Shown here in pieces: positions 1 to 64,000 of a stretch of 64,000 bases of DNA (position 1 is the first letter of the stretch; each line of letters begins with the position of its first letter). The position numbers were made by a program, and so were the translations under genes. Under the pieces are notes generated by a model. It was not told the DNA's origin and ran no database searches. It saw only the letters and a list, made by a program, of their open reading frames with translations. The DNA lies in NCBI GenBank assembly GCA_949317995.1, contig OX439043.1, forward strand, positions 62,718,822 to 62,782,821, read 5' to 3'. The DNA comes from Acholoe squamosa (lineage: Eukaryota > Annelida > Polychaeta > Phyllodocida > Polynoidae).

Positions 1-1755
1 ATATAGCCATGGACCTAGCAAGACAAATGGTTAGTACTGTATATGTACAAGAGGATTTAGGTTAGTGTAATGACTCTCAGAGAAATAACTGTAAACCAAT
101 GTGTTAAAACTGTGAAATCTATGATGGGTCACAAAAGCTCATGTATTAAAGATTTACCATGTAGAATTATTAAAATTCTATTAAGTCATAAACCGTATTT
201 ATTACAAAGTTTGGTAAATGAAACTTTTAAGAATGGTGAACTACCAGATGTTATGAAAATAGGACAAATAGTTCCATTGCCCAAAACCGGTAACTTATCT
301 GATGTATCTAACTGGAGACCCATAACCATGACAAATGTTTTCTCTAAATTAACAGAAAAGATTATACACTCACAGTTGATGAATTATATTATAGAAAATA
401 ATATTATCAGTGATAGACAGTATGGATTTATCCCAACTAGATCAACAGTAGATGCCACTTTCAGGTTAATAGAATACTTAATTGAAGCTAGAAATAGAGG
501 TGACTACTCTCTGGTACTTTTTCTAGACTTGAAGAAAGCATTTAATACTGTAAATCTGGATATTTTAATGAATAAATTGCGTAGTATAGGTTGTGATAAC
601 GACTGCCTAAAATGATTAAAAAGTATTGGATTGTGGGGTAGCCCAAGGAACAGTCCTAGGTCCACTGTTGTTCAATATATACATAAACGATATAACCAGA
701 GTAGTAAAAAATTGTGAATTTTTTCTATATGCAGATGATGTAGCACTTGTGATAAATGGTAAAGATACCGAGATTATGAGTAAACTTATGCAGACTGATG
801 TTGTTAATATTGAGAAATGGTGCAGCCAAAATATCCTGACTATGAATGCAAAAAAAACCAAAGGTCCTATGGTGTCACTCGATTATGCAACATATTGGTA
901 AATACGATATTACTTTGAACAATACCAAATTGGCTTGTGTTGAACACTTTAATTACCTTGGTGTAATAATTGATTTTGATCTAAACTTTAAAACACACTG
1001 TAAGAAAGTTGACTTGCAAGGTACTGTTAAGTTTAAGCAACTAAGAAATATTGTGAGATACCTGGATGAAGACACTAGCCTTAAAATCTATAAGACTATG
1101 ATAGTCCCGTTGTTAGAATACTGTAGTTATATATTGGAAAGTGGCCCTGTTACATTAGTAGATCATTTAGACACAATACAAAACCACTGTTTAAGAGCTT
1201 GTAAAAAGGGGAGACAACCACAAGATATTCATGTAAATGATTTACTGATATTATGTAATTTCAAAACACTTGCAGCAAGAAGAAAACCGGATGATAGCCT
1301 GTATGATGTATAAATATATACAAGTACCAGAGAATAGAATTGTCCCAGCAAGACCCCTTAGGGGTAATGATAAAATAAAAATTAAGGTAAATCGACCTAG
1401 AATTGAATTATATAGAACAAGCCTGCTATATAGAGGCAGTATTATCTGGGATTATCTACCGGTACATGTACAGACCGTAGACAACCTACAAATGTTCAAG
1501 AAACACTTGTGTGAAGTTATAATATGACCATGGCGTTAATGATTGGATAACAGAACTATGTATGAGTTATAATATGTATAGGACAAATTTTATTATGTGA
1601 CTGTTCATGGAAACCACTTGTCAAACATTGAATGTAAGTGTATTGCAGAATATAAACCTTTTTTGAATGTATTCTCATTACATCGGCTGATAATTGTAAA
1701 AGCTTCAGTACGTTAAGATATTGTTAGCCAATAAACTTGTTTCAAACTCAAACTC
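1..1755 (+). mobile_element. LINE (non-LTR retrotransposon) 3' half, decayed
   Basis: The segment encodes the reverse transcriptase half of a non-LTR retrotransposon, broken into several frames, and ends near 1729-1755 with AATAAACTTG followed by a short TCAAACTCAAACTC tail. The tail and the loss of the 5' part at the window edge fit a LINE 3' end; the clade (Jockey/CR1/I-like) is not resolved. No target-site duplication could be assigned because the 5' end is outside the window. Confidence 0.85.
70..1527 (+). pseudogene. LINE reverse transcriptase, frameshifted
   Basis: Successive open frames 70-615, 626-901, about 850-1313 and 1270-1527 together read through an RT domain and its downstream thumb region. 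Visible motifs are SNWRPITMTNVFSK, YGFIPTRSTVDA, motif A LFLDLKKAFNTV (catalytic first Asp present), GVAQGTVLGPLLFNIYINDI, and motif C YADDVAL. The tail includes the LINE-type FNYLGVIID and the C-terminal LYRGSIIWDYLP. At least three frame changes (near 612-626, 880 and 1300) mean it cannot make a whole enzyme. In an active copy this protein would nick target DNA and reverse-transcribe its own RNA. It has no relation to the host genes downstream. Confidence 0.88.
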
Positions 1756-3457
1756 TCAATATATATTTGATACCAATAGGGGGTACACATGTGAAAGAGT
1801 TTTGCAAATGCTCTATCTAGAATTTGGAGTTATGGCCTAAAATGAAAATTTAATTGAACAGCTGTTGCAACCCCCGGGCTAATACACGGGCTCGGCTTGT
1901 ATTACACTAGGTCACTTCACTCATCACCCAGGCTAATACACGAGGCAGGCTAATACATGGGGCCGGGCCTATACATGGGGAGTTGTGGAATGAGAAAGGT
2001 TACTGTTTCTTTTATGTTCTATCTCGAAGTGGGATTGACAACTAGTCAGGTGCCAAATCAAGGAGAGCAAATCAATAAAGGTTCAGAGCCTTTTCTTACC
2101 CATTGCAGCTGTCAACTGGACCATGCATATTGCTGGGGGGATTAGGGGAGGGGAGGGGAAATAGCAGTTAGTATTGTCTCCACCTGTTCTCATGCATGCA
2201 CCTTTGTGTCTATAATACAATTAATGTTCCATTTGCTATAGGAATTTGCATAAGAACCATTAGTTGCTTAGAATCATTTGCTGCATAAGAACCATATTTT
2301 GTTGTATAAGAACGATTTGCTGCATTAAGACTGTTTGTCTCTTAATGCCAGTTTTGTTTTATAAAGGCTCCAGGGGTGGCGTTATGGGACATAAGGGCAC
2401 CCTTTTGTGCCATAACGTCAGTTTTGCTACATTAAGGCCCCACATCTCCTGTATTGTCACGTTTGAAAGATATCTATTTGTTCAGGGTATGTTATATAGG
2501 TGGTTGTAAAGTAAAACATGTACCGAGGCAAGCGGGTTTGAGACAACCTGACAAGCATGCAGCAGCCCTGAGCTACTAAAGAACTTTTCAACTTTTCATA
2601 AATGAATCAGAACCTGACCGTGTATAAGATTTAAGTTGAACTTCTAAAAACTAAACTGTAATGCTCTAATTAACCGGGTTGAAATAACCATACACATGCA
2701 CACACTTAACTGCGAATTGTTTGTATTTGTTTATTCTAGAACTGTATTGTTGTTCAATGTAGCTTAATGTGTCTAACCTTTGGCTATATTTATGAATAAA
2801 AAAATGTTTATCTAATTTCTACTTCCCTAGAGACAATGTAACTTTGGAAGCCAGTAGTTGAAGATCGAGTGAGGTTTTGGGTCAGCGTGGAAAGGGTTAA
2901 TAATAATTAGATGTCAAGATGTAGGGCATAACTTGTGTCTACCAAATGGGGTGCAGCACATAGGAGTGTCGTTCAAATAGTTCTCTGAATTAGCATGTTC
3001 TTCTGCTTTACTAGAGGCAGGATCCACAGCCCTGATTAAGGTGTGTATATATTACATTTAACCAATCTCTACTGGTTTCTCAAATATAGAAATTGCATGT
3101 AAATGGTTAAAATGTAGACTTTAACCTAGTTGCTATAAACAGTCACAGACTAGTGGGATATTACATTCTCAGATTACCACATTGGTCATCACTATTATTT
3201 AAGTAAATTAATAACCAAGTCGCAGGACGGATTTAGGACTGAGAGACCAATTTGAAGCAATTTTAGGTGAATTGAGAGTAGATATGGGGCCTAGATCTAT
3301 GTATCAATATATTAACGTAATATATGATGCACAAGATGCTTTTATCTAGGCCCTGAAGTCAACCAGTGCACCCATAATCATCATACATTTCGTTAATACC
3401 ACGGTCTTCATCTTTAGGATGCATCAAAATGCATCAGAATGGATTCTGCATTCACTG

Positions 3458-3461
<4 letters not shown>
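1756..3461. other. intergenic, no gene seen
   Basis: I see no convincing coding exon here. There are short local direct repeats: GGCTAATACACG-type copies around 1880-1970 and CATAAGAACCAT-type copies around 2248-2330. The region is otherwise unremarkable. Confidence 0.5.

Positions 3462-3525
<64 letters not shown>
3462..3525. repeat. (TA)n microsatellite
   Basis: About 60 bp of uninterrupted TA dinucleotides. The minus-strand reading frame with many I-Y residues across it is an artefact of the repeat. Confidence 0.95.
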
Positions 3526-3527
<2 letters not shown>

Positions 3528-3671
3528 ATAAGCTCCCAGATATAAGACTCATCTATAACCAACACCATCATCCTGCTCTGTGCCCTCATGCATAGACTGT
3601 AGCACTTTGGATCAGAAGATTGCTGGAGGGTGTTGCTCCTATGGCAAGCGATATGTAACCTCCTCGAGATC

Positions 3672-3910
3672 GGAGTTTTAAACTGTGAGATCAGAGTTTT
3701 AAACTGTGAGATCAGAGTTTTAAACTGTGAGATCAAAGTTTTAAACTGTGAGATCAAAGTTTTAAACTGTGAGATCAAAGTTTTAAACTGTGAGATCAAA
3801 GTTTTAAACTGTGAGATCAGAGTTTTAAACTGTGAGATCAGAGTTTCAAACTGTGAGATCGAAGTTTTAAACTGTGAGATCGAAGTTTTAAACTGTGAGA
3901 TCGAAGTTAC
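3672..3910. repeat. 21-bp minisatellite, about 11-12 copies
   Basis: The unit is roughly GTTTTAAACTGTGAGATCA plus two bases, with slight variation at the base after GATC. Because 21 is a multiple of three, both strands stay open through it (VLNCEIR repeats on +, ISQFKTL on -), which creates spurious ORFs. No flanking domain supports a real protein. Confidence 0.9.
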
Positions 3911-4799
3911 AAAACTGCAGTATCAACTCCTGAAACTGATATTAGAGATAATAACTCCGAGCTCGGTGGTAAACATTTTGCTTGCCACATGCTCCTATAG
4001 TAAAAGGAAGAGCCGGCTAAAAATGCCCTTGTTTCCAGTCCTTTCTTTTCATGTAGTTATAACTTGTCCCTTTTGTTGCTCACAAGTGGGCATTCAAGTA
4101 TGGTGCTAAAAAAGGGGGCTTTGAGTAGGTACCTAGTTGGGAGAAGTCAGTCAGTATAATATACTATAAAGTGTGTGACATGAGTAGGTACCTGATAGTG
4201 CAGCTCTCTCTGTTTTAAACAAGGCAGGTGACTTTTCAGACTAATGTGGTGAGTGCAAGTTGAATGATGAAGCAGAGCATGACTTCTTTTGAAAAGAGGG
4301 TACCTACTGACAGCTCTTTTTACCATAGGAGCAACACGCTCCTGGTTCCATTCCTACCCTTGTGGAGATTTGTCTTTACCTACCACTGTCAAAGCCTTAC
4401 AGGTATACCTGAGCTTCTGTCATGTAAAAATAACAGAGTCATTGTTCAAGTGTCAATTAAGTGCCTTTCTCACGTGATAAAACCACTCAGATTATCTAGT
4501 TTGGGCACCCAAAATCGTTCTGAAATGTGATAACCATGGTATAACAGGATTGAAAGTCACAAAGGGAGGATTGCTTGGCTCTACAGTACAGAAAAATTGA
4601 TTTATCAAATCTACCTATAGCCTAGGTTTTCCATCTATGTGCCCTGAAGTACAGTCACAAAAAGATGGCTTTACGATCACTTATCTCATGAGTTTGGTTT
4701 GGACAGTGCTTTTTTGGTCATAACCCCGGTGCATTATCAGGCCATAACCCTACTCTAACACCTTTTAGACATCTTAAAGAAGCCTTTGGGTAGAATCTG

Positions 4800-4943
4800 G
4801 ACATGTGAATAAATTGGTATACAAAGTATACAAAGTCAACCTCACCATACATTTCCAGTTCAAACTGTTCATGGTTCCATGGGAATCGTTCCCGGCTGCT
4901 GAGGCAATACACAGACTCGCTATCCACTACACCATGCCGAATG
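4800..4943 (-). other. possible coding exon or fragment, unrecognised
   Basis: The minus strand is open with a non-repetitive, protein-like composition (CTIRHGVVDSESVYCLSSRE, then FPWNHEQFELEMYG). A GTGAGG donor could follow MYG. A second possible exon with a GTATGT donor lies at about 5900-5945 on the other side of the inserted element, but I could not join the two in frame. It may be a gene remnant split by the 4946-5847 insertion. Confidence 0.25.
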
Positions 4944-4945
4944 GT

Positions 4946-5847
4946 ACACTGCAAAAATGGTGTTTAGAGTTTAAACATGTTTAGGTCTAAACATGTTTAA
5001 AACCTAAACATATAGGTCAGTTAGGTGTCTCATCGACTACACATTTATGAAATGAACACTTTTATTCTAATTACATAAACGTTTATGCTAAACATGTTTA
5101 GATGTTTAGAGTTGAAACAGTTGAATAATAGGTGTTTAGATTTAAACATCAATATGTTCAGATACTTGGATGTTGAATCCACACCAGGTAGCAGCACTAC
5201 ATTTGAATGGACTATCTGCACATAGTTATAATCAATTGTTGTGACAAATGTCCCCAAATCCCATGTTTATCATGGTTTCATTTTATAGAATGTCATGTGA
5301 ATAGAAAGGGCAATAAAAATTGACCTGATTCACCTTATGCCACCATCATTAGCATTAAATAATCAATAAGCTCCATGCCTGACACCTATTTGATGTTATT
5401 CTGGAATAGATAAGGCAATGTCCTTCCTGCCAAGCTGTTGTACTTTCTCAAGTCTCTCATTCTAATGCAGTGTGTAATACATGTACATGTATATAGCTGT
5501 GGCTGACATCTTTGGAGACTTCGACAAGTAAATACCTGCTGATCCCCCCCCCCAGTAAATGAGAAAACAAACAAAATATATCTCTTTTTTTTAATGCATA
5601 CATGTCTGCAAACCTTAACCCTCCATCAAATCATTTAATCATCAAAACACAAAAATTCATAAACACCTAAACACAAAAAATCATAGATATCTAAACACAA
5701 AGTTTTAACCTAAACACCTACATTTCTAAACACTTGAGCTTAGCACATTGTTTGGCTAAACATGTTTAGGAAGTTAATGTGATTACAAAAACGTTGCAAG
5801 AATATGTTTAGAATTGTGTTTAGGATCTAAACACCATTTTTGCAGTG
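4946..5847. mobile_element. 0.9-kb inverted-repeat element, TA target
   Basis: The ends are CACTGCAAAAATGGTGTTTA and its reverse complement, each flanked by TA (4944-4945 and 5848-5849). The interior is rich in TAAACATGTTTAG-type palindromes and has no transposase frame. It looks like a non-autonomous DNA transposon of a TA-targeting superfamily. It sits close to the possible small minus-strand coding stretch at 4800-4943. Confidence 0.8.
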
Positions 5848-6499
5848 TACTAGAAACCAATGTACATGAAGTATTTGAAAAATTAGTCCGACATACCTGG
5901 GGCTCTGCACACCTCGTTAGCATAAAATCCAATGGTGCCATGTTGAGTTATTAACAGGGAAATATCCTTAGATATCCTATATGAACATGCCATGCCATAG
6001 GACTCAATAACCTTCAAAATAAATAAGAATCCATTGATTTTTTATATCGATACGTATTTGGCACCCGCCATTGCGGCTTGCTGACCTTTGACCCCGTAAC
6101 TAGGTCAGGCGCTGACATCCGCTCTACTTTCACAGTGTCAACATGCCCCAGCATGGTTAATCGCTTGGATTTATAAAGAATTGGTTGGTATTTGGCCTCT
6201 ATATAGACCAGAATGGCACTGAAACATGGCGAGAATAATCATGGCCACCATGTAGTAAAGAATAGATAGGTTAAAAGCTTAATATCATAACATTTCAATG
6301 TAACAACTTGATTATCCACATGCTGGGGACCTCCGGCAAAGAGGCCCAAGCAAGAAAGCACAGGACGACTTCCGATGACAACATGGTGAAATCTATTTTT
6401 CTGCCACTCAGCCTAATAAATTCTCTTCTCCTGCATTTATCAAGGGGTTATAAGGTAAGAAATTAATACAAAATGGAGAAATCTGTTAGATAAATGCCT

Positions 6500-6617
6500 T
6501 AATCAATGTTATGAGACAGCACAAGTAGGTTTAGGGTTCAATATTCCACTTCCCGCTGCGCGGGTCGTGGAATATTGAACCCATAAACCCACTTGTGCTG
6601 TCTCATGACATTGATTA
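6500..6617. repeat. 118-bp near-perfect palindrome
   Basis: Two arms of about 57 bp meet at a GCGCGG centre (about 6557). They run from TAATCAATGTTATGAGACAG to its reverse complement, with only a few mismatches. This could be a tiny hairpin transposon. It has no coding content. Confidence 0.85.
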
Positions 6618-6689
6618 CACGCTAATTAGATAAGTCTCAAATATGAGATTGATTTCTAGTGATGTGTCTTCTTGACCCTTATTCTACAG

Positions 6690-9336
6690 ATGTTGGCCCA
6701 AATACGAAAACACCTGCCCATGCACTGCAATATTCTTGGGCAGTCTGTGGCTTGTTTATTCTGCAATAGACTTGCTCTCCATGAAGGATATCCTGCCAAC
6801 GTTTGTGTTAAGAAAACCAGAATCAAAACCAAAGTCGAGAATGCCAGATGCCCAAGACCCAACATGTAAAATACCTGTTCTAGACCCCTGGGACAAATCT
6901 ATATCAGCTGTCAGCAATCATGGAATTGACACATGTAAATTATGGACACCTCAGCTGTCATACATTGATGGACACTGGTTGAAATTAAATCTCACCATAG
7001 CAAATGAATGGTTCAATATTTCCAAATGTATATACCAAGCTATAAAGCATTAAATGGATACATACAAGTCATTTTATATAGGCAAACCCAAAATTGTTTC
7101 ACTGCATTCAGGGGCAAGATTGCAAGATGACTTCATCAGGGTGTCATGTTATGGAAATGGTGAGGGTAAACCATACAGTTTGACATACAGAAATTACCAT
7201 ATATTGATTGCAAACAGAGACACAGGCACAACAGGACAGAAACCGATGTTGAATCCGAGGAGAGACTAGGGTAGATTAACCTAAAGACGACCGTTCCTGT
7301 TCAGGTGTTTGTAGTTGCTAATATCTCTGGAAGTTTTGGGTCTTCAGACTTCCAAAATACACTGAATAAAAGATAATTGTTTGGGCTTTTGTACCTGTTA
7401 TATTTCGAAAATCCATTTATCTATGTTATTTCTAGTTTATCACCCTTACTACAACAATTCCATTTAGTTCAATTTCACCTTGAGATGACCACTTTGCATC
7501 TAGAGTTGACCACTTAATATCCACCCTTTTGATAAAGCCATTTTGATTAAAACATCAAATTAGGGATTAAACAAGTTCCTTAAATATATATGAAATAAAA
7601 CAGCATCATTAAAGATACTGCACCAAAAGAAAAATATATGATTTAGAGTGGCTAAAATAAAATGAAAATTGAAACATCAAAACAGAGGTGATAATGCTAA
7701 CCCTGCATTAAAAAAAGCTTTGTATTAACTGTGCTTTCATCCATTTGAAATATGCACTATTATAACCCAGCTCTTGATTTTATAGTCATGCTCTCAGTAT
7801 CACTTACCCTACATACTACTAGTAGTAGGATTCAAGTAAAGGTTGAAATGTGTGTATTAGAACATCATCCAGGGAAATTTTGTATCCAAAACTGTTCTAA
7901 ATATAAATCTTTGGACTTAATGCTATATTATAAATGGTATCTATTAAATGAAATGGATAAATAACTCAGTAAGGGGTGGTCTGCTCATGGTGAAATTGTG
8001 GTCATCTCAAGGTGAAATTGGTATGTTCTAGGACATAAGTCCTATACAGAAAGTGTTTAACATTTCTGCACTTTTCCTTATGCTATCATTTAGCAAAGAT
8101 ATTTATCTAGAGTCAAAATGTTGTATATGTGAGCACTTGTCATCTTCAAATTATCGAACCAAAGATGGAGAATTCTGATGAAATTACCAGCTGGTCCTGA
8201 TAAAAACCATTCAAACATGGGAACTTCAGTGTATTACCATACAATGACAATTACTTCATATATTCCAGGACATCATTCTGTGGGGTAATCTAACACCTCT
8301 ATTTCAATAATACTAGGGTCTAAGACCAATACACTACATGTGAAAGTGAGAAAAACAAGCTGACAGGTGGTCAACTCTAGGTATGTGGTCGTATTTAGGT
8401 TAATCTACCCTAAAGGAGAGGAGCAGGGGTGATCACTGGGATGTTTTATTTATTGCCACTGACTCAGTGTCTCATTCAGCGAGTGTGAGATACCTACCAA
8501 AGACAAGAAAATATCTTCTGGATCACCTCAAGGCAACAAAAATGTTAGGGTACACAAAGGTCGGAGAAAATACATTTCCAAATATGATGCCTCTAATGAC
8601 AGGCCAAAATAGTGAGATTCTTGCTCAAATATTAAGTGAAAAGTGTGACCAATACCGACTGATCTTTAAAAACCTTTCTGCTGCGGGTTACAAAACCCTC
8701 TGTGGTGAAGATGTGAGTCATTATGATTCTATGTTCTATTATAACAGAAAGGGATTCAAAATTTCCCCTGCAGATTACAATATCAGACCAATTGTATCAG
8801 CAATTAGAGAAGAGAAGCATCAAAACTACTATGGCTGTGAGAAATATGTAGTACAAGAAAGACTAATTTTGGTTCACCTTATCAAATTTGTCACAAAGTT
8901 TCACAGAAGGCAGCCATTCTTTGGATTTACTTATTTGCATAGCCTTAGACACGACCACAACTCAGGAACAATGAGATTAGACCAGTTATATGTAGAAAAC
9001 CTGACGCATTTTCATCACTTCGGTATCTGGAATAATACTGCCCTATTCCTTTTCGGTGACCATGGACCAAGAATGGGAAAAAACAAGAAGACAGACGTTG
9101 GGAGGCTGGAAGATAAAATGCCAATGATGTATGTAGTATTGCCACACAATTTCGAATGTGGATTCCGCCAACTTTCTGAAAACTTGAAATCGAACAGCCA
9201 CATGTTAACCACTGCTTTTGATACACATCAAACTATTCTGGACTTGCTTAATTTAGTTAGAGGATATATAACATTTATTTTTGCACGCTTTGATGTTAGC
9301 CACGGATACAACCAACAATGGATTGAGACCAATTAA
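6690..9336 (+). pseudogene. DUF229 (sulfatase/alkaline phosphatase-like) gene remnant
   Basis: The translated pieces read as a DUF229 (PF02995) protein: a type II membrane start (SLWLVYSAIDLL near 6738), then RMPDAQDPTCKIPVLDPWD with the family's CxxPxLDP-like motif. After the interruption come WDVLFIATDSVSHSASVRYL, YTKVGENTFPNMMPLMTGQN, and the metal-site LFLFGDHGPRMG. Members are membrane-anchored or secreted and belong to the alkaline phosphatase fold; their substrate is unknown. Four lesions are visible. The short upstream start (ATG near 6690) is out of frame with SLWLVYS. A TAA stop at 7051-7053 splits one frame. A 1.14-kb transposon sits at 7269-8410, and its removal leaves a one-base frame shift. 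The 3' end runs into repeat DNA at about 9336. The family assignment is firm, and inactivation is likely. Confidence 0.78.
7269..8410. mobile_element. 1.14-kb TIR element inserted in DUF229 remnant
   Basis: The ends share GGGTAGATTAACCTAAA plus ACGACC in inverted orientation, and TA flanks both sides (7267-7268 and 8411-8412). Subterminal inverted copies of GTGGTCATCTCAAGGTGAAA lie at about 7460-7500 and 7997-8025. No transposase frame was found, so it is non-autonomous and probably TA-targeting. Confidence 0.82.
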
Positions 9337-9338
9337 GC

Positions 9339-9843
9339 AGTTATCCAAGGGACAAAATCGCAGAGATATTTGAGCCCTAAATCGCCATGTGGGATTCGAC
9401 CTAGAGACTAACAACCCTTACCAAACACTTGCTCATCTGCAGCGATTCCTTTAAGTTTCTGCATATGTTTTAAGAAAGAAAGTTCAACATAAAAACTGCA
9501 TTAATTCAGCAAGGAGCATTGTTCCTTGTTTCACACATTAATGCAATTTTGACAAAATCCCACAATGTATGCTCTCAACTCCAATAACGAGATATCTCTT
9601 CAGTAGTTGCATTCACATCAGATGATAGTTTCAACCTCTTGCAAATCATATTCACCACCGATCTTGGATATGGTATGTTCCAAGGCACCATCCACCTCAG
9701 CGATGGTACTAATGGTTATGGAACTACTGGGCCAATTTTCTTGCATTCAAGGGTCTATAAGTAGACTCAACAGATATGGAAATTAATCTATGTTTACTAA
9801 GATACCCCTTCATCGGTTATACTGTTTCTGCAAGGTTCAGCTA
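9339..9843. repeat. one-armed copy of the GGTCGAATCCCACATGG family plus unassigned DNA
   Basis: Positions 9350-9408 are the right arm of the inverted-repeat family seen whole at 9844-10086. The remainder to 9843 shows no coding signal. Confidence 0.6.
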
Positions 9844-10086
9844 AAGGTCGAATCCCACATGGCGAAAAATGGCTGAAATATCTCTGCGATTTTGTCCCTT
9901 GCATTGTATGGCCCGTGTTGAGGCCATAAACGCAAGGACTACTGCAAACTTGACCCTAAACCACTGTGGGATTCGGAATGAGTTAGTCAATCTTTGCATT
10001 TTATGGCCCCCACAAGGGCCATACAATGCAAGGGACAAAATCGCAGAGATATTTCAGCCATTTTTCGCCATGTGGGATTCAACCTT
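9844..10086. mobile_element. 243-bp MITE with about 70-bp arms
   Basis: Inverted arms begin AAGGTCGAATCCCACATGGC and continue through ATCTCTGCGATTTTGTCCC to a TGTATGGCC core on both sides, with few differences. Single arms of the same family lie at 9350-9408 and 10303-10360. The open frames here on both strands come from the palindrome. Confidence 0.82.
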
Positions 10087-11091
10087 AAATGAATCATTTG
10101 CAGTTGCGCCTATTAGCTGAAGACATGTTACTATGGGCACAGATCATTGAATCAATGTTGACAACTGATGTTGACAAATTAAACCAATGTGTTTTGAACA
10201 CTGATTAAAAGTTGCGGTTTCAATGACATGTCATTGTGGAGAGGGTCAAGGAGAAGAGAGGGGGGAGGCACATTGGAATACTCTTCCTATGTTTCCTATA
10301 GGTCGAATCCCACATGGCGAAAAATGATGCAAATATCTCTGCGATTTTGAATCTGTTGCATTTTTGGAACCTATCCCAAATTCGCAAGGGCTTCAACTAC
10401 AGCAGGGTGCATAAAACACAAGCAATCTTTTGCGATTTTAGGCTAGGGGATATATAATATAAACATCAATAAAGGCAAAATATCCCAAAGAGTATATGAT
10501 AAAGCAAAACAGTGTCCTTGTGTTCTATGTACCCTAGTGTATTATGATCTTTGCGAATTTGGGGCGAGAACTACATTACACAATTTCACAGAGGGATGTG
10601 TCAGTGCCCACGCATATGTGCACCACACACATCCTGAGGGGATAGAAAAGAGGAGATATAGACCCTTTTAAGTGGCTAGGGAAGCCCGATACAGTTTCAG
10701 GATGCGCCCTTATGTCTCATTGAAGTTGGCCATAAGAATATCGATATTAGTCTCCAGAGGCAGTTCTTTGGCAAAGCCCTCACTCTGTACCTCCATTTAA
10801 GGATCAATGAGACTATAGATCTCAAAATCGCATAGAAACCTCATTAGACTTATTACAGGTCATCTACAGTCTGTGCCCAGTAGTCAAACCAAAAATGGAG
10901 ATGATTTACCATGATACTGAAATAACAGCTGTCCAAATAAAATTTTGGGATCGTTATGTTCGAAATGGTAGTATTCTATCACATGACATGATAGATGAAA
11001 CTCAAGTTCTCAAAATGTCCACAGGGTACCGCCACCAGTTTCTACCTTTGATCCTTAAGGCCCCCTTTTACAAATTTCTGTATCTGACCCT

Positions 11092-11139
<48 letters not shown>

Positions 11140-12111
11140 TGGTTGCAGTACGAGTGTCCCTGGTGACCATGCAGTTACCTATCTCCCCTATCTCCAGATA
11201 AGGTTCTATGGACCAGATGGAGGAGATAGAATAGCTGTTTTTGTTTTCCTATTGCTACTGCTATTTCTGTGGGGTGACACATCCTATAATCCAAAACGGA
11301 GATCTTCAATTAAAGGTAAATTGGAAAGTAGTACAAAAGTTATGTGAGAGGTGATGGGAAATGAATTATGTTAAATTAATAAACGGTGAGTGAGAGGGAT
11401 CTCTGAAAACATTAACAGACACAAGAGGTATCTTGACTGGGGAGATAAGGATTATTTCCTAATCTTTTATCTTAACTGTTTTGTCTTTTGGAAAAGCTTT
11501 GCATCAATTGGACTTTGTACCCATCACACTGTAATTGGTAAAGCAATAGGTTCGATTATCTAGATGAATCAATAGACCTTGTGCGTTGATGTTATGTATA
11601 ATCAATGATAATGGGATGCCATGCCAGGGTCCTCTCTATAGTCTATGGGAAATCCATAGACTAGGGGAACAAACAAGCTACTCAGAATTAAGATTTAAGT
11701 TGATCACAAAGGCATAACGACCATAATGGAACGGTGTGCAATATGCAATTATAATTATTCAGGGAGCATACTGTTTATGAAAGCCTAGTCAATGCTATAA
11801 TTTCCAGATGGGCATAAACAGCATAGATCTACACATGTTTTCATGATAAGGAATTGTCATTTGCTTTCTTTTATGGACAGAGCTATAAGACCTGGGTGAA
11901 ATGGCATTTCCGTGTAAGTGCTAAAATACCAATACTACTAGGGAAAATGGTTTTAGATTTGGGGGGTGTTACATATGCCCACAGCGAACTCTCAACATGG
12001 GGGATGGGTGTATTTGATCCCCTTTTCATGAGCTATTGTATAAATGAAAAAAATAAACATCATTCAAAGATGTCCAAAGATGGGTCCCTCCTTCTAAGGC
12101 CCTGTTGATGT
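10087..12111. other. intergenic with partial MITE arm and (CT)n
   Basis: A single MITE arm sits at 10303-10360, with related TGCGATTT-type sequence to about 10440. A (CT)n run occupies 11092-11136. The + frame 10895-11347 crosses the (CT)n and has no recognisable domain. No gene was accepted here. Confidence 0.5.
11092..11136. repeat. (CT)n microsatellite
   Basis: About 22 CT dinucleotides followed by CCCTCT. Confidence 0.95.
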
Positions 12112-12114
12112 GTG

Positions 12115-12187
12115 GCTAGTTATTATGATGACCTACCAGCTGGTCTACCACCACCTGCCCCTTCACACAATACACGGGTCACCCAGG
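12115..12187 (+). other. possible upstream exon of the PhyH-like gene
   Basis: The open stretch reads YYDDLPAGLPPPAPSHNTRV plus TQ and ends CAG followed by GTAAGT. A CCAAAG acceptor directly before ATG 12373 would join it in frame. No in-frame ATG is present, so the true start would be further upstream or this is untranslated. Confidence 0.4.
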
Positions 12188-12372
12188 TAAGTTATACACA
12201 GTCTGTTTTCTTTTCTCTAATACAGGAAAATTATGTAAACCTCAATTTTAAATTGTATCAAAATCACTGTCTTGCATCTTGGCCAAGATCCGAGAAAAAA
12301 AACACTTGGCCATTTTTAGTTTGTTTTTGTGGTTTTTTTTCAGTTAGTCACCCGCCCCATCTCTCTCCAAAG

Positions 12373-15300
12373 ATGTCAACTAAAACTGAAGTCAGCCCTG
12401 GAGTATTCACCAAACCACCTCCTCAGGTCTCCAGCGGAAAGCCTGGCCAACTATCAGAGACCCAGCTCAAACAGTATTTTGACCAGGTTGGGCTCTTGTC
12501 ATTATATTTGTTGCTGTATGAAAATACATGGGTCTTAATTGGTAGATGCCATTGCCTATTCAGTATACTGAATAAATTAAAATAGTTTAGGCTATGGGTA
12601 TAACTTATGGAAGTATCCTTCAAAGGTAACTATCTATCTATGGCATATTTACTGTTTAACCAGTGGACAAACTATTAATAGCACATGTACTATGGACACA
12701 ATAGTTCATGACTTAATCATTCTTTTATTCTTATTCTAGGGTTTCTTTATAGTCAATGAGTTATTTGACACTGCTTTGCTTGATGAGGTAAGGGAGGATA
12801 TCTGTGTCCTTGTGGACCAGTTAGCACAAAAACTGTATGACGCAGGCAAGGTGCAATGTAAGTTATCTTATTGATATAAATAGTACGATAATATGAAAAT
12901 AATGATATCGATTAGATTTACCCTGGTATTTTAAAAGAAATGATACCATTGGATCGTGCCATATAGTAAGGATAAAATATAGATATTAGGGGAATGCAAT
13001 TTTATTTCTTTAATATTAAGCATATAGTGTAAATACGAACTTAGGAGCAGCATTCATTTTGAAAAAAAAAAATCATTGGGAAAGGGTATGCATTACAATG
13101 CTGGTAAGAAAAATAAATACATATTTCCATGCTAGATGGTAATTACCATTGCTTTCATTTTTCTTGTGCCCACGTTCAGCCTTGTACAAAGATGAAGGGA
13201 TGTTTGCACGTCTTAGCAAGCTGGAGGAAGATTTCCCAGGAGCTAATATAATCTTACACAAAGGAGGAAAACTCCCACCGGTAAATATATTTCTACTATT
13301 TCAATATTGTGTCCAATAGTTTAGATATACATTTAGGGCACTTCAGTTAAAATGGAAGAAAAAATGGTACAAATGATGCATCAGTGTTTCGACTTTTGAT
13401 ATGTTATGTGGTATTTTTTGGTGAAACTTCTCGTCCCTCTACCAATTGGTGGGAGGGGTGTTTTTCCGCAATTTTTCTTTTCGAGTTTTGATAATGTGTC
13501 AATTTAGTACATTTTGCACCAATACAGTACATTGTACGCGGAACCCCTACCCATAAAAAAATGGGGATTATGTGAATAAAACCTAAAGAATTTAATCAAA
13601 TTTGATATTAAAGGTAAAAGAGTCTATTATGTTTCAGATCCACGGGTATGGATTTCAGAACAATTAAACCCAAAATTGGAAACAATGTTTTTGTGAGTTT
13701 AAAGTTCAGGCAAGCGAGATATACCCACTATTCATAGAAACATTTTTTCTACCTGCTTGAAATTCATGATCCCTGTATATAGCAAACCTGATATTTCAGG
13801 CATTTCGGCGGTTGTGGTCAGATGAGAGACTACTGAATGTGGCAGAACAGGTGTTGGGGACATTAGACATAGTGGGTAACCCCGTGTGGAACCTACGCTG
13901 TAAGACACCCAACAATGAGGCCACCATTGTACCCTGGCACCAAGGTATGCCAGTCTCAGCACTGTAATCTACTTTTACAGAAATGGAAATTAAACTTTAT
14001 TGAAAAATATCATCCCTTCTTACTGCATTATAGTAACAAGTCTAGTCTTACAATAGATGCGGCCTACATGGATGAGGAATCACACAAGGACCTCATATTT
14101 ACTGCATGGATACCACTGTTAGACACAGACGAGAAAAACGGAGGTATGCAGGTAGGATCACAGTTGCTGCTATTCAGGCCATTTAAAAAAAAAAAAAAAA
14201 AAAAAAAACGTTTGAAAAAGTTATGAACACGTTGAAAAACGTTTTAAAACAGTTTTTCAACGTTCGTTTTTGTTTTGTTTTTGTTTTTACCTTAAACCAA
14301 ACCTTTTTACGGAACCTCAAAAACAAATCTTTTTGACCATCTGTTTTGACATGTTTTTTTTTTTTTCGTTTAAAAAGCTTTTGCCAAAGTTAAGAACCAT
14401 CTCAATGTAGTAAAAGGTTTACAAACGGTTTTAATGTTCGTAAAACGTTATTAATTATATTGTTTTGCATAGAAATACGTCTCTATCCTAAGATAAAAGC
14501 ATTTTTATTTAACGTTAAAACGTTTTTGGGTGCATCTTTTGACTTTTTTATGTTTAAAACAAAGGTTTGGAGAACTTAGAAACCTAAAAGAACACGTTTT
14601 TTAACATTAAAAACAGTTTTTTGCCAAGCAAGTGGCACATGAATAATGCATTCCCTTTTTCGTCCCTAGATGATCAAGGGTGGTCACCGTCCGGCCCAGG
14701 TGGCAGAACACAAGTGTTGTTATGGTGGTACATGGTATGTCATGTTGGAGGATGAAGAAATGAAGAAATCACTAGGTTAGTGTGAAGGTGACAATAATCA
14801 TTACCCATAAGAGACATGAAACCAGAGGCACGAGGGTATGCTAAAGTGGGGAAGGATGGCATAACCATGTTGTTATAGCAATATCGGGGGGGGGGGGGGT
14901 GGGCCACTCCCTATGTGATCTATAGTAACCATGTGCGTACAAAACCTAGAGGGAAAGGGGTATCTTTTGGGGCTTGTGGGCGGGTACGGCCGGATCCGTT
15001 CAAAGGGGTACATTTTTAGCCATTTTTGGCTAAAAGGGGTTGGGTTTTAGGTCTAAAAAGCGAGCCTATTCTTCAAAAACTTTCAGTGAAAAAGAGGCAG
15101 ATTTTGGTCTTTTTTTCCATTTCTTTAAGTGGTAATACACCAGAAGGGGTAGAGTGTTTATAAATCAACGGTCTCATTGGTACCCGCCAAAAGGGGGTAT
15201 GATTTTTTGCAACTTTTGGTGGAAACCCGTCCAAAGGGGGGGGGGGTGTTTTTTTAAAAATTTGCCCCCCTAAAAGGGGTACCACCTCCAAGGTGATGTA

Positions 15301-17075
15301 CGCACATGGTTTCCATAAATTTAAGAGTGCCCCCCCCCCCCGGAGCAATATAAGGGGTGTGAAATGTTGAAAATTAAATGATTCTGAAGTATACCATATG
15401 ACTTCACGGCAACGTCTAGATAATGTTTTATCAACAGAATAGAGTTATTTAGAGTGGCCCATTGTTCAATATTACAACAATCTTTGGGTGTTCAGGGTTT
15501 GAATTTGATATAGGGATAGTGAATATTAATGGTGAAAGATTTTCTCAGTGGATTTACAGAGATCTTAGGAACTATCTTTTCGACGGCAAATTTTCGAGTT
15601 TCCTAGGATATTCCACACCCATGATTTTGCAATTGAATAGAGTTCAATAAGAAGCATGACGCGTGTGTCAGACATATTTGTGTGGGGTCCCTTTTTGATA
15701 CTTAGAATCTAATAATGCATTGACCATACTGTGTGTATTAATTGACATATGTTTCATTTATTCATCTATTAAATTATCTATGTTGCAGGTTTTGACCCTG
15801 AAGTAGATGCAGTGACGTGCCCTGTTCCATACGGTGGTGCACTTTTGTTTTCAAATATTATACCTCACAGAAGGTTGGTGGAATTCAAAACTAAAGTTAT
15901 TTTTATACTTTACCATATAAAGCTTTGTGCCGAATTTCTAAGTTAAATATAACCACTGTTGCACAGGTCAATGATTCTTTTTTTCTTATATGAAGGTTGT
16001 AGAGCATAGCATTATTTCTAGTAACTATACAATAGAAATTTAAAAAAAACTTGATAAATATTTGAGTAATATAAACCTGTAGTGAAATCGAAATTACATA
16101 ATAAAGTGATCTGTTTTTGTTTTAACTGTAGCTTACCCAATGTATCCCAGGACATTCGCTGGGCCCTGGATCTACGTTTTAACAGGGCTACCACTCCATC
16201 AGGATTGTGGGGACTGAAGGAAGGGGTCAAACTGAGGTCAGAGGCAGACCCCAATATGGCCATAGACTGGGAGGGCTTTGAGGCTGTAGACAGGACCGCT
16301 GCACAGTTTGAAGCTGTTCATACTGTAAGGGCATATCTCTATAGTTTTCTTCTACGGTGGTAAGGAAGGCCAAATAAGTTTTTAAAAATAGAAACAGTTC
16401 AAGTTTCAAAACATAAGTCACAGTTGTGCTTGAGTTGGCAAATTATCAGCTCCCATTTTCAAGTTGAAGAACGCTTTTGACTTTTCATTTTGCACTTTTT
16501 TGTTTAGAGTCGGTGCGTTTTTTGTTGTTTTTTTAAAATCATCTTTAGCTCAGATGGGTCACTGTATCCAATATTATTATACTATTTGGGAAAGACAGAA
16601 CTCCGGACTGAGGGTCACGAGAATTGGCCCACCCTGAGTGTTTTGAGTATGCTGCAGCATTTTACTGGAATCATATGCCGGAAGTAATAAGAGCGATTGG
16701 GGATAAAGATTAATTTAAATCACAAACTAAGGCTGACCTGTTGTTAGAGATTAAAGAGGAATAGCCATTGTATTACATTTCTTTATAGTTATGGGAGCAA
16801 GGTGCTTAACCTTAATCCAGAGATGTCACTCACTGGCCGACAAAAAAAAAAACCAGGAAAACTGGACTTTGGACACATTTTCCCTGGAATTTAATATAAT
16901 TTAATACAGAAGTCTTAGAATAAAAACCAGGAATTCCTGGTAAACCAGGAAATGTGGCATCTCTGTAATCTGCTTAACTGTATCCTCTCGTTCTCCATAT
17001 TGAATATAGGTTTTCTTCTCCATCTTGCAGGAGGAAAAGGAATTTGACACAACCATCCATGGACCATGGATGTAG
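12373..17075 (+). CDS. phytanoyl-CoA dioxygenase (PhyH)-like protein, 9 coding exons
   Basis: Hand-spliced exons are 12373-12486, 12740-12857, 13180-13280, 13800-13944, 14057-14151, 14670-14775, 15789-15873, 16132-16324 and 17031-17075. All are in phase with AG/GT borders, giving 333 residues. The product looks like a non-haem Fe(II)/2-oxoglutarate oxygenase of the PhyH family. It has GFFIVNELF at the domain start and PWHQDAAYM carrying the HxD iron ligands across an exon join (residues about 159-161). It also has AWIPLLDTDEKNGGMQ, then IPHRSLPNVSQDIRWALDLR with the second iron His and the family's typical SxDxRWxxDLRF signature. It ends TIHGPWM. No signal or peroxisomal targeting sequence is evident. 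ATG 12373 may be preceded by an in-frame exon at about 12115-12187 (YYDDLPAGLPPPAPSHNTRV, then GTAAGT), spliced to the AG just before the ATG. An AATAAA lies at 17468-17473. The substrate cannot be inferred. Confidence 0.88.
14185..14640. mobile_element. AACGTT-rich element in PhyH-like intron
   Basis: A poly(A) run (about 14185-14208) is followed by many AAACGTT/AACGTTTT palindromes, ending TTTTTTGCCAAGCAAGTGG. It resembles the larger 49132-50020 element, which ends TTTTTTGCCAAGTGG. Non-coding. Confidence 0.55.
16818..16965. mobile_element. 148-bp MITE, copy 1
   Basis: Ends CAGAGATGTCAC and GTGGCATCTCTG are inverted copies. The same element recurs at 51463-51604 with about 90 percent visual identity. 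It lies in the last intron of the PhyH-like gene. Confidence 0.8.
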
Positions 17076-21159
<4,084 letters not shown>

Positions 21160-24037
21160 TTACATGATGGAACAGGTCTTGCTGCTTTGGTGGGCCATGC
21201 TCATAGCCCCTGCCACGCGTGCCGCTTGAGCCGCTCCTAGCATTTTTCCACGTAGTTTGGTGAGACGAGGTGCATTTTGACCTATAATATGGAATAAGAT
21301 AATATTGAAATAAGTTATGATTACACTCCTCATAGATACCATTTGGATGTTACATAATGTATGATTTGAGATGCAAGAGAAAACTAACAATCACTGACTT
21401 TTTAACTTATGTTCTAACATTTTACAGGTCATATAGATGCACTGTGCCCTTTGCTGTCGTGATGCATGGATGTAGCATATAATTCATCAGGGATGTATTC
21501 ATGCATCATAGCAACATGGCTGATACACACTTAAAAGTTTAATATTATCCACCCATGGGGTGCCAGCGCTAGCACTGCATTGGTGCATAATTTTAAGGAT
21601 TACAGAATTGCTTCAACCTTGAGGCATATGATACTTCCCTTTATAAATGGTAAAAGGTAGTTAAAATAGGTACATACTTTGTGAGAGATCGATACTGGTG
21701 GTCTCCTTGACCAGAGTCGTGGTGTCGTCGATACTCGATATGCGGTCATCCTGAGTCGCGTGCTCCTTGCAGAGCCATAGTATCTTTCCATTGGGCATGT
21801 GGCACTGCGTCAGTCCTCCCATTGAACGTGCTTCGTCTAAGTCTATCATGAACTGGCGGCATTCTTGGTATTCATTTTTGAAGTCTATATCCAAGGAACA
21901 GTTCTATTTTGATAAGAAAGGAATACATCCAATCAGATTTTGAGAACACATTTTCGGCAAATTGAATGCTTTATGCAGTGTCAGATTTAGAGATACTTAC
22001 ATCCCCGTCCTTTTTGTTAGTAGTTTAATTGCATATTTTGCACCCCAAAAATTGCTCAAAGATAGGGGGGGGGGGCATGCCCCCTCCTTTTTCAAATCCT
22101 GGATCTGCCACTATTATGAATTACATCAACCCCAGACTCATCTGGAATCTGGAATGCAACACTGCACTCGCCTAATTCATCATTAGAAATATATCGTTGA
22201 TAAACTGAATGGTAGTTAAAAGTGGACCATACTTACATCTTCCAGCTTCCTGCGTAGCTTGTCACCCTTGTCAGTCGTAAGGCAGGGGCAGTCGATGGAC
22301 GTGTGCTTCAAGATTGCCATCATCCGTGCACCGAATGGAGCGATACGCTCAATGAACTGGTCCATCTCTGGGCCACCTTTATGTGGCACAAGTAGCGGAC
22401 TACCACTTACATGCCAGCCCTGATGATATAGAAAATCATGAACAGCATTATATGTTGGGAAATAACTAAATCAATCTGGAACTCTAGATCGCACTCCTCA
22501 ATGCACACGTCATACTATATGGGAACAAATCTACGTATGCAATAATCGTCATGGTTCCCCACAGTCATTAACCTTTGCCAATATCCTGTATGCTGGCATA
22601 CATATACTAATGATTCTATTGAACTGTTAATTTTATATGTCCTAGCTGCAAAATCAAACATACAGAATTCTTAAATCAAGCATAACAAATTTACAAAATC
22701 GTTTCATTTTGTTAGATACCCACCTGTTCATGCTCACAGAGGATTCTAACAACATAGTGTTCATCATCATTATTGTCTTCCTTCGGTATGAGCGGCTTTC
22801 CCTCAGTATCCTTGTCTTCTTTAGTAGCAAAGTCCATGAAGAAGAGTCTGGGGTACACTATACTTTCAGACAGGTTAGCATACCCACTAACCTGCCGTAA
22901 GAACTTCCTCTGGGCAAGCTCTAATAGTTCCTGTAAGACAAATTATACCTTTAGTGAGCTGTTTATTACACAATTTAAGAACAGTTGCCATCAGCTCCAG
23001 TTAAAAAAGTGATGGAGCACATAAATCCTTTAAATGCTAGATTAGATGCCCAGATATATAGGTTTTATAGAGGAAAGTATAGCTCTTTGGCAGTTGAAAA
23101 TCCATGAAATCAAGGAAAACCCTGAAGACATCCATCCCTGCAGCTCTGACCCTCGCTTGTGTAAATTTTGGTGGCCTCTCCAAGGGCTTTTGTAAATTTT
23201 GTAAAAGGTTTTTTTTTAGGATCTGTGGACGGAGAAGGGTATAAATACCCCCAGCAGGAGGTACATTAGGCCACTTAAAATTGATTATCATCTTTGCGGA
23301 CACTTTTAGAAAAAAAAAAAGGGATGAGGGTTTTATTTTTATTTTTCATAAATTTTCTCAGTGACGAGGGAGGTTAGTTTTTATTTGTCTTAACAATTTT
23401 AGAGATGAGGGAGGCGCTATTTTACAGAGTTACATAGGTCTCGGGTAAAATCCTGGTGAAAAGGAAAATATTTTACTCATACTAAATGATTTTAAAAGTT
23501 TCCAATCAATGGTAGCCACAACTATTGATTTCAGATATGGGATAAGGAATTACTGGGGAATCTAAAGGTGTAAAAATCGACCAAGTAGAACCTTCTGGAT
23601 GGCTTATTATGTTAGGGGCGGAAATCTAACATTTATTTTCACCAAAAATCCTAAGGATGCGAGAATTTGTCATTTTTTTCAAAGATAAAGAAAAAAGGCT
23701 TCATGCGGCCCTTTTTAAAGGGTGCGGGCGGTGTTTGTAAAGCTGATAATCGATTTTAAGTGGCCTTATTCACTACAGTGGCCATATACCATCAAATTCC
23801 AGAGAAGAACTGAGGTAGTGGTCAAGGTGGTAAAAGCTTTGAATTATGATTGAAGAATGCAATGCTGCCTACTTGGAATGCTTGCTGCTGGGCATTATCC
23901 TTGCCTTCGTTCTCGGTCTGCTCCTCTTTCTTTTCCTCTGGGAGCGCCTGTTTGACTGCCTCCACAAGGCGCTCTAGTACAGTGCCGCCCTCATACTGGG
24001 CGTTAATCTTAGGGCTCCCAAGTACCAGCATACCAAC
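21160..24037 (-). CDS. C-terminal conserved region ending in a CaaX-like box
   Basis: Exons 23873-24037, 22724-22930, 22237-22419, 21678-21903 and 21160-21281 encode the last 300 residues. A Lys/Glu-rich linker (PEEKKEEQTENEGKD) leads to a globular part with YPRLFFMDFATKED, VVRILCEHEQGWHVSGSPLL, MDQFIERIAPFGARMMAILK and QCHMPNGKILWLCKEHATQD. From memory, this LCEHExGWH...PNGKxxWLC pattern recurs at the ends of other invertebrate Roco proteins, but I cannot check it here. The tail is basic and Ala/Met-rich (LTKLRGKMLGAAQAARVAGA) and ends SSKTCSIM followed by TAA at 21160-21162. CSIM fits a CaaX prenylation box with Met last, which favours a farnesyl group and membrane attachment. Confidence 0.85.
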
Positions 24038-27000
24038 CTTAAAGGAGGTAAATTATGATATGAACAGCTAATCTACATATGCACACATTGAGAGCAGAGG
24101 GATAAAGAAAGGAAAGTAATCATATCATGTTTAACCAGAGTAGTCAAGATGATCATAAGATTATGGATGTATGAATGAACATTGAAGTTACTGAATGGGA
24201 TCATTTTCCAGAAAGCTAGCATTAGGTCCATTAGTTTAATTTGATGATGTGCTCTTGTTGTACCTCTGATGCCTCCCATGCGTAGCCCTGTCCTACGATG
24301 ACCACGATAATGGGGAGTCGAAGGATACTGGATGCAAAACGTAACTCCATCTGACAGTTCTTGGACTTGGCATACTGTTGTATGACACAAAATAAGTAAT
24401 TTTAGTATTACAGGTAAAGGATTTGTTTAGGTAAATTTGGTAATATTACTAGTGTAGAATAAATGTATCAGTGGCGGATCCAGGGGGGTGGCCCAGGGGG
24501 CCTCCCCCCCCCACCACACAAAAAAAAAGAAAAAAGGAGAGGGAAAAAGGAGAAACAGATGAAAAAAAGAGGGAAAAGAAAAGTGTAGAGGGGGCCCCAA
24601 ACAGGGGGCTTGCAGTGCTCGGGCAACATATAGTACCTCATCAGCTCTCACCAAGTCTTGCCCCCCCCCCCTTCTAGACAATCCTGGATCCACCACTGTG
24701 TATATCATTTTTATTCCCACTTTATTCGTTGATTTATGTTCTCACCTCATCAGAGACACAGGCCACTACGACTTTGGCATGTTTGAGGCCCTCGGCAATA
24801 TCCTCGAAGAGACCACCCTGAAATATAAGCAATTACAAATGTAATAATATATCAAACTGGGAACAATACATCCACATGAATTGCACATAAATTATGTATG
24901 TCTGACAGCTTCTTCTTATTGGTTAACTAAATCATGGAAAATTATAGACTGAGTCAGAGAATGAAAATGAAGCCAGTACATGAATACGCATCTCACCTTT
25001 CTTTTTTTTTTTTAATTCTCAATTACAGAATGGATTCCTACCTGGCCAACTTGTTCAATGTCCATCCAGCAGTCAATACCGTTATCTTCCAGGTGCTTTT
25101 TGAAGCCGCGAGGATCCCCCCAGCCAAGCGCCCCTTCTACTTTCCGTGAACCCTTCTTGATGGCGTCGTGCGAGTTACTCCAGCAGTAACTTAGGAAGCA
25201 CCGCGGGTGCTTAATCTGTTCACATAGATTAATACTGATTATATTGGAGAAATTCTTTATGTGTATACAAAGCAACAGAAAACTTCCTGTGATCACCAGA
25301 TCACCATATTATCAACACTGTACTATAACCGTTCAATGAGTTTAAAAATTGGCATTTTAGATTGCAGGAAAGCCTCTGAAAGGCTATACAAGGTAACCAT
25401 TCTGGTTGTCATTCATAACGACTCAGTTTATGCAGATTAGTATTAGCAGAAACACAGGGCATGAGAACAGCAAGAAAAGAACACTGCACAGCAAATTCAA
25501 ATGGAAAAGCATCAGAATAACTTCATGTGTGGATTTTGATTTGTTTCTACAATACAGTAGCCCGAAGTTGTTGGCAATAGAAAAAAAAAGTTAAATTGAT
25601 GTTAAAAAAGATGTATACTTTCATTTGACTTCCAAACCTGTTTTTTCTTCTCCATAATAACGAGTATTTTTCTTGCCAAGCGCCATTTTGATGTCAGAAT
25701 TTAATTCATTTAATATCAGAGTGTCAGAATTTAATTAATTTAATATCAGAGTGTATACAAACAGGAGAAGCAGGAACAGCGATAAGTAACAGATAATACC
25801 CCTAATTGGAAAAGAGTCAAATATATTGAAATCACTTTTCACCTTATTTATAGGGAGTGACCCTCGTTCCTTTTCGAAGATTAAAGAAGAGGATCTGTGA
25901 CCAGGGTGAAGAAAAGATGGGAAAGGTGACTAAATGTGGTTAACTGAATAACTAGTAACTAGTAAACTGTAAGTTAGAGCATATGAGTTTGACACATTTG
26001 TGGTTAACTTATAATATCGTGTATTTTCACTCAATATAAAGTGGTGCTAATTTGTAAACGATATATGATGCACGCTATAGTTAGCACATTCACACATGTT
26101 GAGTTTAATGCTAGAAGATCAAGTACGTATAATTCCTTATCTATGAAAGAGTGAGAGTTAGTATATCCCAGAGCTTAATCAAACCAAACTTATCTTATTC
26201 TAATACTGAAGTGAAGAAAAAGAAGAACATTCATTATGCCAATGTAATATCACAACTTACCTTTTTCTTGGCTGTTTTTGATGTAATGGACTCCATGAGT
26301 TCAACTTTCTTATGCTGATATCGCTTTGGGTCATTCATCTTGATATAAACCTAAAACATTTAGATGTAGCGCAAAATAAGCTGAGATCTTATTGGCCAAA
26401 ATCCTTCTCTGACACGGGTGGGATTGTAGGATAGCTGTCCAGGACTAGAAAAATCTTGTCAAATATAGGTCACGTAATAGCTATAATCCCACCATACTAG
26501 TAAAGGATTTTAGTACATTTTAGCTAATCCGAACTGGCCGCTAGTAAAAAAATGCAACATGGCATCAAACCAGCGACAAGATTTAAAGTATCAAACAGTT
26601 CATCATCCTCAGTTTAAAGGCCATCTCTTATTCTCATAAACTATCATTTGGTCATAGTGATGCATGCATATAACTCTGTGAGTCTCCTGCCTACTGCCCT
26701 CATACATCATGATAATGCTATGGCACAAGCATTTATAGATACATAATGAAATCAAACAGAATTGTATCATGCAGCTCTAACAGACTTCCTTCACCCTTTA
26801 AATACCGCTGATGCAGGAGTACAGCATGCCAGTAGGTCGTCATGATGCACCAATGAAGTGCTGGCGAGTCGGCTCGCCAACACTTCATTGGAGCACCATG
26901 CCGACCCTCCGAGGGTGTATCAACCCCCATAGGACTGGTATGATGCATGAATCTAGCCCTGGCGAGTAACTCACCAGGGCCACATTCATGCTTCATGACA

Positions 27001-30000
27001 ATCAATGGGTGCATTGATGATCAATGGCTGTGGCATTCAAAGGTTTAGAGGACAACATTAACAGCCTTACCTCAGATGCCATCTGCATACCGATGTCAGT
27101 CTTCTGCCAGTTGTTGCCAGTCAGTACAATCATCTGCATCTTTTTACGTAGTGTGTTTTGCGCATAGTAGAAGACATTGCAGCACTGGTCGTCTTGGACG
27201 AACGAGTCGGATACCATCACCACCACCAGCTGCAATCACACATTTATGTCAAACTTAAGTATTTTATTTTGGAGAATTGTAGTAAATTTCTGTATTTTTC
27301 CTTTCCTATTGTTGCGAATCCTATGTGTTCACTAGTCATTTACATGTTCCAATTAAAACATGAACACAATTATCAAATCATATGAACATTATAATCCTTG
27401 ATATTGATTTATATCAATTATGAAGCGCCATTTGGATTTTTTTAAAATTTTAATTATAGGACCTACACCTTGATAGTAGAAGTGGTAGCACAATAGGCAG
27501 AGTTTGAGTTTAGAGTGATAGCTATCTTTTTACATACCTTGGCATTTTTCATAGTGATTGCTATAGATTTCAAGTCAACGGAATCAGGGTCTTGCGAGAA
27601 CCATCTATAAACGCAGAAACAAAGAAACAGTTATCATGGAACTGCTGACATGCATTCATGATTATATGCTAAAAGGCAAAGTACTGTAAAAAAGCCTACC
27701 GTAATCTCCCGCGTATAAGGCGCAACTTGCGTATAAGGCGCACCTAGAGTTTTGGAAAATTCTCAAAAAATGAAAAATTCATAACTTGAGTTCTACTTAA
27801 TGAATTTTCAAAATTCAAAAACCTATGGGAGCTTGGGCCACCCTGGACCCTCCTGGGCCCCCTTATGTCCTATTATGACCAAGGGGGCATGTAAGATATC
27901 AAATGAAAGGTCTTGGTGTCCCCCTTGTGGATCCAATGAGAACTAAAACCCCCCGTAAAAGACGTGCCTTATACGCGGGAGATTACGGTAATTACAATAC
28001 CATGAATTTATACAGTATTACATTTAACAATGAATCAATATCTACATAATATTTGTCGACACCTACAGGGGTATACCCTGTACGTTTTCCTGGTATTCTG
28101 AATCATTACCGACTGGAGTAAGAGTATTTACAAAGCCATACCTGCCAACAAAAACACTGAGAGCCTCAACGTTTTCTATGATCCAATCCTCTTGTAGGAG
28201 TGATGACAAGAGATCTCATTGGTTCTGAACAAATCACTGATCCAGGCAGATAAATCTTCAGAAAACTGAGTTTGTAGATACGAAATGACCAACTTACACT
28301 TTGTAGCCCTCGTCAGTAAGATCTTGGTAGATTTTGCGGGGTGCCACTTTTTTGTCGTCCTCCCCGATACCCGGTATGTCCTTACCGCAGTAGAAGAGGA
28401 ATACATCAGTCTCCATGTCCGTCTTCAGATCTGACAGGTCCCGCAGGTTCCGTTCCAGGTGCGCATCAAAGTCGGTACTCGAGTCAGGTGGCATGGCCGC
28501 TGTCAAACAAAATGTAGATGTTCTATATCAATATCACTGTCACAAAAAGTACGATTCATTTTGAGTAAATACTCGTTGTCTTTGTATACTGTTTACAGGA
28601 CTAGGACTGTCAATGGCTTATGAAAACTTTCTTTTATAGTTAGGCCACTCCAAAAAAAAAAACACCTTGTTTCTCATCACCAAGTTATGAAAAAATAAAA
28701 AAAAAAACTGACGAGCTGGCTTTTATACTTTTGGCTATTTCTTTTTCTTGTGCCAGACTCATCTGATCACTAGGCTTTGACAAATCTCATCTTTAGGCAT
28801 AGGCATACCTTGGACTTCAGTGAGGGACAGTGTGTGGAAGTACTTGTCACATTGTAAGAACGGTACTTTGAGTTCCACTGCACGGCGAATCTTTGAAGCT
28901 TCAAACATGCAAGGATCATTGGTTCCCTAGAAAAAAAAAGAAAAAGGGGTAAGAGGAGGAAAGAAAAATAGAAAGGAGAAAACCATCAATAATGGTGAAA
29001 GAGTGATAACATTGTATAGGCGATAAATACATGTCATTTTCTTAAAAACATAGGGCACGGGCCTTAGTGGCATGGAATTTCTTCACAATGACTTGGGAGA
29101 GTGCTATGGGGCATGGTGAATACCAACCTACATAGGCATGTGACCTTTTCTTGAATTTTAAAGGGGCAGGACATACATGGGAACCAGAATATGACTTAAT
29201 TCCTTTCCAAAATGGCAAACAAAGAAGAATGATGATAAGTATAAAAACTTTGTTCTTCAACTCCCTCAGGTCCGAATCAGTTGTCCTCTTGAGATGATAA
29301 GTGTCAAAAAAGAGATTGACCAATATACATACCACTTTGACACAGTCTTCACAAGGCACGAGGAAGTCGTAGGTCACCCCGTTGTACGCCTCGGAGATAA
29401 GCGTCTCAAAGACCTCGTGAACAAGGAACAGGAAGTTCTCCGGGCAGTGACCTTGAGCTCTCACCTCCACTTGTGACCCATGCAGCTGCTTCATGAGAGC
29501 GTTATGGGAAGTCTTGTGTAACAGAGAACCTTTCTTCCAAATGATGGAACTGTCGGAGAACTGGGACAACCGGACCTGGTAGGTGTGAATATTAATCCCA
29601 GTTACTTATAGATTTATCTAAGTTACTTGCAAATAAGAGGAAAAACACAATAACATAGGGTTGCATTTTCCTATAAAGAACCAGCACTTGGTGCTTATAT
29701 AAGACTTACCGTAATCTCCCGCGTATAAGGCGCGTCTTATACGCGAATCAGATCGTGACTGGGTCTTATACGCGGGAGGGTAATTGCCTTGAGTTGGGGG
29801 TGCGCCTTATACGCGGGCTGCGCCTTCTACGCGAGAGATTACGGTACGTTTAATATAAAATTAATCGATACTTACATGTAAGTTGATGATTAATTGTTGT
29901 TCCAGGAGCAACGATAGATCGTTGCGGGGTACATAGGAGATGCGCATGCGCAGATCCGTAGATGTCAGACGTCCGCTGGCAGTGAATCAATCGCTGAAAG

Positions 30001-33000
30001 AAATTTCGTTTATGGTACATAGGAAATCAATATCTATACTATTCAATTTGTCGTAGTTATATAGATGAATTCGTATCGTCGAATAAGATCTATATATAGA
30101 TATTATATTCAAGAAAGCTTGAATATTGTAGATTAATGATTATGCCTGACTGTCACTAATCTGTTCATCCTAGGGAGGATGGGTGGGCCTATGTACCCCG
30201 CAACGATCTATCGTTGCTCCTGGAACAACAATTAATCATCAACTTACATGTAAGTATCGATTAATTTTATATTCCAGAGCGCAACGATAGATGTCGTTGC
30301 GGTCTCATAGGAGACTTTAAAGTTCAGCTGATTCACTGCCCATTTCCATAGTCCTATTATCTAATGTTACTAGTTCTCACAAACTGGTAGAAACTGTAAC
30401 GCAGGACTTTTTAGGAAAATAAGTGAATAACTTTATTCATCCTGACTAAAGAGGCAGTCAGGTTTCAAGAAAAAGTCTTGTTTGGTTAAACCAAAAGAAA
30501 GCTTACTTTCATTTACCCTTCTTTTAGATTCAACGAAGGTAAACAACACCCTTCTTTTTAGATTCAAAGAAGCCAAACAACAAATCCCAATTGATTTTAG
30601 TTGTAAATAGCACATTAGTCATGTGCTAGAAAGAGGAATTTTCCATTTGGGAAATTCATTAATTAGATTACCTCAGGTTTGAGTTTCTCAAAGGTTAACA
30701 GCTGCTTAACAGTATTGTACTTCCTGATGTTGTACAATCTATGTAGTTCTAATACTACATAATTTGAGATAAATAAGCATGTTAAAATTCTCTAGCAGAC
30801 ATAACATGCAAAGAGTGTACAATCTTGCTGGTATGTATATAACAGTCATATTTTGTGCAAATTAAGCAGGTAAGACTGCTGCACAATTTATGTACAGGCA
30901 AGTAGTTATGACTGTTTTTACTAAAACAGTAGGCACACAAACAGCTATTAGTTGTACACCCTAGTGGCATGCATATGTACCATATAAGCAGGTAAGGCTT
31001 GCTTGGTCAGTTATGGTATGATACATATCATTCCTGCGTAAGAAGATACTGCTTAAATGAAAAAAGGGGGATATGTACAACTTGTTGTACCATTTAAACA
31101 GCTTAATCTGTTAACACCCATATTCACAATGAGGAAAAAGATTTCTACATTTATAATGTAGATTTGAACAGCTCACCATAAAGGTATGTTGTAAATCATA
31201 AGCAGCTGGTACATACATATAGGTGCAAAATATGGTACCTACACATATTGTACAACATAAGCAGCTATGACTGCTGGACAAGTATTTTAATCCATATGTT
31301 GTACAATTTAGTACACTTGTAATGTATATATAAACCATCTACATATATAATGTGAGCTTCAGCTGGTGCAGGCAAAACAGCGACCACATTTACTATGTAG
31401 AGTGTGGTTTCTACATTCATAGTGTAAAGTAAAACAACTTACAGTCTTTACATGATGTACAATATAATCACTAATACTAAATACCAGTATGGTATAGTAT
31501 ATTGACCTTTTGTAGCACACAAAAAACAGTCTGTTTGTCTAGTGTCGTGATAGCTTCAAATGAAGCTATTACCTATACTTGTACAAATAAGCAACTATGA
31601 CTTATTGTACAAGCCAGAACCACTAGACATGGTAAAGTGACAGTACTTGGCTAGCTACTGCTGCAACGGTATAGTGTAAACAGTCAATGTTGCTAATACT
31701 GTAAAGTGTACACATGTTTTACTGCATAGATAGGTTCAGCTGATATGGTAAGACATATAAGCTGCCAAATTAAATAGCTAAGAAGCTAGTTTATTGGAAC
31801 CATACGTTTGTACAATTTTGTCCTAGAATCTGGACATATTGTACCTTATCAGCAGCTTGACATATTTACTTATTGTAAATAGACTACCTATATTATCTAG
31901 CATAATCAGCTACCATAACTAGTACCACACAATTATGTGTATGTTGTACAAGAATAAACCGTTATGCTGTTTATACAAACACAAGCAGTAACAATGATAC
32001 TGCATACAGTATTATACACCAAGTACACCAGACATGTCCTAAATGCTGATTGGAAGATCAGCTTGCCAGTGTTGTGCCAGGGAGCCACATCTCTGGTGGT
32101 GCTGAGTTCATCTTACCCACAAACTCTAGTAACAAGTCCTACCACAGGTCTGGACAGTTACAAAAATGAGATTGAGACTTATACCAAACTTCTTTATTTG
32201 GTATGAATGAATAGCCCATCTTCAATTGACTCAGAGATATTGCAGTGGGTCTGCTTTATTGGTGGCTCATGTAAGAAATTAATTAGTTAAAATACCAAAA
32301 GTTATGTCCACCACCTTTGGAATAGCAAGGTGGATCAACTGATAGTCTCCATTATGAACTACATCAGTGACAAACTCAGTATTTAGATTTAATTTCATTA
32401 ACAAGGTCAACCAAGACTATAAACGAGAGTCTTAGCTCTTACATTGAAATAAACTTCACCAGTTGTGGAATTTTTTGGCCATAAGGTAAGGATATTTTGA
32501 TTTTGCAAAACACTACTTATAACCTTGAATCTAGACACCGTTTCTTGAGCCTTCTGCCCTCATTAGAGGAGCAAATCAAGAAATCATTTTTAGGCAAATG
32601 GTAGAGGAGATAGATTCAACTGCGGGTCTATTAGACCAGCAATACTAGTGCTGTGCCAAAGGCCACAGTTCTGGTGGTGTCAAGTTCATCTTAGTCTCCA
32701 GCTCCAGTAACAGTCCCATCGAAGTACGGACAGTTTTACAGGAGTCCCTGTTTAGAATTTACCAATAATTCTAAAACAGTCACCTCACTCTACAGCCCTG
32801 GTGGTGTCAAAGTCATCTTTGCACAAACTCCAGTAACAAGTCCTCCCACAGGTTCGGACAGTTACATAGGAGTAGCTGTTAAGAATTTTACTCATAATTC
32901 CAAAAACAGAGTTTATAAGGGTTAATGACATAACGACAACTATTTACTGCGGTCCTTTCAAGGAGCAGTTGGTAGCCATCTGATATCTAATATCAGTGAA

Positions 33001-36000
33001 ATTGCTGGGTTTCAGCAATGGCTACCTCAGTACTCTTGTTTAATAGGTAAGATTTTGTCCTTCTGTCCTCTTCTGAGTAAACAGAAAAGATTTTGTTGGT
33101 GTAACCTGATACGTAACTCATTTTTATCACCAATCTTTAGGTGAATTAAGATGAGCACACTACCTCAGTTAACCACCTTACCACTTTGGCCACCGGTAGA
33201 CTTTAGTTTGTCAAAGTAAACTGAACACCAAGAAAGACATCCTAACCTAAGATAAATAAATTCAGAGAATTTATTACATGAGGTATAGGTTATCAGTAAC
33301 TTGAGCACTCAAATAACCCAACACAAGCTAGGATACTTGTGGTTGCAAATTGACCTATATGATATTTCTGAAGAAATATTCTAATGTAAAACATTAGGTC
33401 TCAGTGATTTATATATCACTACCAAGCAGCTTTGTGGTTATTGGTGAGTCAACTGCAATTCTCATAGAAATCTATGACATTAAGTATGGCTCTTAAGCTG
33501 TTAAATACAGGCTTAAAGATTTTTACCATACTTGTGAATTTATTGGGCATAAATTATAGGTATATTTGAATTCTCAATTCACAACCTATACAAAAGTTTT
33601 TACGCCAGAATTTAGACACCATTCTGCCCTTCCAAGGGAGGCAGATCAAATTCTCTATCTTTCTCACCATAAATGGTAGAACAGAGAATTTCGGAATGCT
33701 GATTAAATCAGCTAGTTAATGTTGTGCCAGTGGGCCACAACTGTGGTGGTGTCATGGTCATTTTACACCCAATTCTATTAACAAGTCCCACCGCAGGTCT
33801 GGACAGTTACTCAGGAGTTACTGTTAAGAATTTTACCAAATTCTAGACAGTGGCCTAAAGGTAGGGCAAATACAGAAATCTCTGTACTCTTTAAGGGTGT
33901 AAGTAACCTGCCTGTTACAGTTTTAAAATAAAACAATTATTGTGTAACTGGCTATCTGATACTCAACTCATTTGGTCACCAGTCTAGGTGATTACTAAAT
34001 AAGTACACTAGGGTGCCGCTATGGCTCTAGGTAATACTTCAGTGTATCAGTATATAGTTTCAACACCAGGTTGGACAACCTAATCCTGTGCTAGCATAAT
34101 TTCAGGGAAATTATGGCAAAAGGTATAGGTATTGGAAACTTTAGTGCCCGAAAGACCTGACACAAGCTAATAAGCCTGTGGCTACCCATTGACCTTTTAA
34201 GAAAGTTCTGAGGAGTTTTCACAGGTAAGGGTCTCAGTGATTTTTGAAATCACTACAAGGCAGCTTATCGGTTATTGGCAACATGCCCAGAAAAATTGTA
34301 AAGCTGCCTTCCCAGGTGATGCAGGTCATAAATTTCTCCACAGAAATTTTTTGGCATAAGGTATAGGTAATTTGATTGTTTAAATCACAACCTAACCACT
34401 TGATTTTGACACCTTATTAAGAATCTGCCCTCACCAGAGAGACAGGTCAAATTTTTTCTCTATCATTCTCACCACAAAGGTAGCATAGAGAAATTTGACA
34501 TGCTGATTAAAGATCAGCTTGCCAGTGTTGTGCCAGAAGGTCACAAATCTGGTGGTGTCAATCATCTTACACCTTACTCCGGTAACAAGTCCCATCGCAG
34601 GTCTGGACAGTTACACTGGAGTCACTGTTTAGAATTTTACCCAAATTCTAAACACAGTGGTCTAACTGTAGAGCAGGCACAGAAAGAGCTGTATTTTAGG
34701 TATAGCTAACCTGCTTATCTTGGTGACATGATAAGGCCATAGACCCTATCTAAGAACCAATCTTAAAATGTCTGGAAATTTTTCCACCACAGTGAAAAAT
34801 TTTTGTAACGAATCTTTACCAGATTCTATAGCAGTAGTTAGTCTAAGCTAACAGCTACCAAAAGACATTTATTGGTGTAAACTGAAAACACAACTCCTAT
34901 CACCAATCTTAGGTGAAGAACATGAGTAGGAGTGTTCAGCAGATTAAATAACTTTATCTGCACTTATAGTGTATCAGTTTGAAGTCAACCAAGGAGGGGT
35001 GATCAACTTAGCCTGTGCCTCTGTACAGTCAGAGAAATAAGGCAAAGGTAAAGGAAATTGTGATATCACAATCTCACTCAACCCCAAGTAAGCTTGTAAG
35101 GCTTGTGACTGTAAGCGGACCCTCTGGAAAAATTTTTGAAATTTTTCGGCATAAGGTAAGGGTCTCAAGTGATTCTCTGACTCACTTTAATTAAGAATTA
35201 ACAGGCTTGTTAATCTTTTGGGCATAAGGTGTAGACAAGTGATTTTCTAAATCACCACCTTTTACGCCCTTGCAAAGGCAGTCACAAACTAAAGCTCTGA
35301 AAAGCCTAGCTTTAGCCCTCCCTGGGGAGGCAGGTCATAAATTTCTCCAACTGAGAAATTTTTTCGGCATAAGGTATAGGTAAGCTGAATTAGCAATTCA
35401 AAACCTAGACAGCCAAAAGACAGTCATAGACAATCAGCCCTCCGCGAGGAGGCTAGTCTTTCAAATTTCTCTAAATGAGAAATTTTTCGGCATAAGGTAT
35501 AGGTAAAAGCAGTTTTACAAGTATCAACCTATACAGCCGTGTTTAGACACCGTTCTTAAGACTTCTGCCCTCCCCAGGGAGACAGGTCAAAATTTTCTAT
35601 CATAATCAGCGAAAATGGTAGAAAATCGAACCACTGATTGAATCAGCTAGCCAGTATTGTGCCAGGGGGCCACAACTCTGGTGGTGTCAAGGTCCTCTTA
35701 CACCCAAACTCCAGTAGCAAGTCCCACCACAGGTCCGGACAGTTACGAAGGAGTTACTGTTTAAGAATTGTACCCAAATTCTAAAAACAGTGGCCTATCT
35801 GTACAGCGAGCACAGAGTCCAGCGTCTTAATGGTGTAGATAACCTCCCTGATACACAGCCATTTCATCACAAGTCAGTCTGTGAGTACGGGATGGCTCGT
35901 GCCACTTCATTTCATCAGAAATTAATGTGGAGACCTGCAGCGGTCCGACTTTGAGTGTATCAGGCACAAAATAATTTTAATATACCATAGGTTAAGTCCA

Positions 36001-39000
36001 CCAGCTCAGATCATAGCCAGGTGGGTCAACAGACTGAACTCCATCAAGAGGCATATCTGTGACAATATAACCAGTGCAATGGTCTACTAAAATTATTTCG
36101 TTTGATGATGTCAACTCAGGTTCCAGATCATGAACCTATGGGTAAATTGACAAACATCTAGTGTCAATCAAGGCTTCAGAACACAAGCCTAAAATTGACA
36201 ACTTGGTTAGTTTTGGGGATAAAAGAGGTAAACTGACAGGTAAAAGGAAGCAGAAATCCTCCTAAGTTACCCTTAGCAGGAGTGTGGAGGTAGATAACCT
36301 CAACCACCACCCCAGCAGGCAGACTGACACTAGAGTGACAGTACAGGCCTTGGTCTATGGGAACTACCTCTATTATCGCCCAAAAACAAACCAACAAAAA
36401 CATAACATACAAAGCAAACCAAGTAAAAAATGGACAAGAAAAAGGTGAAAACGATGGAAAAACAGAGTAATCTCACAGTTTTTGGAAGAAAATCCGTCTT
36501 AATAGACCAAAATAACAATATAAAAGAGAAAACGGCGAGCCGAGACGAAAAGTTCGGCGCCGACCGGAAATGGACGGAAAATACCGGAAAATGCCGAGGA
36601 TTTTGCCGCCAAACGGTTCTAACTTATTGTTGGTGTCGTAAAAGTATACGAAATCGTATTTTTGATCAAAATAAGACGGAAAACCCCCAAAAAACAGTAG
36701 ATATTAAGAAATATTAAAGGATTACTCTTTACCAAAGGAAAAAGGGGGGGAAAACTCGCCCAAAAGTAGGACGATCGGGATGAAATCTTACTGCTTCAAC
36801 AGTGCTTCTCCGTAACGGCGGGAAAACAGAGATCGTTTAAAAACTTTGAGAAAATTAGCCTAAAGAGGCCTAATTTAGACTTTAAAGGCGAGTTAACCCC
36901 CTAAAAGTAGAATAAAATCAGATATGAAAAATGGAAGTATAGCGAAATTGCTAAAACTCACTCGAATTGTAAGCCAAATTGCGAGACGTCCTCCTCCTAT
37001 GGAAATACACAGCAGTCTGACATCTACGGATCTGCGCATGCGCATCTCCTATGAGACCGCAACGACATCTATCGTTGCGCTCTGGAACTAATGCATAGAG
37101 CTTAAACATGATAATACGGTTCACCTACCTGGGCTCTGTTGAAAAGTCCTGCAGGTAGGTACTCAAACTTGTACAACATTTTCGTCTCGTGCTGACCGGG
37201 TATATCACTGACATCTTGCCATGTGTACTGCAGGTAAAATGATAAAACACAATATCAATCTAGAGAGATACCGGTACGATATGAAAGTGGGATAATATGT
37301 TAGAAACGACAGGCCCATGCCCAATACTCTAATTTGATATGTATTACTGGTAGTTGGTACCTGATTTCATGTAAGAGTATTCACCTCACTTACTATCAGG
37401 GATGAAAGTGACTGAGCATAAAATTAAATTATTATCCCTGAAATGCTCTCTATTAGAATATATAAAATATAGCTGTTTATAGGAATGTATCAATCTTTGG
37501 AACTTGAAATTTCCTGAAATCAGGGAAACGCCTTCCATCCCTACTAAAATAGATACTTTCCTCTATAAATTCTGTGATGAAAATACACATACTATCTTTA
37601 AATAATTATGCATGATGAATTCATCTAGTGTGGATTATGAAGTAAAGACCAACCTCGGGTTCTCTATCCGGTAGCAGGCAGGCAACCAAGTTGGCCGGTT
37701 CATCGAGTAATGGGAAAGTAAGATCAAACTCCTCAGTTAGACGCAGCAGCCAGCGGTGAAGTTCTTTAGGATATTCCTTCCAAATCTTGTCAAGGTCACA
37801 ATGTAAAATTTTTCCATCCTGAAATAAGGAACAACAGTTAATTGGTATCCTGAAATGACTGAACTGGTTAATATCCACCATTGACCAGTACGGATGGTCG
37901 TCAAACAAATCTCTGAGCAATGTGAGACATGCAGTTGATCTAGCTTTGTCCCATATCTTTGTGCCTAAGAATCGTATCCGAAAAACAGAACAGTGTATCT
38001 TAGTTGTCAACGGCTTGACTTCAAGTATGCCTTCGGAAAATCAGACAATATCTTTTTTTTTTCCTTTTTAAGTAAAGTGTTATAGGAACGGTTAATGGCC
38101 AACAGATATATTACAAAATATGTCTACATTTATAGACTAGAAGAAGCAGATCCTGCGTTGTGAGTGTAAATATAATGGCATTAATAGCATGTGCTCACCT
38201 TGATTTCATTCTCATGAACTGAGACCACACAAGACATGACATTGACAATCCACTGTGGGTTGATGACCACCCGGGACTTGAGGAAATCACTCTCAAAATG
38301 TTGTAGACTTCCAAGGTCATGAAGGAAACGTGTAGCCTGCTTCAGCTGTGTAAGGAGAGGTTACAATTACGTTTGTACAATGAATTCAGTTCATAACTCC
38401 AATGTTTTTGTTGTTGATAATACCGCAAAAAGGCTAACACGTCAGCTGAAGTCCTATAAAGTGTGAAAGGTCCAAATGTATTAGAACTGTCTTTTCTTCT
38501 GCTTTTTCTTATGCAGAAGATTAGCTACCAGATTTCGTTCTTTATCATATCTATTTATTTCACAGGGAATGAATATTGTGAAATTATCTAATTTACAACA
38601 GTACACCTATCGATACATGAGTGCACAGATACAATTATAAGGGAGTTATAAGTTGACTTGAAGCCTTTCCTCAGCCGCACATTGTTTTTCTATACACCTT
38701 TGCCTTTGTCCTCAACATGTAACACTGGCAAACGACATGCCAGTGCTACACCCTACACAGTACAAGATAGTGGGGGCTTCCACAAAATACTTTTCTCCAG
38801 AAACTGATCGCCCCCAACCAACCCCTAAACTCTTGTTCACATTAGAATAAGGGGTTTACTATCTAAGGGGAGAAAAGAAAAAAAAAATATAAAGAGGTTA
38901 TTCCAGGGATGAAAGTCACAAAGGATGAAAATCCCTGAAATGGTCCAATATTCGCCCCAAAAACCTGGTTTTCTATATGAATGTATAGGGCCCTGGAACT

Positions 39001-42000
39001 TCAAAATCCCTGAAATCAGGGAATTCCCTGAAGACTTTCATCCCTGTTATTCTCAATTTCTCATGAAAGGCTTCCATGACGTACATACTTCATGGACGTC
39101 CCACTTGCGGTCCTCCCTCCAAGCTCTGCCATCCCATCAGACTCACCTCTAAGTCGTCAACAATGCCAACATTCTCTGCAAGCTTCTCCAATTCTTCCCA
39201 TGTGAGAAGATTTTTCGGCTCTTGATTTTGCTCCGGAGAACTCTCCCTTCAGATGGAAAATAGCATGTATGAATGGCAGTAAAGGGTATACCATATTTTA
39301 CTGCAAAGGTATTTGGGTCACCAAAGATGAAAATTTGATTGAGAAGTCTTGAACTCTGGAAAGATTTTTTTTTCAATCTACAAGTAACTCAACTAATCTC
39401 AACATACTCTCAGCCTCACGTACTTAACCATGATTACGTACATATAGTCAATTGAGGCCAAGGTGCATTTAGGCCTTAGTATACATTCTATCTGGTTAAA
39501 TAGCAAAAAATTATAATAAAAATGCCTGAAGTATATATATAATTGTAATAGAAAAGTGCCTCACGTCTTTATGGATTTCTCGAATGACAACCAAGCTTTT
39601 GGAATCTTTTCCCCCATATACTTTTCCTTCAGACCGACATAGTAGATTTCCTTTGATAACTCTGGTATGCCCTTAATTAAGATTAAAGAGGAGCGACATT
39701 ATCACATATCATAGGTTGCCAATACAAAACATTAGCCTATAATCAATTGTGAAAGAATTGTTTAAGTCCAACACATGCAAGTAAGCGGATGAAATATAGG
39801 AAAAAGGCATGTGCTAAAATTTGTCTCCGAAGAAAAATGAAAAAATGAAAACGAATTTATGCCATTACAATCAACCGAAATACAGCAAAAATATAACTCG
39901 TTTTCATTCAAGGTTTTGTCATATTATGATAAAAATATTGTTTTTGTTAATTTTAGAGTACATACTTCACCAGTGTACGAGCTGACTGCATGAAATCCAA
40001 CAATCTGAGGGAATCTCTTCTGAAGAGCCTCCTGGGGCAGCCAGAACTTTTCCACTTGGTCAACATGTGTCCCGATCACGAGTACTGGAGCTTTGGGTGC
40101 ATGGCACGCTATTGAACTGAGCCAGAACTCGAGACCCGCGTGTTCATGGCCAAGGCGCACATTCCACATTAGCAGGTATACAGCACGGTTCGACAAGAAA
40201 AACTGGAAGATAATGAAGATTGTGTGGTTTAAATTTTTTTTTTTTGACCTTTTAGAAATGTTACCGTATCTAGACCAAAAACTCATAATTCGTTAAACGT
40301 ATTCAAAGGCAGAGAAGTTTGTTTCAAGTACTTTCTTTCATTAATTAATATCATGTTATTTGGTGTGTTTTTTTTCCAGTTTTTCTTTTAAACAATTTTT
40401 TTACTTCCAATGGATTCCTTGCTGGAATAGTGAGGCGAGCGAAATAATTTTATTCTTTTTTTTGCCAAACATCACAAAGAGAAAACTTGTAGAACGTGAA
40501 ATGAGCGAAATCCGTGGACGAAATATTTTTCAAAGAAAGAAAAAAATTTGCATTTCCGAAAATAGGGAGAGGGAAATCCGTAGACCAACTTATTTTTTTG
40601 GTGTGGCCTAATGCCTCACCTGATGTGTGTTATAGTAGACAGTTTGACCAGCAAAGTCCCACACACTAAATGTTATCGTGTTGTCTTCTTTGGTTGAATT
40701 CTCGTAGCATACATCCCAAGACATGATGTCGATACCGTCCGTTACATACAAATCTCCAGAATAACGATTGCTGCTCGACATGATTGCCTTGATGGTACTG
40801 AAAATTATCACATAAATATATGTAGATAATACTAGCAACAGATAGTCAGATTTAGCCGACAAAATCGCTGCCCGGCCGACAGGCTGGAATGCATGTCTGA
40901 GCGTAATCTCTGGACGTTGGGCTACATTCTGGTTTTTACAGCTTGCAAATTGGATCATTATCAAGGTTTTTTTTATGAAATGAAACAAAAGATGTTACTT
41001 TTTTTTTAATTTTGAAGAGTTAAATGATTGAAATAGCAAGTAAATTCTTGTTTTTCATTATTTTTTTCCACAAAATAATAATCTTGAGGCATTCGGTCCT
41101 GCCAAAATCAATCCGGCCTGTGGAATGATAAAATTTGCAGGACCGAATGGCCAGCTAGGGGAAAAACTATTTGTATAGACAATATATATAACTCCATATG
41201 CATATTTACATCATTAAGCAGGCCATATAGACTTACCTAGTTTTGCCAGCTCCTCCTAGGCCGACCATCATGAGCTTGGTCCTCTTACATGTAATAGAAC
41301 CCATCTGAAGCTTCTTCAGATACCCAAAAGTGGCTTGAAAGCCGCGGCGAACAATTTCCTTTGGCGGTGTCTTAAGCGCGCCACAATCTTTGATATTCAG
41401 GGCTGAGGATTAAGAGAACATGAGCCAGGGATTATCAGAAAAACTTTTATCCAGGAAATCAGGGAGTGGTCCCCCATTGGTAAAAAAATGACCACTCCCT
41501 TAACATCACCCACCACAAGAGATATTTACAGAAAAACAGGAAAAGTGAGATCTCTAAATATACACACCTGTGATCCTCCTACACTTGACTAGGTCGCTGC
41601 TGATGGTGTGGAGGCTGGGACAGTGAGACAAATCCAGAACTTCCAGTTCCTCCAATAATGAGATCTTGCCGGGTATTTCTCGTACCGCAAGGTACTTCAT
41701 TTTCAAGGTGACCAGTTTGGTGAGATTATACAGGGGCTCCATAAGCTCCTCTGCCTCCTTTTGTCCTTCCTCTGTTCCTTCTACATAGAAGAAGATATTC
41801 TTTTTAAGTACAGAGTGAGCCACATTCTAGGTAAATCCTTGAAGAGATCAATAATACATCAAGTAGAAAGTCTTTACGAGACACCTATCAGGGATATAAT
41901 CATGCCTGACTGACCCTACAGAACTGCTCTACAACTAGGAGGTCGGTATGATCATGGAGGTATAACAGACGCCGAGCGCATGAATACTATAATGATGAGT

Positions 42001-45000
42001 TAGGCGCACCATGGTCTTGCTGACAAAATGAATGGTATATGACTTAGGGATCATGTTGCTTGAAGATTTAGGCTATCTACAAAAACTTCGAAGCTGCTAA
42101 TCATTCAGAAATTATCTGAAAAGGATCATTTTACCTTCAGTTGTGCAGTTCTGTCCTATTCTTGGCAGTGTTGTGTAGAGCGCAGAGTTGAGGCGAACAA
42201 TGCCTTTATGATCTAACGTACTCTGCTGACTCCCCTCTGTGCCGTCAAACAATGATGCTTTCATCTATAAAGACATACAAATGTATACTTAAGGACTGTA
42301 CAGGTGTTGGAAATATCTTTATAAATATTGATGCACTATGCACTCCTGATTACTGCAGACAAGTCAGATTGCTCGATAACCAAGGACGTCCAATTGGATA
42401 GGATCCGGAACGTCAAGCATGTTTAATATTGTCAGACTTGAACGGACATATAGGCAGACGTTCCTGATTGCCAAGGTCGGCTGATTGAATCGAGCCAGTC
42501 TGTGGTCACCTTAAATATCCCAATAGAGAATTAATTATTTGTGCCCATTTGTTAGCGTTGATACACTCCTGAAGGGTATTAAGGCATTACAAAATATAGG
42601 ATATTGAAAAGGTTATCTAGCGGGTTTAGCTCAGACTATGAGTACCACAGAGGCTACACTGCTAAAACGATCAAGGAAGAGTAAAGCTAGGTTCAATAGA
42701 ATAATATCCAAGTGCAAACCTTGTCAGGGATTGCTGCGGTCACAACATTGGATGCCATGACTTCGTCAAAGACCGGCCGACTAAGGATGGATCTTGCGCT
42801 GTCATAGTCGCTGAACCAAGCGATGCCAGAGATATCCAGTTCAGTAAGCTCTGTTAGAGTTCCCAGCACTTTGGGTATCTCAGTTAGACTGTGGCCACTC
42901 AAGTCAAGACATTTGAGTTTCTTCAGGTTTGCAAGGTCATCATGAATGGCGCTAACACCCAAGTCGTTCAAATAGAGTTTTGTCAAGGTTTTGCACTTGT
43001 ACACACATTCTGGAATTTCAGGTATGTTATTGTGTCCAATGGACAGCATTTCCAGTTGGTCGGCATGCTGGAGTAGGTCATTAGGGAGCGCCTTCAACTT
43101 GTTCTTGCTAACATCAAGCGTGCTGAAAGAAAAAAAAAGGTTCCAATTAGTGGCAAAGTCCTACTTTCAACTTGACACATTTCAAGAAGATAGTCACCCC
43201 AGTATGTAGCAGATATTGTACTGGAGCACGATTTCTACACTTCCTCACCTCAACACTACCGTGATGCTACTGGCACGGTTACCATGCCCGCCTCACCTTA
43301 TCATCTCTTGGTTGTTTAGGTTGGTCTCCATGGTACATAGTGTTTCCATAAACAAATATGTATTGTCACCAAAGCATCAGTGCTGATTACTGGTGCCTCC
43401 AGGTGCTGGTGAGTGACACTCTCCAGGCCTTGGATACAACCTCGAAACATATGTTTGGAGTATATTGGACATTGTCTAATATAGTATATCTCATCAGACA
43501 TTGTCTGATGAGCCATACTATCAAGGCATGAAAACATTGTTACATTTGCTTTCTGATTCAGAATTCTTAGGGATATTTATAAAAAAAGCAATTGTAGCTG
43601 ACATTGTAACTAACTGCAGTTACAACGTTCTTGCACTGAGACTACGATTTTTACTAACGGTAAACTGCTGTGAAAAATAAGTTAATTTAACGATAGAGAG
43701 ATGGGTTCTTGGCATTACTAGGGTATGAGGATAATCTAATTAGAATTCCCAACAGTGTTATATTTAATCAGCAGGCCCAGATAAGACTGTTATAACATGC
43801 AATCATTGAAGGTACTCACACTAGATTTTTCGCTCCTTTGAAAGACGGCAACTCCTCAATCTTATTTTCAGACAGCAACAGTGACCTCAGAGCAGGGAGG
43901 GTAGTGAAAAGGTCTGCGGGTAGTTCGGTAATGTGATTTTTCACCAGATTTAACTCGGATGTCATATTCCACACGTGCTTCATTCCGTCTAGCGGGACGT
44001 GGGTCAGGTTCATCTCGGGTCCTGCTGCCATGTGCTCTGTACAGAGATATTTGTCCTCTGTCTTTGTAAGCACATCGCCCAGATTGAATTTCTCCTGTGC
44101 CTTCTCAAAGACTTCCTTGGTGATCTGAAAAGAGGAAAAGGGGTTGATTTCTTCCAAAAGTTGATTTACCATTATAAAAAGTGGTATATGGAATTTCAAT
44201 AATTGAAAATCCCTGAAATCAAGGAAAACCTTCAAGACTTCAATCCCTGAATATATATACTGCTGGTAACCATTTTCCTAGAATTCCTTTTATCAGAAGC
44301 TGTCGAGTAACTGACCCTTAATCTTTTTTTTTTCTTCGCCACAATCAATAAGAAGTGTCCATACCTGTTTGAATACCTCCTCTGCATCACCTGATGGATT
44401 GGCCCTGAACATGAGAGGGATTGCAGTTAGCACGAGCTGTTGTTTGATGTAGGCACTCAGCTGTAGGAAGGAAATATATTCTATGAGAAACTAGACAGCA
44501 AAAAAACGAAAAAGAAAAGACCTTTTGGTCTATCTACAACTGTTAACTACACAACCTGGTATCTGTTCTTGAAACAACACTCTATTTCTTATGGCCTTAT
44601 ACACAAATACAAAAGTGCAAATTTCTCAAAAACTGCCTATTAGAAACATCTCAAATTTTTCACATCCATTCCATGTCAACTGATCTCACAACTATCCCAA
44701 AATGAAGCTCCTGATTACATTAACAATAAGTCAATTTACTATAGAGCTTTATGGGCAATTTGGAGAGCTTTCACAAACCTCTCTTTTTCTAAACTTTCCA
44801 CATAATTCAACAATTCCTGGAAATTGTAGGTACAAAAAATTCTCAGATTTCCTGCATTTACCTCCACATGTCTGCTATTAAGCACCAACTTTGTCTTAAT
44901 TTTTTGGCCAAAACCCTATGTAAAGATTGGGGTCGTTCTGTATAGCCAGACATCAATAAAGCATGGCATGCCCCCCCCCCCCCATAAAAAGATCATAGCA

Positions 45001-48000
45001 CGTTATGGAAAGGATCCATCTTTATTTTGGATTCAGTATAGGAGTCCTGACCTATACCCAGTGGGTCCACAATACTGAATTTCGCTGGTTGAGGTAAACC
45101 CCACTGATAAGACATACCATGATGGGTACCTTGTCGGTGGATAAGAGAGTGGTCATTTTTTAACATGGGGGGAGGGGTGGTGGGCGAGTCAACATTTTTT
45201 TGGCCCCACCCCCTCGGACGGGTCAGAATTTTTCCGCCCCTCCCCCCTTTATTCTGTAAGGCATAGGCTGGGGGGGGGGTGAAAGATCCCCCCCCCTCCC
45301 CCCAAGAGCAGTCTGAACCTTTTTGCCCCTCCCCCCAAAACCACCACCCGTTGTTAAAAAATGACCACTGCCTAACACCCACTTCCAGGAACATGTTGGT
45401 CTTATAATACCAGTGCATGTCTCCAGAACATGAAAAGTTACACTTTTAGCCAATACAAGTGCGTGTGGCTGGTGTACTTTTCCATATCTCTTGATCAGAC
45501 CAAAATTAAAGTAGTCACACAATGAGCTTTATAATTGTATGCATACTCAACCCTAAAACCATGTGGATTTGTACATAAATAAAGAAGCAGATAAAATAGT
45601 TACTTAATTATTACACATACCTTTTCATGAGAAATTCCAGTAGCATCTTTCACTAGGCGTTTTATCTCCGTTGGAAGGAAATTCTAAAATGATTGTAAAG
45701 AAGGCCTCTTTTTATGCACATAACTACACTTATATATGGTGCGACTATAGCAAAAAGCCTAACAGTTACTATTCAGTTAGTTTTCGCGTACAATTTTTCC
45801 GTAACTAGTCAACCAATGACAAAGTAGAAGTTCCAGTATTACCTCTTGTGATGTCAACACTACATTAACTGTTAATGTGACAGGCCAGATCTTGGCCATT
45901 GAGTTTGTAGTGTCTTCGTCCACAATCCCTTCATGGTCAAGCATGTGTAGCAGTCCTAGACCAAGCAAAAACCGCACATTATCTTCACAGTGATCTACTT
46001 GTTTTGACCTTTTCAACATTGGACCAAACCTTTATGGACCCTAACCTTATGGACCTACGTTTTAAACTTGGACCTTATAGTCGGACCTCTGATATCCCAT
46101 AATGCCTTGCACAGTCAGTTTCCGGTCTGCCTAGTGTACAGGCCTCAACCTAGAGGGCACCACTAGCACACAGAGAAAGAGGGAGGTCAGAGACACCTAT
46201 TGTTTTGAAAATTAAACTATGCCAGACAGGAACCTGACTCCCCCAGGTGGGTGATAATACAGAATCGGCCCACCGGTGAAGACTCTATAAGAATTTTAAC
46301 TCAATTCATGACCTTTTAGGCTCCTGAAAGTTTTGAACCCCCAACTTTTAAACATTTTATGAGCCAAACCTGGGAGGTTTTACGGTACATCCAAAATGCA
46401 TTGGTTTAAAAATTCGTTGGTCAAAGGGTCAGTGGGCCCAAAACATTAGGTCTAAAGTCCATGGGGTCCAATGTGTTATGGGCTCAAAGTGTCAATAAAT
46501 ACATGAATAAATAAACTATGAGCTTTGATTGAACCATGAATATTCATAAAGGTATATTTATATTTATCCCCTGACTTAACACAAATAAATCACAGTACAC
46601 CCTATAGAGAAAATACATATCAGGCCAATTCTGAAACAATTTTACGTAGACATTGAAAGTACATTCAACTTTGTGAGTTAACGGTATATTGCTGGTTAAT
46701 CGAGGCGCTCACGCATGCCCCATGTGAAGTGTACCGATGGTATACAGTATCTTTCTATTTTAGCCCAATCTGCTGGTGACAACCTCACAAAAGGACCTCA
46801 CCTTGTAAACCAACTCATGAGTAGGTAACCTTACCATTGTTATGACACAAGAAGTGCACAGACCACGCCTTCGTATCCACCAACCGTGGATACTTGAATT
46901 GATTTAATGTTAGCGTGCGGGGCAAACAGATCGTGTGTGGCCAGGTACTTTCAGCGACCTTATTTGCCAGGTGTGCTGGAATTGATTCTCCCATCTTCCG
47001 CATCATATGATGTACCGCTGAAATAAAGAGTGAGGTATATGTAGACTAGATGATTGCCAAATGCTTCTGACAAGAAGTGAAACATGTTGTATAATTTTGT
47101 TCTGTACCATCAACACAAAATGTCAGGGAAAGTTTTGTAGGGGGCATGCCTTAAGTATGTGGACTACTACAAAAACCATAACGATAACAGACAATTTTCT
47201 CAGATCTTATCGGTAAACCCCTACTGCAAATCATCAAGCAAGCCTGCTGCGATAAATTGTATTTTGTCATATACAAAACACTATATAACTTAATCAATGT
47301 TGATCTGGTGCTGACATGAATGTATCCTTACATTAGTCAATAAAGCCTTCTTGAATCTTGAAATCTTGTTACCAACAAAGGAAAAGGTGAGGCAAATAAG
47401 GTTAAACTTGAGGAATGTGTAAGTGAACAAAAGAATATGCAGCTCCAACGGTGATCAGTAGGCCGTACAATGTAGCCAATCTCACACTGCAGCACATAGA
47501 TTACAGCCAATCTAACACTGCAGCACACAGATTGTAACCAATCTGACACTGCAGCACATAGATTGTAACCAATCTGACACTGCAGCACACAGATTGTAAC
47601 CAATCTGACAGTGCAGCACATAGATTGTACCCAATCTGATGCTGCAGCACACAGATTGTAACCAATCTGACACTGCAGCACATAGATTGAACCCAATCTG
47701 ATGCTACAGCACACAGATTGTAACCAATCTGACACTGCAGCACATAGATTGAACCCAATCTGATGCTACAGCACATAGGGTTATAGCCAATCTAACACTG
47801 CAGCACACAGATTGTACCCAATCTAACACTGACACCATAGTCCTCAGTTATTATGTACTTCACCACGTTTATTTGCTACTTGGGAGGTTTGCTGCTAAGT
47901 GAAAAAAGGGAAGTTAAGCGGGAAACAGACATAGCAAGGATAGTATAGGTTCCCTAGGATGTGTTACTGACAGCATAGTCTATGGGAAGAGTGTAACAGG

Positions 48001-51000
48001 CCACCCCCCTCTACCCCCCCACTTAAAAGTAGGCTGCTTTGTGTCTTCAGTGTTGATTCCTATAGAGGATAAGGTGGTTTATGGAACTGTGGTACACCTT
48101 TATCAGGTTGATACCAGATGGCAAGTAGGGACCAACTAAACCAAGAAATTCTACTGAATCCAAAATTTGGGGTCTTGATTCTCAGAAGTTGATCAAAATT
48201 ACCCAAAAATGAGGTTTGATGATGAAAATATTTTGAAAATGTACAAAAATAATATTGAAAAATATTGGAACTCTTTATAGATAAACACATAAACCAAAGT
48301 TCATACCCAATCTACGTATCCAGAATTTGGCAAGGACTGTGCCTGTGCATCGCTCTGCCTATCCAACATACTGCCTATCCCTTAGTCTACCTATCATTCA
48401 TACTGCCTATCACTTGAATTCAAAGCACCTTGAGTTAAGTAAGGCTATCCCCAAGAGCCATAAAGGCTAAAGCTGACTCCTCACCTTAACTAATCCTCTC
48501 TGTGCCTACTTCCCTTAGTCTACCTATCCTCAATCTGCCAATCATTCAGTTTACCTATCCCTCATGGTGACTATTCCTCACACTCATGTTTACTCTATAT
48601 TGTTCATCTGAGCCCTAATGGTTAACAGTGCATTCCTTATCATGTCTACTACCGTAAACTCCCGCGTATAAGACACGGTGCGCGTATAGGAAAATCAGCA
48701 GAAGCATTTTCGCGTATAAGACGCACCTCTTAGGGCTCAATTTTGTAAATTTAGTACTATTCTATTGTAAAATTACCCCTCGTATAAGACGCACCCCCAA
48801 TTTCAATACATCCTATAAGACGCACCAGGCATTTGTTTGGCGTAGAGGACGCATCTTGTACGCGGGAGTTTACGGTATTTTAAGTCTACAGGTCTACCTT
48901 AATCATGCCTGTCACAAAGCCTGTCTATCCTTCATGATGCCTATCCCCCAGCCTGCATGTCAATCATACTTACTTTACATATCCCTCAGCCTCTTGAATT
49001 ATCATGCTTATCTGTATATGCCTCACTATGCTTATCATCATGCTAGCTTTCTATCCAACTTGCTTCATATCCCTCTTGATGTCTATTCCTCTCTTCCTAT
49101 CCCCCATGTTGCATATCACTCATGCTATACAACTTGGCAAAAAACGTTTATTTAATGTTAAAAAAGTTCTATCTAGGTTCCTTAATTGTTCAAATGTTTG
49201 TTTAAAACTTGCACTAAAACGTTTTTAATGTTATATGAAATGTTTTTATATTAGGTAAAAAAAGAAAAACAAACATTAAAAAACATTTTACTAACATTAA
49301 ACAGTTTTTAAATGTACATATTTTAACTTAAAAATAAAAGTTTTTCTTTTTGCATAATTTTCTACCCAAACCTATTTCAAACATTTGCAAAACGTTAAAA
49401 AAAGAGTTTTTTGCCATATGGGATCTATCCCACTTAGACAAAAAAACCTTTTTCATATACAACAAACATTCATTTCAGCATCTTATGTGTGCTTTAAACA
49501 TAGATAAAACATGTACTCCAAAGAACGTTTTATAAACCTCTACTTGGTTAGGTATACTAAGGGATCCCACTTGGCTAAAAAATGTTTTTAGCCAAGTTTA
49601 AAATAATGTTTTTATTTGGTTCCTAAGTTTGCCAAATGCTTTTCCAACTTGGAAATAACATCAAAACATGTACTCAAAAAAACATTTTTTCACATATTAT
49701 AAAAACGTTTTTGTTTTATTTCAGGTTAAAAAATGTTTTTTTTTTACCTAAAATAAACTTAACAAAAATATTTACACAAAAGGTTTTTTTAATGTTATCA
49801 GGATTTGCGCACATCAGGCGGCTTCTAGGATCTAGGCATACGTTATACACTAAGTCGTAGGTGTGCCGAGGACGCTGGACCTCCCACACAAACACAAACA
49901 TTGAAAAAATGGCTTTAAAACATGTTTTTAACATTTTTCAACGTTTTTTATACAAGTTTTTACCCAAAGCTAAAGAAAACGCTTGCAAACGTTGAAAAAA
50001 TTTTTTTTTTTGCCAAGTGGTCTATATACCATGAAGGATAGGCAACCTGAAGGATAGGTAAACTGAAGGATATGTAGTATGGATGATAGGTAGATGTATG
50101 GCTGAGGTAGACTGTTGGATTGATACCTTAGGGGATAGGTTGACTTAGATTTGGTCATCATAATGAAGATTGGTCATGATGGCCAGGAAAACTATAAAGT
50201 AAGCATGAGGGATAGGACCTGTATTCAAAAGGATGGGCAACAAGGGGGACAGGTAGCATGTGTAATGAACAGTTTAAGAGATAGGCATGGAGAGTACCTT
50301 GTAAGGTGAGCATTATTTAAAGGAAACATAGGTAATATGACAGAAGTCAAACATGAGGGATGTGCAGAGTTGGGAGAAAGCCACTATGAGGGATAGGTAA
50401 AATGAATTATAGGCAGATTGAGGATAGGTAGACTAATGGAATGTACAGAGAAAGTTAGGTACATAGGTAAGAGGTAAACTTTGATCCTTTAAGCCTTTTG
50501 AGGGAAAACCTGATTAAACTCTAGTTTTCAAGAGAGAGGTATTATGAGTGATAGGTAGACTAAGGGATAGACAGTATGTGGGATAGGCAGAACCATGCAC
50601 AGGCAGTAGTTGTCAGGTTGAGAGATAGGAACACATCCTAGGGAACCTATACTACCGTAATCTCCCGCGTATAAGGCGCACCTAGAGTTTTGGAAAATTA
50701 AAAAAAAAATGAAAAATTCATAACTTTGGTTCTACTGAATGAATTTTCAAAACTCAAAAACCTATGGGTAGCTTGGGCCACCCCGGACCCTCCTGGGCCC
50801 CCTTTTGTCCTATTCTGACCAAGGGGGCATGTAAGATATCAAAAGAAAGGTCTTGGTATCCCCCTTATGGATCCAATGAGAACTAAAACCCCCCGTATAA
50901 GACTCGCCTTATACGTGGGAGATTACGGTATTACTACTATCCTTGGACATAGCGCGTAGCGCGCACGCATACGGCGGTTTGCAGGACAACCTACGCATCA

Positions 51001-54000
51001 GAAAACCCCCTTACAAGTGTTTCCTGACGCATGCATGCATGGGCCTGCGCATCGGAAACGCGTTATGTTTGTCTTTATCTTTAGCCAGTTACAAATCAAA
51101 CTGCCATCATGGTGATTTAGATAATATTTGGTACATTAACAGCACAATACACAACACCTACTCTTGTTACTCACTTTATGAAGTTATGATAGACAAAGAC
51201 CCGTAAAGTGAATCATGTGACCTACTCTGGAGGTTTTCTGCTTTTTTACAACTTCTCTCCGAAATCATCGGCGTCTTCATAGCATCCTGGACGTCTTTGG
51301 AGAGCTCAAACTCTGGACAGCCTTCCGTTTGTTCCTACATTAGGAATTATAAAAAAGGGAAAACATGAGATTGATTGCCGACAATACTCTATCCTATATC
51401 CTGAAATCATACATACTACATGTGCAATGGATTGGAATTGATTTAAGGGTAGGTTATGAATACAGAGATGCCACTCACTGGCCGACAAAAACCAGGAAAA
51501 CTAGACTTTGGACACATTTTCCCAGGAATTTAACATAATTTAATACAGAAATCTTAGAATCAAATTCAGGAATTCCTGGTAAACCAGGAAACGTGGCACC
51601 TCTGTAAATACTTTGTCCCGAATATTCTATTTGAAATGACATCATTGTGCTCTTTATCTATTTTATTTTCATTCTGTTTTTTTCTTGTTTTTTTTTTTGC
51701 AAAGAGGTGGGGGTGTACCAAAGTACTCAAATGTCTACTCAGGCTGGAACATCAGAAGGGGGACTGCGATGGAGGGGGTAGGTAATCCATAATTTGTTCA
51801 GTAATTTGTCGCATATAACATCCTGATTATCAGGGTTGTGAAATGCCAAATTTCTCGGTCAGATTTCTTGGCAACACACGTAACAAGAACAAATATGATA
51901 ATATACAATGATATGGCGATAAAATTATAAAGATTTCCCTTTGTTCCTACCCAGGATTATTTCATCTAAAGTGCGCTTAATATTACTTAGGGATAAACGG
52001 ATTATGTCTTCACCTTGCAAAACGCTACCACTGAGTGTCAAAATTTGACTTGTGCATCCACTGATGTAACCAGGGTGATGAGGTTGGCTAGCCAATGAGA
52101 GACTGGAGCCTCATTCTGGGTACATAACAGACTAAATGTAGGTCACCGTCTAAACATGTGATTGGGGAGTGTTGTTTTAACTGGGTCAACTTCTCCAGGG
52201 TGAGTCTGTTGGTGGCAGTGTGAATTAAACAGCTGTGTAAGTCCCTGTAGTGGGTATTTTTAGTGTGGTTTCAAACTTAGTGTCTCATCAGGCGTGAATT
52301 TGATTAATCCATTCAAGTTATTAGGAGTTATTTTCTGAAATGGATTAATTTGCAAAATTTTAATGTATGTAAAGTTAATGACAATAATATGTGCAGGACA
52401 TATTAAATAATGGTGCCATTAACTCCAAAATCATAGCTGTTAATAATTTAATGTTTTTGAAAACTCTGGTTAGAAGGCCGTTGTATGTAGGTTTGGTTGA
52501 GGACTGTAATATTTTATGGCATAAAGGGCACATAATTATTATATACAAAAAAAAACCCAGGTGATTGAATGTCCTGAGGTTACATACCAGCCTGGGGTAA
52601 ATTACCTGGGTGGGGGGTCACACAATAGGGGTGTGACCATACAGTCTTCCGGCTTCAGTGAATTTTAGTTGTGGTAGGACAATGTCCACACAAAATTAAT
52701 GTTGTGTAATTTCCCTACGGTCCCCGGGCCCAACGGGCTTAAATGCTTGTTTGGGAACGGATCAAATCTTTGTCAGGATGGGGGGCCGTTAGATTTAATC
52801 TAGGAGATTGAGTCCATTGGGAGTGATAGAGCATAAACGATGCATCCATCTTTTCTCCTCCTTGTTTCTTTCCTGGATGCCCTCCGGGGATTTGGCGGGC
52901 ATCTTTATGAAGCTTAATATACTGATCAGAGGGCCGTCATTCCAACAAGTTTCGGGATCCCTCTGATTGTTAGGGCACGCTCTAAAGTGCCTTGCTACTG
53001 TGGTGTCGTGATTCAAATTTTTAATGTCACCCATGTGTCTATTGAATCTTTCCAGTAGCTTGCGTTCTGTTTGCCCCACATATTGGATATTACAATATTT
53101 ACATGTGATTGCATAAATTAAATTTTCAGACTGGCAATTTACATGTATTAGCGTTCTAAACTTGCGGCCTGTAATTTCTGAGGTAATGTAGCCGCTTTTG
53201 TCAATTTTGGGGCAGTAGTTGCAGCCATTGGGGCGCTTGCATGGGTGTGTACACACATGTTGTGCTTTTGGTCTCTCAGGTTGAGTGCTGGTAGAGGCTC
53301 TGACCAACTCATCACTGAGCGACTTGTTCTTACGTTTGCCGAAAATTAATTTGACATCGTGGTAGACCCGTGTTAATTTTGACTTAAGCATCAAATCCCA
53401 GTTGGCCTTGATAATTTGGTCAATTCTGGGATTGGCCGGGTTGTGTGTTATGATGCAGTAGAAAGCCTTTTCTTGTTCACAGAGCTGCTCCTTTATTTGT
53501 AACAGCTCTGCTCTAGGTTGACTTTCTGCTTTGATGATTGCCTTAAAGACTAAATCTTTGGGGTATCCCCGTCTTAAAATGTGGGTACAAAGCATTATTG
53601 CATTGCGTCTGAAGTCTGCTAGGTTTGAGCAGATTCGTCTCACTCGTAGGAATTGTGAGTATGGGATACCTTTTAGTACATGTCTAGGATGTTCCGACGA
53701 GTATAGTAGGTAGTTGTGGCTGTCAGTGGGCTTACAGTATAGAGTGGTTTCCAGGTAACCTTCATTTGAGACTAACACCTTTATGTCTAGGAAATTTATC
53801 TCTGTGCTGGACGACTCTAAAGTGAATTTGATGGTTTCATGACAGCCGTTCAGGTACTTGACAAATTGGTCGAGTGCTGGTGCGCCATGGGTCCATATGA
53901 TGAAAATGTCATCAATAAAGCGTCTCCTAGATTAAATCTAATGGCCCCCCATCCTGACAAAGATTTGATCCGTTCCCAAACACACTTAATATTACTTAGT

Positions 54001-57000
54001 GTTAAACAAGTATGAAAACTGGAGAAAGATCAGGGAGCAAACTCCATTCTCAATGGTCACCGCCTTACTCTACCATTTTGTCTTCTGGCTAAGATTCTTT
54101 GCCGCTTTATTTTCATGTTGTTACCACACCATTCCTTTACCTTTTTCTTAAAAATGTCTTTGTTTTCAGCTCTTTGAACAGTGGCGAGGAGCTTGTTCCA
54201 ATATGGCCGAGGCTGCTTCTTATAGGATTATATTAGAGAGATGTAAGTCAAGAGTGTGTGAAAGTTCTGAAGATAATCATAGAAGTTATGAATCTTCAGG
54301 AATAGGAAGTAAATTAGGGGAATCTCGAACTGGGGAAATTCTGAGAACTTACCGGGGTGAAAAGGGTGTGATGGACTGGTGGATCTCCAACCTCTTTAAG
54401 GTACTTCTCCCACGTAAAGTGCGATCTATAACCTGTATCAATGAATGGGGTTATTCCTAAATCTTATCTACGTGGCTAACTGTATGATCTGTGGTATATA
54501 ATGGGCAAATGAGTTAAATCTGTGACTATCTTTTTTAAGGTGCAGTAATTACCACATAACTACCTGTAGGAGTATCAGTAGCTGATAGAATATTTGGTCT
54601 AAAGGAGTGGTCATTATTTATCAACGGGGGGTGGTGGGTTTGCACGCGAACACACGAAAACTTTTTACACCCCCCCTCGACGGCAGTCAAAATTTGTCGT
54701 GCCCCTGCCGAGAATTTTCTCACCCCTCTTTGATCTATAGTAGTGTGCAGGCCTTTTTGCTAAAAAGAGGGTAAATCTTTTTAGCCCCCCCCTCAAGAGG
54801 GGTCAAATTTTTTTTTTAGCCCCTCCCCCCCTCGGGAGGGGTCTGAATCATTTATGCACCCCCCCCCCTTTTGTTAAATAATGACCACTCCCTAATGTCT
54901 AACATAGCCAACAAGATCACTTCATGTATAAAGGCGACCACTGATGGCCCCCATTCGATCAGCCAATTGTGACGATTCCGCTTATAAATCTCAGATCAAT
55001 CTTACAGAATCAAACAAGTTGGTATAATTAAATTGATTCTGTTCATTATTCATGGGTTTAAGACACACATAAATTACGATATATTACCAAACTTACTTTT
55101 TGGGGGCTCCAGTTTTGCACCTGGTTTGTAGGTGGACTGTAAATGAGCGATGTAGCCGATAGGGTGAAGGTCAGGGCTGGTGACGTCTGCGATGTAGTCA
55201 TATCTATCGGTCCAACCGTCAAAGTGGATGTTCACCTGCGTCCCCTCATTTAGCACGGACGCTGTTTGATAGATATGGTAATGTGGTACATTAACTTAAT
55301 ATGGGACACACAGTTTAGCTGAGACACACACATCAGTGTCCCCACCATTCATGGGTCATGGTTTTAACTGACTTTTACCTGATATTTATCAACTTTTAAC
55401 TGACCAGATTTTGGATTTTATGGGGCTCACGAAAGATTCATCCAATCTCGAGGGAGGGTGTTTAAGAAATTTTGCAAATTCCGCATGCCATCTTGACAAT
55501 CATAAGTCTAGATTAGTCAAAATACCATATTTAACTGGCTTAATATCTTTTTATCAGAGCTTTAAAGTAAAACAGCTTTAAATGACTTTTAAATGACCAG
55601 TGGGAACCCTGTACATACACGTTCCCAACCAAAGCCTTGCTCCTCCATCTAGACGGAAGTGCAGTTACAAGGATTTTGACTTAAACTGGCAAAAATCAAC
55701 TCCCAGCTGTGCCTGTTAGGATTACATTCAATTTTTATGTGTCCTATTCGCAGGCTTCAGGTACAGCGAGGTTTTGGGTGGTACAGTTGGCGCCCTACCT
55801 GAGAGGGGTGGTCAGTGTTCTACCACAGTTTTCTATATCATAAGTCCTATTCAGTTATATTGAAAATGACTTAAAAGAACAAATTTGTTACTACTGTGTG
55901 TGGGGGATATACCTGCATATATAGTTTGGCTTATAGTTATACGCAAGGAAAATAGTTTTCCCTGGATCAACAAGGGGACAACAAGACCTTTTATTTGATG
56001 TGCTGGTATTACGCTTCCCCCTAACCGATATACAGCACAATAGACGTTTCAAAAGGGTCCTAGCTAAATGGCTTTTTGAATTTTGAAAATTCATTGAGTA
56101 GTACAATACTAGTTATGATTTTTTTCGAGGCCAAAGCACAAACTCTCGATGTGCCTTATACATGGGATGTGTTTTTAAACTTTTATACAGGAGGTTTTAT
56201 GTTTAATATTTTCAGGGGTTTTTGTTGTTGATTTTTCTAGCATAAAATATTTTATTTCTAGAATTTTCCCCCCATATGTCTTTTGGAGTTTAAAATCCTT
56301 GTTCGAACCAAGATGTATCCAAGGTGTGTACAAATGATATACCTTTTTCTTCAGTTACTAATAGTTACTAAATGTATACTTACTGACGGTTGCAACGCAG
56401 ATCAAATTGGGATTCAATCTGTCCTTTGCCTCTAACCGCATGCCTTCTTTCCAGTCTATTTCCATTCTAGATTTCTGGAAGAATAATTCCAGGCAATGAG
56501 GAAAATTGAAATGGGGAGAGCAAAGACAAGTTTGAAAATAATTCAAGCTAATTCAATGTAATAAAAAGACCTGACTTAGTTAACTGTGGGAAAACTCTAA
56601 AGAAAATGTATGGCGATCCCAGCGCGTATGTATTCCTATAGGGCTTAGTATGGACTCCCAGTGGGTCCTCCATTTTGAATTTCGCTGGTTGAGGTTAAAG
56701 TCACTGATAAGACATACCGACGTACGATGATAGGTCCCTGGTCCCTGGGTGACACCCACTTCCAGGGGCAAGCTGGTCCCATCTTATCAGTTCTTATCTG
56801 TTCATGTCGCCAGAAACCAGCTCCAATCCCGCTTAGACACAATACCAATTTATCCGCCGGGACCCAGGGTCACACCTGTGACTCTTTTGGAGTTTTAAAA
56901 TGTCATCTCAAATGAATGTTTATGTGGCTTGTTACTTACAAAGGCAGTCGGTGCATTTAGGAAGAAGGTCATCTGCAGGCTGGAGAAAGCCATAAAGACT

Positions 57001-60000
57001 ATGTTGTCTCCCGGTCTGTAACCTATGCCGGTATCAATAGCCCAGAGTACTTCATCCGCCATGCTGAACTCTATGAAATAACACAGATCCTGGAAACAAG
57101 CAAAAAGAGAATAATATTGTAGAGGTCGGCGAAAACGTACTTGGAAACACCGGGTTTCGAACCTGGGACCTCTCAACTTGCAAACGAGCGCTCTACCACT
57201 GAGCTACATCCCCAGACCTGACGTTCTCTACCTTCCACCTACATCTGGATCGGTATGACACAAGGGGGCAGTGTTCACTGGCTGACCAGCCCATGGGGGC
57301 TGGTGCAACCGGAATGGGGACAGATAGCATACCGTCATGGACTCACAGCCAGAGCTGGCCCCTACAATATATTTAATAAAAACTTTTCTCTATCCTTGTC
57401 TTTCTTGATCATACTGCTGCAATGGTTGATACATACCGTATTCATTCTTATAATAAGCGCACCGGTGCAGAAAATAGATTGTCAGATGCTCAAAACCTTA
57501 ATACAGAGCTGTACGAAAATTCTAATATGCGCACCCCGTACCCATCCCTCAGCGGTTCTGACGTAGGTTTACTGTAATAAAATCCCTTTATTTGCATAAC
57601 TTGACACCCCATATGGCCACATTTCAAATTAGCACAAGTCTCACAGTAGCACAGCTGCACAGGTTATATTTATGATTAAAATATATATAAGGCCATGTGC
57701 TACGTATTTTATGTTAGACAGCAAAGAGTTTTCCTCACCGGTTTTAGAGTTTCTCCGTCTTTGTTTCCTTTTGCCTGTAAAGAGAACAAATTTCGGTTTA
57801 TTAAGTATAATTTCTTGTTCTTGCCCCCACAAGAACAGTCTTACAGGCACAAAATTATTCTTGCGCCCGCAAAAACATTTTTGTATCCTCAAAAATAATC
57901 TTTCCTGTGAGATTTCAGAATGGCATAACTTCGGTTATAATCAATGGATCTTAAGAAGAACGGCCGCAAGAATACTTTTGCGGGACCAACAATATTTTTC
58001 AGAGAAAGAAATCATTTGTAAATGTCCTCTCTAGGGCTCCGTAGAAATGTGCTAATAATTCCAAAGGTAAGTGATTACGTTTTGGTCTGTAGCTTTTTCT
58101 TAAGGCAAAATGTGGAAAATTTCTTAATTTACTCTCACTACTAACTTTTTGAATTGCTCTTACCGTCTCTTTGATGAAAATCCGAACATCAATTGTGTTT
58201 CCATTTTCTAACACTCTTGGCATTTTTTTGACCTCGTCATTCCCTTGTATGAAAACTGTTTCTCCACCCTTTGATTTCGTTTGTAGCGTGTAAGTGTGCT
58301 TCTTGCTATCTTTAGTCAGTCTGGTCAAACAGAATGGGTAATGTTAAAGTAAATTTCTTTTAAAAAGTGTTTTTCTTTAGACTATTACCGTTATGAGGTA
58401 AGCTACTATCAACAGAAAGATCACTGAGACTTGTCCTGGTCTACAACAGACCCACGTGGCAAGAAAGGGTGACTTTTTCGGAATAAAATTGTATTTAGGT
58501 TAGGTTTAATGGAATCCTCATAACATTGCTTGAAGTATCCACATATATGCAAAGAGGGTATATCATCAAATTCACGAGACAATTATCTTTCAAATGATAC
58601 GCATCATATGGTATACATGCCAATGAATATTTGCATTCTTATTAAGTCGACCACAGAAATGTTCAAAATCTTTAGCTCTAGGACGACCATATTTGCTTGT
58701 CTGGGTGTATGATGGAACGTGATTAGCCCATAGCACTTTGTATTGCCTCTGGTTTCTGCGCTGGCTTGAATTCATCCATCGCTCGCTAAAAGCAATGTTG
58801 CTGGTTATAAACTGTTACATGATACACCAATCAAGTGCTGATGAGTCCTCACTGTCAGATTATCTTTGCTGCATCACATCGATCCTTGGGGAGAGTGTCG
58901 ACCCCATTGGGTCTATACGGAACTGGAGCTGGTTTGTGGCGACACACACTGACAAGAGCTGATAAGATGGGAATCAGCTTGTTCCAGGAAGTTAGTGTTA
59001 TCCAGGGACAAGGTACCCATCATGACATATCTTATCAGTGTGTTTTCCCACTTTCAGCAGAATCAGCAAAATTCAAAATGTTGAACCCAATGGGTATGGG
59101 TCCAGACTCCTATACGATGAGCAAGATGGACTAATGCACTTTAAAGGGTTAACCAGCTATGCAATGAGTATATAAGAATAATGCACTTTAAAGGGTTAAC
59201 CAGCTAAGCAATGAGTATATAAGAATAATGCCCTTTAAAGGGTTAACCAGCTAAGCAATGAGTATATAAGAACAAGGGGTCAATGGTTAGGAGATTATGT
59301 TAAGGATTCAATTGAAAATTTAGGATCTAAGATCTATGATCAAGAGGCCCGTGTTAAGGATGCACTTGAGAGGATTCAATTTAGGATCTGTCATCTATGA
59401 TCAAGATATTAGGATTTCATATTTAAATTTGACGATCAATTCTGAGTTTAATATCAATTCTAAAAGCAGGTAAATTGCAGTGAGTTTCCCGGATTAGAAA
59501 TTTATCCCATATTTTCAGCAAAGTAAACACAGCAAAGCTGTAATGCCATGCATATTCATATCATGTTCTAAGAAGTATAGAATTGATTTACAACATTTTT
59601 AATATGATCTTAGATCAAAATTTTCAGAACAAATATTATTTTAATACAGAATCTAAAAGCCCTTCATATGTTGTGTGTTTTGCAATTTATTAATCTATAA
59701 CATACTTTCAGGAAAGTAAACACAGCAATGCTGTAATTCCGTGCATATTCCTATTATGATCCAAGGAAAAAAGATCATTATATATGAACTCTATGGCCTT
59801 TGGAATGGACCTATACTTAAATATATGCTCTGATTGTGGTGCTTCCTCGCTCTCCATGTAAAATCCTGTCCCATTGCTATAGTATGGAGTAAACCTATGC
59901 CTGTATTAAAATATGCAAATAAGGAATTGTGTGTGAGGGTTGGGAGTAGTGTGGTGGTGGTATTGGTGGTGGTGGTGTCACAATGGTCACTAACATCCAT

Positions 60001-63000
60001 CTGATAACTTTTGAAGATCAAAATTGACCATATATGGCCTGGATCCCTGTGATTCCTGAAACCAAGATGGCCAACACACAAGGAAAACAAAAGAATTAGG
60101 TAGTTGAGGTGTCCCAATGGTCACTAACATCCATCTGATAACTTTTGAAGATCAAAATTGACCACATATGACCTGGATCCTTGTGTTTCCGAAAACCAAG
60201 ATGGCCGACACACATGGAAAACAATAAAATTAGGCACTTGAGGTGTCCCAATGGTCACTAACATCCATCTGATAACTTTTGAAGATCGAAGTTGACCATA
60301 TATGACCTGGATCCTTGTGTTTCCTTAAACAAAGATGGCCGACACATATGGAGAACAATAGAATTAGGTAGTTGAGGTCTTTCAATGGTCACTAACATCC
60401 ATCTGATAACATTTGAAGATCAGAATTGACCACATATGAGCTGGATCCCTGTGTTTCCTAAAACCAAGATGGCCGACACACAAGGAAAACAATAGAATTA
60501 GGTAGTTGAGGTGTCCCAATGGTCACTAACATCCATCTGATATCTTTTGAAGATCAAAACTGACCACATATGGCCTGGATCCCTGTGATTCCTAAAACAA
60601 AGATGGCCGACATATATGGAGAACAATATAATTAGCTAGTTGAGGTGTCCCAATGGTCACTAACATCCATCTGATAACTTTTGAAGATTAAAATTGACAA
60701 TATATGAGCTGGATCCCTGTGTTTCCTAAAACCAAGATGGCCGACACACATGGCAAACAATAAAATTGGGTAGTTGAGGTGTCCCAATGGTCACTAACAT
60801 CCATCTGATAACTTTTTAAGTTCAAAATTGACCATATATGGCCTGGATCCCTGTGTTTCCGAAAACCAAGATGGCTGACACACATGGAAAACGGTCCCAA
60901 GACTCCAAATAATCTAATGCCACGCCACTTAAAACTCCTAAAAAAGTGCATCATACTTATGTGTACATGTATACATAAATATACATGTAGGTGGCCTTTA
61001 GTGGGTTAATAGTCAGTGGTGCTGAGAAACACACCACCAGCAGAAGAGAACCACATGGTGCTGGGGGAGGTGGTGCCAGGCAGGTATGGGGCCACCCCAG
61101 GAGCACAGCCACCAGCACCATTCAGAGGTGGGTGGGGGGGGGGGGCTATATATACTATATACCATGGCTCTGCCTGATGTGTCCAGGGCTACCACCACTC
61201 TGTCCCCAGGGTCTACAATAACAGGTCCACCAACACCACCACTGCCACCACTTCTATGCTTGACTGATTTGCAAATTTTAATCCAGGTATAGGCATACTC
61301 AATACTGTACCTATGAGACAGGATTATACATGGAGAGCGAGGAAGCACCACTATGAGAGCTTGTATTTAAGAATGGGTCCCCTCCTATAGCCGTTCATTC
61401 CTAAGAATGAACGGCAATAATGCACTTTAAAGGGTAAACCAGCTAAGCAATGAGTATATAAGAATAATGCACTTTAAAGGGTTAACCAGCTAAGCAATGA
61501 GTATATAAGAATTAGACTTACTCCACCCCGATGCCAGGTGTGTGCCCAGCGTCTATGACGATAGTGAATTTAGAGAAGGCTTCTGGCCTCATAGATGTCT
61601 TCCATTTGACCATAACAGGATCATCCGTAGCCTTCATGAGCGGAGGGATCGTAAACCAGCTGCCTTTTTGTTGAACAGCGCCTGCTCCTATCTTCTGCCA
61701 CGTTTTACCACACAGAGTGGGATACACGTCACAGTAGTTTTCCTGGAATGAAAGCGTGATGCAATTGATATATGGAGTTTATAAAGACTCTTGTTTAAGG
61801 TCCATGCCCCCCCCTTGATATAAATGATGAGATAAGGTCTCATCGAATCACAAGATTGACTCAGATCAATCTTCACAACAACAAAAATAAGGAAAAAAAG
61901 AACAGTAAACTGAGGAGTTTGCAGGTATGCTTAAAGGATCAAGGAGCTGCTGCATCTTTCTAAGTTGGTAAAATGGTTTCTAGATAATAAATCTAAGGAA
62001 TTTAACCACATCTACAATCAGAATTGTTTTTTCCCCCCAACCCAACTGTTACTACAAGAGGAAGCTTCCAATTTCTATTTGCAGATAATCACACTGTGTA
62101 CTCCTTCTTCGTAGTTTGATAAAAGCAAAGCTAACTTTATCAGACTTATCTCCTGCCCTAGATAAGATACCTCTGAAGGTGAAATAGAAACAGTCATACA
62201 CACTTTGTGGCCAATTAGTACCTACCCAGAGTTGTTTTAGGTGTTTGGGATTTCCGCCACATTCTGAGCAGCTCACTGAACCTGTAGAGCTGCTCCCTAC
62301 TCCCTCCTTTATCAATTTCAGTGAGTGGTTGTTTGCAAAGCGCATATTATCACCTGAAGTTTAAGTTTGGTTATTATTTGCATTTGAATTCAAGTTTTCA
62401 TTCTATGGGAGCACTTCAATAAATGCAAAATTAACTGAGCTAACCATAAAAGAATAAATGATCTTCAGGTTTGCACAAACTCCAAAGTTGGTCTGTCATA
62501 TCGGGTAGTACAAAGATCATGGAAAATTTGTTAAATATATGTATAAAATGTAATTGTGCACAAGTATAAAAGGTGACAATGTGGTTTTGGTTTCCCCAAC
62601 ACCGAGGTAGCGGATTGTTCAATGGGGGCGACCATCGCTTAAGCTGGTTACCGGCAGGTATCACTGACAACAGCTATCATATGGGTACCACCTGTCCCCC
62701 TAGAGGCCTGCAGTGAATAGTTTGGGTTATTTCAATGGGTGATAATTAATTCCACTAAGCCATTATATATTATTTTATGATGGGTAGGTCGAGCTTTTCC
62801 CCATTTTCCCTACACTTGTGGTATTCCCTTTTTACCATCTACATGAAGGATCATTAATGCATGACACCTTCACATCAACAAAGGAGGAAAAGACTTGTGT
62901 CTGAGTTCCTACCTATGGACGTTCCATCTGGCATGTTCTTTTGTTCACACTGTATGGGAAAATGAAAGTTCAAATTAAGCAAGCAACATAAACAATTATT

Positions 63001-63105
63001 AACTTAAATCTTTTTTTCTCTTAAAATCTGACCTTTGAATACTAAAGATATTGGAAAATGGACCTTTATACATTTATGTCGGGGATGGAATGAAGACAGG
63101 CACAC

Positions 63106-63185
<80 letters not shown>

Positions 63186-63408
63186 AAGTTCGGCCATTCT
63201 TGACTATATTAACACACCTTGAACGTTAGGCTGTCCCCATATGAGTATGAGATGTTCCATTTCTTAAATGTGTATTCCAGTAGTACTCTGTAGCATGCCA
63301 CCATCTCTTGAAGTAGCGTAATCAGCTTGCCACTGTTCTTGGGGTCAATGCCTTCAGTGATTATCGATGCGTCTAGAGTAACCTTTGTTATACCATGTCC
63401 AGTGTTGC
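21160..63408 (-). CDS. LRR-ROC-COR-TIR-TIR (Roco) protein with upstream MBT region, 5' partial
   Basis: Exons in transcript order: 63218-63408, 62913-62949, 62226-62353, 61522-61742, 58164-58320, 56940-57089, 56384-56474, 55097-55261, 51226-51334, 46835-47017, 45843-45955, 45621-45683, 44365-44460, 43820-44124, 42720-43122, 42135-42264, 41568-41780, 41237-41402, 40620-40797, 39966-40202, 39565-39671, 39147-39246, 38199-38345, 37654-37818, 37129-37227, 29333-29575, 28809-28926, 28298-28499, 27538-27604, 27071-27229, 26261-26350, 25042-25215, 24746-24817, 24264-24374, 23873-24037, 22724-22930, 22237-22419, 21678-21903, 21160-21281. Visible length is about 2030 residues. Every junction keeps frame except 55097 to 51334 (phase 1 into phase 0), so a small exon is missing there or two genes abut. 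ROC-COR proteins are dimeric GTPase switches. With LRRs to sense and TIRs to signal, an innate-immune or cell-death role is the natural inference. The first exon starts mid-codon, so the true start lies right of 63408. Confidence 0.85.
23269..23765. mobile_element. 497-bp MITE, GGCCACTTAAAAT ends
   Basis: Inverted ends start GGCCACTTAAAATTGATTAT and are flanked by TTA on both sides (23266-23268 and 23766-23768). A partial relative with AAAATCGATAATCAGC and GGACAGCGCCCGCACC lies at 63686-63740. It is in the intron between the linker exon 23873-24037 and exon 22724-22930. Confidence 0.78.
24264..26350 (-). CDS. second TIR domain (TIR2) with linker exon
   Basis: Exon 26261-26350 is a charged linker (NDPKRYQHKKVELMESITSK). 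Exons 25042-25215, 24746-24817 and 24264-24374 encode the TIR at visible residues about 1612-1730: HPRCFLSYCWSNSHDAIKKG, then DPRGFKKHLEDNGIDCWMDI, the Gly-rich turn QVGQGGLFEDIAEGL, HAKVVVACVSDEYAKSKNCQ, MELRFASSI and LPIIVVIVGQGYAW. It keeps the NCxxE motif, whose Glu is the catalytic residue of SARM1, plant and bacterial TIR NADases. Enzymatic activity is an inference. Confidence 0.88.
27071..28499 (-). CDS. first TIR domain (TIR1)
   Basis: Exons 28298-28499, 27538-27604 and 27071-27229 encode visible residues about 1439-1581. The beta-A strand is TDVFLFYCGKDIPG. The BB-loop side is DLTDEGYKVWFSQDPDSVD, followed by SIAITMKNAKLVVVMVSDSF and QMIVLTGNNW. The usual SxxCxxE region reads QDDQCCNVFYYA, with Phe where enzymatic TIRs have Glu. 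It therefore probably serves in assembly rather than NAD cleavage. It follows the COR domain directly. Confidence 0.85.
27697..27990. mobile_element. TACCGTAA MITE, copy 1
   Basis: Ends are TACCGTAATCTCCCGCGTAT and its reverse complement, with terminal TA probably the target duplication. CGTATAAGGCGCA-type motifs repeat just inside. Closely matched in the interior by 50653-50930. Confidence 0.88.
28809..39671 (-). CDS. COR domain of the Roco protein
   Basis: Exons 39565-39671, 39147-39246, 38199-38345, 37654-37818, 37129-37227, 29333-29575 and 28809-28926 encode visible residues about 1113-1438. COR landmarks are LHDLGSLQHFE, VVINPQWIVNVMSCVVSVHE, WLLRLTEEFDLTFPL, YKFEYLPAGLFNRAQVRLSQ and the closing PCEDCVKV, then VPFLQCDKYFHTLSLTEV. 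COR dimerises and couples GTP state to output. The join 37129/29575 spans a 7.5-kb intron filled with inverted-repeat elements yet continues exactly in frame. Confidence 0.92.
29707..29846. mobile_element. TACCGTAA MITE, copy 2 (short)
   Basis: Same ends as copy 1 but only 140 bp long, built almost wholly of CTTATACGCG and inverted copies. It stops seven bases before the 29854 inverted-repeat element. Confidence 0.85.
29854..30271. mobile_element. 418-bp element with perfect 84-bp inverted arms
   Basis: Arms 29854-29937 and 30188-30271 are exact reverse complements over 84 bp. The inner part of each arm (from TTCCAGGAGCAACGATAG at 29900, mirrored to 30225) resembles the end of the adjacent 6.8-kb element. 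The outer 46 bp (TATAAAATTAATCGATAC, then a CTTACATGTAAG palindrome) is therefore an inverted duplicate flanking a 326-bp core. Non-coding. Confidence 0.88.
30272..37087. mobile_element. 6.8-kb ORF-less TIR element with hairpin-array interior
   Basis: Terminal inverted repeats 30272-30314 and 37045-37087 are identical over 43 bp (starting TTCCAGAGCGCAACGATAG). No transposase-like frame is present; the longest frames are short and shadow the repeats. The interior holds a degenerate higher-order repeat of about 0.8-1.1 kb, and almost every segment is a short inverted repeat. It fills the intron between COR exons 37129-37227 and 29333-29575. It is probably a non-autonomous DNA transposon or foldback element; the superfamily is unassigned and no clear target duplication is visible. 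Confidence 0.82.
32050..35870. repeat. degenerate higher-order repeat inside the 6.8-kb element
   Basis: A block beginning GTTGTGCCAGNGGGCCACAA and containing CTCTGGTGGTGTCAAGGTCA and CAGGTCTGGACAGTTAC occurs near 32071, 32648, 32795, 33720, 34526 and 35656. Four of these are preceded by about 110 bp starting TTAGACACCNTTCT (near 32535, 33610, 34410 and 35548). Between them, GGCATAAGGTATAGGTA segments recur. Confidence 0.8.
37397..37542. mobile_element. GGGATGAAAGT MITE, copy 1
   Basis: The ends CAGGGATGAAAGT and CCATCCCT are imperfect inverted copies, with CCTGAAATCAGGGAA near the right end. Related to 38904-39046 and to half copies at 23090-23145 and 44205-44250. Confidence 0.6.
38904..39046. 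mobile_element. GGGATGAAAGT MITE, copy 2
   Basis: Inverted ends CAGGGATGAAAGTC and GACTTTCATCCCTG with CCCTGAAATCAGGGAATTCC inside. It sits in an intron of the COR region. Confidence 0.75.
39966..41402 (-). CDS. ROC GTPase domain of the Roco protein
   Basis: Exons 41237-41402, 40620-40797 and 39966-40202 encode visible residues about 919-1112. G1 (P-loop) is LMMVGLGGAGKTS, G3 is SVWDFAGQTVYYNTHQ, and the G4 equivalent is VLVIGTHVDQV, where Roco proteins have THxD instead of NKxD. YLLMWNVRLGHEHAGLEFWL lies between them. All nucleotide-binding motifs look intact, so the domain should bind and hydrolyse GTP. The P-loop GKT ends an exon, and its following Ser is completed by the next one. Confidence 0.93.
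41461..41500. repeat. short hairpin, AGGGAGTGGT ends
   Basis: AGGGAGTGGT and ACCACTCCCT enclose 20 bp. The terminal sequence matches the 45148 and 54606 family and may be an internally deleted copy. Confidence 0.6.
41568..44124 (-). CDS. leucine-rich repeats of the Roco protein
   Basis: Exons 43820-44124, 42720-43122, 42135-42264 and 41568-41780 encode visible residues about 569-918. Clear LxxLxLxxNxIxxLPxxL repeats include SELNLVKNHITELPADLF, RSLLLSENKIEELPSF, LVTLDVSKNKLKALPNDLL, LEMLSIGHNNIPEIPECV, LTKLYLNDLGVSAIHDDL, LKCLDLSGHSLTEIPKVLG and, after an insert, LEVLDLSHCPSLHTISSDLV. The LV|TLDVS repeat is split by a phase-2 intron, as is common in LRR genes. In this family the LRRs recognise ligands or partners and may hold the GTPase inactive. 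A non-LRR stretch (exon 42135-42264, KASLFDGTEGSQQSTLDHKG) sits between the main block and the last repeats. Confidence 0.9.
44365..51334 (-). CDS. helical region before the LRRs, unrecognised
   Basis: Exons 51226-51334, 46835-47017, 45843-45955, 45621-45683 and 44365-44460 encode about 188 residues with a helix-like pattern (VHHMMRKMGESIPAHLANKV, SVHFLCHNNGLLHMLDHEG, KIWPVTLTVNVVLTSQE, LSAYIKQQLVLTAIPLMFR). The repeated helices and the CHNNGLLHML turn resemble armadillo/HEAT-type scaffolds, which precede LRRs in some Roco proteins. I cannot name a family. The first exon ends phase 1 and joins 46835-47017 well. The first exon's 5' phase does not match the MBT exon. Confidence 0.65.
45029..45425. 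mobile_element. CCCAGTGGGTCC repeat with nested AGTGGTCATT MITE
   Basis: The outer repeat (CAGTGGGTCCACAATACTGA, AATTTCGCTGGTTGAGG, later ACACCCACTTCCAGGAACA) has relatives at 56640-56880 and 58890-59120. The outer copy is split at 45148-45369 by a separate element with ends AGTGGTCATTTTTTAACA and its complement, whose interior is G/C-run rich. That nested family also occurs at 54606-54889. Confidence 0.75.
47490..47832. repeat. 31-bp minisatellite, about 11 copies
   Basis: The unit is CAGCACACAGATTGTAACCA plus ATCTGACACTG. Each unit contains an AGATTG-TAAC-CAATCT hairpin. The copies are contiguous without spacers. Minus-strand frames across it are repeat artefacts. Confidence 0.9.
48650..48877. 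mobile_element. TACCGTAA MITE, copy 3
   Basis: Ends TACCGTAAACTCCCGCGTAT and complement, with AAGACGCACC-type internal repeats. The A and T differences in the two ends (AAACT and AGTTT) are compensatory, so the ends still pair. Confidence 0.85.
49132..50020. mobile_element. AACGTT-rich element, ACTTGGCAAAAAACG ends
   Basis: Ends ACTTGGCAAAAAACG and TTTTTTTTTGCCAAGT are inverted. The interior is full of AACGTTTTTAA-type palindromes plus an unrelated patch at 49800-49900. Non-coding; related to 14185-14640. Confidence 0.7.
50653..50930. mobile_element. TACCGTAA MITE, copy 4
   Basis: Near-identical in layout and interior to copy 1 (shared GCTTGGGCCACCC and ACCAAGGGGGCATGTAAGAT). It starts at the TA that ends the 2.7-kb foldback element. 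Confidence 0.88.
51463..51604. mobile_element. 148-bp MITE family, copy 2
   Basis: Ends CAGAGATGCCAC and GTGGCACCTCTG. Clear relative of 16818-16965, lying just upstream of the 51226-51334 exon of the Roco gene. Confidence 0.8.
52265..52295 (-). ncRNA. possible hammerhead ribozyme core remnant
   Basis: On the minus strand CTGATGA is followed by GACACTAAGTTT and GAAAC, the spacing and order of the hammerhead catalytic core with a weak stem II. Penelope-like elements are known to carry hammerhead motifs. The partner strand with the cleavage site was not identified. Confidence 0.35.
52795..53922 (-). pseudogene. Penelope-type RT C-terminus and GIY-YIG endonuclease
   Basis: The frame is open from the truncation point to TAA at 52795. 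It starts in RT motif C (RFIDDIFIIW, the Penelope-type DD) and continues LDIKVLVSNEGYLETTLYCK, PTDSHNYLLYSSEHPRHVLK and IPYSQFLRVRRICS. The GIY-YIG region reads LIYAITCKYCNIQYVGQTER and LLERFNRHMGDI, with an upstream Cys/His cluster THPCKRPNGCNYCPK. The RT fingers and palm N-terminus are missing, so the copy is inactive. No frame breaks are visible in the remaining 375 codons, suggesting a fairly recent insertion. Confidence 0.9.
54606..54889. mobile_element. AGTGGTCATT MITE, copy 2
   Basis: Ends AGTGGTCATTATTTATCAAC and its near complement GTTAAATAATGACCACT. The interior consists of long G or C runs and AGTCAAAATTT-type repeats, as in 45148-45369. Confidence 0.8.
55097..56474 (-). CDS. MBT repeat (two exons of the same gene)
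   Basis: Exons 56384-56474 and 55097-55261 join in frame to give about 85 residues (visible 295-380). The sequence begins MEIDWKEGMRLEAKDRLNP, continues LICVATVTSVLNEGTQVNIH, then FDGWTDRYDYIADVTSPDLH and PIGYIAHLQ. This matches the MBT layout: GMRLEAxDxxxPxxxCVATV, HFDGWxxxYDYxxxxxSPDxHPxG. Canonical MBT repeats bind mono- and dimethyl-lysine through an aromatic cage plus an Asp, and are usually nuclear chromatin readers. Only one repeat is present, where two to four are usual. Coupling to a Roco/TIR protein would be unusual and depends on the unresolved junction with exon 51226-51334. Confidence 0.8.
56640..56880. repeat. CCCAGTGGGTCC repeat, copy 2
   Basis: Contains CCCAGTGGGTCCTCCATTTT, AATTTCGCTGGTTGAGGTTA, ACACCCACTTCCAGGGGCAA and GTCGCCAGAAACCAGCTCC. 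The 58890-59120 copy is in opposite orientation. Confidence 0.7.
56940..63408 (-). CDS. N-terminal part of the Roco/MBT gene: unrecognised domains
   Basis: The first six visible exons encode about 294 residues that I do not recognise. Residues 1-120 include LITLLQEMVACYRVLLEYTF and a cysteine group (CSECGG, later YCDVYPTLCG) that might bind a metal. Residues 120-294 look beta-rich, with GSWFTIPPLMKATDDPVMVK, SKFTIVIDAGHTPGIGVEL, VFIQGNDEVKKMP and SLQMTFFLNAPTAF. Frame continues cleanly into the MBT exons, so they are probably one protein with MBT. A carbohydrate-binding or immunoglobulin-like fold is only a guess. Confidence 0.6.
57142..57213 (-). tRNA. tRNA-Ala(TGC)-like sequence, degenerate
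   Basis: The minus strand begins GGGGATGTAGCTCAGTGGTA (intact A box), has an anticodon loop TTTGCAA giving TGC, and a B box GGTTCGAAACC, ending with a T-rich 3' acceptor strand and A. The acceptor stem needs several G-T pairs and the anticodon stem has one mismatch. A pseudogene or tRNA-derived SINE head is therefore as likely as a working gene. It lies in an intron just 5' of exon 56940-57089. Confidence 0.65.
58890..59120. repeat. CCCAGTGGGTCC repeat, copy 3 (inverted)
   Basis: Contains CCCCATTGGGTCTATACGGA, GGAGCTGGTTTGTGGCGACA and AACCCAATGGGTATGGGTCC. It ends beside the 47-bp tandem array. Confidence 0.65.
59133..59275. repeat. 47-bp tandem array, left part (3 units)
   Basis: The unit is AATGCACTTTAAAGGGTTAA plus CCAGCTAAGCAATGAGTATATAAG-type sequence, starting at 59133, 59180 and 59227. 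The same unit continues at 61419 and 61466. Confidence 0.9.
59785..61375. mobile_element. inverted-repeat element with satellite interior
   Basis: The left arm (about 59810-59985) and right arm (about 61215-61375) share GTGGTGCTTCCTCGCTCTCC, ATGTAAAATCCTGTC and further GGTGGTGGT-rich sequence in inverted order. Between them lie seven 134-bp satellite units and a G/C-run segment. Non-coding; outer limits are uncertain. Confidence 0.72.
59985..60900. repeat. 134-bp satellite, seven units
   Basis: GGTCACTAACATCCATCTGA recurs at 59985, 60119, 60253, 60387, 60521, 60655 and 60789, an exact 134-bp spacing each time. Each unit also carries ACCAAGATGGCCGACACACA or a close variant. Confidence 0.95.
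61390..61415. repeat. perfect 11-bp stem hairpin
   Basis: GCCGTTCATTC, loop CTAA, GAATGAACGGC. It lies at the edge between the inverted-repeat element and the resumed 47-bp array. Confidence 0.85.
61419..61512. repeat. 47-bp tandem array, right part (2 units)
   Basis: Units start at 61419 and 61466 in the same orientation and period as 59133-59275. The array ends immediately before the exon 61522-61742 splice donor region. Confidence 0.9.
63106..63182. repeat. (TA)n microsatellite
   Basis: About 38 TA dinucleotides, in the intron just 3' of the first visible Roco-gene exon. Confidence 0.95.
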
Positions 63409-64000
63409 CTGTAGAAAGGTTGAGAAGATACACTTAAGAAAGGATGAAATGTTGGTCTAAAAGGATGACTGATTTTTTTTTTTCAAAGGTTCAAGCAGGG
63501 GTACTCAAAGCCAATGTGTAACCTGCTCGGTTTCTAATCTTTGGTTTGGTTGAATTTACCTCCAAAAATTGTAATTAAGTGTTAGCAGAGAGACTGTTGT
63601 TTCTGAACATATGGTAAGTCCTTTCTTTTCTCAGTTTGGACAGATATGTCAAAGCTGCTTGTTCAATACCATATTAGGCTGCATAAAATCGATAATCAGC
63701 TTTGCGGACAGCGCCCGCACCCCCTAAAAAGGGCCGCATACACCCTTTTTATCACCACTCTACAAAAAAAAAACCCAGAAAATCTGCATCCATTGAAAAA
63801 TTGGTAAAAATATTCTTTCAAAACCCTCACCACCATTGTGGCCCTTCTACTTGATCAATTTTTACAATTTAAACACTTTTGAAAACCTCCAAATGCATTC
63901 TTTCTCATCCTAAAATTGCCAGATTGGTTATGTGAATGGTTGATATGCTGCAAGAAGAAATATAAGAGAAGAAATATTAGCAGCATTTGAAGAGGCAGAT
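63409..64000. other. intron or 5' flank of the Roco gene, no exon accepted
   Basis: No minus-strand exon in frame with 63218-63408 was found. Positions 63686-63740 match the arm region of the 23269-23765 MITE (AAAATCGATAATCAGCTTTG and GGGCCGCATA). Confidence 0.5.

Follow-up and report, generated by a model that had tools for sequence, protein, structure and literature searches.

The combination of leucine-rich repeats (LRRs), a ROC GTPase domain, a COR domain and TIR domains is already known from Aplysia, sea anemones, Trichoplax and bacteria, according to the available text of the papers that describe it. In Aplysia californica, the product of LOC101848126 contains ROC and COR, with an Mbt repeat as accessory domain, and the gene is counted as a putative Toll-like receptor (TLR) by a rule based on LRR and TIR domains; its likeness to the gene reported here is one of description, as given in the accessible part of the paper, where its TIR count, C-terminal end and mechanism go unmentioned (PMC9334734). 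The ROC-COR proteins of Trichoplax have MBT, LRR and TIR among their associated domains, in a figure whose legend does not state co-occurrence per protein (PMC4104024 Fig. 1). Actiniarian Novel Gene 1 combines LRR, Miro/Roc, COR at a low threshold and TIR_2, with no MBT reported in the text available (PMC5094078), and a TPR-ROCO-TIR protein is mentioned for a red alga in the available part of another paper (PMC11378527). As far as the accessible text goes, an immune role of TIR-bearing Roco proteins is inferred in these papers (PMC9334734, PMC5094078, PMC8195603), and our literature search, at the level of partial texts, found no mechanism study of animal LRR-ROC-COR-TIR genes. An initial annotation had presented the locus analyzed here as a new kind of Roco gene when set against LRRK, MFHAS1 and DAPK1; with such TIR-bearing proteins in print, this claim of novelty does not stand. 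Here we describe the locus in the polychaete Acholoe squamosa, using a window of 64,000 nucleotides (positions 62718822-62782821 of contig C9, OX439043.1).

Gene model and the LRR-ROC-COR core

The minus-strand open frames of the window were listed, a purpose-written splice-aware gene finder was applied, and the exons were curated by comparison with paralogs. Together with Pfam, this identified a multi-exon gene on the minus strand running from 63408 to 21160 of the window. The curated model has 35 exons and 1842 amino acids within the window, with a single stop at its end, and retains a doubtful 10-base exon (42019-42010). On the spliced protein, LRR, ROC, COR-A, COR-B, TIR1, TIR2, a C-terminal region and a terminal CSIM-stop follow one another, each family scoring above its own Pfam cut-off (MBT 22, LRR_8 27, Roc 27, COR-A 35.3, COR-B 27 and TIR_2 28 bits), which bears out the domain order of LRR, ROC, COR and two TIRs given in the initial annotation. 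In a hint-free run whose codon usage had been trained solely on hand-picked exons from two paralogs, the gene finder scored 280 on the strand of the gene (35 exons, 1851 amino acids), 15.7 on the opposite strand and 1.1 to 7.7 on five first-order Markov controls. Since the gene finder returns one open frame every time, this score indicates coding content and not unity, and the open frame was dropped as proof of a gene.

Upstream, the gene probably extends beyond the window. Further likely exons were found at 71.2-66.1 kb in window numbering, together with a possible first exon at 86806-86682 that starts MKKAKAKKSK, and whole-gene models reach about 2200 to 2800 amino acids; the upstream stretch tested against Pfam gave nothing over cut-off. 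Elsewhere in the window, the plus strand carries a reverse transcriptase piece (61-612, RVT_1 67.8 bits), with similar-looking frames to about 1524, and a DUF229 exon (8404-9333, 237.9 bits). Minisatellites with units of 134, 31 and 21 bases lie at 59974-60892, 47471-47831 and 3666-3908, and repeat units of 47 bases at 59132-59272 resemble those at 61416-61512.

The LRRs (41568..44150, minus strand like all features of the gene; exons 44150-43820, 43122-42720, 41780-41568) gave 72.0 bits with LRR_8 in three stretches of the curated protein. The ROC GTPase domain (39966..41402; exons 41402-41237, 40797-40620, 40202-39966) scored 78.1 bits with Roc PF08477 at residues 773-893. In the window model it contains GLGGAGKT at 778, DFAGQ at 833 and THVD at 890, which we take to be its GTP-binding motifs. 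These nucleotide-binding motifs are intact, with small changes in the paralogs, in an alignment whose fourth row is about 30 residues short. COR-A (37654..39671; exons 39671-39565, 39246-39147, 38345-38199, 37818-37654) scored 104.5 bits with PF16095 at residues 948-1091, and its introns are common to the paralogs. COR-B and the linker behind it (28809..37227; exons 37227-37129, 29575-29333, 28926-28809) include a 7.5-kb intron; COR-B scored 90.4 bits with PF25497 at residues 1111-1248, and the same two COR-B exons are joined directly in the paralog on contig C2. A first hinted model (53 exons, 2258 amino acids) was dropped in part because the paralogs contradict several of its short exons between COR-A and COR-B; judged against the paralogs, its exons 37411-37385, 36996-29876, 37863-37819 and 53541-53305 were false or doubtful. 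These corrections are supported by the COR-A and COR-B scores, which had been 72.7 and 56.5 bits in that model.

By Pfam, COR follows ROC directly and in order, as in Roco proteins, and about 300 to 370 residues of ROC-COR could be aligned with PDB entries (best E 1.3e-35 for the bacterial Roco entry 4wnr and 2.1e-27 for LRRK2). No NACHT or NB-ARC ATPase was matched by Pfam at E 0.001 in the curated protein, and STAND-type traces were found below cut-off only (NNH2 at 13.9 bits in the N-terminal part and nSTAND_NTPase5 at 16.8 bits in a paralog). By hydropathy in the window model, no membrane span of the kind that a Toll-like receptor has between LRR and TIR was seen, since the six top 19-residue windows (1.38 to 1.73) all lie within the TIR2 core and nothing outside it exceeds 1.38.

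To find copies, we searched the 63 contigs of a 1.48-Gb genome. A ROC-COR query gave 25 matches, with related loci at C2:77.74M, C6:5.78M and C6:73.40M. In all three paralogs, tblastn placed LRR, ROC, COR-A, COR-B, linker, TIR1 and TIR2 in identical order and on one strand each, the LRRs being seen by Pfam as well in two of them. Some of these matches are weak alone: at C6:73.4M, E is 0.001 to 0.23 for the LRR and 0.017 for a portion of TIR1, and the TIR2 fragment, which is without the first half of the domain, scores 26.1 bits, below 28. With agreement defined as the same phase within one residue, and with unaligned or low-local-identity junctions set aside, intron position and phase are common to the paralogs at 47 of the 60 testable junctions (16/20, 15/21 and 16/19 by paralog, of 26 in the core model). 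The junction from LRR to ROC agrees in two of three paralogs, the third being not testable; that from COR-B to the linker agrees in all three, linker to TIR1 in two, TIR1 to TIR2 in one, and TIR2 to the C-terminal region (24374/24037) again in all three. No paralog shares junction 22419/21903 or the junction into the CSIM exon. The paralog order and the shared introns argue for unity from LRR to TIR2, so LRR, ROC, COR and C-terminal TIR domains are found in one predicted gene, as in the animal LRR-ROC-COR-TIR group. The stretch from LRR to CSIM had been called well supported in the initial annotation; its part up to TIR2 holds by the shared introns, and its last two junctions lack that backing.

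The same comparison makes it highly improbable that the locus is a pseudogene or an assembly mosaic. Such an origin would fit the repeats and transposon fragments found within and beside the introns, but all domains stay open across their exons, and introns as well as motifs match the paralogs; the lack of stops counts for less here, being partly by construction of the model. Between the LRRs of the C2:77.74M paralog, an EF-hand-like loop was noticed by eye at about C2:77740323-77740644 on the plus strand, with no Pfam match to an EF-hand at E 0.01. A similar feature occurs in Aplysia LOC101845043, which combines LRR, ROC, COR and TIR with an EF-hand and for which the accessible text mentions no MBT (PMC9334734).

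An uneven pair of TIR domains and a CaaX-like end

TIR1 (26261..28499; exons 28499-28298, 27604-27538, 27229-27071, 26350-26261) and TIR2 (24264..25215; exons 25215-25042, 24817-24746, 24374-24264) together gave 75.6 bits with TIR_2 in two stretches of the curated protein, and 35.2 and 50.6 bits alone (cut-off 28). Against PF01582, an older TIR model, the scores were 19.7 and 20.8 bits, just below 21.3. A glutamate of TIR2, E1515 (within ...NC-M-E...), is invariant in the window gene and the three paralogs. V1359 of TIR1 occupies the same column, which in TIR1 reads V, L and L in the three of four genes aligned; seven of the eight TIR sequences entered this alignment, TIR1 of C6:5.8M being left out because it is incomplete in its model. 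By eye, the tblastn segment and alignment row of that TIR1 are likewise without the glutamate. Rows 2 to 4 of the second paralog alignment were stitched from separate tblastn matches.

E1515 aligns with a glutamate of Cat1, a CRISPR-associated TIR protein (E 2e-5 with a profile, 0.0071 with a single sequence), and beyond this alignment we take its position to be that of the catalytic NADase glutamate. A tryptophan often precedes the catalytic TIR glutamate, and TIR2 has none before its own. SARM1 was not among the PDB matches of TIR2, and the PDB search with TIR1 gave nothing relevant. According to the available text of one study, SARM1, like every prokaryotic TIR NADase examined, requires the putative catalytic glutamate, TIR-TIR self-association is generally needed, and the TIRs of TLR4 and MyD88 have no NADase activity (PMC7282519). 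E1515 stands at the likely NADase position. Since the glutamate is kept in TIR2 and missing in TIR1, TIR2 may be enzymatic, and TIR1 is unlikely to be an enzyme of that kind.

A possible alternative, which we do not favor, is that the protein is an adaptor-type scaffold in which both TIRs only dock TLRs and MyD88-like adaptors, without enzyme activity, and the GTPase controls assembly; this reading is compatible with the other alternatives considered here. It draws on the lack of NADase activity in TLR4 and MyD88, on the PDB search with the TIR2 profile, whose animal matches are all MyD88 chains and fall short of significance (E 0.03 to 0.05), and on the at least 121 TIR_2 matches in the genome (150 of 167 candidates scored), by which partners would exist. 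Against it, the TIR2 glutamate is invariant in four of four genes, at a position where MyD88 holds a glutamine.

The C-terminal region (21678..24037; exons 24037-23873, 22930-22724, 22419-22237, 21903-21678) carries LCEH...GWH and WLCKEH motifs and gave neither a Pfam match over cut-off nor a PDB match at E 1 or lower. It is common to both C6 paralogs; since the window sequence and the two C6 copies went into the profiles of this region, those profiles match C6 by construction. In the C2 paralog, no C-terminal exons were found in the 22 kb after TIR2. Short extra copies of the exon end ...KGDEGTAFKEFLVK lie after the GWH exon in the C6:5.8M paralog (C6:5.8049-5.8057M).

The last exon (21160..21281) ends in ...SSKTCSIM-stop, a CaaX-type motif in the predicted gene model, and has a coding score of +9.8 with paralog codons. 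The gene finder, which is blind to CaaX, picked this exon in 15 of 15 terminal-exon runs, and the CSIM end also appears in the first hinted model, the run with penalty -9 and other extended models; other settings end the gene earlier, at 21661 (penalty -13) or 22216 (first strict run). In the C6:5.8M paralog, a CIIL end was chosen in nine of 15 runs, which are all nine with that exon in the allowed stretch. For the C6:73.4M paralog, a long open frame at the expected place ends in CVLQ, and this end was chosen in none of 15 runs though in reach. CaaX-like ends also arise by chance, since seven of 1001 open frames of at least 20 amino acids in the four downstream flanks end in this way, one or two per flank. 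Coding scores are 3.2, 10.6 and 5.0 for the three frames considered here, against -3.4 to -7.6 for the other four CaaX-like frames. A predicted CaaX end is thus supported in two of three genes (CSIM and CIIL), CVLQ being a lead, and the CaaX-like end noted in the initial annotation is retained. Our literature search on CaaX or prenylation of TIR or Roco proteins found no paper describing such an end, judged by title or the start of the abstract. Prenylated immune sensors do exist, as the reference list of PMC9334734 includes one for dsRNA.

The MBT domain and its likely attachment

The N-terminal exons within the window (56940..63408; 63408-63218, 61742-61522, 58320-58164, 57774-57739, 57089-56940) have gene-finder splice scores of 2.1 to 7.2 at nine of ten sites, the donor of 57089-56940 reaching only 0.1. 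Besides MBT, no Pfam domain over cut-off was found in the N-terminal part, and no second copy of the N-terminal and MBT region was found in the genome, MBT cores apart. The MBT domain (54353..56474; core exons 56474-56384 and 55261-55097, MBT-arm-like exon 54432-54353) scored 71.8 bits with PF02820 at residues 263-338 of the curated protein, and phmmer against PDB matched L3MBTL1, with 79.2 bits (i-Evalue 2.5e-21) for the best single stretch. In the PDB alignment, D269, N272, F295, W298 and Y302 match L3MBTL1 residues at positions that presumably form the MBT methyl-lysine cage. D355 of L3MBTL1 is described as a cage residue in the available text of PMC4589357. The MBT domain, only suspected in the initial annotation, is real.

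The genome has 15 MBT matches at five places, the window gene and four clusters of two to five, and these four clusters resemble ordinary MBT genes. A Roc-type GTPase match lies 16 kb downstream of a four-MBT cluster on the same strand (C1:50087733-50088080 and 50104111-50107123, minus) and may be an unrelated small GTPase.

Attachment of the MBT domain had been called less certain in the initial annotation. In the interval between MBT and LRR (44316..54352), the candidate exons 51334-51226, 47017-46835, 45955-45843 and 44460-44316 come from the gene finder only and are poorly supported. The interval also holds a transposon-like open frame of 378 amino acids (52798-53931, minus strand; GIY-YIG 23.8 bits, cut-off 22.6), which we take to be probably a piece of a Penelope-like element. 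The splicing model may therefore have merged two neighboring genes, an upstream one for an MBT protein and a downstream one for LRR-ROC-COR-TIR-TIR, a reading to which the roughly 10 kb with this frame between MBT and LRR would lend itself. MBT joined with LRR beats the best of 14 splits by only 3.9 score units, and no MBT was found in about 27, 16 and 28 kb before the first LRR match of the paralogs. The hint-free model omits the MBT exons too, which says little, since it also omits one exon of TIR2 and three of ROC/COR. On the other side, a TIR_2/GTPase with MBT is reported for Trichoplax in the accessible text of PMC5094078, and the strongest reason to join MBT with LRR is Aplysia LOC101848126. 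The available part of PMC9334734 has this single annotated gene in a set chosen for LRR and TIR domains and gives Mbt, ROC and COR for it. On balance we regard two separate genes as unlikely, and attachment of the MBT domain to the gene that spans LRR to TIR2 as likely.

A possible GTPase-switched receptor and its relatives

Taken together, the sequence features point, with a probability of about one half in our estimate, to a large cytosolic Roco protein that would serve as a membrane-tethered receptor, switched by its GTPase, with the TIR pair signaling once clustered. The LRRs and the N-terminal region would sense a ligand, and the ROC-COR cycle would alter the dimer state and bring TIR pairs together. 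TIR1, without the glutamate, might be a docking partner, and TIR2, with the glutamate kept, would either hydrolyze NAD+ or recruit adaptors. Prenylation of the CaaX cysteine would hold the protein on a membrane, and the MBT domain would bind a partner protein at a mono- or dimethylated lysine. A bolder version, which we consider quite improbable, is a family of lipid-anchored Roco-TIR receptors with at least two prenylation signals, in which the GTPase switch would drive an NAD+-cleaving TIR together with a dead TIR, and one member would have acquired a methyl-lysine reader as its link to chromatin or to methylated partners. The NLR-like immune receptor suggested in the initial annotation is a reasonable reading of the predicted gene. 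The receptor proposed here could be probed at clear points, namely the glutamate of TIR2, the cysteine of the CaaX box, the P-loop and the cage of the MBT domain.

Compared with its architecture, the inequality of its two TIRs and its CaaX end are the more interesting features of this gene; in the accessible literature on this kind of protein, we found no description of a glutamate confined to TIR2 or of a CaaX-type end. By sequence, ROC-COR is alignable with LRRK1, LRRK2 and bacterial Roco entries of PDB, and to our knowledge LRRK1 and LRRK2 have no TIR domains. Among placozoan proteins, those called ecTIR-DC 14 II, one of the ecTIR-DC classes that reportedly originate from Gerdol and others 2017, come near the predicted whole gene in length. 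They are given as 3000 amino acids with LRR and TIR, Roc being unmentioned in the available text, and they may equal the Trichoplax ROC-COR proteins (PMC6321704). Our scan of bacterial contigs for relatives gave 128 pattern matches, none of them confirmed. Published bacterial AP-GTPases accompany COR, according to the text available (PMC7159879), and the bacterial counter-invader proteins have N-terminal LRRs, a Roc-type AP-GTPase and COR, with TIR among at least 24 C-terminal domains and with MBT and CaaX unmentioned in the accessible part of the paper (PMC8195603). If the proposed receptor is correct, animals would switch TIR signaling by an LRRK2-like GTPase as well as by STAND ATPases, in parallel to the bacterial LRR-GTPase-COR-TIR proteins.
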